A stretch of DNA of 64,000 nucleotides from Stappia stellulata DSM 5886 (GCF_000423705.1 NZ_AUIM01000004.1:910587-974586); one strand, 5' to 3'. Positions 1 through 64,000 are shown, counted from the stretch's first letter. Notes: generated by a model not told the origin, from the sequence alone. A program made the numbers and translations.

Positions 1-563
1 CCCGCGATTTCCCGGACACGGTCGAACGCACGGTCCGCGATCCGGCAGGCGGTGCGGATCTTGTCGACTTCCGCCGGTGACTTGCGGATGCGCAGCGCAC
101 GCATGATCCCGGCGTCGCCGACAAGTGTGACCGGGGACAGCACGGCTTCCAGCCGTTTGAAATCGGCCAAAGGCATGCGCAGGGAGGATTCAGCGCCCAT
201 CGGCAGGCCGACCCGGGCGTTTGCGCCCGCAACCTCACGCAGGGCCTCCGCCAGCAGCGAGACGCCATCGTCTTCAAGGTCCGGCGAGCGCCAGCTGCGG
301 ATATCCTCGATCCAGGTTTGCGCCATCAGGCTGGCGCCGATGGAGGGGATCACCGCCACAGGATCGCCGCCCGCCGGCACCACCAGAAACCAGGGCCGCG
401 TCGGGCTTTCCCAGAAGCGCGTCAGAAAGCCCGAGAAATAGCGCACATCCGCCTCGCCGGTGAGAAGCAGCGCATCCAGTCCCGCGTCCTCCATCGCGGC
501 CTGGGCCCGCGCAACGCGGCCGCGGTATTCTTCGAGGGGAAAGCCGCGCGCAGCCCAGCTCAT
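1..563 (-). CDS. M24-family metallopeptidase (Xaa-Pro dipeptidase/creatinase-like), C-terminus cut off
   Basis: The ATG at 561-563 opens a frame with no stop before the window edge, giving about 187 residues. What is visible is the creatinase-type N-terminal domain: it starts MSWAARGFPLEEYRGR, continues with DALLLTGEADVRYFSGF, and reaches the hinge RIRKSPAEVDKIRTACRIAD that precedes the catalytic pita-bread domain of M24 proteins. The metal ligands lie outside the window, so activity cannot be judged. Its start overlaps the stop of the upstream PLP-enzyme gene by ATGA, so the two are probably translationally coupled. M24 members include Xaa-Pro peptidases, creatinase and the ectoine hydrolase DoeA. 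Pairing with a PLP ammonia-lyase-like gene hints at catabolism of a small amidated amino acid, but that is inference. Confidence 0.85.
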   Translation of the reverse strand, partial: MSWAARGFPLEEYRGRVARAQAAMEDAGLDALLLTGEADVRYFSGFLTRFWESPTRPWFLVVPAGGDPVAVIPSIGASLMAQTWIEDIRSWRSPDLEDDGVSLLAEALREVAGANARVGLPMGAESSLRMPLADFKRLEAVLSPVTLVGDAGIMRALRIRKSPAEVDKIRTACRIADRAFDRVREIA

Positions 564-1714
564 GCCTCGGCCTCCTCGCTGAGGATGGCAAGAACCCGGC
601 TTTGCGGGCCAATGCCGAGCGCATGCTTTTCCGCGTCGCCGGCCATCAGCAGCGCGGCACATCCCGCCGCGCCCGAGGGCGTCGTCGCAAGCCCCGTCTC
701 CGCAAGCCGTGGCAGGACGGCCTCGACGTCGGCGTCACCGACGGTGACGAAGAAGTCCGCGTCGCGGGAGAGCCCTTTCAGCGCAATCAGCGATGGCACC
801 TTGCAATCGAGCCGTCCCATCGAGGACACGCCGCCTATCGCCTCCAGGACGGCTCCGGCGCGAATGGAGCCCTGAAGCGCGGCAGCCTCCGACGGCTCCA
901 CGACGACAATCGCCGGCCCGTCCCGCCAGACGGTGCGCGCAAGCGCCGCCGCGGACGCCGCCAGCCCGCCGACACCCGCCTGAAGAAAAACATGCGTCGG
1001 TGGGGCCGGCATTTGCGCGAAGACCTCTTCCATCAACGCCAGATAGCCCTCCATCAAGCGCCAGGGGCGCTCCAGGTAGCCGGGCCAGGAACTGTCGGAA
1101 AGCAACCGCCACCCGTTCGCCTCGGCCGCCTCCAGTGCCGCCGCCATGCTGGCCTCATAGTCGGCACCCTCGCGCTTCACCTCCGCGCCCTTGGCGCGCA
1201 GCCTCGCGGCAAATCCCTCCGGCACCGTCTCGGCGATATAGACCACGGCCCGCGCGCCGAAGATGCGCGCACCTGCTGCGACCGAGAGGCCGTGATTTCC
1301 AGCGCTTGCGGTCACATAAGTGACGCCGTCGAGCGCCCGGTCCGGCTGGTCGCAGCCCGTGTCCGTGGCCTCGCGGGCAACCACATAGGCCGCGCCCAGC
1401 GCCTTGAAGCTGCCAAGCCCCATGCGGCCGCGCTCGTCCTTGACGTGGAGGCTGGTCACACCGGCGGTTCGGGCGAGATCGGCCGCCTCGCGCAAGGGCG
1501 TGGGTTTGGCGGCCGGGCATTGACCGAGAAGCGAGAGCACCGCATCGACATCGACGCTCGGCACAGGCACGCCCTCAAGACTTGCGATCGTGTCCTCGCG
1601 GCCCCTCCCCGCATTTTTCAAAATCTCCACCAGCGCCTCCCCTTCGCATGGTTTCGCAATCAGTGGAGGCACGGTCGCGCGGATCACGGCGAATGTCGAG
1701 CCTTGGAGAGGCAC
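560..1714 (-). CDS. Diaminopropionate ammonia-lyase-like PLP enzyme (fold type II)
   Basis: A 384-residue fold-type II PLP enzyme related to threonine dehydratase and, by pattern, to diaminopropionate ammonia-lyase. The segment around VKDERGRMGLGSFKALGAAY carries the PLP lysine in an SFKALG context. It is followed by a TASAGNHG substrate loop, and the glycine-rich QAGVGGLAASAAAL matches the phosphate-binding loop. Such enzymes deaminate small amino acids by alpha,beta-elimination in the cytoplasm. The start is a GTG at 1714, only 9 bases after the stop of the upstream glycosylase gene. The stop overlaps the M24 gene by four bases, so all three probably share a transcript. A threonine dehydratase-like role (as EutB beside DoeA in ectoine catabolism) is an alternative. 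Confidence 0.8.
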   Translation of the reverse strand: MPLQGSTFAVIRATVPPLIAKPCEGEALVEILKNAGRGREDTIASLEGVPVPSVDVDAVLSLLGQCPAAKPTPLREAADLARTAGVTSLHVKDERGRMGLGSFKALGAAYVVAREATDTGCDQPDRALDGVTYVTASAGNHGLSVAAGARIFGARAVVYIAETVPEGFAARLRAKGAEVKREGADYEASMAAALEAAEANGWRLLSDSSWPGYLERPWRLMEGYLALMEEVFAQMPAPPTHVFLQAGVGGLAASAAALARTVWRDGPAIVVVEPSEAAALQGSIRAGAVLEAIGGVSSMGRLDCKVPSLIALKGLSRDADFFVTVGDADVEAVLPRLAETGLATTPSGAAGCAALLMAGDAEKHALGIGPQSRVLAILSEEAEA

Positions 1715-1723
1715 GGGCGCAGC

Positions 1724-2506
1724 TCAAGGCGTCGGCTGACAGACCTCGCAGGCAAAGGCCCGCCGCGTGTCGATCTCCATGCGGACAATCGCCCCGTCGC
1801 AATAGGGGCAGCGCTCCTTGTTGAAGATGTTCACCCGCTCGCGGTAGCGGCTGCGGCCCGGCGGAGCATTGTCGACCGTGACAATCGCATTCTTGCGAAG
1901 GCCGATTTCCAGCAAGTGCACCGCGTCGCTCCAGATCGCGTCGAATTCCTTGCGCGAAATCTCGCGCCCCGGCCGGTCTGGATGGATGCGCTGCCGCCAG
2001 AGGATTTCGGTACGATAGATATTGCCGATCCCGGCCATCACCGCCTGGTTCATGATCAGCCGGCCAATGCCGGTTCGGCTGCGCGAAATCCTGTCGAAGG
2101 CGCGATCCGGATCGGCGTCCTCGCGCAGCACATCCGGACCGATACGGCCTTTCAGGACATCGAACCCGTGCCCGTCCAGCGTCTCGCAAATCGCCGGTCC
2201 GTTGATGTCGACCAGATGGGTATCGCCCTCAAGCCTGACACGAACCGCGCCGACCGGGTCGGGCGCGGGGAGCTTGCGCTTTCGGATCCGCCCGAAGAGC
2301 CCGAGATGGACATGCAGATAGGTCTCCCCATCGAACCGGTAGACCAGATGCTTGCCGAAGGCTTCGACGTCAGAGCAAACGCCCCCGTCGAGATGCGCCG
2401 CGCCGGCGCTGAAGCGACCCTGAGGTGAGGAGACGCGCAAGGTCCGGCCTGCAAGAAGGCGCCGATGGTCGCGCGCTGCACGGTGGATCGTATGACCCTC
2501 GGGCAT
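1724..2506 (-). CDS. nei: Fpg/Nei-family DNA glycosylase/AP lyase
   Basis: This is a 260-residue base-excision repair enzyme that removes oxidised bases and nicks the abasic site. The protein begins MPEGHTIHRAA: Pro2 is the catalytic nucleophile and Glu3 the usual partner, and PEGH is typical of the Nei branch rather than Fpg (PELPE). A helix-two-turn-helix region (MNQAVMAGIGNIYRTEILW) holds the DNA-binding Asn. The C-terminus has the zinc finger CPYC-X16-CEVC. The ATG at 2506 was chosen over one 15 bases upstream because the processed proline must follow the initiator Met and a GGAG sequence precedes it. It is the first gene of a leftward operon, divergent from the dioxygenase operon. Confidence 0.9.
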   Translation of the reverse strand: MPEGHTIHRAARDHRRLLAGRTLRVSSPQGRFSAGAAHLDGGVCSDVEAFGKHLVYRFDGETYLHVHLGLFGRIRKRKLPAPDPVGAVRVRLEGDTHLVDINGPAICETLDGHGFDVLKGRIGPDVLREDADPDRAFDRISRSRTGIGRLIMNQAVMAGIGNIYRTEILWRQRIHPDRPGREISRKEFDAIWSDAVHLLEIGLRKNAIVTVDNAPPGRSRYRERVNIFNKERCPYCDGAIVRMEIDTRRAFACEVCQPTP

Positions 2507-2668
2507 GGTATCTCCTTGCAAAACAGAGGAAAGACGCGCGCGGGCACCACGCCCGAAACTCTACGCACCCAGGACAGAATTCGGATCAGCGTCGAGAGGA
2601 ACGATGCGAATTTCGCGCTCGCTGCGAACGTCGAAAGCGACAGAAGGCGAAATTGCAACAACAGGCAA

Positions 2669-2696
2669 TTGCAATCTTGAGTATCAAATGTAAGAT
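2669..2696 (+). promoter_or_regulatory. Candidate promoter of the dioxygenase operon
   Basis: TTGCAA at 2669-2674 and TAAGAT at 2691-2696 are separated by 16 bases, in the 225-base divergent region between the glycosylase and the dioxygenase. The sequence ATTGCAA also occurs at 2652-2658, giving two direct copies 16 bases apart that a regulator could bind. Assigned by pattern only. Confidence 0.35.
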
Positions 2697-2731
2697 CGCA
2701 CAACCAGAATAATGGCAAAGGATGCGCGATC

Positions 2732-3454
2732 ATGGATCACATCGGATTTCATCTCGGGCCGCTCGGGTACAGGATACTGGAGATGCCGCCGCTGTCTGCG
2801 GAGGCCCGCGCCAATTTCGACCGGCTGCCGGAGGACCCCTACTACAGGGAGCGCTGGCGCCAGTTTTCCCAGTATATCCTGTTTCACGAACACGACCGCT
2901 GGGCGTGCCGCGTGCTGACCCACCGCCCCTTCATCCAGGCGAAAGCCTACAACCGGAAGGTCGGCGGCGTACGCCGGGAATTCGAGCCGATCGCGGGCGT
3001 CGACCCGACACCTCAATTCGAGACGATCGCAGAGGAATTGCGCTTTGACACACGTGCGGTGTTCCAGGTCAATCTTCACCAGTGGCGCACCCGCGTCGAC
3101 GAGGTGTTTCAGGGCAAGACGATACCCGAAGGCCCACATCGCGACGGCCACCACATCACCAGCGTGACGGTCTGGGAGCGCTCCAATGTCACCGGAGGCG
3201 AATCCACCCTCTACCAAATCGGCAAAACCGAACCGTTCTTCGAGCAGGTGCTCGATCCGGGGCAATGCCTGATCATGCGCGACGAGGACATGGTTCACGG
3301 CGCCCGCGACATTCGCGCTGCTTCCGGAGACGGCGGCTACCGAGACATCTGGGTGATCTCCATCAATCCCTGGGCAGACCGGCGTTATGGTCAGGAATTC
3401 GAGGATTTCGCCACTGCGGACGTCTCGCCTCCGAACTCCGTGGCCGCGGAATGA
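2732..3454 (+). CDS. 2-oxoglutarate/Fe(II) dioxygenase, IDO/BsmA type (PF10014-like)
   Basis: A 240-residue protein resembling the isoleucine dioxygenase (IDO) family, which hydroxylates free aliphatic amino acids using Fe(II), O2 and 2-oxoglutarate. The metal motif is visible as HRDGHH near residue 144 (His-X-Asp) and a distal His in EDMVHGARD near residue 189. The TVWERSNVTGGES strand between them is typical of the family. The ATG at 2732 has AAAGGA about nine bases upstream. It is the first gene of a five-gene rightward operon ending in a LysE-type exporter, so its product is probably processed further and secreted. The amino acid substrate cannot be told from sequence. Confidence 0.85.
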   Translation: MDHIGFHLGPLGYRILEMPPLSAEARANFDRLPEDPYYRERWRQFSQYILFHEHDRWACRVLTHRPFIQAKAYNRKVGGVRREFEPIAGVDPTPQFETIAEELRFDTRAVFQVNLHQWRTRVDEVFQGKTIPEGPHRDGHHITSVTVWERSNVTGGESTLYQIGKTEPFFEQVLDPGQCLIMRDEDMVHGARDIRAASGDGGYRDIWVISINPWADRRYGQEFEDFATADVSPPNSVAAE

Positions 3455-3473
3455 CAGCGTCGGATGCCAGATC

Positions 3474-4823
3474 ATGCTCGCACTGACGGCCCGTGAGCCG
3501 TTCACCGACCTTGATGCCCGGGAGATCCAGTCGCTCGCCGAGCGCCACGGAACACCGCTCTTCATCTATGACGACGCCTGTTTTCGCGACAGCGTTTCCG
3601 CATTTTTGAAGACGTGGCAGTCAGCTTTCGCGCAAACGAAAGCCTATCTCTCCTACAAGACCAACTACATGCCCGCCCTGTGCCGCTCCGGCCATGCGCT
3701 TGGCATGGGGGCGGATGTGGTCTCCGGCTTCGAGATGGAGCACGCATTGCGGATGTGCGCGGCCCGCGACATCGTATTCAACGGTCCGCTGAAGCGCGCC
3801 GAGGAACTCGAGCGCGCCGCCCGCGAAGGCATCACCGTCAACATTGACCTGGAGGAGGAGCTTGAAACGCTTGAGGCCCTGCGGTCGAACCGACGGATCG
3901 CCGATGCGCGCCTCGGGCTTCGGATCAACCCGGGGCAGCCCGTCTTCGACGCCGCCGACCGAAGCTTCATTGAAGCGCATGCCGCGAAGCAGCGTTCGGC
4001 GAAATTCGGCTGGCCCCTCGATGACGGTCTGGCCCGACACATGGCCGAGCGGATATCCGCATCCGGATTTTCCTTCGAGACCGTGCACGCGCATCTCAAT
4101 TCCCAGATCACCAGCCCAAAACTCCATCTTGCAGCGCTGGAACCGGTGCTCGGCTTCGTGGCTGACCTGCGCGCGTCGGGCATCGAGATCAAAGAACTCA
4201 ACATCGGCGGCGGCTTCGGCGTTCCCGGCATGCAGCGCAGCAAGCGCGGCTGGTGGAGTGCCCTCAAGGCCACGATGGGCGAACGCCTTGAAGACGTTCC
4301 CGACGAGACCTTCGACATGGCCGCCTTCACCCGGGCCTTGGCCCGGCGTATCAGTGAACACGGTCTGGATGACCTTTGCATCAGCTGCGAGCCCGGCCGC
4401 TACCTGATGTCGGCCAGCATGGTGCTCGTCACCCGCGTTGCAGGCCTGAAGACCTTGCCGGGGAAGCGATGGGTGGTGATCGACGGGGGACTGAACATCC
4501 TCCCCACAGCGGCTTTTGGCGAGCGACGCCGGCTGCGCTTCCTCCGCGCCGGCGGGGAACTGCCGCTGCGCGACGACGACCCCGACTGCACGATCGGCGG
4601 GCCGCTCTGCTTCGAAGGTGACGTCGTGATGGACCACGCAAGGGTGCCCGCATCGCTTGCGGCGGGAGATCTTGTCGTCCTCTCGGATGCCGGCGCCTAT
4701 ACCGTTTCACGCTCCACCAATTTCAATCAGTTGCGCGCCGCCGTCGCCCAGCGCGACGGCGGCGACGGGACCCTCGTCTGGCGAAGGGAAACCTACGATG
4801 ACGTCTTCAGCTTTTCGGATTGA
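3474..4823 (+). CDS. PLP-dependent amino acid decarboxylase, LysA-like (fold type III)
   Basis: A 449-residue alanine-racemase-fold decarboxylase. The PLP lysine sits in YLSYKTNY near residue 60. HAHLNSQ corresponds to the HxxxxGSQ motif of diaminopimelate decarboxylase, NIGGGFGVPG is the phosphate-binding glycine loop, and CEPGRYL supplies the EPGR pair. The carboxy end has CFEGDVVMDH and DAGAYT, matching the active site contributed across the dimer. LysA itself is usually elsewhere and about 420 residues. The dioxygenase context suggests decarboxylation of a modified amino acid rather than lysine synthesis. The ATG at 3474 follows the dioxygenase stop by 19 bases with only a weak ribosome site, so coupling to the upstream gene is likely. 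The end overlaps the next start by 26 bases. Confidence 0.82.
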   Translation: MLALTAREPFTDLDAREIQSLAERHGTPLFIYDDACFRDSVSAFLKTWQSAFAQTKAYLSYKTNYMPALCRSGHALGMGADVVSGFEMEHALRMCAARDIVFNGPLKRAEELERAAREGITVNIDLEEELETLEALRSNRRIADARLGLRINPGQPVFDAADRSFIEAHAAKQRSAKFGWPLDDGLARHMAERISASGFSFETVHAHLNSQITSPKLHLAALEPVLGFVADLRASGIEIKELNIGGGFGVPGMQRSKRGWWSALKATMGERLEDVPDETFDMAAFTRALARRISEHGLDDLCISCEPGRYLMSASMVLVTRVAGLKTLPGKRWVVIDGGLNILPTAAFGERRRLRFLRAGGELPLRDDDPDCTIGGPLCFEGDVVMDHARVPASLAAGDLVVLSDAGAYTVSRSTNFNQLRAAVAQRDGGDGTLVWRRETYDDVFSFSD

Positions 4824-5604
4824 CGCGCAGCTGCATGCCGCAAAACTTCCGGCCGCAGCACACCGCATCTTTCTTTGGGCGACACCGCGCTCGATCTCGA
4901 CGGCCCTTGAACGGGTGATGAAGAATGCCGAGGACCTCGACGTGCTTCACGAACCCTACACCAACGCCTATTACTTCGGTTCGCAGCGCCGCTCGCGACG
5001 CTACGGCGACCAGGCGGCGCCGCCGGAAGACCCGTTCGAGGCCGGCGTTATCAACGACCGCCTGCGCGCCCCCCTGGAAACGACCCCTCTTTTCATCAAG
5101 GAGTTGGCCTTTCAGGGGGAACCCTATGTCGCCGACGATCTCCTGCAAGGCGCGCGCAACGTCTTCCTGACCCGCGATCCACGCAAGGTCTATGCATCGC
5201 TGATCCGCATAAAGCCGGACTTCACCGAGGACGAGTTCGGCTTCACCGCGCTGGAACGGGTCTGGAACCGCGTGCAAACCCTCAAGGGCGCGGCGATCGT
5301 GATCGACGGCGAGGAATTTCGTGCCGATCCGGATGCAATTGCATACAAGCTTTGCGTGTGGTGCGGGGTGCGCTATTCTCCCCGCATGCTGAGTTGGGAA
5401 GACGGTCGCATCCGCAAATGGGCATCGCATGAGAGGCAGTCCCAGGCGAAATGGCACGCAACACTGGAGCAAAGCCGGACGATCCTCCCGCCTGTGGAGG
5501 AGGAAGAGATCCATATCGCGTCGGGCCATCGGGAGATGGTCGACAGGGCGGAGACGATCTACCGGAGGTTGACCGCGGACAGGGTGAGGCCCGACCCAAG
5601 ATGA
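4798..5604 (+). CDS. Sulfotransferase-like P-loop protein
   Basis: A 268-residue protein with an N-terminal IFLWATPRSISTALER segment (residues about 24-39). This is the PAPS 5'-phosphosulfate loop pattern (TxRSxSTxL) of the sulfotransferase/Sulphotransf_4 superfamily. It is followed by VLHEPYTNAYYF and a later RNVFLTRDPRKVYASL, which fits the 3'-phosphate-binding region. Cytoplasmic, with no signal peptide. Many relatives have no proven sulfotransferase activity, so the reaction is uncertain. It starts inside the decarboxylase gene and ends in an ATGA overlap with the ligase gene. It may add a sulfate, or use the P-loop for another group transfer, on the small molecule made by this operon. 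Confidence 0.72.
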   Translation: MTSSAFRIDAQLHAAKLPAAAHRIFLWATPRSISTALERVMKNAEDLDVLHEPYTNAYYFGSQRRSRRYGDQAAPPEDPFEAGVINDRLRAPLETTPLFIKELAFQGEPYVADDLLQGARNVFLTRDPRKVYASLIRIKPDFTEDEFGFTALERVWNRVQTLKGAAIVIDGEEFRADPDAIAYKLCVWCGVRYSPRMLSWEDGRIRKWASHERQSQAKWHATLEQSRTILPPVEEEEIHIASGHREMVDRAETIYRRLTADRVRPDPR

Positions 5605-6821
5605 GCGGCGCGGCCCGCACCCTGGTTCTCTTTCCCGATGCCCACGGCATTGCACGGGGCAAGCTGGTAAACCGGGATTGCACGCGGGCTGTGCGGGTGG
5701 GGTTTTCTTCCGGCGTCTTTTCCAAGGACGTCTACGGCCACCCGGTCCTCTTCCCGGTTCTCGCAAAGCCGTTCGGCGCTGCCGATATCAAGGTGGATGT
5801 CACGGACCATGACGGGCGGGAGCTGGAGGGTTTCGCGACCGGGTTGCTCGGCGCATCGGCAATCGCCATCGGAGCGGTCACCGATCCGCGTGGTGATCCT
5901 CATCCGCTCGATTTTCGCGCTCATCTCGGGAACCTTCTGGAACGCACGACCGGGCTTTGCGAAACCCGGATCGGAGCAGAGCTCGAATTCTATCTCATTG
6001 GCGACGACGACCGGGTACATCTTGCCCCCGACGGCCAGGCCTATGCCTTCGGAGGCATCGGGCTCCGTCAGCGCTGCCTCTCCGACATGCTGGATGCGCT
6101 GGACGGCGCCGGGATCGTGTGGCGCGATCTGTCGCAGGAAAACGAACACGATCAATATGAGATCGCGCTGGCGCATACCGATCCGCTTGAACAGGCCGAC
6201 CGGATCTTTCTGGCGCGCATGATCTGCCGCACGGTCGCCGCGTCGCATGGGCTGCGCTGCACCTTCATCGCCGTCGAGCATAAGGACCGCTCGCCAAGCA
6301 ACCTGCACCTTCATGTCTCCGCGCGCTTCGACGGGAGCGACATGAACGCATCTTCGAAGCGGATCGCAAGCGGCATGCGACATGTGCTGGACGAGGCGTT
6401 TCTGACACTGAGCCCGACGCGCAACAGCCGCCATGCGCAAAACATCGCCTCTTTTCGTTCGGGCGCGAGCGACATCAGCGACGGAGGACGCTTTTCGGCC
6501 CTGAGACGCCTGGAGGAAGACGGCACCCCACGGGTGGAACTGCGCACGCCGACGTCCGACGCCAATCCCTACCTTGCCATTCTCCTGGTGCTTGCAGGCA
6601 TGAACACGGCCGCTGCGAGCGACGCGTTTCCCGAGCCCCGGCCGCTCGACTTCGACTTCGCCAACAGCATCACGGCGTTTGAGGAAAGCCGGCTCGCGCG
6701 TGCCGCCCTGCCTGACGAAACGGTTTCGCTCTATGCATCGATGAAACGCCACGAAGCGCAAAAGGCGGCCGAATTCGCCACCTTCGAGGCCGAACGCGGC
6801 GCCCTGTTGAAGGTTCTCTAG
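5601..6821 (+). CDS. Glutamine-synthetase-family gamma-glutamyl ligase
   Basis: A 406-residue member of the glutamine synthetase superfamily, shorter than housekeeping GlnA (about 470) and close to the PuuA/GlnA-paralogue size. GAELEFYL near residue 130, ENEHDQYEI and NLHLHVS match the metal and ATP sites, and PRVELRTPTSDANPYL is the C-terminal substrate/ATP signature. Family members with this architecture join the gamma-carboxyl of glutamate to an amine (gamma-glutamylputrescine, -isopropylamide, -methylamide). Following a decarboxylase that would release an amine, ligation of glutamate to that amine is a reasonable hypothesis. The ATG overlaps the previous stop (ATGA) and the stop abuts the LysE gene. 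Confidence 0.82.
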   Translation: MSGAARTLVLFPDAHGIARGKLVNRDCTRAVRVGFSSGVFSKDVYGHPVLFPVLAKPFGAADIKVDVTDHDGRELEGFATGLLGASAIAIGAVTDPRGDPHPLDFRAHLGNLLERTTGLCETRIGAELEFYLIGDDDRVHLAPDGQAYAFGGIGLRQRCLSDMLDALDGAGIVWRDLSQENEHDQYEIALAHTDPLEQADRIFLARMICRTVAASHGLRCTFIAVEHKDRSPSNLHLHVSARFDGSDMNASSKRIASGMRHVLDEAFLTLSPTRNSRHAQNIASFRSGASDISDGGRFSALRRLEEDGTPRVELRTPTSDANPYLAILLVLAGMNTAAASDAFPEPRPLDFDFANSITAFEESRLARAALPDETVSLYASMKRHEAQKAAEFATFEAERGALLKVL

Positions 6822-7469
6822 ATGGTGCCGATGGCCGAACTCGCGGCAGCGCTTTCGATTCAGGCGATGGCGATGCTGGTGCCGGGGCCGAACCAGTTTC
6901 TGCTTCTGACACTGTCGGACCGCGGTCCGGCGACACGGCTTTCGGCGGTGGTCGGGATCGCGACAGCCGGTCTGGTGTTTTCCACCGGCGCCTGCGCGGC
7001 GATCTATTTCGCGGGAGAAGCGACAAGCGAACGCGCTTTTCTGCTGCTGAATGTTCTGGGCAGCCTGTTCCTGATTTATCTGGGCGCAAGGCTTCTGGTC
7101 GCGACGGCCGCCTCCAAGTTGCCTGACGAAAGGATGCCGGACGACACGCCGCGCCGGCAACTAGCCGCCTTCCCGAGCGGCTTTCTCGTCAACATCGCCA
7201 ATCCGAAATCCGCCGTCTTCTTCGGCTCCGTCTTCGCAACCACATTGCCCCTGGCGGCGATGACCCCGCCCGACTATGCGGTCGTCGTTCTGCTCTTTTT
7301 CATGAACTCGGTGGTCGTGCATGGCGCGGTGTCAGGGGCGTTCGCGCTTCCCGCAATGAAAACGGTCCTGCGCGCGCGACGCCGGCTGATAACCCGCACT
7401 TCGGCCTTGGTGTTCCTCGTCTTCGGCGTGGCGACGCTGGTTCATGTCGCCCTCAAGGTCGCCCGGTAA
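6822..7469 (+). CDS. LysE/RhtB-family amino acid exporter
   Basis: A 215-residue inner-membrane exporter with about six hydrophobic segments. The N-terminal LVPGPNQFLLLTLSDRG matches the LysE/RhtB signature (PGPxxxxxxxxxxxG), and NIANPKSAVFFGSVF is the second conserved NPK motif. The family exports amino acids and derivatives. Its ATG follows the ligase stop with no gap, so it is the last gene of the operon and probably exports the product. The first Met is used here, although a second Met lies three residues in. Confidence 0.88.
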   Translation: MVPMAELAAALSIQAMAMLVPGPNQFLLLTLSDRGPATRLSAVVGIATAGLVFSTGACAAIYFAGEATSERAFLLLNVLGSLFLIYLGARLLVATAASKLPDERMPDDTPRRQLAAFPSGFLVNIANPKSAVFFGSVFATTLPLAAMTPPDYAVVVLLFFMNSVVVHGAVSGAFALPAMKTVLRARRRLITRTSALVFLVFGVATLVHVALKVAR

Positions 7470-7480
7470 CGCTGCCGGGC
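7461..7480. terminator. Convergent GC hairpin between lysE-like and TRAP genes
   Basis: GCCCGG (7461-7466) and CCGGGC (7475-7480) pair around an eight-base loop that contains the LysE stop codon. It lies in the 16-base gap between convergent operons. There is no T tract, so it may be only a weak bidirectional terminator. Confidence 0.45.
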
Positions 7481-7485
7481 AGACG

Positions 7486-8808
7486 CTATCCGATCACCAG
7501 TTGCGGGAAAAACGAGATCAGCACCAGCACGCCAAGCATCACCCCGACGAAGGGCAATGCACCGGCAAAGATGGATTCCAGCGAGGTCCCGCGATCTCCG
7601 AGCGTGGAATGGACGGTGAAGATCGAGATCCCGAACGGTGGCGTCAGCAGGCCGACCTCCACCGCGATCACGGTGACGATGCCGAAGTGCACGAGATCGA
7701 AGCCGAGCCCCTGGGCGATGGGCGCGGCAATAGGGACGACAATCAACAGGATGGAACTGCTGTCGAGGATCATGCCGAGCAGCAGAACGAGCAGGACATA
7801 GATCACCAGGAAGCCCGTCGCACCAAACCCGCTGTTCTGGACGAAATCCCCGATGGCATTGGGGATGCCGGCAACGGCCAGCATCTGGCTGTAAAAGCCG
7901 GCGGCCACGAGCAGGATGAGGATCCCCACGGAAATCGACCCGGTTTGCGTGAGCACGCTCCAGGAGCGGCGCAGGTTCAGGCTTCGGCGCAGGATCGCGA
8001 TCACCAGCGCGGCAAAGGCACCGACACCGCCGGCTTCCGTCGGCGTGAAGAAGCCGGAATAGAGCCCGCCGAGAACGAAGGCGACGAGAACGATGATCGG
8101 CAATGACTTGAAGAGGATTTCGCTGCCGGACAACCTTGGCGCGTCTTCGCTCTGAGCGCTCTTTTGCTCAAGATGTTCGCGGGTGAAGACAAAGCCCGGC
8201 GCGAATTTCGCCAGCATCAGGATCATGATCACGAAACCGCCGGCCAGCAGCGCGCCCGGCACCAGCCCGGCGATGAACATGCGTCCGATCGACTGTTCCG
8301 CCAGAACGCCATAGATGATCAGAAGCAGGCTGGGCGGCACCAGCATGCCGAGGACCGAACTGCCGGCAACGGTGCCGGCGGAAAACGAGGGACGGTATCC
8401 GTGGCGCGTCATTTCCGGCACTGCCACCTTGGTGAAGACGGCGGCGGAGGCGATGGAAACGCCGGTCACGGCGGCAAACACGGTGTTGGCCGTGACGGTC
8501 GCGATGCCCAGTCCACCGAGCAGCCGGCGCAGCAACGTCTCGGCCACGTCGAACGTGTCCTTGCCGACATTGGAAACGCTGACGAGATGCCCCATCAGCA
8601 CAAACAGCGGGATTGTCGCGAAGAGATAGTTGGCGACGCCATTATAGGCGGCAATCGACATCAGCTTCATGGCGAGGTCGAAGTTGCCGCGAATGATCCA
8701 GACCCCGGCAAAGCCGACGGCAAAAAGCGCCACGGCAATGCGCATGCCCATCACCACCAGCACAAAAAGAACGCCGATCAGCATCAACCCGATGGAGATA
8801 TTGCTCAT
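7486..8808 (-). CDS. dctM: TRAP transporter large permease (DctM)
   Basis: A 440-residue, very hydrophobic protein with the twelve-segment pattern of DctM, the channel subunit of tripartite ATP-independent periplasmic transporters (ion-motive force driven). Typical motifs are seen: ATVTANTVFAAVTGVS in the first half, SVLGMLVPPSLLLIIYGVLAEQSIGRMFIAG in the middle, and GLLTPPFGISIF near the end. The ATG at 8808 is one base from the DctQ stop, and an upstream in-frame Met would overlap DctQ heavily and lacks hydrophobic character. It is the last gene of the leftward molybdenum hydroxylase-TRAP operon. Confidence 0.93.
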   Translation of the reverse strand: MSNISIGLMLIGVLFVLVVMGMRIAVALFAVGFAGVWIIRGNFDLAMKLMSIAAYNGVANYLFATIPLFVLMGHLVSVSNVGKDTFDVAETLLRRLLGGLGIATVTANTVFAAVTGVSIASAAVFTKVAVPEMTRHGYRPSFSAGTVAGSSVLGMLVPPSLLLIIYGVLAEQSIGRMFIAGLVPGALLAGGFVIMILMLAKFAPGFVFTREHLEQKSAQSEDAPRLSGSEILFKSLPIIVLVAFVLGGLYSGFFTPTEAGGVGAFAALVIAILRRSLNLRRSWSVLTQTGSISVGILILLVAAGFYSQMLAVAGIPNAIGDFVQNSGFGATGFLVIYVLLVLLLGMILDSSSILLIVVPIAAPIAQGLGFDLVHFGIVTVIAVEVGLLTPPFGISIFTVHSTLGDRGTSLESIFAGALPFVGVMLGVLVLISFFPQLVIG

Positions 8809-8809
8809 C

Positions 8810-9355
8810 TCAAAATGCCTTGCTGGAGCGCAGGTTTGAAAGGTGCCCCAGTCCCTCGACCAGGAACGCAAGCGAGGTTGCGGCGGAGCCGCCGACGACG
8901 ATCATCCGGAACGGAAGTGTGGGCAGGGTCCAGACCCCGCGCACGCCGAAGAACTCGTCGCTGGTCCAGGCCCGAAGGGTGTCGGGCCATGAAGCCAGCG
9001 CGACGAGCGCAAACAGGATGGCGCCGGTCAGGCCGAACAGCACTTCAAGTGTGTTGACGGAAGCCGGGGCAAGCCGGTTCAGGCCGCGCTGCAGAAAATC
9101 GGCGCGGATCAAACTTCCGTTGAGGGCCGCGGCCGGAAGCATCAGGAAAACGATCGCGACCACCGAGCGGGCCGCGATCTCCGCGACGCCGATGATCGGC
9201 ATCGCGAAGAAATTGCGGCCGACCACGTCGGCCACAATCAACAGCATGATCGCGAAGATCCAGAGTGTCCCCACTGCGGCGACGGCGTTCAAGACGCCCT
9301 GCAAAGCGCGCCGGAACCAGCTTTGGCTTGCTGACATCGACCTGTCTTGCTGCAT
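8810..9355 (-). CDS. dctQ: TRAP transporter small permease (DctQ)
   Basis: A 181-residue protein with four predicted membrane segments, the standard DctQ size and layout. DVVGRNFF after the first segment and the region around VFLMLPAAALNGSLIRADFL match the family. DctQ bridges DctM and the periplasmic binding protein. It sits between dctP and dctM in the expected order. A second Met at residue 7 could be the true start. Confidence 0.88.
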   Translation of the reverse strand: MQQDRSMSASQSWFRRALQGVLNAVAAVGTLWIFAIMLLIVADVVGRNFFAMPIIGVAEIAARSVVAIVFLMLPAAALNGSLIRADFLQRGLNRLAPASVNTLEVLFGLTGAILFALVALASWPDTLRAWTSDEFFGVRGVWTLPTLPFRMIVVGGSAATSLAFLVEGLGHLSNLRSSKAF

Positions 9356-9400
9356 GATTTACCCCGTCGTCGCACTATTGGACACAAGCGGCTGTCTGGC

Positions 9401-10474
9401 TCAGGCCTCGGCGGCCCAGTCGCGGGCCGGCGTGATGCCCCGCTCCCTGAGTGCCGCGAAATAGGCCTTCAGGACCTTTGCCGCCGCCGGACCATTGGCG
9501 TCGAGCCAGGGCTTGGCGACATTCGGCAAGGTTGCCGCCCAACGCTCGCGCTCGGCCTGTGCCATGTCGTTCACCTGAAGTCCGGCAGCCACCATTTCCT
9601 TCATGGCGCTGGTCGCGCGCTCGGTCACATAGTCGCCGTGGCTGCGCGACGTGATGCGGCCGGCCTCGCGCAGCGCCGTCTGCACATCGTTCGGAAGCGC
9701 GTCGTAGAAGGTCTTGTTGACCGCAATGCCGCCGAAATACATCGATCCGAAACCGACCCGCGCAAGCTTGGGCGCAACCTCGTAGACCCGTGTCGGCTGG
9801 ATGCCGCTGGCAAACGAGAGCGTTCCTTCGGAAACCCCGGTCTGGATGTCCGTGTAATAGGTGGTCAGCGCACCGTCGACCGGCGTGCAGCCCGTGTCTG
9901 CCAGCCAGTTGGCGGACGTCCCCGGCGCGTTCAGACGACGGTTCTTGATGTCGTCGACCGAGTTGATGTCGAAATTGGCGTAGACGTCGTAATTGTCGGT
10001 CACCAGCGAGGACAGATGCACCATGTTCTGGTCGGTCCAGCCGGCCTTCAGCTCCGGCAGGTCCTCGGTGAGGCGGTCGAAGACGTCGATGACGACGTTA
10101 TGGTCGGAATTGGCGAAGGGCGTGAAATAGGTGACGTTCTGCAAGGGCATGGACGAGCCCTCCCAGACGGTGCCGACCATGCCGATATCGACGATGCCGT
10201 CGCGCACGGCCGCGCGGGTGTCCTTGAACTTGTAAAGCGTGCCGCCGTAGTTCTCGCCCCAGTTGACGACATAGTTGCCACCGGCATCCGCCAAGAGCTT
10301 GTCGAGCGCCGGCTGCAACGCGGTCTGCATCGCATAGACCCAGATGTTGTTGGTCGGGTGGCTCGATCCGATCTGGATGCTGATGGTCTCGGCCGCGATC
10401 GACCCCGTGTTGAGATAGGGCATCGCGAGAAGCGCGGACGTGCCGGCCAGAAAATGTCTGCGTGTCGGGTTCAT
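9401..10474 (-). CDS. dctP: TRAP transporter substrate-binding protein (DctP) with Tat-type signal
   Basis: A 357-residue periplasmic solute receptor. The N-terminus MNPTRRHFLAGTSALLAM is a twin-arginine signal, and the mature region has the DctP fold signatures GIVDIGMVGTVWEGSSMPLQ and LNAPGTSANWLADTGCTPV (ligand-contact segment). The start at 10474 was chosen for the TRRHFL signal and the GGGAGGAA ribosome site just upstream. The next gene upstream is coxG, 94 bases away, so substrate uptake and the molybdenum hydroxylase are probably co-expressed. The ligand is unknown but would usually be a carboxylate. Confidence 0.9.
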   Translation of the reverse strand: MNPTRRHFLAGTSALLAMPYLNTGSIAAETISIQIGSSHPTNNIWVYAMQTALQPALDKLLADAGGNYVVNWGENYGGTLYKFKDTRAAVRDGIVDIGMVGTVWEGSSMPLQNVTYFTPFANSDHNVVIDVFDRLTEDLPELKAGWTDQNMVHLSSLVTDNYDVYANFDINSVDDIKNRRLNAPGTSANWLADTGCTPVDGALTTYYTDIQTGVSEGTLSFASGIQPTRVYEVAPKLARVGFGSMYFGGIAVNKTFYDALPNDVQTALREAGRITSRSHGDYVTERATSAMKEMVAAGLQVNDMAQAERERWAATLPNVAKPWLDANGPAAAKVLKAYFAALRERGITPARDWAAEA

Positions 10475-10568
10475 GTGAGTTCCTCCCAGGTATGTCCCGC
10501 GCCTTGCACGGGTTTTTCGTTGCACAGTCACAAAACACCGACGGTTGGTCCGCCGGGGCGTTATCGCG

Positions 10569-11045
10569 TCACTCCGCCGGCACGGGAACCGGTGCCGGTT
10601 CCGCCTGCTCCGCCAGGATCGCTTCGAAGTCTGCGAAGAATTCCCCGGCGAGCTTTTGCGCCGTCGACTTGATCAGCCGGTTGCCGAGCGAGGCGAGCTT
10701 GCCGCCGACCGCCGCATCCGCGCTGTAGGTGAGACGCGTCGTTTCCCCAAGGTCCTCGATCGTGACCCGCGCCGCGCCCCTGGCGAAGCCGGCGAGGCCG
10801 CCGGAGCCCTTGCCCGACAGCGTGCAGGAGACGAGCGGAACGATGTCGCTGAGTTCCACCGCCCCCTTGAACCGTGCGGAAACCGGGCCGACCTTGAGCT
10901 TCACCGTCGCGGCAAACTCGGTCTCGCCGGTCTGCTCCAGTGTCTCGCAGCCCGGGATCGCACGTTCCAGAACGTCACGGTCGAAGAGCGCCGCCCACAC
11001 GGTTTGCGGATCGGCGTTCAGTTCCTGTGTGCCCTCAAGCTCCAT
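10569..11045 (-). CDS. coxG: CoxG-family (SRPBCC) protein
   Basis: A 158-residue protein of the CoxG family, which helps membrane association or maturation of CO-dehydrogenase-type molybdenum hydroxylases. It opens MELEGTQELNADPQTVWAAL, the helix-grip start of the family, and has AIPGCETLEQTGE and KGSGGLAGFARGAARV, both characteristic. The C-terminus is rich in Ala/Pro/Glu. It lies 26 bases after the large-subunit stop, in the same operon. Confidence 0.88.
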   Translation of the reverse strand: MELEGTQELNADPQTVWAALFDRDVLERAIPGCETLEQTGETEFAATVKLKVGPVSARFKGAVELSDIVPLVSCTLSGKGSGGLAGFARGAARVTIEDLGETTRLTYSADAAVGGKLASLGNRLIKSTAQKLAGEFFADFEAILAEQAEPAPVPVPAE

Positions 11046-11071
11046 TGCAGGCCCCCTTTCGAAACAGATGA

Positions 11072-13450
11072 TCAGACATGGCCGAGCGCCTTCAGCACAC
11101 GCAGCGGCGTCATCGGGGTTTGGTGGATCTGCGCGCCAAGCGGGCCGATGGCGTCATTGACGGCATTGAGTGCCGCAGCTCCCGCCGCAGCCGTGCCGGC
11201 CTCGCCGACGCCCTTTGCCCCGAGGATCGTGTCGTTCGTCGGCGTTTCCACATGACCGATCACGATGTCCGGCATTTCGCAGGCCATCGGCACCAGATAG
11301 TCGGCGAGCGAGGCATTGGTCATCTGGCCGGTCTCGTCGTAGAGGCACTCCTCGAAGAGCGCCGGCCCAAGTCCCTGCACCACGCCGCCGCGGATCTGCT
11401 CGTCGACCAGCAGCGGATTGATGATGCGGCCGCAATCTTCCACAACCCAATGCTTCAGAAGGCGCACGATGCCGGTCTCCACATCCACCTCGACAAGGCT
11501 CGCCTGGATGCCGTTGGTAAAGTCGAAAGGGTAGCCGGAGGGCGCGAAATGCTGTGCGGCCGTCAGGGAATTGTCGGCTCCTTCGGGAAGCGTATCCGGC
11601 CGGTAGGTCGCAATCCGTCCGATTTCGGCAAGCGGCATGCGGCGGGTTCCGCTGTTCGCATCGACCACATGGCCCTCGGCAAGGGCAAGATCGGCCGGGT
11701 CGCTTTGCAGGATCTGCCCGGCAAGCGCCAGGATCTGGCCCTGAAGCTTTCTCCCGGCGCGCAAGGCCGTCTCACCACCAATGCCCGCGCCCCGGCAGGC
11801 CCAGGTGGCGCCACCGCTCGGTGTGGTGTCGGTATCCCCGGTCGTGACCTTCACCTGCTCGGGCGACACGCCAAGCTGATCGGCAACGATCTGGGAAATG
11901 ACGGTTTCCGTCCCCTGCCCTTGCTCGGTGACCGAGATCGCGCATTGCACCTCGCCGGAGGGCGTGAGACGCACGACCGCGCCATCCTGCGCGGAAATTC
12001 GCGCGCCGCCGACGCCGTAGAAGGCCGCACCCGGGTTGGTGATCTCGACGAAAGGGGCAATGCCGATGCCGCGATAGACGCCTTTTTGGCGAAGTTCAGC
12101 CTGTTCGGCACGCAGCGCATCGTAGTCCATCAGATCGCGCAGCTTTGACAGACAGGCTTCATGCGACAGCTTCTCGAAGCTGTAGCCGGTTGCCGAGACG
12201 AAGGGATAGGCGTCGTCCGGCACCAGATTGCGGGCGCGCATCTCGATGGGATCGAGGCCGAGCTTGACGGCCGCCTTGTCGACCAGGGCCTCCGTCACCG
12301 CGCAGGCAATCGGATGGCCGACGGCGCGATACTGGCTGGTCTGGACCTTGTTCTGGAACACCACGGAGAGACGGCCGCGATAGTCGGGCATCTTGTAGGG
12401 TGCGCCCATCAGGCGCACGACCTGATTGCCCTCAGCGACGCTGGTGCGGGGATAGGTCGAAAAGGCGCCGATCTGGGTCATGTCGTCGACATCCATCGCC
12501 AGGATGGTGCCTTCGGCATCGAGCGCCATGCGGGCCGAAACCTTGTGGTCGCGCGCATGAATATCGGAGACGAAGCTTTCCAGCCGGTCCGCAACGAATT
12601 TCACCGGCCGGCCAAGCTGGAGGCTCGCGGCAACCGTTGCCATCTCCTCGTTGTAGAGATGCAGCTTCATCCCGAAGGAGCCGCCAACATCCGGTGCGAT
12701 CACCCGTACACGGCTTTCAGGCAGAGCGAAGTGACGCGCGTAGATATCCTGGAACTGATAGGGCGTCTGCGTGCCGTGGTGAACGGTCAACTGCCCACTC
12801 GCCGCATCGAAGTCGGCCACGACCGCGCGTGGTTCAAGCGTCACCGCCGTATGGCGACCGAAGACGAAGTCACCCTCCACGACATGAGCCGCGCAGGCGA
12901 AGGCATCGTCGACCGCCTTGGTCTCCAACACCGTTTGAAAACACAGATTGCTGTCGAGGCCGGGCGCCGCGCGCACTGCATCCTCGGCCAGCGCGGCATG
13001 CCCGTCGACGCAGGCCTCGCCTTCCTCGATGTCGAGCATCACCAATTCGCAGGCATCTTCCGCCTCGGCCCGCGTGCGCGCCAGGATCATCGCGACCGGA
13101 TGCCCCGCCCAAAGCACCTCGTCCTCCGCAAGGAGGTTTTGCGGCGCACTGACCATCGACGCGAAGTGGTCGAGCGTCCCGGTCCAGGGCTGGCAGAGCG
13201 GATTGAGATCCCGCGCCGTGAACACCCGCACGACACCCGGCGATTGCGCGGCATCGCTCGTGTCGATCTCGACAATCCGCCCCCGCGCCATCGGCGAGCG
13301 CACGAAGGCTGCGTGAAGCATGCGCGGCAGCGCGATGTCGGTCACGAACCGGCCGCGTCCGGCGAGATGGCGCCGCGCGGTCTCGCGCCGATGGGCCTGT
13401 CCGATATGCGGATCGCGGGCGGAGATCGTGCGCGTGTCGCTGGACCTCAT
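11072..13450 (-). CDS. Molybdenum hydroxylase large subunit (CoxL/XdhB-like)
   Basis: A 792-residue molybdopterin-cytosine-dinucleotide subunit of the xanthine oxidase family. Visible are GRGRFVTDIALPRMLHAAFVRSP at the N-terminus, QTPYQFQDI, the DVGGSFGMK loop, and the C-terminal GVGEAGTA with the catalytic Glu. The active-site loop reads SQYRAVGHP. Form I CO dehydrogenase has AYxCSFR and form II AYRGAGR there, so this is neither, and oxidation of CO is unlikely. Hydroxylation of an aromatic or N-heterocyclic substrate is a better guess. ATG 13450 overlaps the small-subunit stop (ATGA), so an upstream Met in frame was not used. Confidence 0.88.
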   Translation of the reverse strand: MRSSDTRTISARDPHIGQAHRRETARRHLAGRGRFVTDIALPRMLHAAFVRSPMARGRIVEIDTSDAAQSPGVVRVFTARDLNPLCQPWTGTLDHFASMVSAPQNLLAEDEVLWAGHPVAMILARTRAEAEDACELVMLDIEEGEACVDGHAALAEDAVRAAPGLDSNLCFQTVLETKAVDDAFACAAHVVEGDFVFGRHTAVTLEPRAVVADFDAASGQLTVHHGTQTPYQFQDIYARHFALPESRVRVIAPDVGGSFGMKLHLYNEEMATVAASLQLGRPVKFVADRLESFVSDIHARDHKVSARMALDAEGTILAMDVDDMTQIGAFSTYPRTSVAEGNQVVRLMGAPYKMPDYRGRLSVVFQNKVQTSQYRAVGHPIACAVTEALVDKAAVKLGLDPIEMRARNLVPDDAYPFVSATGYSFEKLSHEACLSKLRDLMDYDALRAEQAELRQKGVYRGIGIAPFVEITNPGAAFYGVGGARISAQDGAVVRLTPSGEVQCAISVTEQGQGTETVISQIVADQLGVSPEQVKVTTGDTDTTPSGGATWACRGAGIGGETALRAGRKLQGQILALAGQILQSDPADLALAEGHVVDANSGTRRMPLAEIGRIATYRPDTLPEGADNSLTAAQHFAPSGYPFDFTNGIQASLVEVDVETGIVRLLKHWVVEDCGRIINPLLVDEQIRGGVVQGLGPALFEECLYDETGQMTNASLADYLVPMACEMPDIVIGHVETPTNDTILGAKGVGEAGTAAAGAAALNAVNDAIGPLGAQIHQTPMTPLRVLKALGHV

Positions 13451-13935
13451 GCCGACGCCTCCGCATCGCTTGCGCGCTTGCGGGCGGTCTCGGCGATCGC
13501 ATCGACGATGGCCTCGTAGCCGGTGCAGCGGCAATAGTTCCCGGACAGCGCATCCCGGATCTCGTCACGCGCGGGCACCGGCGTTTCACCAAGCAGCGCA
13601 TGCGCGTTGACGACCATGCCGGTGGTGCAGAACCCGCATTGCAGCGCATTGCGGTCATGAAACGCCGCCTGAAGATCGGCAATCGCACCGCGTTCGCTCA
13701 ACCCTTCGACGGTTTCCACGGTCTCGCCGGACGCCTGAACGGCAAGAACCAGACAGGCATGCACCGGCTTGCCGCCGAGCAGGACCAGACACGCCCCGCA
13801 GGCGCCCATCTCGCAGCCGAGATGCGTTCCGGTCAGCTGCAGCCGCTCGCGCAGGAAATCCGCAAGGCTCATGCGCGGCTCGACGCTTTCGCGCACCTGC
13901 TCGCCATTGACTGTGAGTTCGATGTCCATGGTCAT
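13447..13935 (-). CDS. Molybdenum hydroxylase small subunit, two [2Fe-2S] clusters (CoxS-like)
   Basis: A 162-residue iron-sulfur subunit. The plant-type ferredoxin cluster is ligated by CEMGACGAC and a later C in KPVHAC. The second cluster is held by CGFCTTGM and CRCTGYE in the C-terminal four-helix domain. It transfers electrons from the molybdenum site to FAD. ATG 13935 was chosen because it overlaps the CoxM stop in an ATGA arrangement; ATG 13929 is possible. Confidence 0.93.
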   Translation of the reverse strand: MTMDIELTVNGEQVRESVEPRMSLADFLRERLQLTGTHLGCEMGACGACLVLLGGKPVHACLVLAVQASGETVETVEGLSERGAIADLQAAFHDRNALQCGFCTTGMVVNAHALLGETPVPARDEIRDALSGNYCRCTGYEAIVDAIAETARKRASDAEASA

Positions 13936-14792
13936 GCCGTCGTTCCCAGATGTCCCAAAAGCCGCCCGAGCAGCACGCGTGCCAGGTGCCGGCGAACGGA
14001 GGCCGGCATCTGCGGCTCGTCCGACGGATCGAGGTCCGCGTCGAGCGCGGCCTGCGCAGCCGCAATGGCGGTGTCGTTCATGGCGTTCTCGCGCAGCACG
14101 GCTTCGGCCGCGCCGGCACGGGTCGGTTTGTTGCCGACGGAGAAAAACGCGATGCTGATGTCGGCAAGACGGCCCGCCTCGACCACGGCCTGCACCGCAG
14201 CGCCGACCATCGCGTAATCCCCGCGGCGCCGGGCCAGTTCGTCGAACGCGCAAACCTCGCCCGTCCGCACCGGCGGAACGAAAATGGCCTGGAGGATCTC
14301 GCCAGGCTCCATCGCCGTCTCGTAGATATCGAGAAAGAAGTCGTCCGCCTTCACCCGGCGGATCCCGTCCCGACCCGCAACCTCCAGCTCGGCGCGCAGG
14401 GCCAGCGCGACGGCGGGGAACTCCGACGCCGGATCGGCGAGCGAGAGACTGCCGCCGACGGTTCCCCGATTGCGGATCGCGGGATGCGCGACATGGGGGG
14501 CAGCGAGATGGAACAGCCGGGCATGATCGCGGATCAGCGGATCCGAGGCGATCTCGGCATGCCGGGTCATGGAACCAATGCGCAACCAGCCGTCATCGAG
14601 AGAGATCCCCGTGAGCGCGTCGATGCCGGACAGGTCGATCAGGGCCGCCGGCGCCTGCAGGCGCAGCGCAAGCGAAGGCACGACGCTGTGGCCGCCGGCG
14701 AGATAGACGCCCTCGCCGTCCAGGTCCCGATAGGCCTCCAGCGCATGGGCGACGGACCTGGCCCGAATGTAATCGAAAGCCGGTGATTTCAT
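13932..14792 (-). CDS. Molybdenum hydroxylase FAD subunit (CoxM-like)
   Basis: A 286-residue FAD-binding subunit. The AGGHSVVPSLALR segment near residue 34 matches the AGGQSLLP loop, and HPAIRNRGTVGGSLSLADPASEFPA near residue 107 matches the TIGGxxxxADP FAD motif. The ATG at 14792 has a GGGGGGA run just upstream. First gene of the leftward operon coxM-S-L-G-dctP-Q-M, facing a TetR gene across two palindromes. Confidence 0.92.
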   Translation of the reverse strand: MKSPAFDYIRARSVAHALEAYRDLDGEGVYLAGGHSVVPSLALRLQAPAALIDLSGIDALTGISLDDGWLRIGSMTRHAEIASDPLIRDHARLFHLAAPHVAHPAIRNRGTVGGSLSLADPASEFPAVALALRAELEVAGRDGIRRVKADDFFLDIYETAMEPGEILQAIFVPPVRTGEVCAFDELARRRGDYAMVGAAVQAVVEAGRLADISIAFFSVGNKPTRAGAAEAVLRENAMNDTAIAAAQAALDADLDPSDEPQMPASVRRHLARVLLGRLLGHLGTTA

Positions 14793-14828
14793 GCAATCCC
14801 CCCGGGTGCGGTCTTGTGGCCGCATTAG

Positions 14829-14842
14829 TAACCAACTGGTCA
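14829..14842. promoter_or_regulatory. Palindromic operator copy 1 (TetR candidate)
   Basis: TAACCA-AC-TGGTCA: two six-base arms around a two-base centre, with one mismatch between the arms. It lies 37 bases upstream of the coxM-like ATG, in the 149-base divergent region. A second copy lies 54 bases away, centre to centre. Likely bound by the adjacent TetR-family protein. Confidence 0.65.
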
Positions 14843-14882
14843 CTTTTGTAGTATCACACCGACCTGCGGATCAAGTAAAAAA

Positions 14883-14896
14883 TGACCACTTGGTCA
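14883..14896. promoter_or_regulatory. Palindromic operator copy 2 (TetR candidate)
   Basis: TGACCA-CT-TGGTCA is a perfect six-base inverted repeat with a two-base centre. It lies 46 bases before the TetR start and shares 11 of 14 positions with the first copy, as expected for two binding sites controlling both directions. Confidence 0.68.
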
Positions 14897-14941
14897 CTAC
14901 CTGTGAGCTTGCTAAAACATGCCGAAACGCAAGAGAGACCG

Positions 14942-15631
14942 ATGCCGCCCGCCAAAGACGCCCGCCCGCCAGCCGCACCGCGCCGCAAGAACATGCGCGC
15001 GCAAGATCGCGAAAGACTCATTGTCGAGGAAGCCGTCCGGTTTTTCGCAGAGTGCGGATTCGAGGGCCAGACCCGGGAACTGGCGAAGCGGATGGGGATC
15101 TCCCATGCCGTCATCTACAAGCATTTCGACAGCAAGGATGCGCTGATCGAACGGGTGTACGAACACATCTATCTGCGTCGCTGGAATCCGGCCTGGGAAA
15201 CGCTGGTCATCAACCGCGAGCGCTCGCTGCAGGACCGGCTGACCCAGTTCTATCGCGAGTATGCGGAGCGGGTATTCGACTACGACTGGGTCCGCATTTT
15301 CGTGTCGTCAGGCCTGAAATCCTACGATCTCACCCAGCGCTATCTGTCACTGATCCGCGACAAGGTGATCGTCCCGGCTGCGCTGGAGCTGCGTCACGAG
15401 CTTGGACAGGACGCGGCCAACACCCAGCCGAGCGACCAGGAGCTGGAATTGTTCTGGGGGCTTCATGGCGGTATCTTCTACATCGCGATCCGCCGCTTCG
15501 TGTACAATGTGAAGACGGACATCGACTTCGGAACGGCCGCAGAAAACGCGGTGGAGGTCTTTTTTAGCGGCGTCGAGGTCGCCCACCGCAAGGCAGGCTT
15601 TCGAGACGCCGGTCCTGACACAAAGCGTTAG
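14942..15631 (+). CDS. TetR-family transcriptional regulator of the hydroxylase/TRAP operon
   Basis: A 229-residue protein with an N-terminal helix-turn-helix (IVEEAVRFFAECGFEGQTRELAKRMG followed by SHAVIYKHFDSKDAL, residues about 27-70) and a helical ligand-binding domain. It is divergent from the coxM-like gene with two palindromes between them, the usual layout for a repressor that senses the operon's substrate. The start at 14942 (GAGAGA upstream) was preferred to one 60 bases earlier that would lie inside operator copy 2. It is larger than the average TetR (about 200) because of a proline- and lysine-rich N-terminal extension. Confidence 0.88.
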   Translation: MPPAKDARPPAAPRRKNMRAQDRERLIVEEAVRFFAECGFEGQTRELAKRMGISHAVIYKHFDSKDALIERVYEHIYLRRWNPAWETLVINRERSLQDRLTQFYREYAERVFDYDWVRIFVSSGLKSYDLTQRYLSLIRDKVIVPAALELRHELGQDAANTQPSDQELELFWGLHGGIFYIAIRRFVYNVKTDIDFGTAAENAVEVFFSGVEVAHRKAGFRDAGPDTKR

Positions 15632-15667
15632 GCGGTCCCGCCGCAACGAGCCGTCAACCAGCGCCGC

Positions 15668-16900
15668 TCAGGCCTTGTCGCGCTGCACCTCCGACAAGCC
15701 GAAGGCAGTGACACTCGCCAGAAAGCTCATGACGGCGAGCACGGCAAGAACGATCTCGGGTCCGGACCAATCGGCCAGCAGGCCAAACAAACCGCCCGCG
15801 AGCAAAAGTAGCCCGATCACGGAATTCGACACGGCGGTATAGACCGCCTTGCGGTCGTGGGTTTCCATGTCGGTGAGATGTGTCTTTCTGCCACCGCGCG
15901 CGCCCTGATAGGCGATCTGGGCAAGGAAGACGAAGCCGGCGACCGCCAGGCTCGCGACCGTGGAGGAAGAGACAAAGGCGGTCAGGGAGGCGCCCGCCAG
16001 GGTCAGGCCCGAAAGCAGCCCCGCCAGCATCATCGTCTGGCGGCTCGACCGGTCGGAAAGCGCGCCCCACACATAGGACGACACGATTGCCGCGATGGAA
16101 GACGCCAGGATCAAAAGGCCGAGGTTGCCGAACTCGGTGGCGTCGGCATTCCCCAGCATGACCAGGAACGGCGGAGCGAGCGCGGTTGAAATCAAAAGCC
16201 CGCGCGTGGCGATATAGGTTCGCAACTCCCCATCCTCACGCAAGGGCCGAAGCATGGCGGCCAGGGCGTCGCGGGACGTTGCATCCTCGCCATTCGGCGT
16301 TTCGTCCAGCAAGCAAAACACGGCGGCGGCAAACACCCAAAGCCCTCCGGCAAGCGCAATGGCGCCCGCGATGACCCGTGGTTCGCGCGGAAGCAGCCCT
16401 GTCGCCAGCACAATCGCAAACGCAAAGACGGCAACCGCCGAGACTGTGCCGGCCAGACCGGAAACACGACCGCGTTGCCCCTTCTCGATGCTGCGCGCCA
16501 GAACGTCCTTGTAGCTGACCGAGCAAGCGGAGCGCGCAACCGCGAGAAGCGCAAGACATACAACGATAGCCCACGCGGCGGCAGTCCCGGTCAACACGAG
16601 GGCGCTCCCCGCGATCCCGAAAGCGGCAAGGCCCTGCACTGCGGATCCGGCCACCCACCAGTATTTCTTCCGGAGCGTACCCTGCACGTTGCGCGCAATG
16701 AGAAGCTGCGGAAGCAAGGAGCCAGCCTCACGGACCGGAACGAGCAGGCCGATCAGAAAACCCGGCGCGCCGATCGAACTCATCAGCCAGGCCAGCACCA
16801 GTTTCGGATCAATCAGGCCGTCCGCGGTCTTGGTCGCCGTCAACGCGCTGACATGCACGGCGATATTCCGGTTCAGGGTCGATAGGGGCCCGGCCTTCAT
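15668..16900 (-). CDS. MFS-family transporter
   Basis: A 410-residue inner-membrane protein with about twelve hydrophobic segments. MFS hallmarks are moderate: SYVWGALSDRSSRQTMM around residue 266 resembles the loop 2/8 motif GxxxDRxxRR. The substrate is unknown. It is convergent with the TetR gene at 14942 (36-base gap) and divergent from the efflux regulator at 17223, so it need not belong to either system. Confidence 0.75.
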   Translation of the reverse strand: MKAGPLSTLNRNIAVHVSALTATKTADGLIDPKLVLAWLMSSIGAPGFLIGLLVPVREAGSLLPQLLIARNVQGTLRKKYWWVAGSAVQGLAAFGIAGSALVLTGTAAAWAIVVCLALLAVARSACSVSYKDVLARSIEKGQRGRVSGLAGTVSAVAVFAFAIVLATGLLPREPRVIAGAIALAGGLWVFAAAVFCLLDETPNGEDATSRDALAAMLRPLREDGELRTYIATRGLLISTALAPPFLVMLGNADATEFGNLGLLILASSIAAIVSSYVWGALSDRSSRQTMMLAGLLSGLTLAGASLTAFVSSSTVASLAVAGFVFLAQIAYQGARGGRKTHLTDMETHDRKAVYTAVSNSVIGLLLLAGGLFGLLADWSGPEIVLAVLAVMSFLASVTAFGLSEVQRDKA

Positions 16901-17222
16901 GACAACGTCGCTTCCATTCCCGCCATGTGATCATTCCTCTGGGGTTCAGCTTCGCGCGGGCGCAGGTATCCCCTTTCCCTGCCCCCGACCTTGCGTCGAC
17001 AGGGTGGGTCGCCGGGACACTACCGTCCAAACTGGCTCGAAACAGGCCGCGGACAAGAGGAGAGAATACACGCGTCATGAACGAAGACACGATCAGGTCG
17101 AAGGAGAAACAGGCTCGAAAGAGGCACTTGCGGGATCATTTGTACCGCACCGCAAAAAACAATTGCCGGCAAGCGCGAAGCGTATATATAACCGAACGGT
17201 CGGAAAAATCTCAGGACAACCA
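16901..17222. promoter_or_regulatory. Divergent intergenic region with palindrome for the efflux TetR
   Basis: This 322-base region between the MFS gene and the efflux regulator holds no convincing gene; a short frame from 17077 has no family features. Near its right end, 17192-17203 reads CCGAACGGTCGG, an inverted repeat with one mismatched pair, inside a longer TAACCGAACGGTCGG context. This resembles operators of TetR regulators of RND pumps. It overlaps the AT-rich TATATAA at 17183-17189, a likely -10 region, 20 bases upstream of the regulator start. Confidence 0.5.
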
Positions 17223-17819
17223 ATGGGACGCAAACGCACCATAGAACCCGATGCGGTTCTCGATGCTGCCGAGCAGGTCGTGATGCGCGATGGCGCGGCA
17301 CGGCTGAGCCTGGACGCCGTCGCCTGTGTGGCCGGCATCAGCAAGGCAAGTGTCCTTTACGACTACAAGACCAAGCAGGCATTGATCAGGGCAGTCGTTG
17401 AACGACGTCTCGCCGCGCATCGCGCGTGCGAACGAGACGCGGCGAAAGAACTCGGCGATGGGGCGGATGCCGCGATCCGGGGCCGTATATCCCTTGCCTC
17501 CCACTCCCTCACCGACGAGGACCGCGCGGTGGCGCTGGGCCTTCTCGCCTCCCTTGCCCATGATGCGGAACTGCGTGAACCGGTTGCCCTGGCCTATCGC
17601 GAACGCCTTGCAGAGGTGGAACACACATCCCGCAATCCGCGCGGCGCCCTGCTCGCCTTTCTCGCCCTTGAAGGACTGATGTCCCTGGAGTGGCTCGGTT
17701 TGCAAACATGGGCGCGCGACGAGCGCGCCCGCTTTATCTCGGAGATCGGCTGGCTGGTCAGTCAGGACCCTGCTCCCGCCACTCTTCCCGAAAGGTCGAC
17801 GACATGTACCGGAAACTGA
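17223..17819 (+). CDS. TetR-family regulator of the RND efflux operon
   Basis: A 198-residue repressor: MGRKRTIEPDAVLDAAEQVVMRDGAARLSLD leads into a helix-turn-helix (AGISKASVLYDYKTKQALI). The downstream half is a TetR_C-type helical domain found in AcrR-like local regulators. The ATG at 17223 has AGGA upstream and a palindrome 20 bases before it. The 3' end overlaps the membrane-fusion gene by 16 bases, so regulator and pump are co-transcribed and probably self-regulated. Confidence 0.88.
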   Translation: MGRKRTIEPDAVLDAAEQVVMRDGAARLSLDAVACVAGISKASVLYDYKTKQALIRAVVERRLAAHRACERDAAKELGDGADAAIRGRISLASHSLTDEDRAVALGLLASLAHDAELREPVALAYRERLAEVEHTSRNPRGALLAFLALEGLMSLEWLGLQTWARDERARFISEIGWLVSQDPAPATLPERSTTCTGN

Positions 17820-18970
17820 CCGCCGCACTCCTGAGTGCCCTCTTGCTTGCAGGTTGCAACGATGCATCCGAGAAATCCGCATCCGGGGCCGCGCCGGCGA
17901 TGCCGCCATCTGCGGTGAGCTTCGTGGAAGTCGCGGCCGAGACAATTCCGATCACCAACGAACTGCCGGGTCGCATCGCCCCGACACGGATCGCCGAAGT
18001 GCGCCCGCGCGTGTCGGGCATCCTTGTCGAACGCGTCTTTGAACAAGGGTCGGTGGTGAAGGAGGGCGATGTTCTCTACCGCATCGATCCCCGGACGTTC
18101 CGCGTCGAGGTGGCAAGTGCCAAGGCAACCCTGCAACGCGCCAAGGCAACGCAGCTTCAGGCCCGCCAGCAGGCCGAACGGCAAGAGGAACTGCGCAATC
18201 GCAAAGTGACCAGCGCGCAGGCCTTCGAAAGCGCCACGGCGCAGCTTGCCCAGGCCGATGCCGACGTCGCACTGGCGCGCGCCGGCCTGGATGCGGCCGA
18301 GCTGAACCTGCATTTCTCGGAAGTGCGCGCACCGATTTCGGGCCGCATCGGCCGGGCGTTGCTCACCGAAGGCGCCCTGGTCGATCCCTCCGGCCAGGTG
18401 CTTGCGACAATCCAGCAGCTCGATCCGGTCTATGCGGACTTCACCCAGTCTGCCAACCAGACGCTGCGCCTGCGCCGCGCGCTCAATGTCGGCGCGCCGA
18501 ACGGCCCGCGTTCAGGCGAGGCGACGGTGCGCCTGCTGCTGGACGACGGTCAGGAATATTCGCATTCCGGCCTCCTGCTGTTTTCCGAAGCGACGGTCGA
18601 TACGACCACCGGACAGATCACCCTGCGCGGCCAGTTCCCCAATCCCGACGGCGACCTTCTGCCGGGCATGTATGTGCGTGTCCTGATCGAGCAGGGCAAG
18701 GAGATCGACGCGATAGCCGTTCCGCAGCAGGCGGTGCAGCGCAATACCGGCGGCCAGGCACAGATTTACCTGGTCGGCGCCGACAACAAGGCGGAACTGC
18801 GCCCGGTCGAAACCGGACGCGTGGTCGGATCGCGCTGGGTGATCACCAAGGGCCTCGCGCCCGGCGACAAGGTGATCGTCGAAGGGTTCCAGAAACTGCG
18901 CCCCGGCGCGCCACTGGCCCCGACCGAGTGGGACGACGGGTCCGGGACAGCGGACCTTGCCGCCAAGTAA
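17804..18970 (+). CDS. RND efflux periplasmic adaptor lipoprotein (AcrA/MexA type)
   Basis: A 388-residue membrane-fusion protein. MYRKLTAALLSALLLAGC is a lipoprotein signal with the lipobox Cys at residue 18. A biotinyl-lipoyl half motif (RPRVSGILVERVFEQGSVVKEGD), a coiled-coil hairpin rich in Ala/Gln/Lys, and the second half (FSEVRAPISGRIGRALLTEG) follow in the standard order, then the beta-barrel and membrane-proximal domains. It links the inner-membrane pump to an outer-membrane channel. No TolC-like gene is present in the window, so a channel encoded elsewhere must be used. Confidence 0.93.
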   Translation: MYRKLTAALLSALLLAGCNDASEKSASGAAPAMPPSAVSFVEVAAETIPITNELPGRIAPTRIAEVRPRVSGILVERVFEQGSVVKEGDVLYRIDPRTFRVEVASAKATLQRAKATQLQARQQAERQEELRNRKVTSAQAFESATAQLAQADADVALARAGLDAAELNLHFSEVRAPISGRIGRALLTEGALVDPSGQVLATIQQLDPVYADFTQSANQTLRLRRALNVGAPNGPRSGEATVRLLLDDGQEYSHSGLLLFSEATVDTTTGQITLRGQFPNPDGDLLPGMYVRVLIEQGKEIDAIAVPQQAVQRNTGGQAQIYLVGADNKAELRPVETGRVVGSRWVITKGLAPGDKVIVEGFQKLRPGAPLAPTEWDDGSGTADLAAK

Positions 18971-18978
18971 AACTCCGA

Positions 18979-19013
18979 AGGGATCCGGCCACCTCCTCCC
19001 GGCCCGGATCCCT
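18979..19013 (+). promoter_or_regulatory. Intercistronic hairpin between adaptor and pump genes
   Basis: AGGGATCCGG (18979-18988) pairs perfectly with CCGGATCCCT (19004-19013), loop 15 bases. There is no T run, so it is more likely an RNA-stability or attenuating element than a full terminator. The 117-base gap holds no gene. Confidence 0.5.
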
Positions 19014-19087
19014 GCACCATGACACGACGGGCCGTATGACGGGGCAGGCGCATCGCCGTCCCTTCCGGTCCAGCAGGATGTGACCGC

Positions 19088-22000
19088 ATGTCGTCCTTTT
19101 TCATTGACCGGCCCGTTTTCGCCTGGGTCATCGCCATTTTCATCACGCTGGTCGGCGTGATCGCGATTCCCTTCCTGCCGGTTTCCCAATACCCGACCGT
19201 CGCGCCGCCGCAGATCTCGATTCAGACCAACTATCCCGGCGTATCGCCCGAAGACGCCTATCTGAGCGTGACCCGGCCGATCGAGGAGGAACTCAACGGC
19301 GTCGAGGGGCTGATCTACTTCGAATCCACCTCGGAAAGCTCCGGGCGAATCTCGATCACCGCCACCTTCGCGCCGGGCACGGAAATCTCGCAAGCCGCTG
19401 TCGACGTGCAAAACAGCATTCGCCGGGTCGAACCGCGCCTGCCCCGCACGGTCACGCAACAGGGCATCCGTATCGAACAGGCCGGCGCCGGTTTCCTGAT
19501 GGTCGTCTCCGTCACCTCGACCGACGGGACGCTCGATGTGGTCGCGCTCGGCGACTACCTGAGCCGCAACGTCCTCGGCGAAGTCCGCCGCATCGACGGC
19601 GTCGGCAGCGCACAGCTGTTCGCCACCCAGCGTTCGATGCGGATCTGGATGGACCCGGACAAGATGCTCGGTCTCAATCTGACGGCCAGTGACGTCATCG
19701 CCGCGATCCAGACGCAAAACGCACAGGTGGCCGCGGGACGTATCGGCGCCCAGCCCAATCCAGTGACCCAGCAGATCTCGGCCACGGTCCTCGTCAAGGG
19801 GCAGCTCACCTCGGCAGAGGAGTTCGGCGCGGTGGTTCTGCGCGCCAATCCGGACGGCTCGACCGTACGGCTTTCCGATGTGGCCCGGGTCGAGGTCGGT
19901 GGCGAGAGTTACAATTTCTCCACCCGGCTGAACGGCCAGCCGAGTGCCGCCATCGGCGTTCAGCTTTCGTCCACCGGCAACGCGCTGGCCACATCCGAAG
20001 CGGTGCGCGCCAAGATGGAGGAGCTGGCCCAGTTCTTCCCGCAGGGCATCGCCTACGAAATCCCCTATGACACCTCTCCCTTCGTCGAGGCGTCGATCGA
20101 GAAAGTGATCTACACGCTGCTGGAGGCGGTGGCCCTCGTCTTTGTGGTGATGTTCCTGTTCCTGCAGAGCTTCCGCTACACCGTCATTCCAACGCTGGTG
20201 GTTCCCATCGCCCTGCTCGGCACCTGCGCCGTCATGCTCGCGGCCGGCTTCTCCATCAATGTGTTGACCATGTTTGCCATGGTTCTCGCCATCGGCATCC
20301 TGGTCGACGACGCCATCGTCGTTGTCGAGAACGTCGAGCGCATCATGGCTGAGGAAGGCCTGTCGCCCCGCGCCGCAACGCGCAAGGCGATGAAGCAGAT
20401 ATCGGGCGCGATCATCGGGATCACGCTGGTGCTGACTGCCGTCTTTGTCCCGATGGCCTTCTTCCCCGGCGCTGTCGGCATCATCTACCAGCAATTCAGC
20501 CTGACCATGGTCGTGTCGATCCTGTTCTCCGGCTTTCTCGCGCTGTCTTTCACGCCCGCACTCTGCGCCAGCATGCTGAAGCAGATTCCCGAGGGGCATC
20601 ACGAAAAGCGTGGTTTCTTCGGCCTTTTCAACCGCGGTTTCGCCCGTACCACGAAAGGCTACAGCGCTTCCGTCGGCTGGTTGTCGCGGCGCGCCGGGCG
20701 GATGATGGTCATCTACCTGGCCCTGCTTGTGGGACTCGGCTGGGCCTACACCCGTCTGCCGTCGTCCTTCCTTCCGAACGAGGACCAGGGCTTCCTGCTG
20801 GTCAACATCCAGGCGCCACCCGAGGCAAGCGCCAACCGAACGCTGGAAGTGATCCAGCAGGTTGAGGAGATCTTCGGGAAGGAAAGTGCCGTCTCGCGTA
20901 TCGTCGGCATTCTCGGCTTCAGCTTCTCCGGAGCGGGTCAAAATGCCGGTCTCGCCTTCGTGACCTTGAAAGACTGGTCGGAACGCGGCCCGGATGACTC
21001 CGCCAGCGCCATAGCGGCGCGCAGCAACGGCCAACTGTTCGGATTGAAGGACGCCATGTCCTTTGCGCTTTCGCCTCCGGCGATCCAGGGGCTTGGCACC
21101 TCGAACGGCTTTTCCTTCCGCTTGCAGGATCGTGGCGGTCGCGGAACGGATGCGCTCGCCGCCGCACGCGACCAGCTTATGGCAGCTGCAAGCGAGAATC
21201 CGATTCTCACCGGCCTTCGCATCGACGGCCTGCCCGATGCAGCCCAGGTTAACCTTCAGGTCAATCGCGAGAAGGCGAATGCCTTCGGCGTCGCCTTCGG
21301 CGACATCAACGCCACGATTTCCGCACATCTCGGTTCGAGCTACGTCAACGATTTCCCCAATTCCGGGCGCATGCAGCGGGTCACCGTGCAGGCGGATCAG
21401 GACGCCCGGATGCAAACGGACGATCTGCTGAAACTGTCCGTGCGCAACACCAACGGCGGCATGGTTCCCCTGTCCGCATTCGCAACCGTGGACTGGGTCA
21501 AGGGGCCGTCCCAGATCGTCGGATACAACGGTTATCCCTCGATCCGAATTTCCGGACAGGCCGCCCCCGGCTATTCCTCCGGCGACGCGATCGCCGAGAT
21601 GGAGCGCATCGCGGCCTCGCTTCCCTCCGGTTTCGGCTACGAATGGACCGGCCAGTCGCTCCAGGAAATCCAGTCCGGATCGCAGGCGCCTTTCCTGATC
21701 GGACTGAGCATCCTGTTTATCTTTCTGCTGCTCGCAGCCCTTTACGAAAGCTGGTCGATCCCCTTCGCGGTCATGTTGGTGGTGCCGCTCGGGGTCATCG
21801 GCTCGGTGGCCGCTGTAACGTTGCGCGGCATGCCGAACGACGTCTATTTCACCGTCGGACTGATCGCCATCGTGGGACTTTCGGCCAAGAACGCGATCCT
21901 CATCATCGAATTCGCCAAGGACCTCATGGCGGAAGGACGCACCATGTACGAGGCGACCGTCGAGGCGGCCCATCTGCGGTTCCGGCCCATCCTGATGACT

Positions 22001-22246
22001 TCGCTGGCCTTCACGCTCGGCGTGACACCGCTCGCGATCGCCAACGGCGCCAGCGCGGGAAGCCAGAATGCCATCGGAACCGGGGTCGTGGGCGGCATGA
22101 TTTCCGGCACGGTGCTTGCGATCTTCTTCGTGCCGGTGTTCTACGTCTTCGTAATGCGTACGTTCGCCCGCGTCCCGCTCGACGGGGACGGGAAGTCCCG
22201 AAGCGCGGAGACCGCCGATAGTGCGGCCGAGGCCCCGGCTGAATAG
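19088..22246 (+). CDS. RND efflux inner-membrane pump (HAE1, AcrB/MexB type)
   Basis: A 1052-residue proton-driven pump of full family length. MSSFFIDRPVFAWVIAI is the classic N-terminus. Twelve membrane segments flank two large periplasmic loops, and the proton-relay Asp pair lies in AIGILVDDAIVVVENVERI (TM4). GLSAKNAILIIEFAKD near residue 935 is the TM10/11 signature. The AcrB-like hydrophobic drug exporter group is the best fit; heavy-metal pumps have a different TM4 motif. The substrates cannot be predicted. Confidence 0.95.
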   Translation: MSSFFIDRPVFAWVIAIFITLVGVIAIPFLPVSQYPTVAPPQISIQTNYPGVSPEDAYLSVTRPIEEELNGVEGLIYFESTSESSGRISITATFAPGTEISQAAVDVQNSIRRVEPRLPRTVTQQGIRIEQAGAGFLMVVSVTSTDGTLDVVALGDYLSRNVLGEVRRIDGVGSAQLFATQRSMRIWMDPDKMLGLNLTASDVIAAIQTQNAQVAAGRIGAQPNPVTQQISATVLVKGQLTSAEEFGAVVLRANPDGSTVRLSDVARVEVGGESYNFSTRLNGQPSAAIGVQLSSTGNALATSEAVRAKMEELAQFFPQGIAYEIPYDTSPFVEASIEKVIYTLLEAVALVFVVMFLFLQSFRYTVIPTLVVPIALLGTCAVMLAAGFSINVLTMFAMVLAIGILVDDAIVVVENVERIMAEEGLSPRAATRKAMKQISGAIIGITLVLTAVFVPMAFFPGAVGIIYQQFSLTMVVSILFSGFLALSFTPALCASMLKQIPEGHHEKRGFFGLFNRGFARTTKGYSASVGWLSRRAGRMMVIYLALLVGLGWAYTRLPSSFLPNEDQGFLLVNIQAPPEASANRTLEVIQQVEEIFGKESAVSRIVGILGFSFSGAGQNAGLAFVTLKDWSERGPDDSASAIAARSNGQLFGLKDAMSFALSPPAIQGLGTSNGFSFRLQDRGGRGTDALAAARDQLMAAASENPILTGLRIDGLPDAAQVNLQVNREKANAFGVAFGDINATISAHLGSSYVNDFPNSGRMQRVTVQADQDARMQTDDLLKLSVRNTNGGMVPLSAFATVDWVKGPSQIVGYNGYPSIRISGQAAPGYSSGDAIAEMERIAASLPSGFGYEWTGQSLQEIQSGSQAPFLIGLSILFIFLLLAALYESWSIPFAVMLVVPLGVIGSVAAVTLRGMPNDVYFTVGLIAIVGLSAKNAILIIEFAKDLMAEGRTMYEATVEAAHLRFRPILMTSLAFTLGVTPLAIANGASAGSQNAIGTGVVGGMISGTVLAIFFVPVFYVFVMRTFARVPLDGDGKSRSAETADSAAEAPAE

Positions 22247-22280
22247 ACGCCCGCCAGTGACGCTGCGAAAACGGATCGGC

Positions 22281-22316
22281 GCGGCCGTCGGGAGCAATCC
22301 CGGCGGCCGCTTCTTC
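22281..22316 (+). terminator. Strong hairpin terminator after the RND pump
   Basis: GCGGCCG-T-CGGGA (22281-22293) pairs with TCCCG-G-CGGCCGC (22298-22310) across a GCAA tetraloop, a 13-pair stem with one wobble. TTCTTC follows. It lies 35 bases after the pump stop and also faces the end of the convergent cytochrome c gene. Confidence 0.7.
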
Positions 22317-22333
22317 ATGTGGGGTGGCGGTCC

Positions 22334-22801
22334 TCAGTCGGCGGGATCCCGAGCCGTCACTTCGGCCTGAAAGGTGCGCTCCCTTTCAGGCCACCGCGTC
22401 TTGATCCAGGCCAGCACGTCCTGCAATTCGTCATCGGTGTAGACGTCCCCGAAACCCGGCATGTCGCTTTTGTAGCCGCCTCCGACAACGCTCGCGGTTC
22501 CCCGTCTCATGATGTCGAGAAGCAGTCGGTCCGAATGGTGCCAGGTGTGACCGGTCTCGTCATGCGGCGGCGCGGGAAGCCGGCCGTTCTGGTTCGGAGT
22601 CTGCCAGTCCGCCTGCCCTTCGAGACTTGCCCCGTGGCAGGAGGCGCAAGCCTCCGCGTAGATCTGCGCCCCTCGCGCAAGGTCCCGGCCGCCGTTTGAG
22701 GCCCCGCCCCCGCCGAACCATCCGGCATTGAGGCCCAGGGCAATGCCGGCAGCCCCACCCAGGAGGCTTGCGAGAGCAAGGAGACGGCCCGCGCCCGACA
22801 T
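22334..22801 (-). CDS. c-type cytochrome, monohaem, membrane-anchored or secreted
   Basis: A 155-residue protein with one haem site, CASCH (Cys-X2-Cys-His) near residue 51, and a possible axial Met in SDMPGFGDVYTDDELQDVLAWIK. The N-terminus MSGAGRLLALASLLGG is a signal peptide or membrane anchor. It is the last gene of the leftward copper block, 85 bases after the ATPase stop. Similar small cytochromes accompany DUF305 proteins and copper ATPases. Its electron partners are unknown. Confidence 0.85.
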   Translation of the reverse strand: MSGAGRLLALASLLGGAAGIALGLNAGWFGGGGASNGGRDLARGAQIYAEACASCHGASLEGQADWQTPNQNGRLPAPPHDETGHTWHHSDRLLLDIMRRGTASVVGGGYKSDMPGFGDVYTDDELQDVLAWIKTRWPERERTFQAEVTARDPAD

Positions 22802-22886
22802 CACGGCACCCGGATCTCGATCAGGGAAAACAAGTGCCCCTGACAGCGCGTCCCGCCCTGCGGTGAGCGAAAGCAATGAAGCGCGA

Positions 22887-25265
22887 TCACAGCTTCACAC
22901 GCCTGAGCCGCAGGGCATTGGTGATCACCGAGACCGACGAGAATGACATCGCGGCAGCGGCAATCATCGGCGACAGCAGCAGGCCGAACACCGGGTAGAG
23001 GATCCCGGCCGCGACCGGCACCCCGGCGGCATTGTAGAAAAAGGCGAAGAACAGGTTCTGCTTGATGTTTCTCAGCGTTGCCTTCGCCAGTTTGCGCGCC
23101 CGCACGATCCCCGACAGATCCCCACCGAGCAGCGTCAGCCCCGCGCTGTCGACGGCGACATCCGCGCCGGTGCCCATGGCGATACCCACATCCGCCGACG
23201 CCAGCGCCGGCGCATCGTTCACGCCATCGCCGGCCATGGCAATGCGCGCGCCTTTGGCACGCAATTCGTCGACAAGCGCCTTTTTGTCTTCCGGCAGGAC
23301 GCCGGCGCGCACCTCGTCGATCCCCAGTCTCGCCGCAACCGCCTCCGCGGTGCGCTGGTTGTCGCCTGTCGCCATGATGACGCGCAGGCCCTGCCTGTGC
23401 AGCTCACGGATCGCCGCCTCCGTCGTCTCCTTGATGGGATCAGCGACCGCAACCAGCCCGGCCAGCCGTCCGTCGAGCGCGACATACATCGCCGTCTTGC
23501 CCTCCGACCGCAGGGCATCGGCTTTGTCGTCCAACGGCGCCGTCGCGATACCGAGAGACTGCATCAGTCCGACATTGCCGAGCGCGACCGCACGCCCCTC
23601 GACCCTGCCTGTGACACCCTTGCCGGTAACCGCCTCGAAGTCCGATGCCGTCCCCGTGTTCACCCCGCGCTGACGCGCGCCTTCAACAATGGCATCGGCG
23701 AGCGGATGCTCCGACCCGCGTTCAAGTGCTGCGGTATTGACCAGAACTTCGTCTTCCGAAAAGGACTCCAACGCCAGGACATCCGTCAGTTTCGGCCTGC
23801 CTTCGGTCAGCGTTCCCGTCTTGTCGACGATGAGGGTGTCCACGCGTGCCATGCGTTCGAGCGCCTCTGCGTCCTTGATCAGCACGCCGGCCTGCGCGCC
23901 GCGACCGGCCGCCGTGGTGATCGAGATCGGCGTTGCAAGTCCGAGCGCGCAGGGGCAGGCGATGATCAACACGGACACCGCGGCAGCAATGGCGAAAACG
24001 AACGCCGGACTTGGCCCGATCATCAGCCATGTCACGAAGGCGACGATCGCAACCACGACCACGGCCGGCACAAAAAATTCCGAAACGCGATCCGCAAGCC
24101 CCTGGATCGGAGCCTTCGAACGACGGGCGCCCGCAACCATATCCACGATCTGTGCAAGCACGGTGTCCGCCCCGACATCTGTGGCGCGGATCGCCAATGT
24201 TCCGTTCTTGTTGATCGTCCCGCCGGTAACCCGGTCGCCTCCGGTCTTTTCGATCGGCACGGATTCGCCGGTAATCATGCTCTCGTCGATAGCCGAGCGT
24301 CCATCCACGACCTCGCCGTCGACGGGCACGCTGTCGCCCGGCCGCACGCGCAGCAGGTCGCCTGCGACAATGTTTTCAAGCGGAGCATCGTATTCAGAGC
24401 CGTCGGGCAGGATGCGGCGTGCGGTCTTGGGCGCGAGATCCATCAACGCCTTGATCGCATCGCCCGTGCGCTCGCGGGCCCGCAACTCCAGCACCTGGCC
24501 GACGAACACGAGTGCGACGATCACCACGGCCGCCTCGAAATAGGTCCCGACCATGCCGCCCATGTTGCGATATTGTTCGGGAAACACACCGGGCAGGAAC
24601 GTGGCGACCAGCGAATAGAGATAGGCAGCGCCGACGCCGAGCGAAATCAACGTCCACATGTTGGGCGAGCGGTTGGCGACAGAGTTGATGCCACGCTGGA
24701 AGAACGGCAATGCCGCCCAAAGCACCACAGGCGTGGCGAGCACGAACTCCAGATAAACCGCCGTCTGGTGTCCGAGCCAGTCCCGCACCGGCAGTCCGAC
24801 AACATCTCCCATCGTGAGAATGACAAGGGGCACCGCCGCGATCGCGCTGGCCCAGAGCCGCCGGGTGAAATCGGTCAGTTCCTCGCTCGGCTCGTCGGAG
24901 GGCACTGTCGGCTCGAGCGCCATCCCGCAGATCGGACACGCTCCAGGCCCGTCGCGAACGATCTCGGGGTGCATCGGGCACGTCCAGAGTGAGCCCGGCG
25001 CAGCGCTCTGCTCGACCTTTCCGGCGTTGCCGGACGCATAGAAATACGGGTCCCCGTCGAATTTCGTCTGACAGCCCTCGGAACAGAAATAATAAGTCTG
25101 GCCATCGTAATCGCGCGAGCGGGCATCCGGGCCGGGGGTTACCGACATGCCACAGACCGGATCCCTTGCACCGGTCTCATCCGGACCGCCTTGCATATGC
25201 GTGTGCCCGCAATTCCCGTCAGCGTGATCGCCGTGATGATGGTGGGTATGGGCATCTTGCGTCAT
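22887..25265 (-). CDS. copA: Copper-translocating P1B-type ATPase with YHS and zinc-ribbon-like N-terminus
   Basis: A 792-residue copper exporter. The N-terminus is His-rich (HTHHHHGDHADGNCGH), then has a YHS domain (ARDPVCGM...YYFCSEGCQ, residues about 34-70) and a heavy-metal-binding segment CPMHPEI...CPICGM (residues about 95-115). The usual GMxCxxC HMA domains are absent. The membrane part carries the CPC ion site (IIACPCALGLATP), with actuator TGES, phosphorylation site DKTGTLTEG, and hinge GDGVNDAPAL. This architecture is common in copper/silver pumps adapted to periplasmic chaperone delivery. A MerR/CueR-like promoter lies directly upstream. Confidence 0.93.
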   Translation of the reverse strand: MTQDAHTHHHHGDHADGNCGHTHMQGGPDETGARDPVCGMSVTPGPDARSRDYDGQTYYFCSEGCQTKFDGDPYFYASGNAGKVEQSAAPGSLWTCPMHPEIVRDGPGACPICGMALEPTVPSDEPSEELTDFTRRLWASAIAAVPLVILTMGDVVGLPVRDWLGHQTAVYLEFVLATPVVLWAALPFFQRGINSVANRSPNMWTLISLGVGAAYLYSLVATFLPGVFPEQYRNMGGMVGTYFEAAVVIVALVFVGQVLELRARERTGDAIKALMDLAPKTARRILPDGSEYDAPLENIVAGDLLRVRPGDSVPVDGEVVDGRSAIDESMITGESVPIEKTGGDRVTGGTINKNGTLAIRATDVGADTVLAQIVDMVAGARRSKAPIQGLADRVSEFFVPAVVVVAIVAFVTWLMIGPSPAFVFAIAAAVSVLIIACPCALGLATPISITTAAGRGAQAGVLIKDAEALERMARVDTLIVDKTGTLTEGRPKLTDVLALESFSEDEVLVNTAALERGSEHPLADAIVEGARQRGVNTGTASDFEAVTGKGVTGRVEGRAVALGNVGLMQSLGIATAPLDDKADALRSEGKTAMYVALDGRLAGLVAVADPIKETTEAAIRELHRQGLRVIMATGDNQRTAEAVAARLGIDEVRAGVLPEDKKALVDELRAKGARIAMAGDGVNDAPALASADVGIAMGTGADVAVDSAGLTLLGGDLSGIVRARKLAKATLRNIKQNLFFAFFYNAAGVPVAAGILYPVFGLLLSPMIAAAAMSFSSVSVITNALRLRRVKL

Positions 25266-25292
25266 TTCAGACTCCTACCTGAATTGACGGCC

Positions 25293-25323
25293 TTGCTATC
25301 CCTTCCAGTCACAGGAAGGTCAA
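25293..25323 (-). promoter_or_regulatory. CueR/MerR-type promoter of the copper ATPase gene
   Basis: On the minus strand, TTGACC (25323-25318) and TAGCAA (25298-25293) are separated by 19 bases, the overlong spacer typical of MerR-family promoters. Inside the spacer lies the dyad ACCTTCC-TGTGACT-GGAAGGG (25320-25300). The match to the known CueR operator pattern (ACCTTCC...GGAAGGT) is close. It is 28 bases upstream of the copA start. No cueR gene is in the window. Confidence 0.75.
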
Positions 25324-25338
25324 GATCCGCTGCGTCCT

Positions 25339-26679
25339 CTATTTCTTCCCGCCGGAGGATGGCTCCGACGGCGCGTGCGCGTGGTCAGGCTGCCCCCTGG
25401 CCGGCGGTCTGACCCGCAGGAACACGCTTTCAAAGAGAAAGACCGCCGCCATGCCAACGGCAGCAATTGCAACAATCGCAGGGTCCGTCTGCAATTTCAG
25501 GATTGCAAAAGCCGACAAGACGAGCAGGTCGAGCGCGATCGCGATCAGCAAGACCTCTCCCCTGGCCCCGATTTCCCGGCGAAGGCTGCGAAACACCCCC
25601 CAGTGAATGAGGATATCCATCACCAGATAGAAGAAGACGCCGAGCGACGCGATGCGGCCGAGGTCGAAGAAGACCGTGAGAAGCCCGGCGATCACCACCG
25701 TATAGACAAGCGTATGATCCTGAATCCCGCCGCTCATCCGGAAATGGCTGTGCGGGATCAGCCGCATGTCGGTGAGCATCGCCAGCATGCGAGACACCGC
25801 AAAAACGCTGGCAATGAGCCCGGAGGCCGTGGCGACGACGGCAAGCACGACGGTGAGATAGAAGCCGGTCCGCCCGAGCGCAGGTTCGGCTGCTTCAGCG
25901 AGCGCATAATCCTTCGCTGCGATGATGCGCTCAAGCGGCAGGCTCGCTCCGACGGCGAAGGCCACCAGAAGATAAACCAGCACGCAGATTGCAATCGAGA
26001 AAACGATCGCCCAGCCGACGTTGCGATGCGGCCGGGTGATCTCCGCACCGCTGTTGGTGATAGTCGTGAACCCCTTGAACGCCAGAACGGCAAGAGCGAC
26101 GGAGGCAAGAAATCCGCCGGCTCCCCCGGCTCCCCCGGTCGCCTCGAAGCTGATGCCCCCGGCCCAGAGTGCCGCAATCCCGAAAAGAGCTATTCCCAAG
26201 ACTTTGAAAACAGCCATGAAGATCGAAAAAACACCGACAGAGCGATTGCCCAGGACATTGACCAGCCAGGCGAAAACGATCACCGAGACGCCCAGCGCCG
26301 GCTCCGGCCAGCCACCGGGCTCCATCCCCAACCCGCGCAGCGTATAGGATGCGAAGGTCCGTGCGACCAGGCTTTCGTTGATGACCATCGACAGCGCCAT
26401 CAAGAGCGCTGCGCCTGCCGCGACCGTCGTCGGTCCATAGGCCTTGACGAGGACCATCGCGATACCACCGGCGGACGGAAAGGCATTCGACATCTTGATA
26501 TAGGTGTAGGCGCTGAAGGCCGTGACGACCGCGCCCGCCACAAAGGACAGCGGAAAGATCGGGCCCGCCAGTTCCGCCATCTGTCCGGTGAGCGCGAGGA
26601 TGCCGGCGCCGATCATCACGCCCGTGCCCATGGCAACGGCCCCCGGCAGGGTAATGCTGTCTTTCCGGTAACCCGTCAT
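25339..26679 (-). CDS. APC-family amino acid permease
   Basis: A 446-residue secondary transporter with about twelve membrane segments. GTGVMIGAGILALTGQMAELAGP near residue 18 is the APC helix-1 motif (GxGIGxGI), and AFKGFTTITNSGAEITRPHRNVG matches the TM6-loop region. The tail is hydrophilic and His/Ser-rich. GGGAG precedes the ATG. The substrate is unknown; its place among copper/redox genes could be fortuitous. It is separated from the ATPase gene by the CueR-like promoter. Confidence 0.85.
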   Translation of the reverse strand: MTGYRKDSITLPGAVAMGTGVMIGAGILALTGQMAELAGPIFPLSFVAGAVVTAFSAYTYIKMSNAFPSAGGIAMVLVKAYGPTTVAAGAALLMALSMVINESLVARTFASYTLRGLGMEPGGWPEPALGVSVIVFAWLVNVLGNRSVGVFSIFMAVFKVLGIALFGIAALWAGGISFEATGGAGGAGGFLASVALAVLAFKGFTTITNSGAEITRPHRNVGWAIVFSIAICVLVYLLVAFAVGASLPLERIIAAKDYALAEAAEPALGRTGFYLTVVLAVVATASGLIASVFAVSRMLAMLTDMRLIPHSHFRMSGGIQDHTLVYTVVIAGLLTVFFDLGRIASLGVFFYLVMDILIHWGVFRSLRREIGARGEVLLIAIALDLLVLSAFAILKLQTDPAIVAIAAVGMAAVFLFESVFLRVRPPARGQPDHAHAPSEPSSGGKK

Positions 26680-26713
26680 TGCACATGCTCCCAGTGGCGA
26701 CAGCGGCGGGGTC

Positions 26714-26733
26714 GCCGCAAGGTTTCTTGCGGC
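26714..26733 (-). promoter_or_regulatory. Intercistronic hairpin
   Basis: GCCGCAAG (26714-26721) and CTTGCGGC (26726-26733) form a perfect eight-pair stem with a four-base loop, in the 116-base gap between the glutaredoxin-MauE gene and the permease gene. No T run follows in either direction, so read-through with attenuation is possible. Confidence 0.4.
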
Positions 26734-26795
26734 AAGGGCCGCACCGTTGTCGGTCGATGCCGGAGACCTCCAGGGTCAAACCGGTGGACACGGGC

Positions 26796-27569
26796 TCAAA
26801 GCAGGAAGGACCTGAGCGGCATCCAGATCCCCATCGCCACCATCATCAGGTTTTCCGTCAGGGAGACGAAGCCAAGAGGTACGGATGTATCGCCGCCGAC
26901 GCAGGCGCATTTGAGTTCGCGCTTGTCGATATAGACGGCCTTGAAGACGCTGACGGCGCCCACCGTACCGATGAACAGGGCGAGCGGTGCGGAGATCCAG
27001 ACAAGCACGCCGGCGGTCATCAGGATGCCGGCGAGCGCCTCGCCGAAGGGGTAGATCTTTCCGTAGGGGACGAAGCGCCGTGCCAGAAGGTCGTAATTCA
27101 GGAACATCGTCGAGAAGCTCTCTACATCCTGCAATTTCTGCACGGCGAGCAGTGTCATCGACAGCGAGATGAACCACTCGACCGCCCGCACGCTCAGCGC
27201 CGTTCCGTACTGGTGAAACGACAGGCCAAGCGCAAGCAGGGCCGCGACGGAGAAGATGGCGATCACGGGCTGATAGCTCGTGTCGCTTTGCTCTTCTGGC
27301 GGAGGGTCGACGCCGAGATGCACCCGCAGGTCCTCGTACCCGCCGATCCGTTCGCCCCCGATAAAGACCTGGGGTGTCGTCCCGACGCCTTGCCGTTCCA
27401 TGAAGGCGTCCGTCTCAGCACGGGTTGTCAGCGGATGATCCTCGACCTTGAAGCCGCGCCGCTCGAGAAGGTCCTTCGACTTCAATCCGAACGGGCAAAG
27501 ATGATCCGGCATGACCATTCGAAAGAGTTGCGCCGTTGTCTCGCGGTCCTTTGTCGGGTTGCTGGCCAA
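26796..27569 (-). CDS. Glutaredoxin-MauE/DoxX membrane fusion protein
   Basis: A 257-residue two-part protein. Residues about 1-85 are glutaredoxin-like, with CPFG as the active site (one Cys at the usual pair position, so monothiol-like), a TTPQVFIGG cis-Pro loop and GGYEDL. Residues about 100-257 are four membrane segments of the MauE/DoxX redox-associated family, ending with a cytoplasmic or periplasmic KCACVGG Cys pair. MauE relatives pass reductant across the membrane. A role in keeping a periplasmic copper site or cytochrome reduced would fit the neighbours (inference). It lies nine bases after the DUF305 gene stop. Confidence 0.82.
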   Translation of the reverse strand: MASNPTKDRETTAQLFRMVMPDHLCPFGLKSKDLLERRGFKVEDHPLTTRAETDAFMERQGVGTTPQVFIGGERIGGYEDLRVHLGVDPPPEEQSDTSYQPVIAIFSVAALLALGLSFHQYGTALSVRAVEWFISLSMTLLAVQKLQDVESFSTMFLNYDLLARRFVPYGKIYPFGEALAGILMTAGVLVWISAPLALFIGTVGAVSVFKAVYIDKRELKCACVGGDTSVPLGFVSLTENLMMVAMGIWMPLRSFLL

Positions 27570-27578
27570 TCGTGCCTC

Positions 27579-28436
27579 CTATCGGTTTGCACAGTCGTAC
27601 TGTCCCCGGAAACCGGCCTCGTAATCGGATCCCGCCGACATGACCAGGTCGGCAAGGGTGCCGTCGGCCAACCGGTTCAGGTTCGCCCAAAGCACTCCAG
27701 AGCGGAAGCTTTCGCCCTCCGGGGCCGTATCGTCCGGGTCCAGACGAACCAGATCGCCGCTGATCTTGACCAGCGCGGCCGGACCTTCGGCACCTTCCGC
27801 GACGACGAGCACCGGCGGGCTGTCCTGCGTATAGGCGAAGCGGCAAGACCTCCCGGCTGCGGGAAAGACAGTGGCAATCTCCTCCTCGCTCAGAAACTCG
27901 GGATCCACCGTCGCCACGGTCTCGGTGGCGAGCGCTTCGGCGGGGCCGACGAGCGTGGCTTCACCGCTTTCGGGTCTGGATGACTGAATGCCGTCTTCGT
28001 CGATATCCGCGATCAGATACCGCATTTCGGCGATTTCCTTGTCCTGGGCATAGATGATTTCATCCGCCAGCTTTCGCACCCGCGCGTCGGAGATATTGGC
28101 CCGGCTTGAGGTCATGATCGCAATCGAATGGTGGGGGATCATCGCACTCATGAAACTGCGATCTTCCACCGTTGCCTGACTGCGCACCAGCCAGAGCGCG
28201 GCAGCAAAGACCACGACCGAACCTGCGAAAATGGCAAGGTTAAGGGTGCGGTTGGTGTACATCGAAAGCATGTAGGCGAGCATGATCACTGCCATCGTCG
28301 CCCCCATGACGAGGGCCATATAGGCACGCGTTTCGGACCAGAACGCGTGGCTCACAAGATAGGTGTTCAGGTACATCAGCCCGAACATCACCACTGTCGA
28401 TGTGGCGATCATCGCAAAAAACCGACCGTATTTCAT
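27579..28436 (-). CDS. DUF305-family membrane-anchored protein
   Basis: A 285-residue protein, first of the leftward copper block. Three hydrophobic segments (residues about 5-95) precede a short DUF305 core, which contains the typical SAMIPHHSIAIMTSS His pair and DARVRKLADEIIYAQDKEIAEMRYLI. DUF305 proteins are associated with copper handling. The C-terminal third (from about residue 150) contains one Cys pair (SCRFAY, QYDCANR) and matches no domain I recognise. GGAGGGAACG precedes the ATG, which was preferred to an upstream Met. Confidence 0.82.
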   Translation of the reverse strand: MKYGRFFAMIATSTVVMFGLMYLNTYLVSHAFWSETRAYMALVMGATMAVIMLAYMLSMYTNRTLNLAIFAGSVVVFAAALWLVRSQATVEDRSFMSAMIPHHSIAIMTSSRANISDARVRKLADEIIYAQDKEIAEMRYLIADIDEDGIQSSRPESGEATLVGPAEALATETVATVDPEFLSEEEIATVFPAAGRSCRFAYTQDSPPVLVVAEGAEGPAALVKISGDLVRLDPDDTAPEGESFRSGVLWANLNRLADGTLADLVMSAGSDYEAGFRGQYDCANR

Positions 28437-28544
28437 CGTTCCCTCCGTGTGGTTCCGCGTTTGACTACAACAAGGCCCCGGCATCGAAAGTTCCGCAAAA
28501 TACAAACAGCGGCCTGACGACCGTCGCTCGCACAAGTCCTTGGT

Positions 28545-28575
28545 ACGAAAACACTTCCAGCAACTGGAGGGTCAA
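28545..28575 (-). promoter_or_regulatory. Second CueR/MerR-like promoter dyad, upstream of the DUF305 gene
   Basis: On the minus strand TTGACC (28575-28570) leads into CCTCCAG-TTG-CTGGAAG, a dyad with perfect CCAG/CTGG core, like the copA site 3.2 kb away. The -10 is weak: with a 19-base spacer it would be TTTCGT. It is about 110 bases upstream of the DUF305 start. Confidence 0.5.
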
Positions 28576-28688
28576 TACCGACCGCAGCTCGCGGCCGTCG
28601 TGAGCGCAGGATCCGCCGGTGACAAGACCGCCTCCGCGATATCCGATCCCTGGTGCAAACAACGTATGCCCTTGACCTTACGTAATGA

Positions 28689-28712
28689 ATTGTAATAGCT
28701 ATAAAATACAAT
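28689..28712. promoter_or_regulatory. AT-rich inverted repeat before the second TRAP operon
   Basis: ATTGTA and TACAAT form a perfect six-base inverted repeat 12 bases apart, 31 bases before the TRAP receptor start. TTGACC at 28672-28677 could be a -35. The rest of this 307-base divergent region (28437-28743) carries the DUF305 promoter and no gene. Confidence 0.4.
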
Positions 28713-28743
28713 CATGTGTTGATACCGCCCGCGAGGTTGCCCG

Positions 28744-29733
28744 ATGTCCGTGCGTTTGCTCGTCCGATGCTGGGCACGTGCCGCGCGGCTTGGCGGTCTG
28801 CTGTTGATGATGTCGATCGCGACGGCGGGAACGACACGCGCCGAGACTGACACGCAGCTCAAGGCCGTCACCTTCCTGCCGCCGAATTCCGCCTTCATCT
28901 TGCCGTTCCAGGACCTTGTCGCCACGGTCAATGCGACGGCGGGCGCGAAAAGCGTGAGAATCACGCTGGTTGGCGGCCCTGAAGCGGTCTCCCCGTTCGA
29001 ACTCGGCCGGGCCGTTGCCCTCGGCGCAATCGAGATCGGTGTCCTGCCCGTCAATTACTACCGCGATCTGGCGGTCGAGGCCGAAGCCTTGCAGCTTTTG
29101 CCCGGCCGTTACCACGAGATACGCGACACGCCGGCATGGGAAATCCTCGAAGTCGCCCACGAAAAGGCGGGACTGAAACTTCTCGGCGTTTATGGCGACA
29201 CGGTTCCCTTCTTCACCTATCTGGTCGATCCCGTCGAAACGCTCGATTTCACGGGTCTTCGACTGCGGGTCACGCCGGTCTATGGCGCCTTCTATGAACG
29301 CCTCGGCGCAACGACCGTGACCCTGCCACCGGGCGAGCTTCATGCAGCTCTGAGCGCCGGCGCCGTTGACGGCTTCGGCTGGCCGGCCTGGGACGTCACC
29401 ACCTTCGGCTGGGATGCCTTCGCGCGACACCGCATCGAGCCGGGCTTCTACAAGACGGCCATCGCCATCGTCATGAATGCCGGGGCGTGGAACGGGCTCA
29501 CCGACGCGAAACGCGACGCGCTGGCGCGCAGCGTTGCCGGTTTCGAACGCAATACAAGCGAGCGCATGGCGGAAACAACCCGCACCGAACTCGCCAAACA
29601 GGAGGCCGCGGGCATGCGCGTCATCGATCTCGGTGCGGGCCTCGTCGCCCAGGCGGAGACCGCCTATTGGGAAGAGCTTGGCAGGCGCAGCCCCGAGGCC
29701 ATCGCGCAGCTTCGCGCGTTTGCCGCCGACTGA
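28744..29733 (+). CDS. TRAP transporter substrate-binding protein (DctP family)
   Basis: A 329-residue periplasmic receptor. An N-terminal signal peptide ends near AGTTRAE (residue about 34). GRAVALGAIEIGVLPVNYY and FTGLRLRVTPVYGAFYERLGATTVTLPPGELHAALSAGAVDGFGW follow the DctP ligand-binding pattern. The conserved Arg that contacts a carboxylate is in LRLRVTP. GAGG precedes the ATG. It is first in a three-gene TRAP operon distinct from the one at 7.5-10.5 kb. The two receptors differ widely, so the ligands probably differ. Confidence 0.88.
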   Translation: MSVRLLVRCWARAARLGGLLLMMSIATAGTTRAETDTQLKAVTFLPPNSAFILPFQDLVATVNATAGAKSVRITLVGGPEAVSPFELGRAVALGAIEIGVLPVNYYRDLAVEAEALQLLPGRYHEIRDTPAWEILEVAHEKAGLKLLGVYGDTVPFFTYLVDPVETLDFTGLRLRVTPVYGAFYERLGATTVTLPPGELHAALSAGAVDGFGWPAWDVTTFGWDAFARHRIEPGFYKTAIAIVMNAGAWNGLTDAKRDALARSVAGFERNTSERMAETTRTELAKQEAAGMRVIDLGAGLVAQAETAYWEELGRRSPEAIAQLRAFAAD

Positions 29734-29742
29734 GCGCGCCCG

Positions 29743-30180
29743 GTGCGTCTGTTGAAAACCGTCCTGCGCATGTCCACCGCGCTTTCCGCCATCCTCTTCG
29801 GACTGATCGTTGTCGCCGTGCTTGCCGATTTCGCCTTCCGGCATCTGGGACTTTCGGTCGTCATCGGGCTGGAGCGGGTCGAATACCTCCTGCTCGTCTC
29901 GGTGCTCGCCGCCCTGCCCGGTCTCTCCGGGGCGGGAGGACATGTCGCCCTGCAATGGAGCAACACGCCTTCCCCGCTGCGCAGCCGGGCGATCGGCGGG
30001 CTGATCGCCACGCTCTGCCTTGCCCTCGGGCTTCGCTATGCCGACCTCGCGCTCGAGGCCTGGCGGACCGGAGCCCATTTCCGTCGCAGCCTCGACGTGC
30101 CGGAAGCGCCGGTCTGGGCAGCAGCCGCGCTCGCCTTCGCGCTTGCCGGCATCGCCGCGCTTGTGCGCAGCCGGAGCTGA
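29743..30180 (+). CDS. TRAP transporter small permease (DctQ)
   Basis: A 145-residue protein with four membrane segments, slightly short for DctQ. It starts with GTG at 29743, nine bases after the receptor stop. FAFRHLGLSVVIGLERVEYLLLVSVLAALPGLS fits the DctQ pattern. It sits between receptor and large permease as expected. Confidence 0.82.
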   Translation: MRLLKTVLRMSTALSAILFGLIVVAVLADFAFRHLGLSVVIGLERVEYLLLVSVLAALPGLSGAGGHVALQWSNTPSPLRSRAIGGLIATLCLALGLRYADLALEAWRTGAHFRRSLDVPEAPVWAAAALAFALAGIAALVRSRS

Positions 30181-30186
30181 ACAGCC

Positions 30187-31461
30187 TTGGACTGGCTCGC
30201 GCCCCTCGCGCTGATCCTCGCCTGTCAGATAGGGCTTATCCTCGCCGGCGTTCCGGTGTTTTTTGCCTTTTTGACGGTGGTGTTCGGCGCGGCTGTTGCA
30301 GTCTTCCCCGGCACCATCGGTGTAACGCTTCTGTCGCGCTCCCTGATCGAGGGCCTGTCGCGCTTCGTGCTTCTTCCGATCCCGCTCTTTCTGATGATCG
30401 GACATCTCCTGATCGAGAGCGGCGCGGGCGGTCGCGCAATTGCGGCCGTCCGCGACCAACTGGGCGCGGCGGGGCGACGCCAGGGGTTCGTGGCGCTCGG
30501 CAGCGGGGTCCTGTTGTCGGCGGTTTCCGGCTCATCGCTTGCCGCGGCCGCGCTCATCCTCAATGCGCTGAAGCCGGCAGCGAACCGGAACGGCGCGGAT
30601 TCCGGCCCCCTGACCGGGGCAGCCCTCGCCAGCGGAGGCATCGCCATCTTCGTGCCTCCCTCCGCACTCGCCGTTCTCGTCGCCTCCATCGCGCAGGTGG
30701 ATGTCGCGGCAATGCTGATCGCCATCGTGCCGCTGGGCGCCTGCCTTGCACTGGCCCATGCAATGGTGATCCGTCTCACCGAACGTCCCGCCGCAACCGC
30801 GCGCAAAGCCGAGCGCGAAGCTCCTTCCCGGCTTCGACATCACATATTGCGCGCGGCCGTGATTTTCGCCTCCATGGTTGCCGGCATCGCCTTTGGCATC
30901 GCAACACCGACCGAAGCTGCGGCCCTCGGGCTCGTCACCACGATCGTGCTTCTCGCGGCCTCGGGAGAACTCGACCGCCATGTCCTCGCCCGTGCAGCCA
31001 CGCGAACCGCCACCGAAGGCGCGGGCCTGCTTCTCGTGATCGCCGCCGCCGGGATCTTTTCCCAGATCCTGGTCTTCCTCGGAATCGCGCAAGGCGTAAG
31101 GGACACGCTCGAGGCCCTCGCCGGGGCACCGCTTGCACTGCTTTTCGCCTGCGCAATTGCCGCAATTCTCCTCGGCTGCTTCGTGGACGGGGTCAGCATG
31201 GCGCTCATACTCGTGCCTCTTGTGCTTCCCGTACTCACCGCAGCCGGCATTGCGCCGCTGCATGCCTGCCTGGTCATCCTGCTGTGCATGGAGATCGGCC
31301 TGATCACGCCGCCCTTCGGATTGCTTCTGATTGTGGCCAGCGGCGTCATGAGGGAGCGGATGACGTTTCCCGCCATCGTTCGCGCGGTGCTGCCCTTTCT
31401 CGCCGCCAAGCTCATCGTGCTGGCCGGCCTATGCGTCCTTGCCGCCGCCGTGTCCGGGTGA
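30187..31461 (+). CDS. TRAP transporter large permease (DctM)
   Basis: A 424-residue, twelve-segment permease. PLFLMIGHLLIESGAGGRAI, GSGVLLSAVSGSSLAAAALI, GIATPTEAAALGL and GLITPPFGLLLIVASG are DctM signatures. It appears to begin with TTG at 30187, six bases after the DctQ stop. Its 3' end overlaps the convergent MFS gene by 33 bases. Confidence 0.9.
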   Translation: MDWLAPLALILACQIGLILAGVPVFFAFLTVVFGAAVAVFPGTIGVTLLSRSLIEGLSRFVLLPIPLFLMIGHLLIESGAGGRAIAAVRDQLGAAGRRQGFVALGSGVLLSAVSGSSLAAAALILNALKPAANRNGADSGPLTGAALASGGIAIFVPPSALAVLVASIAQVDVAAMLIAIVPLGACLALAHAMVIRLTERPAATARKAEREAPSRLRHHILRAAVIFASMVAGIAFGIATPTEAAALGLVTTIVLLAASGELDRHVLARAATRTATEGAGLLLVIAAAGIFSQILVFLGIAQGVRDTLEALAGAPLALLFACAIAAILLGCFVDGVSMALILVPLVLPVLTAAGIAPLHACLVILLCMEIGLITPPFGLLLIVASGVMRERMTFPAIVRAVLPFLAAKLIVLAGLCVLAAAVSG

Positions 31462-32652
31462 TCGCCCGGCTGTCGATTCCGCACGCATGCCGGCCAGCCC
31501 GATGACGATAAAAATCCCGCCCGCGCAGGCAATGGCAAGCGGCACGCCCGCGCGTTCGGAAATCTGGCCGATCGCATAAAACAGCAGGATCGAGATGATA
31601 TTGGACGCAAAGCCCAGGATGGACGCCGCACTGGCGCGAACCGAGCCGGCGACACGGTCGTGAAGAAGACCGGAATTGGCGGTCGCCGCCCCTTGGTAAA
31701 GCATTGCGAAGACGACCACAGCGGGCAGCGCCAGATAGAGCGTGCCGACCCCTACGCCAACAAGCAGCATGACGCCCGCGCCTGCGACGGTCGCGCCAAT
31801 GGAGACAGGTTTCAGGGCCGCGAGCCGGTGGGCGAGAAGATCGCCGAGCGCCTGCGCCCCCATGATCGCGCCGAGAAAAAGACCGAGAGCCGTTTCAGGC
31901 ACACCGAGATCGGTGCCGAGCAGGGGCCAGTACTCGTCCACCGCGCCGGTGCCGATCAGCGCCCCGCCAAAGAGGATCACCCGCAGGACGGCGGGATCGC
32001 GGACCACATGGCCATGGAGCGCACGAACGAACTCGCCAAGCCCCACGGTGCCGTCGTCCACGACCGTCGGTGCCTTGCGCCGCACGAGCAGGAGGCAGCC
32101 AAGCGCCGTCACGGCGGCGACGGCGGTCAGGGCGAGAACGAAGGTGAAACCGAAGGCCATCAACGCCGGGCCGACGGAATAGGCAATCAGCATCGCCGTC
32201 CACTTCAGGGCGTTGATCTGACCGAGCACACGCACAAAGGCGCCGCGGGCACCGCGGGCCTCCATTTCCTCATAGAGAAACGACCGGAACGCGCCGGAAG
32301 ACAGGGCCCCGCGCATGCCCCAAAGCGCAAGACCGATGCCGAACCCGACAAAGGTCGGCATGAAATGCCAGACGGCAAAGCAGCCAAGATAGGCGACATG
32401 ACCGATGATCAGGATCGCCTTCTTGGAAAAGCGGTCGGCGAGATAGCCCGACGGCAGTTCGAAAAGCAAAGAGGAAATCGGCCACAGCATGAGCAGCGTG
32501 GCGATTTCCGTCTCGCTCAGTCCCTGGTCGCGGAAATAGAGCAGATAGACCGGATAGATCAGAATGAGCCCGTCAAAGAAGCCGTAGCCGTAAAAAAGGC
32601 CAAGAGTACGCCATTCGACCCGCCCCGGGCGGCCCTTCTCGTCCCCTGTCAC
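31429..32652 (-). CDS. MFS transporter at the left end of the NRPS/peptide cluster
   Basis: A 407-residue, twelve-segment major facilitator. FELPSGYLADRFSKKAILIIGH is the loop-2 motif A (GxxxDRxxRR-like). GTG at 32652 was chosen: it lies one base after the stop of the upstream gene and has CTGGAG seven bases before it, whereas an ATG at 32703 would overlap that gene by 50 bases. Co-directional with the NRPS and its companion, it probably exports the cluster's product. The 3' end overlaps the TRAP gene, an unusual convergent overlap between two membrane protein genes. Confidence 0.8.
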   Translation of the reverse strand: MTGDEKGRPGRVEWRTLGLFYGYGFFDGLILIYPVYLLYFRDQGLSETEIATLLMLWPISSLLFELPSGYLADRFSKKAILIIGHVAYLGCFAVWHFMPTFVGFGIGLALWGMRGALSSGAFRSFLYEEMEARGARGAFVRVLGQINALKWTAMLIAYSVGPALMAFGFTFVLALTAVAAVTALGCLLLVRRKAPTVVDDGTVGLGEFVRALHGHVVRDPAVLRVILFGGALIGTGAVDEYWPLLGTDLGVPETALGLFLGAIMGAQALGDLLAHRLAALKPVSIGATVAGAGVMLLVGVGVGTLYLALPAVVVFAMLYQGAATANSGLLHDRVAGSVRASAASILGFASNIISILLFYAIGQISERAGVPLAIACAGGIFIVIGLAGMRAESTAGRSPGHGGGKDA

Positions 32653-32653
32653 A

Positions 32654-33718
32654 TCAACTCCAGTCTGTCTTGGCGAGAAGGTCCATGAACCACGCCCGGT
32701 CATGCCCGTGGGCGGACGAGGTCATGACCAGGGCACGGGTGCCCTCGTGCTCGAAGACGGCGGCCCACGGCCCGACAGACGCGTCTATGAAGCGGACATG
32801 CGCCTCCGTCCCGTTGACAGAAACCGTTTCGCCGCTCGCGGGATGCGACGATGCAAGCGGCGGCCAGGCAATACGCCCGCGGTTCCCCGCCTGCAGGATA
32901 AAGCGGACTTCACGCCCCCTGCCCGGCGCGGCGGTGAAGACCAGTTCCGCCTCGCGGTTGTCCGCGTCGCCGAACAGGCCTGTGCTGTCGAGACCGAAAC
33001 CGAAGGAAGGGTCGAGCCGCGGTTGGCGAATTCCCGGCGTCTCCGCGGCACCGGCGGTCCAGGCCCCTCGCTCCGCCTCGTCGGTGCGGCTGAAACGGAA
33101 CAGCCCGTAGGGCACGTTGACGATCGGAAGGTCATGCCGCGACCAGTAGGTCAGGGTCGCAAACGGCTGAGCCTCCAGCAGGCGCGCAAACTGCGCGTCC
33201 ACCGGCTCGAGACCGCAGAAGAGTGCGGCGATCTCTTCGTCGGAATAGCGCCCCTCCGAGATCGACATCTCCACCGAGGTTCGGTTGATGCGCGAGGTGG
33301 CGCCGGCCCGGTCCATGAAATCGGTGCCGACCCAGGTCACATAGGGGGGCACGGACGGCACGGGGCGGACCGCGCCGCCCCACAGCGGCGGATGATCGCA
33401 GGCCGGCGGTGCCCAGTCATACAGGAACTGCTTGAGGCGAAAACGCCGCCCGTTTCCCTCAAAGCGCATCAGATAGGAACAGGTGTTGGCGCTCGTCCAG
33501 TCCGGGGGACGGTTTCCCCGCTCGATGGCATCGTCGTCGGTCGGCGGCGCCTCGACCCGCAGGAAGGCCTCTGTCATCAGTGTGTCGGGCGGCAGATAAC
33601 GGGGCCGCAGGATGGTGAAATTCAGCATCGCCTGTGCGGCTTCGGCCGCAAGAGGCCGGATGCGGGTGCCCGCGTCTTCAAGCGGCACCACATAAGGTTC
33701 GTATGTCGCGGTCCACAT
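32654..33718 (-). CDS. Unrecognised cluster protein, paralogue 1
   Basis: A 354-residue soluble protein that I do not recognise. It has no signal peptide or membrane segment. It is a full-length paralogue of the protein at 45119-46219 in the other arm of the cluster. Shared blocks are FRLKQFLYDW (residues 93-102 here, 87-96 there), an LWG shortly after, a W-G-DF-R stretch, RTS-E---SEG, YW-RH, and VRFILQ/VRIILF in the C-terminal third. Conserved Trp, Tyr, Arg and His suggest an enzyme or a binding protein. AAGGGGGAG precedes the ATG. It lies 34 bases after the NRPS stop and one base before the MFS gene, so it is co-transcribed with the NRPS. Confidence 0.8.
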   Translation of the reverse strand: MWTATYEPYVVPLEDAGTRIRPLAAEAAQAMLNFTILRPRYLPPDTLMTEAFLRVEAPPTDDDAIERGNRPPDWTSANTCSYLMRFEGNGRRFRLKQFLYDWAPPACDHPPLWGGAVRPVPSVPPYVTWVGTDFMDRAGATSRINRTSVEMSISEGRYSDEEIAALFCGLEPVDAQFARLLEAQPFATLTYWSRHDLPIVNVPYGLFRFSRTDEAERGAWTAGAAETPGIRQPRLDPSFGFGLDSTGLFGDADNREAELVFTAAPGRGREVRFILQAGNRGRIAWPPLASSHPASGETVSVNGTEAHVRFIDASVGPWAAVFEHEGTRALVMTSSAHGHDRAWFMDLLAKTDWS

Positions 33719-33752
33719 GGCTTACTCCCCCTTCTTTCGTGTTTGACGGGTC

Positions 33753-36700
33753 TCAGGCGCTGCGGCGAACGGCCGGCACCGCGGTGAGAGCCCCCACCAC
33801 ATGATCGAGAATGGCGTCGGCGCGCTCCGCACCCAGAAGTTGCAAAGAGCAGGTTACCTCAACGATCCAGCCGCGCGGATCGATTTCGACATTGAGCGCA
33901 AGCGGAAAGACGGTTTTCGTGTCCGCCCGCCGCAATGCGCCATTGACCTCGCGCAGCCAGCGGCCGCGTCGGCCGCCGATAACCGGCACGGCCATGGGTT
34001 GCTCCACCGATACCGTCACGAAGGCGGCTTTCTCCCCATCGGCAAGCCGGCCCGCCTGCCGCAATCCCTGCTCCAACATGCTGAGCGTGAAGGGATAGGC
34101 GTCGATGGCCGTGTCGATGCCCTTCTGGATGGCGCCTAGATCTCCCTTCGCCTCGCTCTCGAGCACCAGCGGCAGGGTTGCCGCCATGGGGGCGAACACA
34201 CCGCCGAAACCCGCCGCCTCCCGCCCGTCGACGAGGACACCGAGAATGCCGGCTTGCGTCTCCGGCAAACCCTGAAGAATGCGGGCAAGCCCGGCGGCAA
34301 TCGTGACACCCGCCGTTTGCATCGCCCGAACGAACGATACCTCCGCCCCTTCGGCAAGGATCGCGACACGATGCTCGACGGGATTGACGGCCGTGCCGTC
34401 ATAGGCCGGCCACCGGTCGATCGCGGCGCAACGCTCGATCCACGCCCGCCCGGCCCCGGCCATGCGCTCGCGCTCCCAGGCAGCGCGCCAGGCGACAACT
34501 TGCGGAAAATCGACCTTGCGCGGGTGCGCCTGCGCCGCGTCGCTCGACGCCTCTTCCATGACCGCGGTGAAGTAGTCGTTTGCCTGGCCGGAAACCATGA
34601 TGTTGTGGGACACAAAGGCAAGCCAGCAACTGCCATCGGGAAAATCGGTCTGAACCAGGCGAAACAGCGGTGCGCGGGTCACGTCGAAGGGACGCCAGCA
34701 CTCCTCCGCAATCGCCCTGCGCGCAGCCTCGGTGCCCGAAACGGCGCGGCAAACATGGGCCGGCCGGCCCCTGTCCCGCCGCCAAAGCCCGGCCTCGGGG
34801 TCCCAGACGGCGGACAGCGGGAAATGCTCCGTGGCAAGCCTGTCAAGCGCCGTCTGCAAACGGTTCGCGTCGACACCCGCGTCGAAGGCGGCCACATAGG
34901 GTTGGTTCCAGGCGCCCTCGTCGCCGCGCTCGACCATGGTCGCAAGCTTCGCTGCCTGTATCGGCAAGGGCGGAGCGCTGTCGAGTGCGACCGCGACGGG
35001 CGCCGGTTCCGGCATCGTCAGGCCGGGATCGCGTGCGTCGATCAGGGCAGCCAGCCCGGCCGGAGTCGGATGGGCACGAAACTCCGAGTAGAGAAGGCCT
35101 GTCCGGTAGCGCCGCGCAATCTCGCCCAACAGTCGCATGGCAAGAAGCGAATTGCCGCCGGACAGGAAGAAATCGGTGTCCTCCCGCACGCCCGGATCGG
35201 ACAGGGCCGCGCGAAAACGGGCTATGAGCCAGTTGTCCGTGGACGCATTGTCGGGGACTGTCTCCTGCGCATCCCCGGAGAGCGCATGTGCGTCGCGCTC
35301 GGCGCGCGCGCGCAAGGAACGCCGGTCGATCTTGTTCGCCGTGGTGAGCGGGATCCGCTCGAGAACAAGTAGGCGCTGAGGCACCGCGACAGCAGGCAGA
35401 TTGCGGGCGATATGGGCGCGAAATTCCTGCGTGTCGAAGGCATCCGGATCGCGCGGTACCACGGCCATCAGAAGATGATCGGCAAAAGGCTCGGCCCCTG
35501 GGAGAAAGGCTGTCGCATCGGCGAGTCCGGGATATCGGCGTGCAACAACCTCGACGTCGCCGAGTTCGAGCCGCTGCGAGCGGATCTTGACCATCTCGTC
35601 CTGGCGGCCGCTGACGTGTATCGTGCCATCGTCCGCCAGCATCGCCCGGTCGCCGCTGGCATAAAGGCGCGCGCCCGTCTTTCCGAAGGGGTCCGGCTGA
35701 AAACGCTCCGCCGTCATCTCCGGCGCGCCGACATAGCCCTGCGCTAGGCACAGACCGCCGAAACAGAGTTCGCCGTAGGTTTCCAGCGGAAGCGGTCGCC
35801 GGCGTCGGTCGAGAATCCGGCAATAGGTATTGGGCGCCGCAACGCCGACGCTGACAACGCGGTCGGGATCACGCAAATCGCCATAAGTGCAGGAGATGGT
35901 GCATTCGGTCGGGCCGTAGACATTGACGAGCCGACAGCTGGGCGCCACGACTCTGCGCCAGGCATCGACGGCGTCGGGCCGCGCGGCCTCGCCGCTGAAG
36001 ATGACTGTGTGGACAAGACGCAGCGCGGCCTGTGCTTCTTCCGTCCAGAGACCTGCGGCGAGAAAATGGAACCATGCGGTCGGCAGAGTCAGAAGAGTAA
36101 CGCCCTGCTCCCGGATCCGGTCGAAGAAACGCGCCGGGGATCCCATCATTGCGTCGTCGCGAATGACCAGAGCCGCGCGACGGGTCCAGGCAAAGACAAC
36201 CTCTTCGATATACGCATCGAAGCTTGGCGAGGCGAATTGCAGGATCCGGTCATGGGGACGGATGTCGCTCATTTCATCGGCAAGCAGCGAATGGTTGCGC
36301 GCAGCCCCGTGGGACACGGCGACGCCCTTCGGCACACCGGTCGAACCGGAGGTAAAATAGACCCAGGCGATCCCGTCCGGGACGGCAAGGCTCGGACCCG
36401 ATGGCGGACGCGCGCGGCGCTCAAGCGTTTCGGCATCGAGCGCGAGAACCGGGCCGCCGAACGGCCAGGACGCTCCGTCGACCGTGATGACCAGCTTCGG
36501 CCCGGCGACATCGGCGATCTGCCGGAGCCGGGCAGCCGGCATCGCGGGGTCGATCGGCACGAACGCAGCGCCTCGCCGCCAGATGGCAAGCATCGCGACG
36601 ACGCAAACGAGCGAGGGAGCGGAAAGAACCGCGATGCGATCGCCTGGGCCGACGCCATAAGCGCCCATCAAGGTGTCCACGCCCCCCACCAACGCCAGGA

Positions 36701-39700
36701 TCCGCGACGCGGACACCTGCCGGTCCTTCGACAGAAGGGCGAGTGTCTCCGCTCGTCCGGCGAGATCCGCCTCAATCCCGTGCGAAACGGTCAAGAACGC
36801 CGGCTGCGGCAAGGCGGCTCCGGCCCCGGCGGCGAAAATCCGGGCCTCTTCGCCCTCCAGCAGCACGGGGCAATCGGCGAGCGGCGCCTCGGAAGACCGC
36901 GTCATCCAGTCGAACACATGATGCAGACGCTTGAGAAAAACCCGCAGGGCCACCCCCGGTACAGCGGCCTCCCCGACAAGTCGGAGCGCACCTTGCGCGT
37001 CTTCCGTCAGCGTCACCGACAGCGGAAATTTCGCAAAGGGTGACGGACGGTGCCGGACGGCCACCACGCCGTCGCCCGGGGCTTCGGCATCCTGTTCATG
37101 GCTGAAAGTCGCAAGGGCGCCAATATCCATGCCCCTTTCGGCGAAAGCGGGGGCGAGCCGGGCCATGCCCGCGTGCGAGGCCCCGAGACCGTCGGCGAGA
37201 GCGGCCCCGGTTCCCTCGAGGTTCTGCGCGACCGTGGCATCTTCGTCGATCCGGATGGGCAGCGCCGCCGTCTGTGTCATCAGCCCGACCGTTTCGAAAT
37301 CGCGGGCCGCGCGCCGGGCGCTGATGAAGGCGCCGACGAGCGTCCGGTCGCGGTCGCCCAGCCGGCAGACAAGCGTTGCAAAGGCCAGCAGGCCGACGCG
37401 AAAGAGCGTCGTTCGCCTGTCGCGCGCAAAGTCGACGAGCCGCCGCCGAAGGTTTTCGTCGAAAGACAGGGTCTCGACAACCAGCGGCCCGTCCGGCATG
37501 TCGCAAAACGGAAGCGGCGCCTGCTCCATGCCGCTTTCAAAACCGGCATAGCAGCCGTCATGGCCGAATGCAGCGCCCCCCTCGCGCTCGTCATGCGCCA
37601 TTTGGCGCGTCCGGGCGCACCGGGCGATCCAGTCCCGGTAGGCGGGCGGGGCCGCACTTGCTTGCGGGTTGCCCACCGCAAGATGACGGGCGAGCCGCCG
37701 GGCAAGCACGCCCGGCGACCAGCCGTCGCAAACGGCATGATGCAGGAGCAAAACGAGCACGATCCGCCCCTCGCCGTCTCTTGCAAGCCGTGCCCGGAAG
37801 AGCGGCCCGAGGTCCATATCGAGCGGTTGCGCCATGAGCTGCGCGGCAACGGCATCGGGATCTGCAAGATCCCGTTCTGCGGCAAATGCGGCAAGCTCTT
37901 CTTCGATGCGCGTGGGATTGACGGGAACGACCGTGAGATCGCCGCCTGCCTCGCGGATCGTCAGCGCCAGCGCATCGGTCGAGACGAGCACCGCTTGCAC
38001 AGCCGCAACGATCCGCTCCCGGTCGAGGCCGAAATCGAATGTGAAGAGGAACGTTTCGTTGTAACGCGGATCGCCCTTCGAGACCTGTTCCGCAAACCAG
38101 ATGCCTGTCTGCTCGGGCAAGGCGGGCAAGGCGCGCCCGTCGTCGTCCTGCGCGTTCCCCGTTTCACGGGTCCCGCTCGCCACGCGGATCATCCCGGCGA
38201 GAGACGACACCCGGTCATCCGCGAAAAGATCACCGAGCTCGATCTGCACGCCGAAAGCGCGCTCAATCTCGCCAAGCAGGCGCATGGCATCGAGCGAGGT
38301 CGCACCCGTGGCAAAGAAGCGGTCCTCCGGACCGCGCGGGCCGAGACCGGCGATGGCCGACCAAAGCCGGCCGATACGGGTTTCATCCTCGCTCAGCGGC
38401 CGATCCCCGACCCAGTCGGGAAGCGTCCAGGCGGCAATCGCTGCCCGGTCTGTCTTGCCATGGGCGCTGAGCGGCAGTTGAGGCACTATGCAATAGAGAT
38501 CGGGGCAAGCCGCCGCCGGCAGTCTGTCGCGCAGCTCTCGGCGCAGGGCGGATTCAGCGACCGTCCAGGCGCTTTCCGCCACCCAGGCGACAAGACGGGG
38601 ACGGGCGCCGGCGCCACGGTCGATCACGCAAAGGTCCGGCCGGGCAAGAATTTTCGCGATCGCCTGCTCGATCTCTTCCACCGAGATCCGCTCGCCACCG
38701 AATTTTGCATCGTTTCCGGCCCGGCCCAACAGCACGACATGACCGGTTTGTGCATCGATCCGGCCGAGATCTCCGGTCCGGTAGACCCGCGCACCACCGG
38801 AAAACCCCGGGAATATAAACCGTTCGGCGGTCGCCTCCGGACTGTCCAGGTACCCGAGAGCAAGACCGGTGCCGCCGATGTGGATTTCGCCGGCCTCTCC
38901 CGGTCCGGCAAGGCTGCCATCGGCCCGCACGACATAAAACTCGGTATTGGCGATGGGAAAGCCGATGGCACCGTCCGGTGTCGCCCCCGGCGTCAATGGG
39001 TCCACGCTGCGCACGCTGGATGCCTCGGTAATGCCGAAGGCGTTCACGAGCGCACAGCTCTCCGGCACGTCGGGCACGGTGCGAAGGACGTCGCCGCCGA
39101 CGATCAGCAGGCGGAGCCGGCATCCTTGCGTGAAATCGCCGCGACGCAACATGCCGGCCCGGGCTGTGGCGAGGAAGGTGATCTCGACGCCGGTCCGCTC
39201 CAGCCAGCGAACAAATCCCGGACCGTCGGAAAGGTCGGCGTCTTCGGCGATATGGATCTCGGCCCCTGCCAGAAGCGCCGACCATACCTCCCAGCGGCTA
39301 ACGGCAAAGGCGGTCGATGCGGTCCAGCCCGTGCGGGTTCCCGGTTCCATCTCGAACGCCTGCGCGGTCCAAAGGGCTTCGTTGAGGATCCCGTCCTGCG
39401 CGGTGAGCACCCCCTTCGGCCGCCCTGTGGACCCGGATGTGAAATAGACGACCGCCGGGACGTCGGGATCCTCTGGAACCGCTCCATGGTCGTCACCCGC
39501 ACGCGAGCGCGAAAAGGGGGCAAGAAAGCGCAAGTCGGCATCCGGCAGATGGACGCTGCGATCGAACGCGAATGTGAGGCGCGGCCGGGCCTCTTCATGC
39601 AGCATCCGCACCCGTTCGGGCGGATGGGCCGGGTCGAGCGGCACGGCCACCGCCCCTGCGAACAGGCAACCGATCTGCGCGGCGACAATGTCGGGCGAAC

Positions 39701-39950
39701 GCCCGCCGAGGAGCGCGACCCGGTCGCCGGGCAAAACACCCTCTGCGTGAAGACAGGCGGCCACGGCACGGCCCGCCCCGCGCAATTCGGAATAGGAATG
39801 TGCCTGGCCGGCCGCGACCACGGCGACACGGCGACCGTACCTCTCAAGCGCCTCGTCGAGCGCTGTCGCCAGCGAGCGCGGATCCAACCGCATGACGGGC
39901 CCGCGCACCGGATTGGCCGGCGCACCCTGCGAACCGTCAGGCGGGCGCAT
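33753..39950 (-). CDS. Two-module non-ribosomal peptide synthetase, A-T-C-A-T plus degenerate terminal C domain
   Basis: A 2065-residue NRPS. Domains (numbered from ATG 39950): A1 about 20-510 (YFTSGSTGRPKG at 169; catalytic Lys 499), T1 with Ser552 in GATSL, C about 608-1023 with HHAVCDG at 737, A2 about 1030-1550 (YFTSGSTGVPKG at 1198; Lys 1540), T2 with Ser1601 in GGNSL, then about 400 residues of condensation-like sequence. In that last part the HHxxxDG motif is replaced by SHNIMVSG (about 1781), so it is probably not a peptide-bond-forming domain. There is no thioesterase or reductase. In A1 the residue matching Asp235, which binds the alpha-amino group, is Ala (FAVSRWE), whereas A2 keeps it (FDAYIEE). 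A1 may therefore take a non-alpha-amino acid. The start overlaps the methyltransferase gene by 14 bases with GGAAGG upstream; ATG 39893 is an alternative. Confidence 0.93.
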   Translation of the reverse strand: MRPPDGSQGAPANPVRGPVMRLDPRSLATALDEALERYGRRVAVVAAGQAHSYSELRGAGRAVAACLHAEGVLPGDRVALLGGRSPDIVAAQIGCLFAGAVAVPLDPAHPPERVRMLHEEARPRLTFAFDRSVHLPDADLRFLAPFSRSRAGDDHGAVPEDPDVPAVVYFTSGSTGRPKGVLTAQDGILNEALWTAQAFEMEPGTRTGWTASTAFAVSRWEVWSALLAGAEIHIAEDADLSDGPGFVRWLERTGVEITFLATARAGMLRRGDFTQGCRLRLLIVGGDVLRTVPDVPESCALVNAFGITEASSVRSVDPLTPGATPDGAIGFPIANTEFYVVRADGSLAGPGEAGEIHIGGTGLALGYLDSPEATAERFIFPGFSGGARVYRTGDLGRIDAQTGHVVLLGRAGNDAKFGGERISVEEIEQAIAKILARPDLCVIDRGAGARPRLVAWVAESAWTVAESALRRELRDRLPAAACPDLYCIVPQLPLSAHGKTDRAAIAAWTLPDWVGDRPLSEDETRIGRLWSAIAGLGPRGPEDRFFATGATSLDAMRLLGEIERAFGVQIELGDLFADDRVSSLAGMIRVASGTRETGNAQDDDGRALPALPEQTGIWFAEQVSKGDPRYNETFLFTFDFGLDRERIVAAVQAVLVSTDALALTIREAGGDLTVVPVNPTRIEEELAAFAAERDLADPDAVAAQLMAQPLDMDLGPLFRARLARDGEGRIVLVLLLHHAVCDGWSPGVLARRLARHLAVGNPQASAAPPAYRDWIARCARTRQMAHDEREGGAAFGHDGCYAGFESGMEQAPLPFCDMPDGPLVVETLSFDENLRRRLVDFARDRRTTLFRVGLLAFATLVCRLGDRDRTLVGAFISARRAARDFETVGLMTQTAALPIRIDEDATVAQNLEGTGAALADGLGASHAGMARLAPAFAERGMDIGALATFSHEQDAEAPGDGVVAVRHRPSPFAKFPLSVTLTEDAQGALRLVGEAAVPGVALRVFLKRLHHVFDWMTRSSEAPLADCPVLLEGEEARIFAAGAGAALPQPAFLTVSHGIEADLAGRAETLALLSKDRQVSASRILALVGGVDTLMGAYGVGPGDRIAVLSAPSLVCVVAMLAIWRRGAAFVPIDPAMPAARLRQIADVAGPKLVITVDGASWPFGGPVLALDAETLERRARPPSGPSLAVPDGIAWVYFTSGSTGVPKGVAVSHGAARNHSLLADEMSDIRPHDRILQFASPSFDAYIEEVVFAWTRRAALVIRDDAMMGSPARFFDRIREQGVTLLTLPTAWFHFLAAGLWTEEAQAALRLVHTVIFSGEAARPDAVDAWRRVVAPSCRLVNVYGPTECTISCTYGDLRDPDRVVSVGVAAPNTYCRILDRRRRPLPLETYGELCFGGLCLAQGYVGAPEMTAERFQPDPFGKTGARLYASGDRAMLADDGTIHVSGRQDEMVKIRSQRLELGDVEVVARRYPGLADATAFLPGAEPFADHLLMAVVPRDPDAFDTQEFRAHIARNLPAVAVPQRLLVLERIPLTTANKIDRRSLRARAERDAHALSGDAQETVPDNASTDNWLIARFRAALSDPGVREDTDFFLSGGNSLLAMRLLGEIARRYRTGLLYSEFRAHPTPAGLAALIDARDPGLTMPEPAPVAVALDSAPPLPIQAAKLATMVERGDEGAWNQPYVAAFDAGVDANRLQTALDRLATEHFPLSAVWDPEAGLWRRDRGRPAHVCRAVSGTEAARRAIAEECWRPFDVTRAPLFRLVQTDFPDGSCWLAFVSHNIMVSGQANDYFTAVMEEASSDAAQAHPRKVDFPQVVAWRAAWERERMAGAGRAWIERCAAIDRWPAYDGTAVNPVEHRVAILAEGAEVSFVRAMQTAGVTIAAGLARILQGLPETQAGILGVLVDGREAAGFGGVFAPMAATLPLVLESEAKGDLGAIQKGIDTAIDAYPFTLSMLEQGLRQAGRLADGEKAAFVTVSVEQPMAVPVIGGRRGRWLREVNGALRRADTKTVFPLALNVEIDPRGWIVEVTCSLQLLGAERADAILDHVVGALTAVPAVRRSA

Positions 39951-40797
39951 GGGGCGGACACCTTCCGATACAGGCAATGCGGGAGGACGTCGCAAGAAGC
40001 GGCCCGAAGCTCGCGGGCGCTTGCGGGTCGGTGCGAAACCCCTCCTTGCAGGCGATGTCAACGAAGCCCGCAGCTTCCAACAGCTCGCTCAATTGCCGTT
40101 TTGTATAAATCCGCAGGCGTGTCGCGAAAACGCGCGGGCGCGCGCTGCCGCTCTCCACCGTCACAACCTGATCGAGCGTGCCCGTTTTCCAGTCCACACG
40201 GTTTTCCTCGCGCACAAATGCCGAAGGCCCAAGCGGATAGGACTTGCGCTCCGGCCACATACGCGCCGGCCCGCCGGCATGGATCGTCTCGAGAACGAGC
40301 CATCCGCCAGGCCGCAAGACGCGCCGGAAGGCCTTGAGCGCCGCAAGATCCTCATCGGCATCGTCGAAGAAACCGAAAGCGGTGTAGAGGCTCGCCACCG
40401 CGTCGAAGCATCCTGCGGGAAAAGGCGGACTGCGGATGTCGCCCTGAACGAGACGTCCGGCGGGAAGACCCTTGCCCCGGGCGGCGGCCAGCATTTCGCC
40501 GGAAAAGTCGAGCCCCACGGCATCCAGCCCCGCGTCGATGAATTGCTTGAGATGCCGGCCCTGCCCGCAGCCGGCGTCAAGCAGCTTCGCGCCCGTGAAG
40601 AGACCGAGCATGTCGATGACATCGCCGACCTGGATCCGGTCCAGCGTCTCTGAAAATTCAGAGGCATAAAGATCGAGATAAGTGCCGCCGAAAGCTGTCT
40701 TCCAGGCCTCCGCGCCAGGCCCGCCGCGCGGTCGGTCATGTGCATGCCCCCCCTCGCTGCGCCCACCTGCCGGACCGGCCGTCGATGGCTCCGTCAT
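39937..40797 (-). CDS. Class I SAM-dependent methyltransferase
   Basis: A 286-residue methyltransferase. Motif I is LLDAGCGQGRHL (residues about 72-83), followed by LDFSGEML, the motif II region FDAVASLYTAFGFFDD and the motif III VLRPGGWLVLETIH. A C-terminal part follows with RLRIYTKRQLSELLEAAGF, a methyltransferase-11/25-type ending. It is the first leftward gene and overlaps the NRPS start by 14 bases, so it is probably a tailoring enzyme for the NRPS product. GTG at 40845 is an alternative start; neither has a strong ribosome site. Confidence 0.85.
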   Translation of the reverse strand: MTEPSTAGPAGGRSEGGHAHDRPRGGPGAEAWKTAFGGTYLDLYASEFSETLDRIQVGDVIDMLGLFTGAKLLDAGCGQGRHLKQFIDAGLDAVGLDFSGEMLAAARGKGLPAGRLVQGDIRSPPFPAGCFDAVASLYTAFGFFDDADEDLAALKAFRRVLRPGGWLVLETIHAGGPARMWPERKSYPLGPSAFVREENRVDWKTGTLDQVVTVESGSARPRVFATRLRIYTKRQLSELLEAAGFVDIACKEGFRTDPQAPASFGPLLATSSRIACIGRCPPHAPA

Positions 40798-40933
40798 TCG
40801 GCGGTATCCGGCAACGACACAAGGGCTTTCCACGCGACCCGACACGATCCGGCCGTCGACTCCAGATCCCTTACGCTAGGGAAGCCTTTCAAGAAATAAC
40901 AATCAGCACTTGTAACCATATTATTATTCACGC

Positions 40934-40967
40934 TTGACGGGTATTCTGTGAGTACGTAATCTTACGT
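40934..40967 (+). promoter_or_regulatory. Promoter of the peptide operon with overlapping palindrome
   Basis: TTGACG (40934-40939) and TAATCT (40957-40962) are 17 bases apart, facing the peptide gene. The -10 lies inside ACGTAA-TC-TTACGT (40954-40967), a perfect six-base inverted repeat with a two-base centre. A protein bound there would cover the -10. This is the divergent region between the two arms of the cluster. Confidence 0.55.
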
Positions 40968-40968
40968 T

Positions 40969-40990
40969 GTTGTTGGCATGAGTCAACAAC
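40969..40990 (+). promoter_or_regulatory. Leader hairpin before the 40-residue peptide gene
   Basis: GTTGTTG (40969-40975) and CAACAAC (40984-40990) form a perfect seven-pair stem with an eight-base loop. It lies in the predicted 5' untranslated RNA, 14 bases before the AAGGAG ribosome site. It could stabilise the mRNA or be a protein site. Confidence 0.45.
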
Positions 40991-41017
40991 TTCTAGACGC
41001 AATGAAGGAGTCCAACG

Positions 41018-41140
41018 ATGAGCCACGAATATGAGGTTGAAATCGACGAAGTGACCCTCAGCGAGGCTGAAACCCTCGTGCGGATGCAGGACGGCGACGC
41101 CGGCAACGACGAAGACAGTCAGATCGCCGAAAAGTGGTGA
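41018..41140 (+). CDS. 40-residue acidic peptide, candidate RiPP precursor or peptide scaffold
   Basis: ATG at 41018 with AAGGAG (41005-41010) seven bases upstream opens a 40-codon frame ending in TGA at 41138-41140. The peptide begins MSHEYEVEIDEVTLSEAETL and ends QIAEKW. It has 13 Asp/Glu, no Cys, and a single C-terminal Trp. Residues 25-29 (DGDAG) could be a Gly-type cleavage site that would leave an 11-residue core NDEDSQIAEKW. It is not MbtH-like in length or motif. It is first in the rightward arm, followed by a strong hairpin and then five co-directional enzyme-like genes. This arrangement is typical of RiPP precursor genes, but no known precursor family is matched. Confidence 0.72.
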   Translation: MSHEYEVEIDEVTLSEAETLVRMQDGDAGNDEDSQIAEKW

Positions 41141-41183
41141 TCGCCAGCGTTGACGCGCGTGTCTGAAAACCGTGCGTCGGCAT

Positions 41184-41209
41184 CCCGGCCGGAAGCGCGC
41201 CCGGCCGGG
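41184..41209 (+). terminator. Attenuator-like hairpin after the peptide gene
   Basis: CCCGGCCGG (41184-41192) pairs perfectly with CCGGCCGGG (41201-41209) around an eight-base loop, followed by TATTTG. It lies 44 bases after the peptide stop and 96 before the next start. The short U stretch suggests partial termination, which would make far more peptide message than enzyme message. Confidence 0.6.
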
Positions 41210-41304
41210 TATTTGCCGTGAAAACGGGGAACTGTGTTTCCAATCCTCACCGGACGTGCGCCCCGCATGCCCGGCAACCGGAGCTTGACGACGGGAGTTC
41301 TCGC

Positions 41305-42693
41305 GTGATTATCACCTCCCTCGGCCATTCCTCTTTTCTCGTCGAAACAGGCGGGACGACACTTGCCGTCGATCCGTGGCTGACGCCCCGTCTCGATCGG
41401 TTCTGGCGCCGCAATCTCCATTGCGACATTACCCTGACCCTGCCGCGCGTCGACGCCCTGCTGATCAGCCACCACCATTGCGATCATTTGAACGTGGAAT
41501 CGCTGGCCGGCATCAACAAGGATGCAATCGTCCTTTATCCGGACGCGGAAAAGCTGCCGGTCCATAGCGGTTCCGGCATGGGATACAAGGCGATCCCCTG
41601 GATCTTGCGGGAGCTCGGCTTTACGCGCCTTGTCGCGGTCAAGCCGCTTCAGGAGGTCGGCTTTCGCGACATGACGATCACCGCCCTGCCCTCAAAAGTC
41701 ATGTTCCCGGAGTTTCTCTACCTGCTGGAGGTCGAGGGCAAACGCGCGATCTTTGGCGGAGATGCCATCCTGCACCCCAGGACGGAGGCCTTCTTTCGCG
41801 AACGGCAACCGGCAATCGACATCGCATTCATCCCGAGCCATTCCACCTCGCCGGCCGCTCCGCTTCTGGAGCGCCGCGAGGCCGACGACTATGCACTTTT
41901 CGAGAAACGCTGCCGTGATGCTTTCAGCGCCCACACCGACCTTTTCAACGCCACCCTCACCGTGCCGTCGTCGTTTGGCTGGCGGGTCGACGGCATCGAT
42001 GCAGCGGACCGTTTCGCATGGGTCAACCGCAAGATCTTCCCCTTCACGCCGCTTCAGGCGCATGACGCCCTGAAACACACCGGCCGGCGAAGTCATCTCC
42101 CGGGTTCCGGAGACCGCTTCGTCGTCTCTGCCGGCGGATCCGTTGCTGTGGAACCGGGCGCGCGCCACGCACCGGCGGATGTGGCGGACAGCTATGCCGA
42201 TCTCGTGCTCGAGCCCAAGGTCGGGATTCCGGCGTTCCGGCCCGGCTCCTACGGCGAAGCCCCGTTCACGGGCGATCCGGAAGAACTCGTGCGCAAGGTT
42301 CTGGCGCATATCGTCGGCACCTACTACTGGAGCCGGCATTGCACGACCCCGCGCCCGGTGACGTTACGCCTGAGCGACGGCGACGGTTTCGACACCGACT
42401 ATGCTCTCGACATTGCCGGCGGCACCTTCACCGCACAGCCGGCGGACGGGCGGCCGGCCGGCGGCTACAGCTGGCTTCACCCGTCGACGCTGAAGGGCCT
42501 TTTCGACGCAGAGCTCCTCTTCGCCAATGCCTTCGGGCTCTGGGCCTCAAACGACAATCTGCTGACGGAGATCTTCCACCATCCGTCCTTCTTCATGACC
42601 CACCTCGGGCGGCGGTCGCACGTCGCAAGCCCGCCCGCGACATGCAACGACGCCGGCACCAGGGCGCCGGCCGAAAGGGAGATGTCCGCATGA
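41305..42693 (+). CDS. Metallo-beta-lactamase-fold protein (UlaG-like)
   Basis: A 462-residue protein. The N-terminus (MIITSLGHSSFLVETGGTTLAVDPWLT) is the beta-lactamase_2/UlaG-type start, and the metal motif is HHHCDH (His56, His58, Asp60, His61). Further ligands are likely in FGGDAILH and IPSHSTS. The C-terminal 200 residues (from about 255) are extra and unrecognised. GTG 41305 was chosen because the fold begins there and GGGAG lies seven bases upstream; a GTG at 41218 would add 29 unlike residues and overlap nothing. ATGA overlap with the next gene. Its role could be hydrolysis or redox chemistry on the peptide or NRPS product. Confidence 0.8.
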   Translation: MIITSLGHSSFLVETGGTTLAVDPWLTPRLDRFWRRNLHCDITLTLPRVDALLISHHHCDHLNVESLAGINKDAIVLYPDAEKLPVHSGSGMGYKAIPWILRELGFTRLVAVKPLQEVGFRDMTITALPSKVMFPEFLYLLEVEGKRAIFGGDAILHPRTEAFFRERQPAIDIAFIPSHSTSPAAPLLERREADDYALFEKRCRDAFSAHTDLFNATLTVPSSFGWRVDGIDAADRFAWVNRKIFPFTPLQAHDALKHTGRRSHLPGSGDRFVVSAGGSVAVEPGARHAPADVADSYADLVLEPKVGIPAFRPGSYGEAPFTGDPEELVRKVLAHIVGTYYWSRHCTTPRPVTLRLSDGDGFDTDYALDIAGGTFTAQPADGRPAGGYSWLHPSTLKGLFDAELLFANAFGLWASNDNLLTEIFHHPSFFMTHLGRRSHVASPPATCNDAGTRAPAEREMSA

Positions 42694-44066
42694 CGACTGC
42701 GACCAAGACGCGAACGCCGGCAGAGGCAAGCGGCGGCGGAACCGCGGAGATCTTTCACGCACTCGACGACAGGGCCTTCTGGGAACAGGTCGAGGCGGTG
42801 CGCACGGAGCTTGAAGCCTCTGAAAGCCCCGAAGAGGGCATGGCCCGGCTGGAAACGGCGATCAACCATCCGATCTGGCAGGTTCGCGTCGCGGCCTGCG
42901 ACGTCGCCCATGCCTGGTCACACCATCTGCCGGCCCGCGAACTCCTTTGCGAGGCAACCCATGACGCGGTCGATGCAGTGGCCTTTCGGGCAATTCGCCT
43001 TTGCGGTGCCCTGCGTGAGCCGCGCGCCGTTTCGCATCTGGTGCGCATTTCCGGATGGCCGAGCTATTTCACGCGCGAAGACTACAAGCGCAAGCCTGTC
43101 GGCATTGGCGCCTCGCTGACCAAACATGCCCTGACGACCATCTTCGACAGCTCCGACCCGTCCGAGCTCAAAGCGCGCGAAAACGACTTCCTCGCCCCCT
43201 ATCGCGCCCTGCTCGACCGCAAGAAGGCGCGGGAACCCGACCTCTCCACCATGGTCCACATTCCCGAGGGGCCGGCTGTGACGGGCGTCGACTCGGTCGA
43301 CGACTTCCCATTCTTTTACAAGGACTTCCTTCCGCGGCGCGAGGTTCACGTCGACGCGTTCTATATCGACCGCGATCCGGTCTCCAATGCCGACTATGCA
43401 CTCTTCCTCGACTTTGCCCGCACCCATCCCGACCGGGTCGGCCACCCCGACGCTCCGCCCGAGAAGGATTATACGCCGGCCCACTGGCGCGATCCGCGCT
43501 TTGCCGATCCCGCCCTGCCGGTCACCGGCATCGACTGGTACGACGCCTGGGCCTACGCGGACTGGGCGGGCAAGGCATTGCCGAACGAGACGCAATGGGA
43601 AAAGGCGGCCCGCGGACCGGAAGGCCGGGTCTATCCCTGGGGCGACAGCTTCGACCCGGAAAAGGCGAATTATGTCGAAACCTGTTTCGCGCGCCCGATC
43701 GGATCCATGGCCGAATGGGAGGAAATCCTGCGCAGCTACAGCGACACGACGCCCGAACGCACGGTTGAGAAGGCCGATGCCCGCGCTGGTTCGCAGAGTG
43801 TTTACGGCGTGCGCGGACTTGCCGGCAATGTCTGGGAGTGGACACGCACCAACTTCTTCGACCACAAGGACATGGATCCCTTCTTCAAGAACCGCCATCC
43901 GCGCGAATTCATGAACCGGCCGGCCGCCTTCGCCGTGATCCGGGGCGGGTGCTTCACGTCACGCGCGGAGATGCTGCGCGGCTACTACCGGGGCAAGGAC
44001 CTCCTGACCGATCGCCATTGCGAGATCGGGTTTCGCTGTGTCTGGCAACCGCCGAAGGCGCCATGA
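42690..44066 (+). CDS. HEAT-like/FGE-sulfatase (SUMF1) domain fusion
   Basis: A 458-residue protein. Residues about 20-170 are helical and resemble HEAT repeats (ETAINHPIWQVRVAACDVAHAW, AVAFRAIRLCGALREPRAVSHL). Residues about 185-455 are a SUMF1/FGE-like C-lectin fold: VHVDAFYIDRDPVSNADYALFL, DWYDAWAYADWAGKALPNETQWEKAARG, VYPWGDSF, GLAGNVWEWT, FAVIRGGCF and GFRCVW. The copper-binding Cys pair of true formylglycine-generating enzyme is absent from the RGG-F region, so formylglycine formation is unlikely. Related oxidative members include PvdO of pyoverdine maturation and EgtB. An oxidative tailoring role is the best guess. ATGA overlaps both neighbours. Confidence 0.82.
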   Translation: MTTATKTRTPAEASGGGTAEIFHALDDRAFWEQVEAVRTELEASESPEEGMARLETAINHPIWQVRVAACDVAHAWSHHLPARELLCEATHDAVDAVAFRAIRLCGALREPRAVSHLVRISGWPSYFTREDYKRKPVGIGASLTKHALTTIFDSSDPSELKARENDFLAPYRALLDRKKAREPDLSTMVHIPEGPAVTGVDSVDDFPFFYKDFLPRREVHVDAFYIDRDPVSNADYALFLDFARTHPDRVGHPDAPPEKDYTPAHWRDPRFADPALPVTGIDWYDAWAYADWAGKALPNETQWEKAARGPEGRVYPWGDSFDPEKANYVETCFARPIGSMAEWEEILRSYSDTTPERTVEKADARAGSQSVYGVRGLAGNVWEWTRTNFFDHKDMDPFFKNRHPREFMNRPAAFAVIRGGCFTSRAEMLRGYYRGKDLLTDRHCEIGFRCVWQPPKAP

Positions 44067-45094
44067 GCAGCCTTGAGGAACGCCGCGACGGCGGTGGACG
44101 GAGCGAGCGACGGCCGGTGGTCCTGGTCACCGGCCCGCTCGGCAGTGGCAAGACCTCGCTCCTGCGCGACGCGCTCGACCAGGCCGCGCCCGTGGATATC
44201 GACATGGTGGTCGGCGACATAGGTGAAGAGAGCATCGATTCCGATCTCTTCGCCCGCGCCGGCTACGTCAATGTCGGGATTTCGGGCGAGTGCATGTGCT
44301 GCAGCGGTCTGGAGGGCATGATGGCAGCGCTGACGGAGCTTTCGCATCCGCATCGCCCGTTTCGCGGCATCGTGATCGAGGCCTCGGGCCTTGCGGAAAG
44401 CTCCGCGCTGATCGGTGCGCTCGGTGCCGACCCGGTGATGTCAGCGCGCCTCGCCATCCGCAGGGTCGTGGCCTGTGCCGACCTCACGTCGTGGCGCGGC
44501 ACAGGCATGCCGCAAGACATCCTCCGCGACCAGATCCGGGCAGCCGACACGCTGGTGCTCACAAAGACGGATCTCGCCGTCGGGGCGGAACGCGCGCGGT
44601 TCGAGGCACGGCTTTCCGATCTCAACCCGATCGCCCGCATTGTCGAGCGGGACCAAAGCATCCGCGAGCTTTTCGCGCCCGGTTGGCAAGACCGTCTGGC
44701 ACCGCTCCCCGAAACCGCAGCCGCATCCCACGGCCACCGCCATACCGACATCGCGGCCTTCTCGCTCCATCATGAGGGAAACATCACCTCGGCAGTGCTC
44801 GGCGAATGGCTCTTCGCCCTCTCCACCATCCTGGGGCAGGATCTCATTCGGCTGAAGGGCATCGCCGTTTGCCGCGAGCGGACCACGCCGGTCGCCTTCC
44901 ATGTGGTCAACGGCGTGCTGTTTCCGCTCGAGCCCGTGACCGGAGCCGGCACGGCAACCCATCCCCTGACCGCGACCGTGATCGGCCGCAATCTCGACCG
45001 GGACGCCCTGCGCGATACACTCGATCTGGCGCTTGCCCGTCATATGGAACCGAGTGCCGGCTTGCCGAGTATCGATGCCCTGTCACTCTCGTGA
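44063..45094 (+). CDS. COG0523-family (CobW/G3E) GTPase, likely metallochaperone
   Basis: A 343-residue G3E GTPase. Walker A is GPLGSGKT (residues 24-31), and the metal-binding CxCC is CMCC (77-80) in GECMCCSG. VIEASGLAESSAL is the switch/G3 region and LTKTD supplies G4. A His-rich SHGHRHTDI loop precedes the C-terminal CobW_C-like domain. Members deliver Zn, Co, Ni or Fe to client enzymes. In this operon the FGE-like and metallo-beta-lactamase-fold proteins are natural clients (inference). ATGA overlap with the upstream gene. Confidence 0.88.
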   Translation: MSSLEERRDGGGRSERRPVVLVTGPLGSGKTSLLRDALDQAAPVDIDMVVGDIGEESIDSDLFARAGYVNVGISGECMCCSGLEGMMAALTELSHPHRPFRGIVIEASGLAESSALIGALGADPVMSARLAIRRVVACADLTSWRGTGMPQDILRDQIRAADTLVLTKTDLAVGAERARFEARLSDLNPIARIVERDQSIRELFAPGWQDRLAPLPETAAASHGHRHTDIAAFSLHHEGNITSAVLGEWLFALSTILGQDLIRLKGIAVCRERTTPVAFHVVNGVLFPLEPVTGAGTATHPLTATVIGRNLDRDALRDTLDLALARHMEPSAGLPSIDALSLS

Positions 45095-45118
45095 TATCCA
45101 CGCAAACGGAAGGGTCGC

Positions 45119-46219
45119 ATGACGGAGGATACAGACACGAACCGTGCGGACGCCTTTGCGGACGGTCTTCTGCACGACCTGCCACTTGCCGATATCCAGG
45201 CCCGCGTGAACTTTCCCGTCTTCGAGCCGACGCAACTCGTTGACTGGGACATCACCTGGACCTTGCGCACCGAACAGCCGCCAGGCGGTCGGGAGACCGG
45301 CAGCGGCCACCGTGCCAACTGGGGAACGGCGAACCCGTGTTCCCTGCGTTTCGAGGCACGGCGCGACGAGACGGTCTTCCGGCTGAAGCAATTTCTCTAC
45401 GACTGGGGACCGGCGGCAGGCGACCTGCCCTGTCTCTGGGGATCGCCGGCAACGCCCATCCCTCTGGACGGCGACTACCTCGGCTGGCACGGTCGCGATT
45501 TTCAGGGCCGCGAAGGCGGATATGCCCGGCTTGCCCGCACCTCCTGCGAACTGGCCGTCATCTCGGGCGAACTCGGTGAGGACGGCACCGCGCATGTGTT
45601 CCGCTCGCTCGTTCGCCTCGGCGGTCCCCACAGCGATGCGCGTCTCACCCTGCCGCTTGCCAGGCTCAGCTATTGGGCTCGCCATGCTCCCGACCCGGTC
45701 AACGCCCCGATCGGCTTTTTGCGCTGGCGCCGCGACCGCCGGCCCCGGAAGACAATATGGAAGGCGGCCGACGCGTGTGACGCTCTCGACGTAGCCGTGC
45801 ACCTGCCGCCGGACGCTGGCCTTGCGCTCGACAGCGTCATTGTCTTCGAATACCGGACCCACCGCGAATTCGAGTTCGTCTTCGACACCGGTGCGGACAA
45901 GGGGCACGAAGTCCGGATAATTCTGTTCGACAGGCCGGATGCCTACGACCGGCTTCGACCGTGGTCGCTGGAAAAACACCCCTGCCACCTCGAGACGCTT
46001 TCCGATGGAAGCCTGCTGGCCTTCGTCTCCGACACCCATGGCGCCTATACGGCGATCCGCAATCCGGACGGGTCTCATCCACTGCTTGTCCTGACCAGTG
46101 CACGGGAAGGCTGGGACCGGAGCTGGGTTGCTGGTCTTGTCGCGGGGATTGAGGCAAGCGGGCTGGACGTGCCGGGCACGCACCCCGGAGGCTTGCGGGC
46201 GGGAGGCGCACACGGATGA
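45119..46219 (+). CDS. Unrecognised cluster protein, paralogue 2
   Basis: A 366-residue soluble protein, full-length paralogue of the protein encoded at 32654-33718. Conserved blocks are FRLKQFLYDWGP (87-98), LWG, YLGWHGRDFQGR, RTSCELAVISGE, LSYWARHAP with a Pro-Val-Asn soon after, and a C-terminal half ending in LVLTSAREGWDRSWV. It is about 12 residues longer than paralogue 1. No domain is recognised. One copy in each arm of a divergent cluster argues that both are needed, perhaps as two catalytic steps or a heterodimer. The stop overlaps the next ATG (ATGA). Confidence 0.8.
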   Translation: MTEDTDTNRADAFADGLLHDLPLADIQARVNFPVFEPTQLVDWDITWTLRTEQPPGGRETGSGHRANWGTANPCSLRFEARRDETVFRLKQFLYDWGPAAGDLPCLWGSPATPIPLDGDYLGWHGRDFQGREGGYARLARTSCELAVISGELGEDGTAHVFRSLVRLGGPHSDARLTLPLARLSYWARHAPDPVNAPIGFLRWRRDRRPRKTIWKAADACDALDVAVHLPPDAGLALDSVIVFEYRTHREFEFVFDTGADKGHEVRIILFDRPDAYDRLRPWSLEKHPCHLETLSDGSLLAFVSDTHGAYTAIRNPDGSHPLLVLTSAREGWDRSWVAGLVAGIEASGLDVPGTHPGGLRAGGAHG

Positions 46220-46707
46220 ACGACATGCCGGCAGACACCTCGCTGGACCTGTCCGGCGTGACCCATGACAACCGCCTGCCCGCCTTCGATGTCGTGGCAT
46301 TCCTGAAACGGCCTTTGGTCGCCCATCTCGCGACATGGAAAGCCGACACGGCCTGCGATTCCCCACTCTGGTTCTATCACGACGGGCGCGATCTCTGGTT
46401 CATCAGCGCCAACAGGTCCGACACGTTCCCCGACAAGGTGGAGCGCGCGCCGAACGCCGCCGTCGGCATCGTCGATTTCGACCGCCCGACGGGACGCTTC
46501 CTGCATGTCGGCTTTCGCGGCATCGCACGCCCCCACCCCTGGGACGCAGACACGGCCATCGCCCTCCTTTCGAAGTATCTCGGACCGGATCGGTCGAAAT
46601 GGGATCCCCGCTTCGCCGATGCACCGGAGAGCCCCTCCAACGTCTTCGTGCGTTTCACGCCCCGCACCTTCGTCGCCCGCGACCAATCCTTTCGCGCTCC
46701 CGGCTGA
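46216..46707 (+). CDS. Pyridoxamine 5'-phosphate oxidase-family (FMN split-barrel) protein
   Basis: A 163-residue protein with the split-barrel start (FLKRPLVAHLATWKADTACDSPLWFYHDGRDLWFISANRSDTFPDKVERAPNAAVGIVDF). This is the pattern of PPOX-like flavin reductases and F420/FMN-dependent enzymes, with no true PdxH C-terminus. It is the last gene of the rightward arm, overlapping paralogue 2. A flavin-dependent reduction of the cluster's intermediate, or a detoxifying step, is possible. Confidence 0.8.
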   Translation: MNDMPADTSLDLSGVTHDNRLPAFDVVAFLKRPLVAHLATWKADTACDSPLWFYHDGRDLWFISANRSDTFPDKVERAPNAAVGIVDFDRPTGRFLHVGFRGIARPHPWDADTAIALLSKYLGPDRSKWDPRFADAPESPSNVFVRFTPRTFVARDQSFRAPG

Positions 46708-47018
46708 CCGGGACGCGCAGATCCTGCTTCACGCAAAAAGAGCAACCGTTGCGCCCGGGAGGCCATGAAACGCATTCCGGCCGGCTTGCGCGCAGCGAGA
46801 CAGCCCGAACAGGGGGCGCTTGCTCCGCGAACCAGGTCCGCAACCGGTCCGGAAAACGACCGACAACATCTGGTTCGCATCGTTTCCCTGTTCAAAGGAC
46901 GCTCTGCAGGTGTTTGACGGGGTTTACTTTTCAGCGCCCGGAGAGGATCGTTGCGCAGGCGTGCAACCTGCCAGCAGGCGGAACCGCCCCGGTAACATCA
47001 TTTTAAGGAGACAGCGCC
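46708..47018. other. Intergenic region after the cluster
   Basis: This 311-base region has no convincing gene and no palindrome or terminator I can support. It holds the ribosome site AAGGAG at 47004-47009 for the following hydrolase gene. Confidence 0.5.
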
Positions 47019-48668
47019 GTGATACGCTGGAAGGAGATTTCGCTGGCCGGGTTGGTGCTCGGCCTTCTCTTTTTCGCGGCCTCGCTCACACCCTCGCTCA
47101 TTCCGCGCGATGCGATGGTGCAGGGGGTCCTCGGCGGACTGGTCATGGCGCTGGGATATCTCTCCTGGTGGGTGGTGCGGCTGATCTGGCGTTTCGCGGA
47201 CATGCCGGAACCTTCCGGTGCGCCGAAACGCTGGCTGCTTGCGCTGCTCGCGCTTGGCGCGCTGGGGCTGTTCTTGTGGACGCTCTTCTCGAACCTGACC
47301 TGGCAGAACGATTTGCGCGCCAAGATGGGCATGCCGCTGGCCGACGGTCTGGACCTGATCCCCTTGATGCTCGCGGCGATCCTGACCTTCTCGCTGTGTT
47401 TTGCCGTAGGCGCCTTCCTCGCCTGGCTGGTGCGCCTCGTGCGCGCCCGCCTGCTGAAGGTCATGCCGGAACGGCGCGCCAATGTCCTCGCCCTCGCGCT
47501 TGTGGGGCTGGTGCTGTTCGTCGTCACGAGAGATGGCGTGTACGACCAGGTCGTGACGCGGCTCGATTCAAGCTACGAGACGGCCCAGGAGCTCTTCGAC
47601 ACCGCGCCGCCGCCTCCCGAGAACCCGGACCTGACAGGTGGCGCCAATTCGCTGATCGACTGGGGCGGTGTTGGAACGCCGGGGCGCAATTTCGTGCTCG
47701 GCGGCCCGGACGCCGAAGCCATCTCCGCCTTTACCGGCGCGCCGGCGCTCGATCCCATTCGCGTTTATGTGGGACGCGCCAATGGCGAAACGGCCGAGGA
47801 GCGCGCCGAACTCGCGCTTGCCGAACTCGAGCGCCGGGGGGCCTTCGAGCGTGAGGTGCTGGTCGTCGCAAGCCCCACGGGCACCGGCTGGCTCGATCCG
47901 GGCAGTCACGATCCGCTCGAATACATGCATGGCGGCGACATCGCGACGGTCGCCGTACAGTATTCCTATCTGCAATCGCCGCTGGCATTGATCCTGGAGA
48001 CCGCCACCGGGCTCGACCAGGCCACCGCTCTGCTGGAGACGGTTCACCGCCACTGGCAGACCCTGCCGGCCGGAGAGCGGCCCAGGCTCTATGTCCACGG
48101 TCTCAGCCTCGGCGCCTGGTCGTCGATGCATGCCACCAACCTCTTCCGGCTGGTCAATGATCCCATCGACGGCGCCTTCTGGGCCGGGCCGCCGTTTCCC
48201 TCCGCATTCTGGCGGTATGTCCAAAACGCAAGGAACGAGGGCAGCCCCTGGGTCCTGCCCCGGATCGGCGACGGGTCCTTCATACGATACGCCAACCATT
48301 TCCAGGATGCGTCCCACGGCGCGGCTTGGAGCGACATGCGCATCGTCTTCCTGCAATATTCCAGCGATCCGATCGTGTTCTACGACCCGTTTTCGGTCTG
48401 GCGCGCACCGCCCTGGATGCGGGATCCGCCGGCGCCCGATGCCTCCGCGCATATGATCTTCATGCCCATCGTCACCCAATTTCAGCTGGCGCTCGACATG
48501 GCGCTGTCCTTCGGTGCCCCGGCCGGGCACGGCCATGCCTATTACGCCCAAGACTACATCGATCCATGGATTGAGGTGAGCGCGCCGGCGGGCTGGACGA
48601 GCGAGGACACCGAACGGCTCAAGGCCCATTGCGACCTCGGTTTCAAGAACGGATGCAACAATGACTGA
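47019..48668 (+). CDS. Integral membrane alpha/beta hydrolase (PF10081/PF15420-type)
   Basis: A 549-residue protein. The first 170 residues hold about four membrane segments (SLAGLVLGLLFFAASLTPSLIP at the start), then a periplasm-facing alpha/beta-hydrolase domain with the nucleophile elbow GLSLG in LYVHGLSLGAWSS near residue 362. The arrangement matches the Abhydrolase_9 family, whose substrate is unclear. Starts with GTG at 47019, with AAGGAG upstream. Followed 12 bases later by another hydrolase gene. Confidence 0.85.
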   Translation: MIRWKEISLAGLVLGLLFFAASLTPSLIPRDAMVQGVLGGLVMALGYLSWWVVRLIWRFADMPEPSGAPKRWLLALLALGALGLFLWTLFSNLTWQNDLRAKMGMPLADGLDLIPLMLAAILTFSLCFAVGAFLAWLVRLVRARLLKVMPERRANVLALALVGLVLFVVTRDGVYDQVVTRLDSSYETAQELFDTAPPPPENPDLTGGANSLIDWGGVGTPGRNFVLGGPDAEAISAFTGAPALDPIRVYVGRANGETAEERAELALAELERRGAFEREVLVVASPTGTGWLDPGSHDPLEYMHGGDIATVAVQYSYLQSPLALILETATGLDQATALLETVHRHWQTLPAGERPRLYVHGLSLGAWSSMHATNLFRLVNDPIDGAFWAGPPFPSAFWRYVQNARNEGSPWVLPRIGDGSFIRYANHFQDASHGAAWSDMRIVFLQYSSDPIVFYDPFSVWRAPPWMRDPPAPDASAHMIFMPIVTQFQLALDMALSFGAPAGHGHAYYAQDYIDPWIEVSAPAGWTSEDTERLKAHCDLGFKNGCNND

Positions 48669-48680
48669 CGCGAGCCGGGC

Positions 48681-49541
48681 ATGAAGCGTTGGCTGGTCGG
48701 AACCGGCGTTGCCCTCGTGCTCGTCGCGACGGTTCTCGCCGTCAACGGCTTTCGCGGCCGGCTCGGCTGGACGGCCAACCCGCAATCGCCGCAAGAGATC
48801 GCCGCGCTGATTGCACCCGCCATGCGCTGGACACTTCCCGAAGGCGCGGGACCGCATCCGGTTGCGCTGCTGTTGTCGGGCTGCGACGGCCCGCGCTCAA
48901 ACCTCGACCGGCTGGCGACGGAGCTGGCCGCGGCGGGCTGGGCCTCCGTTCTCGTCGATAGCCACAGCCCGCGCGGGCTGGACGAGGTTCAGCTCTGGCG
49001 GCTGGTCTGCGCAGGGCAGCTGCTCAACGGCGCGGAGCGCGCGGCTGACATCGCCGTCACGCTCGCCGCCTTGCGCGCCCGGCCGGAGATCGACAGCACG
49101 CGCGTCGTGCTCATGGGCGTGTCCCACGGCGGCTGGACGACGCTGGATTATCTCGCCATGGCGCGCGCCGGAACGTTGCCGCCCCTGCTGACGTCCTGGC
49201 CCGAGGCCATTGCCGCCGATCCGCTGGAGGGGATCCGGGGCACCGTCCTCTACTATCCCTATTGCGGCGCGGCGAGCCTGGGCTCCGTCGGCGCGCTGCC
49301 GCCGGAGCTGTCCTATCTCTTCCTGTTGGTGGATGGCGACACCATCGCGAACGAGCGCCCCTGTCTGGAGGTTGCGGGGCGACTTCTCTCGGTAAAGGCC
49401 GATGTGGCGGTCACCGTCTACGAAGGCGTCACCCATGGCTTCGATGTCGAAGAGAAGTCGTTCCTGAGCCCCCTTGGTTTCGACGCAGACACCAGGGATG
49501 CGGCAGTCTCCGCCACACTCGATTTTCTGAATACGCTCTAG
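48681..49541 (+). CDS. Dienelactone hydrolase-like alpha/beta hydrolase
   Basis: A 286-residue protein with an N-terminal membrane anchor or signal (MKRWLVGTGVALVLVATVLAVNGF written here in part: RWLVGTGVALVLVATVLAV). The nucleophile is in MGVSHGGW near residue 149, and the catalytic His lies in EGVTHGFDVEE near residue 252. This is the typical dienelactone hydrolase/acyl-peptidase-like core. It probably acts in the periplasm or at the membrane, with the hydrolase encoded just upstream. Substrate unknown. Confidence 0.82.
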   Translation: MKRWLVGTGVALVLVATVLAVNGFRGRLGWTANPQSPQEIAALIAPAMRWTLPEGAGPHPVALLLSGCDGPRSNLDRLATELAAAGWASVLVDSHSPRGLDEVQLWRLVCAGQLLNGAERAADIAVTLAALRARPEIDSTRVVLMGVSHGGWTTLDYLAMARAGTLPPLLTSWPEAIAADPLEGIRGTVLYYPYCGAASLGSVGALPPELSYLFLLVDGDTIANERPCLEVAGRLLSVKADVAVTVYEGVTHGFDVEEKSFLSPLGFDADTRDAAVSATLDFLNTL

Positions 49542-49795
49542 GGCGATGGCTCAAACGGGGGCCACGGCTTGAGAGCGATGGCGCCTCGTCAAGAAGCGAC
49601 AAACACGCGAAACTCGAGGTTTTCCGGACTTTTCCGACAAGGAAAAGGCGGAAGCGGCGTCAGGTCCGAAAGACAGGGACATGGCCGCGCATCGCCGTTT
49701 TCAAATCCGCGACAGCCTCATGAATGAGGGCCAGCCCCTAGCCTTGCGCATTCAAAGGGGTGACGATCTGACAGACGACCGCACGCCGTCCAGGG

Positions 49796-50818
49796 TCATG
49801 CGCCCGTCACGAATACCTGAACTGCAATGGCGCAAGCATAAATGCCGAGCAACGCCACGCTTTCCAGCCCGATGCGGGCGGGGCCGAAACGCTGTCGGAG
49901 GATCAGTCCCGCCAAGAGCACTGTGGTCATGAGCGCGGCCACGACGATCCAAAAGAAATCAGCCATGGTGGCGGCGTGATAGAGTGACCCGTCTCGATAA
50001 AAGACATCGGCTGCCGGAAGGAACAGCGTGTCGAACGTGTTCCCGCCGATAATGCCGCCAATGGCCAATTGAAGCGAACCGCGGCGCACCGCCGCCAGGG
50101 TTGTTACGAGTTCCGGCATCGATGTAACCGTCGCTGTCGCCAGCGCCCCGACAAGCGAGGCGGACACCGCAAACCTCTCCATCAACACCGTTGCGGTCGA
50201 AGCGATCATCCAGCCCGCGAAGCCCATCACCACGACCAGTCCGATGAATTGAGCGAACAGAAACGCGGTGGAATGTCTGCGTTCGGCCGTGCTCTCGGTA
50301 TCCGGTTGGTCCTCCCGCGTGTACGGCGTCGAAACGGGTTTCCACATCGGCGTGGCACGAAGGGTGCGACTGGCGACAAGTGCCAGAACATAGACAACCG
50401 GAATGACCAGGGACACGGGATGGACCGACCAGATCGTGACCTCTGGTAACGTCAAGGCCAGCATCGGCAGCATCAACAATCCGAAAAGAACGATCGCCTG
50501 GAAAACATTGACCAATTCAGCCCCGGCGTGCTCGAGATTGGCCTTTCGATAGGTGAGGTCCGCAATCGCCAGAAATGCCGTCTGAGCGGCGATTCCGCCG
50601 ATGCTGTTGGAAAACGCCAGCGAGGCATGACCTTCGAATGCGGCAGTGACCGAGACGATCGTGCCGCTCAACGACGTGGATCCACCCAGGAGGATGGCGC
50701 CCGCAATGGCTTCTCCAAGCCCCGTACGGTCTGCGAGCCTGTCGACCAGCCGGGTAAGACGTGTGCCACTGACAAACACGGCAAGGGCCGCGATGACGAA
50801 GATGGCCAGCACCAGCAT
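49796..50818 (-). CDS. Sodium/calcium exchanger-family membrane protein
   Basis: A 340-residue protein with about ten membrane segments and two inverted repeats of the CaCA superfamily. SLSGTIVSVTAAFEGHASLAFSNSIGG in the first half and VGALATATVTSMPELVTTLAAVRRGSLQLAIGGIIGGNTFDTLFL in the second are the alpha-1 and alpha-2 repeats. The normally acidic Glu is present in the second repeat (SMPELVT) but not obvious in the first, so cation selectivity is uncertain. The 254-base gap before it (49542-49795) holds nothing I can identify. Confidence 0.82.
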   Translation of the reverse strand: MLVLAIFVIAALAVFVSGTRLTRLVDRLADRTGLGEAIAGAILLGGSTSLSGTIVSVTAAFEGHASLAFSNSIGGIAAQTAFLAIADLTYRKANLEHAGAELVNVFQAIVLFGLLMLPMLALTLPEVTIWSVHPVSLVIPVVYVLALVASRTLRATPMWKPVSTPYTREDQPDTESTAERRHSTAFLFAQFIGLVVVMGFAGWMIASTATVLMERFAVSASLVGALATATVTSMPELVTTLAAVRRGSLQLAIGGIIGGNTFDTLFLPAADVFYRDGSLYHAATMADFFWIVVAALMTTVLLAGLILRQRFGPARIGLESVALLGIYACAIAVQVFVTGA

Positions 50819-51102
50819 CGAAGGCGCATTCGAGAAAATGAGAATATCTCCTTCTCCAGCCGGTCGGTCTTTCCCTACGCCTCCCGGCGCAAAAGCCCGG
50901 CGTCGAAAAAGGCTTCGAACCGCGACGGCGCTTCTCGCAACCCCTTGAATCTTCGACCGTCACCGCACGCGCTCGGTCGCTGGGCAAATTTGAAACCGGC
51001 CCTCGCCGCTTCATTGCGCTCAGCGCGAAACAATCGGTTTCGAACCGCACAACTGCCAGCCCGACCAACATTTTAACGGCTTTGGATAACGCTGAAAAGG
51101 AA

Positions 51103-51192
51103 TGGCGGAGAGGAAGGGATTCGAACCCTCGAAACGGTCTCCCGTTTACTCCCTTAGCAGGGGAGCGCCTTCGACCACTCGGCCACCTCTCC
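51103..51192 (-). tRNA. tRNA-Ser(GCU)
   Basis: Read on the minus strand, GGAGAGG begins a 90-base tRNA with the long variable arm of serine tRNAs. The anticodon GCT is at 51158-51156 in the loop CTGCTAA, GGTTCGAATCC forms the T arm, and CCA is encoded (51105-51103). The acceptor stem GGAGAGG/CCTCTCC is perfect. Confidence 0.95.
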
Positions 51193-51421
51193 AACGTGTT
51201 CGGGATAGGCGGAATAACCGCATGGGTCAAGGCATTTTCAGGCCGTCATGCACAGCTGAAACGCTCCTCCGAAGCAGGCCCGGTCATCCGCGTGCCTTGA
51301 CGAAAAGGCCATGAATCCGCGTCCGTCCCGCAATCTCCATCTCCTCGAAATATCGTATAAAGTTTGCATTTGAAAACTGCTCGCATTGCGGGCACGCATT
51401 TTCGAGTATGGATGGAAAGCG

Positions 51422-52144
51422 ATGGATCACGACACCCTTATGGCGCTTCTTGAGCAGATCCGCGACGCGGTCGACGAGAGAGCGATCTGCGACGCCCTTC
51501 TTCGAATTGGCGCCCGCTACGGCCTCACGCAGGTGTTGTGCGGTGTCGTTCCGGCAGAAGAGACGCCTGGCCCGGACGCCCGGACGCAAATCCTGTTCAA
51601 TCGCTGGCCCCACGAATGGCTGTTGCGCTATTTCGACGAAGGCCACGTCCACAAGGATCCCGTCATCCACCGTGTGCTCACCACGGAGAACGGCTTCCGG
51701 TGGTCAGAAGCCATCGCCCAGGCGCCCTCGCCCGCCGCCGATCAGCTGTTCGGCGCCGCGCGCGAACATGGTCTGGTCGACGGAATTGCGATTCCCGTGG
51801 TCACCGCAAACGGCGCAAGAGGCAGTCTTTCACTCGGCGGCGAGCGGATCGCATTGACGGACAAGGAAATCGGCATGCTCGAGGTCGCGGCCAATCTTGC
51901 GGTGGAGTGTTCGGGAGCGGTTGAAATGAATCGCAAATCCGCTCGCGAGCTCGGTTTGTCGGCACGCGAATACGACTGTCTGCGGTGGACGGCAGAAGGC
52001 AAGACCGACCGGGACATCGCCGATTTGATGGGTCTTGCCGTGCGCACGATCGAGGATCACGGCGCGGCCCTGCGCCGCAAGCTCAACGCGATCAACCGGG
52101 CGCATCTGGTCACACGCGGGTTTCGTGCCGGCCTCTTGCGGTGA
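51422..52144 (+). CDS. LuxR-family quorum-sensing-type regulator, orphan
   Basis: A 240-residue protein with an autoinducer-binding domain (residues about 15-165) and a LuxR helix-turn-helix (about 175-235: LSAREYDCLRWTAEGKTDRDIADLMGLAVRTIEDH). The AHL-contact residues are conserved: W and Y in HEWLLRYFDEGHVHKDPV, with the DPV Asp. There is no luxI gene in the window, so it is a solo. No clear lux box was found upstream. ATG 51422 was preferred to an upstream non-ATG start. Confidence 0.88.
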   Translation: MDHDTLMALLEQIRDAVDERAICDALLRIGARYGLTQVLCGVVPAEETPGPDARTQILFNRWPHEWLLRYFDEGHVHKDPVIHRVLTTENGFRWSEAIAQAPSPAADQLFGAAREHGLVDGIAIPVVTANGARGSLSLGGERIALTDKEIGMLEVAANLAVECSGAVEMNRKSARELGLSAREYDCLRWTAEGKTDRDIADLMGLAVRTIEDHGAALRRKLNAINRAHLVTRGFRAGLLR

Positions 52145-52293
52145 CCCTGCACGCGGCCCGCGGCCGTCGCACCGTGGGAATCCACGATGGCTTCCCGCAG
52201 CTCCAGCGTGAACACTTCCGGCCAGAGGCTGGCGGGACGACCGCATGCCGGTTCCCGAGAGCGACGCTTGATGAGCGATGCGAGGTTGGCGGT

Positions 52294-52560
52294 ATGGCGA
52301 GCGACAGGAAAAGCAGCGGAAAGAAACGAAGAGCGACGGCGCGCACCATCGGAGATCGAACGAACGTGCTGATCGAGGCTCTTCCAAACGACGCCGGACT
52401 GGTGCCGCTCAAGAAAAGGCTGAAGCAGGTCCAAGCCGTTGCGCGCCTGCTGTCCTTGCCGGATGCCAAAGCTGCATCGCAGACTGTATCTCGTCGCGAG
52501 AAAAAGCGGCGCCCCCTCGGGAAATCGCAAAACGACCCCTGCGCAAAAGACGGCTTGTGA
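52294..52560 (+). CDS. Possible small basic protein
   Basis: An 88-codon frame giving a Lys/Arg/Ala-rich protein (MASDRKSSGKKRRATARTIG start). No domain is recognised and no clear ribosome site precedes it. It is the best candidate in the 550-base region 52145-52695 between the LuxR and Sel1-like genes, which otherwise holds nothing I can identify. The competing frames on the other strand look like shadows of GC-rich sequence. Confidence 0.25.
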   Translation: MASDRKSSGKKRRATARTIGDRTNVLIEALPNDAGLVPLKKRLKQVQAVARLLSLPDAKAASQTVSRREKKRRPLGKSQNDPCAKDGL

Positions 52561-52695
52561 CGGACGCGTGTCGGCCGGTCATCGGCCCGGGCATGTCGAT
52601 CGCGGCGCCTGGACGCCTTACAGGTCACACGCCGCGATCTGTCGGAATGCCTTCGAGCGATGCGGCTCCTCCGCGCGGGCCGGGCGTAAGGTGTC

Positions 52696-52965
52696 TCAAT
52701 TCAGACTGAGCCATTCGCGGGCGGCCCGCTGGGCTTCGGCGATTTCGGTCCGGCTCATTTCGTCGGCGATATCGCGGCGATGGTGCACCGCCTGGGCATT
52801 GCCCTTCATCGCGGCCAGATTGAACCATTTGTGCGCAGCGACCAGATCCGTCACGCCATGCCGGCCGCAGGCGCAATCAAGCCCCATCTGCAACAGGATG
52901 TCAGGGCCGGCGGGTTGTCCGCCCATGGTTGCCAGTTCGGGGTTTCCAAGATCAAGACGGGCCAT
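52696..52965 (-). CDS. Small Sel1-repeat-like protein
   Basis: An 89-residue protein. AHKWFNLAAMKGNAQAVHHRRDIADEMS carries one Sel1/tetratricopeptide-like repeat, and the ending REWLSLN is reproduced in Hyphomicrobiales homologues as I know them. Cys32 and Cys34 in DCACGRHG may bind metal or be structural. Function unknown. The upstream region is AT-rich. Confidence 0.65.
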   Translation of the reverse strand: MARLDLGNPELATMGGQPAGPDILLQMGLDCACGRHGVTDLVAAHKWFNLAAMKGNAQAVHHRRDIADEMSRTEIAEAQRAAREWLSLN

Positions 52966-53401
52966 TTCACACTCCGTTTCCGTTCAACGCTCCGGCTTTG
53001 CGGCATGCAAAGCCAAGAAGGGAGAAAGACGCCGTTCCGGTTTCTTGTGTCTGCATCTTTCAACGCCGAGTGTGTCGTCGGTCTTTCAACGAGAGCTTAA
53101 AAATCGCACTTAACGAGACACAAACACAATTAGAATTTTCGGTAAATTTTACAAAGGATTCACCAGGAATCCGGAAATCGGATAATGGAATCAGCTTCCT
53201 TTGCCGACAATTCGACAGTCGTCGTCAACCAGGGATTCACCATTCGAACAAAGAGGAATTTTTAAACCTCCTCGCGACCCGGGCAAAACGCCCTCACCTG
53301 CCGTAACGGCACCGGTGGTCAACGCCTCACCTCTCGACTACATTCCGTTTACGTAAAGGGCATAACGCCTCTTTTCGGACACTGCGGAGGAGACACGTGA
53401 A
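52966..53401. other. AT-rich intergenic region
   Basis: This 436-base divergent region contains a long AT-rich stretch (53100-53280), unlike its GC-rich surroundings. GGATTC/GAATCC (53156-53161 and 53167-53172) form a short hairpin. The right end holds GGAGGAGA, the ribosome site of the DUF2147 gene. No gene can be supported. Confidence 0.5.
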
Positions 53402-53824
53402 ATGACCGATCACCCGATTGCCCGCACCGCGCTCATCATGGCGTTGATGTTCCTGATGCCGGCCGCGGCCGCGGCCGCCGACGCCAGCGGCATCTGGCAG
53501 CGCCCAAGCGGCACGTCGCGCATCGAGATCAGCAAGTGCGGCTCCGCCTTGTGCGGCACGCTGGTGTGGTTGAAGGCACCGCGCGCCGACACCAAGAACC
53601 CGGATCCCGCGAAACGCTCCCGCTCCTTGCTTGGCACGCGCACGGTGATGGGAATGACGCCGGCCGGCGAGCCCGGTGTCTGGACGGGGCGGGTCTACAA
53701 CGCGGAAGACGGCAAGACCTACAAGGGACGCATGGTCCTGGAAGGTCCGGACAGACTGTCGCTCAAGGGCTGCGTGCTTGGCGGACTGATCTGCCGGGGC
53801 GAAACATGGAACCGGGTCAGATAG
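53402..53824 (+). CDS. DUF2147 secreted protein
   Basis: A 140-residue protein with a cleavable signal peptide (MTDHPIARTALIMALMFLMP, ending near AAAAADA). It has the DUF2147 pattern: GIWQRPSGTSRIEISKCGSALCGTLVWLK, GEPGVWTGRVYNAEDGKTYKGRM and LKGCVLGGLICRGETWNRV. Four Cys are present. The family is a lipocalin-like periplasmic barrel of unknown function. GGAGGAGAC precedes the ATG. Confidence 0.9.
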   Translation: MTDHPIARTALIMALMFLMPAAAAAADASGIWQRPSGTSRIEISKCGSALCGTLVWLKAPRADTKNPDPAKRSRSLLGTRTVMGMTPAGEPGVWTGRVYNAEDGKTYKGRMVLEGPDRLSLKGCVLGGLICRGETWNRVR

Positions 53825-53837
53825 CTCGCATTGCGGC

Positions 53838-53870
53838 AAAAAGGGCGCTCCGGCGGACCGCCGGGCGCCC
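53838..53870 (-). terminator. Intrinsic terminator of the GST gene
   Basis: On the minus strand GGGCGC and CCGGC arms pair with their complements (53843-53854 with 53860-53870) to give a strong GC hairpin with one bulge. It is followed by five Ts (the AAAAA at 53838-53842). It lies between the convergent DUF2147 and GST genes. Confidence 0.7.
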
Positions 53871-53910
53871 CACCCTCAATCCAACGTATCTTTTACCAGC
53901 GGATACGCGG

Positions 53911-54624
53911 TCAGCGCGCCCGCTGGCCGAACAGCACCGATTGCGCGTTCTTGTCGCCGGCAAGGTTGAGTTTTTCGCGCTCTTCCTGTCCCACGGCAAG
54001 ACCGCGCGCCACCGCCGGGCGTTCCATCATCGCCTCGAGCCAACGCTTCACGTTCGGGAAATCGGCGGCGAGGTCCATCCCCTGACGCTCCCAGCCCTTT
54101 GCCCAGCCCACGATCGCCATGTCGGCAATGCTGTAGTCGCCGGCCACGAAGTCCCGTCCCTCAAGCTGCGTGTCCAGCACGCCATAGAGGCGGTGCGTCT
54201 CGTTGAGATAGCGCTCCATGGCATAGGGGAGTTTTTCCGGCGCATAGACGCGGAAGTGGTGGTTCTGGCCGAGCATCGGACCGAAACCGCCCATCTGCCA
54301 CATGAGCCATTCCTCGACCTTCACCCGCGCACGCTCGTCGGCGGGATAAAACTTGCCGAACTTGCGGCCGAGGTACTGAAGAATTGCCCCCGATTCAAAA
54401 ACCGAAATGGGTTCGCCACCCGGACCTTCCGGATCGACGATGGCCGGCATGCGGTTGTTCGGCGCGATTTTCAGAAAGTCCGGCTTGAACTGGTCGCCAG
54501 CGCCGATGTTGACGTATTTGATCTCGTAGGGAACCCCCAACTCCTCCAGGAGGATCGTCACCTTCCAGCCGTTCGGCGTCGGCCAGTAATGGACTTCAAT
54601 GGGCTCTTTTTGAGAAACGCTCAT
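53911..54624 (-). CDS. Glutathione S-transferase (YghU/YfcG-like)
   Basis: A 237-residue cytosolic GST. The thioredoxin fold begins with EVHYWPTPNGWKVTILLEELG, where the N-terminal Asn/Thr of the Nu class replaces Tyr/Cys, then NRMPAIVDPEGPGG (cis-Pro) and VFESGAILQYLGR (glutathione-binding). The helical domain has MGGFGPMLGQNHHF, GDYSIADMAI and W-RQGMDL. This pattern fits YghU/YfcG disulfide-bond reductases better than conventional transferases. ATG 54624 was chosen by alignment of the fold start. Confidence 0.88.
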   Translation of the reverse strand: MSVSQKEPIEVHYWPTPNGWKVTILLEELGVPYEIKYVNIGAGDQFKPDFLKIAPNNRMPAIVDPEGPGGEPISVFESGAILQYLGRKFGKFYPADERARVKVEEWLMWQMGGFGPMLGQNHHFRVYAPEKLPYAMERYLNETHRLYGVLDTQLEGRDFVAGDYSIADMAIVGWAKGWERQGMDLAADFPNVKRWLEAMMERPAVARGLAVGQEEREKLNLAGDKNAQSVLFGQRAR

Positions 54625-54946
54625 TCTTGGTCTCCGGACTGTCGGTCTCAAGGCTTGCGGATTTTTCCGCCCTCACGGCTAGACATAGGCAACCACGTTC
54701 CATCCGGCAAAGCCTGAATTGATCACGCGCTCAAAGGAGGCCGCAACGATGGACGCCCGATCACGTGCCATGAACGCCCCGGCGTGACATGAAAAGCGGG
54801 CCCGGGGGAAGCCATCTCAGAACCAAATGATTGTGCGTTATCAACAATCTTGCTAAAATAAAATGACGCAAGGTAAATCAAGTATTATTTGTAATATACA
54901 AATAAAAAATTGAATTTTTCAACATATTGTCGCAACGGAGAGAAAA
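54625..54946. other. AT-rich intergenic region before the secreted repeat protein
   Basis: The region is 322 bases long. From about 54830 it turns AT-rich, with TAAAATAAAATGACG and several poly-A runs, in contrast to the surrounding genes. It likely holds the promoter of the following gene. No gene is visible. Confidence 0.5.
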
Positions 54947-55753
54947 ATGAAGGCTTCATTGATTGCATTCTCTGTATTTCTAGCGTTCGCACCCTTGTCT
55001 TCTCATGCAGGACGCCTTGGGAAATGCGTGAAATGCGCCAGCGATGCCGGCCCGCAAATCGACACCTGGGACATGGGAAACCCGCTTGGCGGCTGCGGTT
55101 TGATGGCCACGGGAGGGGACGGCGATCCAAGGCTTTGTGACGCGAACATGGGCATCGTTCGCGGCGGACCGATGAATGATCCTTTTTGGCAATGCTCAAC
55201 GGGTTCATCTTCATTCACCACGTGGATTGGCGGAGAAGACAAGGATCTGATTATTGTTGGGGAAGACAAAAGCAATATATCGAGCGGCACATTCTATCGA
55301 ATTCAGGATGGAGACGAGTACGACTGCGGGGTTGATGTTTTCACGGGGAAAAATCACACGGTCGTCCGATATGGAAGAGATAATGATATCTTTGATATAT
55401 TCACAAAAAAGCCTGATGGTTTTTCAAGGAATACATACAGAATTGAAGACGGAGACGGACATGGCCTCGTGTCTGGAGACAATGTGGTCGGGCGCCTCTA
55501 TGGGAACCACAAGGACATAATTGCTCTATATGGCATATCCGACGATGGCACCGTGTCGGAATGGCGACGGGGCTTTTTTGACGGCAGGTTTCACGGAATG
55601 GAACTCCTTGGCCCGTCAGATGTTGGCCTGATTTATGGCAATGACAACGATATTCGGGTCCGGTTCTGTTTCGACGGGAAGAGCTGGACATTCGGTCCGC
55701 ATATCGGCTTCGGTCAGCCTTATCCGGCCGCGTGTTCGCAACCACTTCCATGA
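54947..55753 (+). CDS. Secreted repeat protein, AT-rich, unrecognised
   Basis: A 268-residue protein with a clear signal peptide (MKASLIAFSVFLAFAPLSSHA). Nine Cys are spread over its length. The mature part contains about four approximate repeats of roughly 45 residues, each with an aromatic/Gly-X-Asp-X-Asp-Ile-type core: GGEDKDLIIVG, YGRDNDIFDIF, YGNHKDIIALYG, YGNDNDIRVRF, with YRIQDGD and YRIEDGD between. This suggests a beta-propeller-like secreted domain. The GC content is visibly lower than in its neighbours, so recent acquisition is likely. GGAGAG precedes the ATG. Confidence 0.8.
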   Translation: MKASLIAFSVFLAFAPLSSHAGRLGKCVKCASDAGPQIDTWDMGNPLGGCGLMATGGDGDPRLCDANMGIVRGGPMNDPFWQCSTGSSSFTTWIGGEDKDLIIVGEDKSNISSGTFYRIQDGDEYDCGVDVFTGKNHTVVRYGRDNDIFDIFTKKPDGFSRNTYRIEDGDGHGLVSGDNVVGRLYGNHKDIIALYGISDDGTVSEWRRGFFDGRFHGMELLGPSDVGLIYGNDNDIRVRFCFDGKSWTFGPHIGFGQPYPAACSQPLP

Positions 55754-55792
55754 GAGACTGTGTGTCGAACGGAAAAACTGGCGGGCGGAGCG

Positions 55793-56305
55793 CTACAGCA
55801 TCCGCTTGAACCCGATATGCGAGGCCTCGTAGCCGAGGGCTGTGTAAAACCGGTGCGCACCGGCGCGCTCCTTGTTCGAGGAGAGCTGCAAGAGCACGCA
55901 TCCAAGCGCGCGCGCCCGCGCCTCCGCAAAGGCCATCATCGTGCGCCCGATGCCTCTGCGCTGCCAGTCCGGCGCGACATGCACGCTCTCCAGCTTCGCG
56001 CGCGGCTGACCGACGTAGGACAGGCCCGTCAGAACCGTGAGCTCGAACATGCCGGCGATAACGCCGGGCTCCGCGCCCTCCGGCCGGGCAACAAAAAGCG
56101 TCGTCGCGCCACCCGCCTGCATCCGCCGCAACGCGGCGCGATACGGCTCGGGATCTCCCGTTTCGACCCCGACCCGCGACCCAACGGCATTTCCGCTCAA
56201 GAGTGCAACGGCTGCGGGAATATCCGCATCGGTGGCAGGAACGATCTGAACCTCCGCCGCGAACGGCTCTTGGGATTCGGAGAGGGGAACGTTTTGTAGT
56301 GTCAT
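55793..56305 (-). CDS. GNAT-family N-acetyltransferase
   Basis: A 170-residue acetyltransferase. The acetyl-CoA loop is WQRRGIGRTMMAFAEARARALG (R-X2-G-X-G/A pattern), preceded by KLESVHVAP and followed by LQLSSNKERAGAHRFYTALGY. Third gene of the betaine-lipid operon, its ATG overlapping the btaB stop. It may act on a lipid-related or unrelated small amine; co-transcription is evident but a role in lipid synthesis is not. Confidence 0.85.
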   Translation of the reverse strand: MTLQNVPLSESQEPFAAEVQIVPATDADIPAAVALLSGNAVGSRVGVETGDPEPYRAALRRMQAGGATTLFVARPEGAEPGVIAGMFELTVLTGLSYVGQPRAKLESVHVAPDWQRRGIGRTMMAFAEARARALGCVLLQLSSNKERAGAHRFYTALGYEASHIGFKRML

Positions 56306-57033
56306 GATCGCATGTCCTTTGTCGTCGAGCGAGATCTGGAGGCCGTTTTGGGCCGCGCCGGCACTCGCGCAAGCGTTGCGTATACGGCGTAGCCGCCAAA
56401 GAGCGAGCGACAGTCCACTGTTCCCCCAAGGGGTTCGGCTGTCGTCTCAAGGGTCGTCTCGATCCCGTCGCGCGGGCTGACATGAAACGCGGCGAGCCAG
56501 GCCCGCAAGGGAGCGCGGAAAACGCCCGGATAGGCTTCCATTCGACCGAAATCGACCAGGGAGAGCCGGCTGCCGTCTCCGGCGAGCGCTCCCGCCCCCG
56601 CCTCGATTGCCCTCGGCCAGTCCGGGATCATCGACACGGCATAGGACAAGAACACCCGGTCGAACGTCGCGACGCCGAAGAGACCCAAAGTGTCGAAACG
56701 GGTGGCATCGCCCTGCGCGACCGAGATACGCCGTTCCAGCCCCGCCTTCGCGATTGCCTTTCGGGCCTCGGCAAGCATCTCGGAGGAGAGGTCTATCCCG
56801 AAGAACCGGGCATGCGGATGGCGCCGCGCGGCAAGGATGAGATTGCGCGCCGTTCCGCAACCGAGTTCCAGCACGGTTCCACCGTCCGGCGGGGCAAGCT
56901 CGGACAGAAGCCTGTCGCGGCCAAGCAGATAATACTTGCGGGTGAGATCGTAGATCGGCCGCTGCCAGCCGTAGATACGGTCCATCAGCGCCGCACCGGC
57001 AACGCTGTCCTGTTGCAGCCCCTGCCCGCTCAT
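56302..57033 (-). CDS. btaB: BtaB, diacylglyceryl homoserine N-methyltransferase
   Basis: A 243-residue SAM methyltransferase. GGTVLELGCGTARNLILAARRHP is motif I, with FFGIDLSSEML, GVATFDRVFLSYAVSMIPDWPRA and SLVDFG following. BtaB adds three methyl groups to diacylglyceryl homoserine to make the betaine lipid DGTS. ATG 57033 was chosen because it overlaps the btaA stop in an ATGA arrangement. The GNAT gene follows with the same overlap. Confidence 0.9.
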   Translation of the reverse strand: MSGQGLQQDSVAGAALMDRIYGWQRPIYDLTRKYYLLGRDRLLSELAPPDGGTVLELGCGTARNLILAARRHPHARFFGIDLSSEMLAEARKAIAKAGLERRISVAQGDATRFDTLGLFGVATFDRVFLSYAVSMIPDWPRAIEAGAGALAGDGSRLSLVDFGRMEAYPGVFRAPLRAWLAAFHVSPRDGIETTLETTAEPLGGTVDCRSLFGGYAVYATLARVPARPKTASRSRSTTKDMRS

Positions 57034-58271
57034 GCGGGCCTGAGGGTGTAAAGATGCACGCCGCCGTAGATCGAGGAACGATCCCGGGCCGTGCAACTTG
57101 CGGACGTCTCGGCGTCATAATCCCATCGCTCGAGAATATGGGCCGCGACCCGCCCCGGCAGAAGCGAAGGCTCGGCCGCCGTGCGAAACACCACCCGTGC
57201 TCCGGGACGCGCGGTGCGGGTGATTTCCGCCCAAAGGTCATTGAGCGCGCCGTCCGACATCCAGTCCTGCGCATCCAGCAGCACATAGCGGTCGACGCTC
57301 TTGTCCGGCTGACCGGCCAGATGGTCGGTGAACGAGCGATTGGCCACCTTCACGCGGTCGGCGCGAGCGCGCACATCCTCGAAATGCGCGCGGCGGAGAT
57401 AAGGCGGCAGCGGTCCGGCATCGTCATCCGCGTAGCCGCGCCCGAAGGCCTGCCAGGCGAAATAGTTCTGGGAAAGCGGAAACCCGCAGGCCAGCCGCTC
57501 CAGCCGTTGGCGCAACACGCCCGCCATGCCGTCATCGCCGGCAGACGCCAATGCCTCGTATTGGGCCGGCGGAATGCCAAGCCCGTAGAGCGAGACCTTC
57601 TTGGAGGTCGCCCAACGCACCATGCGCTTGTCGAAGAGCGGCGCGAGCGCCGTGTCGAAGAAGCTGCGCTGCTCTTCCATCGTGCGCGCCTTGAGCAGAT
57701 CCTTCGGGTCGATGCCATAGAGCCGCGCGATCCTGTGGCCCCAGCCGATGAAATAGCCGAGCAGGCCGTGACGGTAGAGATCGCGGGCAAACAGCGAGAT
57801 CCGCCTGCGCCCGGTGAGATCGCGCGCCTCCCAATAGGCGCGAGCCTCACCGTGCAGATGCGGCTGGAGGAAGCGTGTGTAGGCGGCCACATTGGCGGCC
57901 TGATCGGCCTTGCCGAAAAAACGGTAGAATGCCTCGTGGTTGGGCAACTGCCGCGCGGCGGTCAGCTTCAGACGCGTCAGCGCGACATGCGCCTTGTTGA
58001 GATCGACGGCGGTGATCGCGCGCGGATCGGCCGTCAGATACGACAGGATGTTGCAGCCGCCCGACGCAATCGCCACGATCGTGTGATCGCGCTCGATGGC
58101 CAGGGCTTCCATGTCGATTTCCGGGTCTTCCCAGATCTGCGGGTAGACAAGCCCCTTGAAGGCCCAGGTGAAGAGCCGTTCGAGAGCGCCCTCCCCGGAC
58201 AGCGCCCTGTTCCGGTGAACGGCGTCGCCGATCAGGGCCCCGCGTCCCCGGACCTTGCTCGCAGAAGGCAT
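57030..58271 (-). CDS. btaA: BtaA, SAM:diacylglycerol 3-amino-3-carboxypropyltransferase
   Basis: A 413-residue enzyme that transfers the aminocarboxypropyl group of SAM to diacylglycerol, the first step to DGTS betaine lipid. LFTWAFKGLVYPQIWEDPEIDMEAL near the N-terminus, ASGGCNILSYL with AVDLNKAHVALTRLK (SAM site), and VLLDAQDWMSDGALNDLWAEITRTA are BtaA signatures. The protein continues with RSSIYGGVHLYTLRPA at the end. ATG 58271 precedes the first conserved block; a longer form would be poorly conserved. A possible Pho box lies 56 bases upstream. Confidence 0.93.
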   Translation of the reverse strand: MPSASKVRGRGALIGDAVHRNRALSGEGALERLFTWAFKGLVYPQIWEDPEIDMEALAIERDHTIVAIASGGCNILSYLTADPRAITAVDLNKAHVALTRLKLTAARQLPNHEAFYRFFGKADQAANVAAYTRFLQPHLHGEARAYWEARDLTGRRRISLFARDLYRHGLLGYFIGWGHRIARLYGIDPKDLLKARTMEEQRSFFDTALAPLFDKRMVRWATSKKVSLYGLGIPPAQYEALASAGDDGMAGVLRQRLERLACGFPLSQNYFAWQAFGRGYADDDAGPLPPYLRRAHFEDVRARADRVKVANRSFTDHLAGQPDKSVDRYVLLDAQDWMSDGALNDLWAEITRTARPGARVVFRTAAEPSLLPGRVAAHILERWDYDAETSASCTARDRSSIYGGVHLYTLRPA

Positions 58272-58326
58272 CTCGTCTCTCCCGACTCGTTGAAAACCTG
58301 TCTGGTGAGCCGGGTATGACTTTCGC

Positions 58327-58344
58327 GTAACGGCATGATGACAC
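58327..58344 (-). promoter_or_regulatory. Possible Pho box upstream of btaA
   Basis: On the minus strand GTGTCAT-CATG-CCGTTAC resembles the alphaproteobacterial PhoB site (CTGTCAT, four bases, CTGTCAT), matching 6 of 7 and 4 of 7 positions. Betaine-lipid genes in rhizobia are known to be phosphate-regulated. The match is partial. Confidence 0.35.
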
Positions 58345-58374
58345 TGCCGTCGCAAGGGGGAAGGCCGGGAGGTT

Positions 58375-60177
58375 TCAGGCGGCGCTGCGCTGCGCCTCAT
58401 GGTCCGCATCGCTGGCCCGATAGGTCGCAAGCGCCCGTGCCGCACCTGCGATCACCGGGACGTCACGCAATTCCTGCGGGGTGAGGAGAAGTCCCTTCGA
58501 ACGCGCGCGGTCCCCAACAGACGGAGCGGCTGTCCACCGGATCACCAGCGGTGCCAGAACAAGTGGCAGGGTCACCGGAAGCAGCCAGGCCAGCAGGTCG
58601 AAGGCAAAGGAATAGGCGAACACCAGCATCACCATGCCGAAGACCACCATCCACCAGCTCGAGCGCAGGCTCGTCGCCCAGTCGAGCGACCCGTCCTCGC
58701 GGTCGCTCGACGGCCAGCCGGAGTCTGAACCGGACAGAACCTGAAACACGGACCGGCTTTGGAACATCATGTGGATCGGCGCCATCAGCGAGGCGAGCAG
58801 CAATTCGTAGAGCGCCGAGACGGAGGCGCGCCCCGCGCCCCCGTAGTTTGTGACGTCGCGAGTCAGAACGGCACGCAACAGGAGCAGCGCCTTGGGCAAG
58901 ATGAGCAACCCGACGACCCCGAAAATAAGCGCCAGGCCCTTTTCCGTTTCGGGGTGAGGGAAGCGGGGAAACGGAGATCCCGAGATAAAATAGACCGGCG
59001 CCGGCGCGAACAGAGGCGCTATGACGCTCGCCGTCAGGAACAGGAGCCAGACTGGCGAGGCCAGATAGGCCATGATCCCCTGCAGGATGTTGATCCGGCT
59101 CCAGAACGCAAGGCGCGGTGCGAGCAGCAGGCGAGCATGCTGCAGGTTCCCCTGGCACCAACGCCGGTCGCGCTTGGCGTATTCGATGAGATTCGCCGGC
59201 GCTTCCTCATAGGATCCGTCGAGATCGGCATCGAGACGCACACGCCAGCCGCCCCGCGCCAGCATTGCCGCCTCCACGGTGTCGTGAGAAAGGATCTGCC
59301 CGCCGAAGGGCGGTTCTCCCGACAGATCCGGCAGACCGCACGTAGCGGCGAAGGCCCGCGTTCGAATGAGCGCATTGTGCCCCCAGAACGGCCCCTGGCG
59401 GCCCTGAAGCGCGGCGACACCGCGCGAAAACACCGGCGAATAGAAGTTGGCAGAGAACTGGATCATCCGGCCGAACAACGTTCTGCGGCCGATGATGCGC
59501 GGCACCGTCTGCAGCAGCCCGAGATCGGGCGCGGTCTCCATGCGCCGGACCATTTCGACGATCGTATCCGCGCTCATCAGGCTGTCGGCGTCGAGAACCA
59601 GCATATAGGCGTAGGCACCGCCGTTCGTGCGGATGAAGTCGGCGATGTTTCCGGCCTTGCGACCCGTGTTGGGGGAGCGGTGCCGGTAAAACAGTCGCCC
59701 GCCCGCGCCAAGCACCGTCACCGCGCGGCGATGCAACCGCTTTTCCGCGGTCGCCGCTTCCTCACGGGTCGAGTCCGACAGCACGTGAAAATCGAAGCTG
59801 TCGAGCGCGCCCGCCGCGTCGAGTGCGCGATACATGGCGTCCAGACGCGCGAAAACGGCATCCGCCGCCTCGTTGTAAACCGGGATCACGATGGCGGTGC
59901 GCCCCTCGGGCAATCCGTCCCGCACCGGCACGCTGTCATGGCCGAAGATGAGCCCGAGAACGCCGATGCACGCGCCCCACGAGAGCCAAAGCGCGCAAAA
60001 GGCGACAAGCGAGACGCGGACCACATCCACCCAGTCGAATCCGTCGGCGACGGCAACCGAACCGAACATGGACGCAGCCGCGACCGTAAGACCAAGCGTG
60101 AGAACGATCGCACCCGTGCGGCGCAGGCCGACGGAGACGTTTTCCCTGAACGAGGATTTCGACACATCCGGCTTCAT
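58375..60177 (-). CDS. opgH: OpgH/MdoH, periplasmic glucan glucosyltransferase
   Basis: A 600-residue inner-membrane glycosyltransferase (family 2) that makes the glucan backbone of osmoregulated periplasmic glucans from UDP-glucose. Membrane segments flank a cytoplasmic catalytic domain: TAIVIPVYNEAADAVFARL, YMLVLDADSLMS (DxD), ILSHDTVEAAML, and KRDRRWCQGNLQHARLLL (Q/RxxRW). It is shorter than E. coli OpgH (847), as in other alphaproteobacteria. A GTG at 60192 is an alternative start. Third gene of the opgG-x-opgH operon. Confidence 0.92.
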   Translation of the reverse strand: MKPDVSKSSFRENVSVGLRRTGAIVLTLGLTVAAASMFGSVAVADGFDWVDVVRVSLVAFCALWLSWGACIGVLGLIFGHDSVPVRDGLPEGRTAIVIPVYNEAADAVFARLDAMYRALDAAGALDSFDFHVLSDSTREEAATAEKRLHRRAVTVLGAGGRLFYRHRSPNTGRKAGNIADFIRTNGGAYAYMLVLDADSLMSADTIVEMVRRMETAPDLGLLQTVPRIIGRRTLFGRMIQFSANFYSPVFSRGVAALQGRQGPFWGHNALIRTRAFAATCGLPDLSGEPPFGGQILSHDTVEAAMLARGGWRVRLDADLDGSYEEAPANLIEYAKRDRRWCQGNLQHARLLLAPRLAFWSRINILQGIMAYLASPVWLLFLTASVIAPLFAPAPVYFISGSPFPRFPHPETEKGLALIFGVVGLLILPKALLLLRAVLTRDVTNYGGAGRASVSALYELLLASLMAPIHMMFQSRSVFQVLSGSDSGWPSSDREDGSLDWATSLRSSWWMVVFGMVMLVFAYSFAFDLLAWLLPVTLPLVLAPLVIRWTAAPSVGDRARSKGLLLTPQELRDVPVIAGAARALATYRASDADHEAQRSAA

Positions 60178-60309
60178 CCGACGGCACTCCACTGAGACTT
60201 GACGCGACGTGGATACGTCAGCGCGAGAAACGCATGTGGCGGGATCCGCCGGCTCAAATGCATCCGAAAATTCCCCATCAAGGCTTGAAGGGGGGCGTCA
60301 CGGGCCTCC

Positions 60310-60681
60310 TCACCGTTCACGAAGACTTCGACGACGGGAGACAAAGCGTAGTCCGGCGAGTTTCGGCAGCAATGCCAGGCGCGGATGCTCCAGCCTTTGC
60401 ACGGGCATCGCGAGAGGTGCATGCGGAGCCGGAAGGCAAAGCCGGGCCGCGATCCGGCGACGCAGGGCGCTGTCCCCCTGCCCCGCCTTGAGACGTGCAA
60501 CGAGCGCCCCGGCGTCCACGTCGGCGATACCTCTGGCAGCCTCGGCGACCGCGCGTTCAAGCGTTGTGTCGTCAAGGTCGTGGCGACCGAGGTCGCGGCG
60601 CAACTGGTCGAAAAAAGACGGTTTCGCAGCGCTCGGCTCCGGTCGGACCGCGCGTTCTCCATGACGAATGTCTGACGTCAT
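60310..60681 (-). CDS. Small hypothetical protein between opgG and opgH
   Basis: A 123-residue protein, first half helical and acidic/basic (SFFDQLRRDLGRHDLDDTTLERAVAEAARGIADVD), second half rich in Arg, Leu and Pro. Its ATG overlaps the opgG stop (TCAT on the plus strand), a strong sign of translational coupling. No domain is recognised. The 117 bases between its stop and opgH read well in another frame (VFVNGEEARDAPLQALMGNF), so a sequencing or natural frameshift lengthening the gene cannot be excluded. Confidence 0.5.
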   Translation of the reverse strand: MTSDIRHGERAVRPEPSAAKPSFFDQLRRDLGRHDLDDTTLERAVAEAARGIADVDAGALVARLKAGQGDSALRRRIAARLCLPAPHAPLAMPVQRLEHPRLALLPKLAGLRFVSRRRSLRER

Positions 60682-62282
60682 CTCGCATGCCCCCATTGAT
60701 AGGTCCAGGTTTCGGACAGGGTCTTGCCTTCAAAACCAAGGCTTGCGGCGAGTTCAACCGGCTGGTCGGCGTCAGTCCGCCGTATATCAACGATCAAACG
60801 CCACAGATCGTTCCCTGGCATCTTCGAAAGATTCTTGTGGACCACCTCGCCGTTGCCGACATGGAGCGCGACATCCACGGCCGCGTCCTCGCCCAGCCCC
60901 TCCAGCGGGCCCCCGGTGAAATCGATGAGAAACTTGCGCATGTCCTGATCGTTCTCCACCGCGGCGACGCCTCCCGCGCCCGTGCGCGTGCGCAGGACAC
61001 GCGCCAGAGGCACGTCTCCCTCGACGTCGCGCGCCCAGGTCATGCGGTAGCGCAACCGGTGCTCGGACCCTGCCGAAAGCCCGTTTTCAGGCATCCAGAA
61101 GGCAACGATATTGTCGTTGGCCTCGGAATCGGACGGAATCTCGGCCAGAAGGACGGCACCCGGGCCCCAGTCGCCCACCGGCTCGACCCAGAGTGAGGGC
61201 CGGCGCTCGTAGTACGCTTCCGTGTCGAGGTAATTGTCGGCCACCCGGTCGCGCTGAAGCAGGCCGAACCCGCGCAGGTCTGTCTCGCTGAAGACGGAGA
61301 GCTGGAGCTGTGACGGATTGGTCAAGGGCCGCCAGATGCGTTCGCCGCTGGCGCGCAGCATGGCAAGGCCGTCATTGTCGTGGACCTCGGGACGGAAATC
61401 GTCGAAGCCCGTGCGGTCGTTCTCGCCAAACAGATACATCGACGTAAGCGGGGCCAGCCCGAGCCGGGAAACGTCGCCACGCAGGAAAATCGCGGCCTCC
61501 ACGTCGACAAGCGTTTCCACGCCCGGCAGGACGGTGAAGGCATAGGCGCCCGCAACGCGCGGGCTCTCCAGCTCGGCATAAAAGCGGATCTGGCGCGCAT
61601 CCCGCTCGGGTCTCTCGATGTAAAAGCGGGTGAACCGGGGAAACTCCTCCTCCGTTCCCGCCGCCGTATCGACGGCCAGCCCGCGCGCGGATAGGCCGTA
61701 GACGTTGCCCCGGCCGAGCGCGCGAAAGTAGCTGGATCCCAGAAAGGTGATCAGTTCGTCGCGATAGTCGTTGCGATTGAGCGGATAGTGCAGGCGGAAG
61801 CCGGCGGCGCCGGGAAAGACCTGGAAGTCGGCGGGATCGAGGGGCGCGCGGTACTCGAAGTCGTCGGCGGAAAACCCCATCGGACGGACCTTCCCGTCAA
61901 CGATCTCGAGGATCTCCACCGGATGGTCGAAGACCCAGCCGGGGTAAAATGCCTGAAGCTCGAAATTGCGGTGCTCTTTCGCCCACAGCGCCTGTTCGGG
62001 ACGGTAGCGAATGGCGCGATGGGCATCGTAGCCGAGTGCGGCGACGACTTCGGGCAGGCGCGATTCCGGCTCCGCATAGGCCGTCCCCGCCTTGGCCTTC
62101 ATCCGCGCGACGAGCGCATTCCAGTCGAAAGGCGGCCCCGCTTGCGCGGGCTGCGCCTCGGCACCCTCCGGCGCATCGGCGACCGCTTTCTGGGCGAAGG
62201 CGGGAAAGGCAGCGCTCCCCAAAAGAAGGGAGAGAAAACCGGCGCTGGACGTCAGGAAGCGGCGTTTGTCGATCATCGGCAT
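60678..62282 (-). CDS. opgG: OpgG/MdoG, periplasmic glucan biosynthesis protein
   Basis: A 534-residue periplasmic protein. The N-terminus (MPMIDKRRFLTSSAGFLSLLLG) is a signal peptide of Tat-like form (KRRFL). The glucan-branching MdoG domain is seen in FELQAFYPGWVFDHPVEILEIVDG, ITFLGSSYFRALG, YGLSARGLAVDTA and FFR-like DFRPEVHDNDGL. The C-terminal immunoglobulin-like part ends with TLSETWTYQWGHAR. It is first in an operon that continues with a small overlapping gene and opgH. ATG 62282 was chosen for GAGGTG upstream; ATG 62318 has no ribosome site. Confidence 0.93.
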   Translation of the reverse strand: MPMIDKRRFLTSSAGFLSLLLGSAAFPAFAQKAVADAPEGAEAQPAQAGPPFDWNALVARMKAKAGTAYAEPESRLPEVVAALGYDAHRAIRYRPEQALWAKEHRNFELQAFYPGWVFDHPVEILEIVDGKVRPMGFSADDFEYRAPLDPADFQVFPGAAGFRLHYPLNRNDYRDELITFLGSSYFRALGRGNVYGLSARGLAVDTAAGTEEEFPRFTRFYIERPERDARQIRFYAELESPRVAGAYAFTVLPGVETLVDVEAAIFLRGDVSRLGLAPLTSMYLFGENDRTGFDDFRPEVHDNDGLAMLRASGERIWRPLTNPSQLQLSVFSETDLRGFGLLQRDRVADNYLDTEAYYERRPSLWVEPVGDWGPGAVLLAEIPSDSEANDNIVAFWMPENGLSAGSEHRLRYRMTWARDVEGDVPLARVLRTRTGAGGVAAVENDQDMRKFLIDFTGGPLEGLGEDAAVDVALHVGNGEVVHKNLSKMPGNDLWRLIVDIRRTDADQPVELAASLGFEGKTLSETWTYQWGHAR

Positions 62283-62573
62283 GTCGGCTATTGGCACCTC
62301 GGAAACGGTTTTCGGCATCCGGCGGGAAGAATCGCGACGACGGTCAAAAGAGCGGACTGCCGCTCCGATCGCATCGCACGCCCCTGTCGTTCAAACCGCG
62401 CCCGCCGGCAGGCCGGCTGGTGTGCTGGCGCAGCATGAAGGCATCGGCCCGCACGCGCGTCAGCCCGTCGCGATATCGAGCGGACAGGGCTATCCCACCA
62501 AGATGTTTGAGAAAATCCCGGGCAATCACGGCAATTGGATGGCAAGCGAAATGTGCTTTTGCCATCCTGTCAT

Positions 62574-62590
62574 ATATTGCACTGCAATAT
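62574..62590. promoter_or_regulatory. Perfect 17-base palindrome
   Basis: ATATTGCA-C-TGCAATAT is a perfect eight-base inverted repeat around one central base. It lies 19 bases upstream of a possible tiny gene and 292 bases from the divergent opgG start. The 409-base region between opgG and gatB (62283-62691) contains no other gene. A dimeric repressor site is likely. Confidence 0.6.
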
Positions 62591-62609
62591 TTACGGAGAC
62601 AAGACAATC

Positions 62610-62660
62610 ATGCACAGGCGCACGCCATCGCGTCGTCGCCGCAAGCGCGGGAGAGACTGA
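62610..62660 (+). CDS. Possible 16-residue Arg-rich peptide
   Basis: The ATG at 62610 opens a 16-codon frame (MHRRTPSRRRRKRGRD) ending in TGA. GGAG at 62595-62598 lies 11 bases upstream. Directly before it is a perfect palindrome and directly after it a GC hairpin. This is an unusually complete set of signals for such a short frame. It could be a leader or small basic peptide, or chance. Confidence 0.35.
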   Translation: MHRRTPSRRRRKRGRD

Positions 62661-62663
62661 CAA

Positions 62664-62684
62664 GGGCCGGCGTTGTCCCGGCCC
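62664..62684. terminator. Hairpin between the tiny peptide gene and gatB
   Basis: GGGCCGG (62664-62670) and CCGGCCC (62678-62684) pair around a seven-base loop, with AAG/CTT extending the stem. It stands immediately after the gatB stop on the minus strand, with no long T tract. A shared terminator is likely. Confidence 0.5.
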
Positions 62685-62691
62685 CTTCGCG

Positions 62692-64000
62692 CTACTCGAT
62701 GCCGATCTTCGACTTGAGCAGATCGTTGACCGCCTTCGGATTGGCCTTGCCGCCGGTCGCCTTCATCACCTGGCCGACGAACCAGCCGAGTAGGCCCGGC
62801 TTTTCCTTGGCCTGCTCCACCTTCTCCGGATTGGCGGCAATGATCTTGTCGACCTCCGCCTCGATGGCGCCGAGATCCGTCACCTGCTTCATGCCGCGCG
62901 TCTCGACGATCTCCGCCGGATCGCCGCCCTCGGTCCACAGGATCTCGAACAGGTCCTTGGCGATCTTGCCGGAAATCGTGCCGTCCTTGACCAGATCGAC
63001 GAGCCCGCCGAGCTGCGCCGCCGACACGGGCGTCTCGCCAAGGTCGAGGCCTTCCTTGTTCAGCCGGCCGAACAGCTCGTTGATCACCCAGTTGGCCGAC
63101 AGCTTCGCGTCGCGCCCCTTGGCCACCTCCTCGAAGAAGTCGGCCGAGGCCCGCTCCACGATCAGGATGTCGGCGTCATAGGCGGACAGGCCGTAATCGG
63201 CGATGAAGCGTGTCTTCTTGTCGTCGGGAAGTTCCGGCAGGCCGCTTGCCAGTGCATCGACATAGGCCTGGTCGAACTCCAGCGGCAAGAGGTCGGGATC
63301 GGGGAAATAGCGGTAGTCATGCGCCTCTTCCTTGGAGCGCATCGAGCGGGTCTCGCCCTTGACCGGATCGAACAGGCGGGTCTCCTGGTCGATCGATCCG
63401 CCGTCCTCCAGAATGCCGATCTGGCGCCGCGCCTCATAGTCGATGGCCTGACCGACGAAGCGGATGGAGTTGACGTTCTTGATCTCGCAGCGCGTGCCGA
63501 AATCGCCGCCCGGCGCGCGCACCGAGACGTTGACGTCGGCGCGCATGGAGCCCTGGTCCATGTTGCCGTCGCAGGTGCCCAAGTAACGCAGGATGGTGCG
63601 CAGCTTGGTCAGATAGGCCTTGGCCTCGTCGCCGGAGCGAAGGTCGGGCTTGGAGACGATCTCCATCAGCGCCACGCCCGAGCGGTTGAGGTCGACAAAC
63701 GACATGGTCGCATGCTGGTCGTGCAGCGATTTGCCGGCGTCCTGCTCCAGGTGCAGGCGCTCGACGCCGACCGTGACGTCTTCGCCGTCGCCCATTTCGA
63801 GCAGGATCTCGCCCTCGCCGACGATCGGCTGCTTGAACTGCGAAATCTGGTAGCCCTGCGGCAGATCGGGATAGAAATAGTTCTTCCGGTCGAACACGGA
63901 GCGCAGGTTGATCGCCGCCTTCAGCCCGAGGCCTGTGCGCACCGCCTGGGCAACGCATTCCTCGTTGATGACGGGCAACATGCCCGGCATGGCGGCATCG
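62692..64000 (-). CDS. gatB: GatB, Asp/Glu-tRNA amidotransferase subunit B, N-terminus cut off
   Basis: The frame runs from the stop at 62692 to the window edge, about 435 residues. GatB converts Glu-tRNA(Gln) and Asp-tRNA(Asn) to Gln- and Asn-tRNA with GatA and GatC. The cradle domain is seen in [20 protein letters not shown], the metal-binding and tRNA segments in [40 protein letters not shown] and [16 protein letters not shown]. The carboxy end is the YqeY-like domain ([24 protein letters not shown]). The missing part is about 60 residues at the N-terminus. Confidence 0.95.

Follow-up and report, generated by a model that had tools for sequence, protein, structure and literature searches.

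Organization of the locus

What is made by a locus in which an NRPS and a 40-residue peptide are encoded back to back, and on which of the two does the neighbouring FGE-like enzyme act? We addressed this question for a cluster in the window, that is, the whole 64,000-nucleotide stretch of Stappia stellulata DSM 5886 DNA that was analysed. ORF calling and Pfam/NCBIfam searches confirmed ten predicted genes in two divergent arms with the domains first read, so the gene content proposed for both arms in the sequence-only reading was borne out. The left arm (minus strand) encodes a SAM methyltransferase, the NRPS, a protein called here UNK1 and an MFS exporter. The right arm (plus strand) encodes the 40-residue peptide, an MBL-fold protein, a HEAT-FGE protein, a CobW GTPase, UNK2 and a PNPOx-like protein. 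The features are:

31429..32703, minus strand: MFS exporter (PF07690, 6e-16; 83% identity in two other Stappia genomes)
32654..33718, minus strand: UNK1, family-less paralogue of UNK2 (no Pfam or NCBIfam match; 35% identity to UNK2)
33753..39950, minus strand: NRPS, A-T-C-A-T-C (Pfam domains and core motifs)
39937..40845, minus strand: class I SAM methyltransferase (PF08241, 1e-18)
40934..40962, plus strand: promoter-like TTGACG-N17-TAATCT of the right arm (read by eye; kept in three genomes)
40969..40990, plus strand: 5'UTR hairpin GTTGTTG-N8-CAACAAC (identical in three genomes)
41018..41140, plus strand: acidic 40-residue putative precursor peptide with C-terminal Lys-Trp (conservation; KW-peptide family upstream of HEAT-FGE)
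41184..41209, plus strand: GC-rich inverted repeat after the peptide gene (no T-tract)
41305..42693, plus strand: MBL-fold protein, CmlA/FrsH-like (Lactamase_B_3; HxHxDH present, usual third His missing)
42690..44066, plus strand: HEAT-FGE, proposed peptide-modifying enzyme (PF03781, 2e-45; HEAT_2, 4e-4; family alignments)
44063..45094, plus strand: COG0523/CobW GTPase with CxCC, putative metallochaperone (PF02492, 2e-30)
45119..46219, plus strand: UNK2, two alpha/beta domains, paralogue of UNK1 (family-less; 35% identity to UNK1)
46216..46707, plus strand: FMN-binding split-barrel (PNPOx-like) protein (PF01243, 1e-6; homologues in KW clusters)

The proposed paralogy of UNK1 and UNK2 was clear (35% identity, 9e-47). 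The idea that gene overlaps bind each arm together held for most junctions (MFS/UNK1, NRPS/methyltransferase, MBL/FGE with ATGA, FGE/CobW and UNK2/PNPOx), but not for the peptide–MBL junction of 164 nt, which holds the GC-rich hairpin at 41184-41209, or for the 34 nt between NRPS and UNK1. The methyltransferase starts at 40845 or downstream, ATG 40797 being possible. The NRPS frame is open to 40061, with its best ATG at 39950. For the MBL-fold gene, a start at 41218 was set aside and GTG 41305 taken as the best placement. The promoter-like sequence was absent from the output of a consensus promoter scan. A terminator scan gave none after the peptide gene, and the repeat at 41184-41209 was not scored as a terminator; it is a possible leaky attenuator or 3' stabiliser.

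The 40-residue peptide is the product of a real gene

UNK and the cluster are carried by 3 of 14 Stappia genomes searched. Both arms also occur, collinear, in the two others, Stappia stellulata SN27-3 (NZ_JAIVMF010000002.1) and a genome in which the cluster lies over two contigs. Co-occurrence of the arms elsewhere, named beforehand as the refuting test of the sequence-only reading, was thus found, within the genus Stappia.

The peptide, MSHEYEVEIDEVTLSEAETLVRMQDGDAGNDEDSQIAEKW, contains 13 D/E and 2 K/R residues and ends in Lys-Trp. Across the cluster-bearing genomes the enzymes are 66-86% identical and the peptide 100%. Relative to the SN27-3 cluster, amino-acid differences number 0/40 in the peptide, 55/456 in HEAT-FGE, 101/461 in the MBL-fold protein and 100/366 in UNK2. 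Since all 40 residues are unchanged in three genomes, the four nucleotide changes in each comparison are all synonymous and the neighbouring genes differ at 12-27% of residues, we conclude that the ORF is a real gene. Fourfold sites differ by 15% in the peptide gene versus 37-49% in the other genes. The 5'UTR of the peptide gene, promoter-like sequence and hairpin included, is also strongly conserved in the three genomes, and constraint at the RNA level therefore contributes.

A Lys-Trp peptide is encoded upstream of nearly all HEAT-FGE genes examined in actinomycetes

Scanning an alignment of UNK against 84,980 genomes gave 43 loci. At the actinomycete loci a HEAT-FGE homologue adjoins UNK, usually together with an MBL homologue. 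UNK homologues of haloarchaea, Chlamydiae, Holospora and bacilli have no FGE or MBL homologue nearby, and UNK was therefore rejected as the cluster-defining gene. Relatives of HEAT-FGE occur in actinomycetes, Streptomyces and Kineosporia among them. Nearly all HEAT-FGE genes examined were directly preceded by a tiny ORF (19-41 aa) with a ribosome-binding site. The common element of these ORFs is Lys-Trp followed by 0-2 C-terminal residues (...TSKW*, ...TTKWEA*, ...FKWAA*; also KWEG). A search by HEAT-FGE revealed the same arrangement where UNK and the MBL-fold protein are absent; one HEAT-FGE locus (L031) was without a recognisable KW ORF.

There are about seven leader types: MSDRDFIETRDAEQETSKW (which, with close variants, is the upstream ORF of the UNK-bearing actinomycete loci), MTAEDFLGSREAGEAATKW (Streptomyces clavuligerus plasmid), MSDETFLGSRDGGDETTAKWEA, a 41-residue form with the C-terminal end FLNSRDADTDVHKW, the basic form MKTLRQWNALRSQRKGGVRPAGKYFKWAA (adjoining a double-FGE cluster), MSYGSQWEKAVSTRSLKKRLTDADKW (upstream of another HEAT-FGE gene) and MMIDDEFIESRDKGGAPTKW. 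Like MSDETFLGSRDGGDETTAKWEA, the peptides MTDETFLGSRESAMNTKWEG and MSDKDFIASRDEKKATTKWEA are encoded upstream of HEAT-FGE genes. Two leader types are basic. The types are clearly different, so the association of KW peptide and HEAT-FGE has been kept over long divergence. The actinomycete peptides have a conserved N-terminal motif besides the KW core. The Stappia-type leader is divergent and aligns poorly with them, acidity and KW alone being in common.

Every HEAT-FGE cluster in eight of the same Streptomyces genomes has one KW ORF, compared with 0/15 of their other FGE-family (PF03781) genes; two such genes of the window genome have none either. Upstream of other predicted genes at 22 loci, a KW ORF was seen in 4/334 cases, three of them HEAT-FGE genes, leaving about 1/331; these loci are not fully independent, many being from close Streptomyces relatives. 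HEAT-FGE itself was present in 15 of the 296 Streptomyces genomes sampled (about 5%; E up to 1e-60) and in 3/396 sampled Actinomycetota genomes, a count that includes the centre genome. At strict cut-offs no other genome among 398 Pseudomonadota and 337 Alphaproteobacteria sampled had it. In the two annotated plasmid records inspected, whose gene table is incomplete, the precursor ORF is unlisted; standard annotation can thus miss KW clusters.

The KW ORF beside HEAT-FGE across genera is the arrangement of a RiPP, an encoded precursor next to its presumed modifying enzyme. On this comparative evidence, the 40-residue peptide and its KW relatives are very probably the substrate of HEAT-FGE, and there is a good probability that Lys-Trp is the modified core.

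HEAT-FGE is a distinct subfamily of the FGE fold

HEAT-FGE belongs to the FGE-sulfatase fold superfamily, matching PF03781 at 2.1e-45 (155.8 bits against a cut-off of 23.3). By profile, its matches were CalU17 (2e-28), EgtB (4e-27), FGE (1e-22) and PvdO (1e-5). PvdO, to which the enzyme had been likened in the sequence-only reading, is thus a remote relative. The Cu-binding Cys positions of true FGE, located by the motif of the human enzyme, correspond to Ser426 and Leu431 in the window protein, and the conserved Cys pair is absent from both HEAT-FGE family alignments. The subfamily has a motif of its own, HP[DS]...H...D.R, in which His254 and His263 (alignment numbering) are near-invariant and constitute a candidate metal site, with Asp256 and Asp270 as further candidate ligands. 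We infer that the FGE domain is a metal oxidase, though one that lacks true FGE's copper-cysteine site. That its chemistry is oxidative is somewhat less secure than the choice of substrate, but still likely. HEAT-FGE thus has its fold in common with FGE/SUMF1, EgtB/OvsA, CalU17 and PvdO and differs from them in having HEAT instead of a DinB domain, in the replaced Cys pair, in the subfamily motif and in its linkage to a KW peptide.

Other proteins of the cluster

The best PDB sequence and fold matches of the MBL-fold protein are CmlA and FrsH (1e-10 and 2e-7; Z 16.7); by fold, ordinary MBL hydrolases are nearly equal (Z 15.5; model of moderate confidence, pLDDT 68). The third His is absent and Glu136, which aligns three residues past CmlA Glu377, is invariant. 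As judged from alignment and model, the protein is probably an oxygenase, not a hydrolase. Compared with the diiron beta-hydroxylases CmlA and FrsH, it is without the N-terminal domain and has an extra C-terminal domain.

The CobW GTPase (PF02492, 1.7e-30) contains GECMCCSG, a CxCC motif, as do COG0523 metallochaperones, which is consistent with a role in metal supply. UNK1 and UNK2 gave no Pfam, NCBIfam or meaningful PDB-sequence match. All fold matches of an AlphaFold model of UNK (pLDDT 86) had Z < 8 (RseB 7.7; MucB and LpqN/PsbP-like folds about 6-7) and give a non-specific hint.

A core set of genes travels with the KW peptide

An FMN split-barrel gene is part of most clusters examined (Stappia, main Streptomyces, S. 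clavuligerus, L080, L081, L082-L084 and double-FGE types), and most KW/HEAT-FGE clusters have MFS exporters. The tailoring genes vary: ATP-grasp, PhyH, asparagine synthetase, aldehyde dehydrogenase and PLP aldolase in the main Streptomyces type; class II aldolase, luciferase-like oxidoreductase and aminotransferase in S. clavuligerus; methyltransferase, P450 and ATP-grasp ligase in the KWEA type; a condensation protein and an A-T protein in the L080 type. No CobW homologue was seen in the actinomycete KW clusters, and most HEAT-FGE/KW clusters are without an NRPS. By gene content, the KW clusters look like a common core whose products have diversified. The transferable core on this comparison is the peptide, HEAT-FGE, the FMN split-barrel protein and the exporter, and the NRPS arm is limited to a few lineages.

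This limited occurrence of the NRPS arm argues that the peptide, and not the NRPS product, would be the primary substrate of the FGE-like enzyme. Of the sequence-only reading, the combination of a peptide with an NRPS gained support; the primary substrate was revised. The same observation bears on the view that HEAT-FGE acts, like PvdO, on the NRPS product, with the small peptide as its permanent micro-subunit or activator. FGE-fold proteins are often found in natural-product pathways (CalU17, EgtB, PvdO) and an NRPS is present in this cluster. Nevertheless, we regard the micro-subunit as improbable, since an NRPS product cannot be the general substrate of an enzyme whose clusters mostly have no NRPS, and an invariant KW with a tail of variable length would be more core-like than expected of a binding partner.

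The NRPS and its proposed link to the peptide

The NRPS (about 2,100 residues) has two AMP-binding, two PP-binding and two Condensation domains and no thioesterase by Pfam and motifs. Its first A domain (A1) is without the Asp for the alpha-amino group (FAVSRWE versus FDxSxWE), and A2 retains it (FDAYIEE). The HHxxxDG motif of the terminal C domain is degenerate (SHNIMVS). In a Streptomyces lineage (L080), the NRPS C and A-T genes lie in an operon-like run with KW peptide and HEAT-FGE. The L080 A domain has a pocket like that of A1 (FAISRWE versus FAVSRWE; GVTEASSVR versus GITEASSVR), and the A1-type pocket was absent from the best-scoring plasmid A domains with readable motifs, a small control set. 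Whole-domain similarity to A1 was uninformative (36-37% to many A domains), and the pocket motif alone was used.

An unusual acid substrate common to A1 and the L080 domain would fit the loading of a KW-derived unit, as far as a single motif, compared in two proteins against few controls, can indicate. Since an NRPS is missing from most KW clusters, the main evidence for joining is the co-operonic position together with the pocket motif. We therefore propose only tentatively, at slightly less than even odds, that a peptide-derived unit is covalently joined to the NRPS product.

Could the arms instead be two independent, adjacent pathways, one for a KW-peptide product (right) and one for an NRPS product (left)? 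The recurrence of the right-arm core without an NRPS is what one would then expect. However, the arms are collinear in all three genomes that carry UNK1 or UNK2, the UNK family is divided between the arms, and in a second lineage the KW peptide and NRPS genes share one run. Like the micro-subunit, independent pathways have a low probability in our estimate.

Proposed pathway

The reading that we favour, with a probability of roughly two in three, is a RiPP-like (or carrier-peptide) pathway in which a Lys-Trp unit would be modified and then joined to NRPS building blocks. The HEAT domain would recognise the N-terminal part of the peptide, which is acidic in Stappia, as a leader. Trp would be oxidised, or Lys linked to Trp, by the FGE-like domain, and the FMN protein would perform a second redox step. 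The existence of KWEA and KWAA forms means that the Trp carboxylate cannot be a general requirement of the modification, which makes side-chain chemistry on Trp and/or Lys most likely. For the CmlA-like MBL-fold protein, with metal supplied by the CobW GTPase, a possible role is hydroxylation of the peptide-bound unit or of an amino acid on the NRPS, and UNK1 and UNK2 may bind substrate or product. After release, the Lys-Trp-derived unit would be joined to the NRPS building blocks, A1 being the candidate loader of this unit and A2 loading an alpha-amino acid. The joined product would then be methylated and exported.

The least probable alternative takes the small ORF for a leader that regulates the downstream operon by attenuation or ribosome arrest (for example Trp-sensing via KW-stop), and not for a substrate: the ORF is short, comes first in its operon, has a highly conserved 5'UTR and is followed by a strong GC hairpin, but KWEA, KWEG and KWAA forms place the motif off the stop codon, most forms have a single Trp codon and no run, all 40 residues are conserved, and the KW ORF is tied to the HEAT-FGE subfamily, with none at other FGE genes and hardly any at genes of other kinds.

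In its strongest form, the RiPP-like reading describes a new class of ribosomal peptide whose invariant Lys-Trp core would be oxidised or cross-linked by HEAT-FGE and whose unit would here be extended by an NRPS to a ribosomal/non-ribosomal hybrid; we give this an even chance.

Relation to known systems

For the oxidases that unite an FGE fold with HEAT repeats, a subfamily present in about 5% of the 296 sampled Streptomyces genomes, the analysis predicts a substrate. If correct, the prediction would add an undescribed activity to the FGE fold and a new maturase fold to RiPP chemistry, and would offer both a simple search handle (KW ORF, HEAT-FGE and FMN split-barrel) and a case in which the feeding of a ribosomal peptide into an NRPS can be tested. 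The open-access literature, with most subscription papers outside its scope, yielded neither an FGE-type RiPP enzyme nor a KW-peptide cluster; to this extent the claim that the cluster is unlike any described is supported. Peptide-based biosynthesis as such is known; the KW core with a HEAT-FGE enzyme is, as far as we found, undescribed.

PQQ and mycofactocin are made from small precursor peptides that yield a dipeptide-derived product. The KW system resembles them in its very short precursor, of which a dipeptide would become the product, and differs in that a radical SAM protein is absent among the Stappia-type cluster genes. The diverse tailoring and sporadic distribution of KW clusters suggest a secondary metabolite rather than a cofactor.

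The closest parallels are the pearlins (ammosamide, bha and 3-thiaglutamate; BhaC1/AmmC1). These employ an acidic scaffold or carrier peptide, on which the C-terminal Trp is modified by a helical-repeat oxidase before the product is released as a small molecule (PMC9850906). BhaC1 trihydroxylates the C-terminal Trp of such an acidic scaffold, which its TPR domain is modelled to read (PMC9850906). A helical-repeat reader coupled to an oxidase for Trp at the C-terminus of an acidic peptide therefore has a known counterpart. No PEARL/LanB-like ligase domain was found by Pfam among the ten cluster genes; a whole-genome search with PF04738 gave no match, but neither did its controls. The absence of a PEARL among the cluster genes, together with the genetically encoded Trp of the KW peptide, places the cluster outside the pearlins. 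The Lys before the Trp is invariant as well, and whereas the oxidase of BhaC1/AmmC1 combines TPR with FMN, that of the KW clusters combines HEAT with the FGE fold.

Sequence features of the divergent arms

Two features were noted in the window.

40955-40990: ACGTAA-TC-TTACGT palindrome and GTTGTTG/CAACAAC repeat, strongly conserved, between the divergent arms
33753-34990: C-terminal condensation domain of the NRPS, with SHNIMVS in place of HHxxxDG

The palindrome with its repeat is a possible operator or mRNA-stabilising structure. The terminal condensation domain may be non-catalytic or specialised.

UNK proteins outside the cluster

UNK1 and UNK2, the two members in the window, are covered by no Pfam or NCBIfam family. 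UNK-family proteins, in which the motif KQF.YDW is invariant, also occur in distant prokaryotes: haloarchaea (loci L038-L045), Chlamydiae (L046, L048, L049), Holospora (L050) and bacilli (L051-L053). No FGE or MBL homologues were found near the UNK genes at these loci. A Rhodobacteraceae MAG encodes a UNK1 homologue (61% identity; L016:9917-10987), with no NRPS or FGE match in the 18.8 kb stretch that contains it.

KW peptides and other cluster types

KW peptide ORFs lie upstream of HEAT-FGE on two plasmids (L054:6216-6275 and L055:11724-11783), and both are absent from the incomplete gene tables of the public records. A second cluster type, in which two HEAT-FGE genes flank a PhyH gene, was found at loci L056, L086 and L087; its peptide is basic, 29 aa long and ends in FKWAA. 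At L081:12831-15610, KW peptide, HEAT-FGE and FMN protein are followed by a protein matching an EgtD-like methyltransferase (PF10017, 8e-10).
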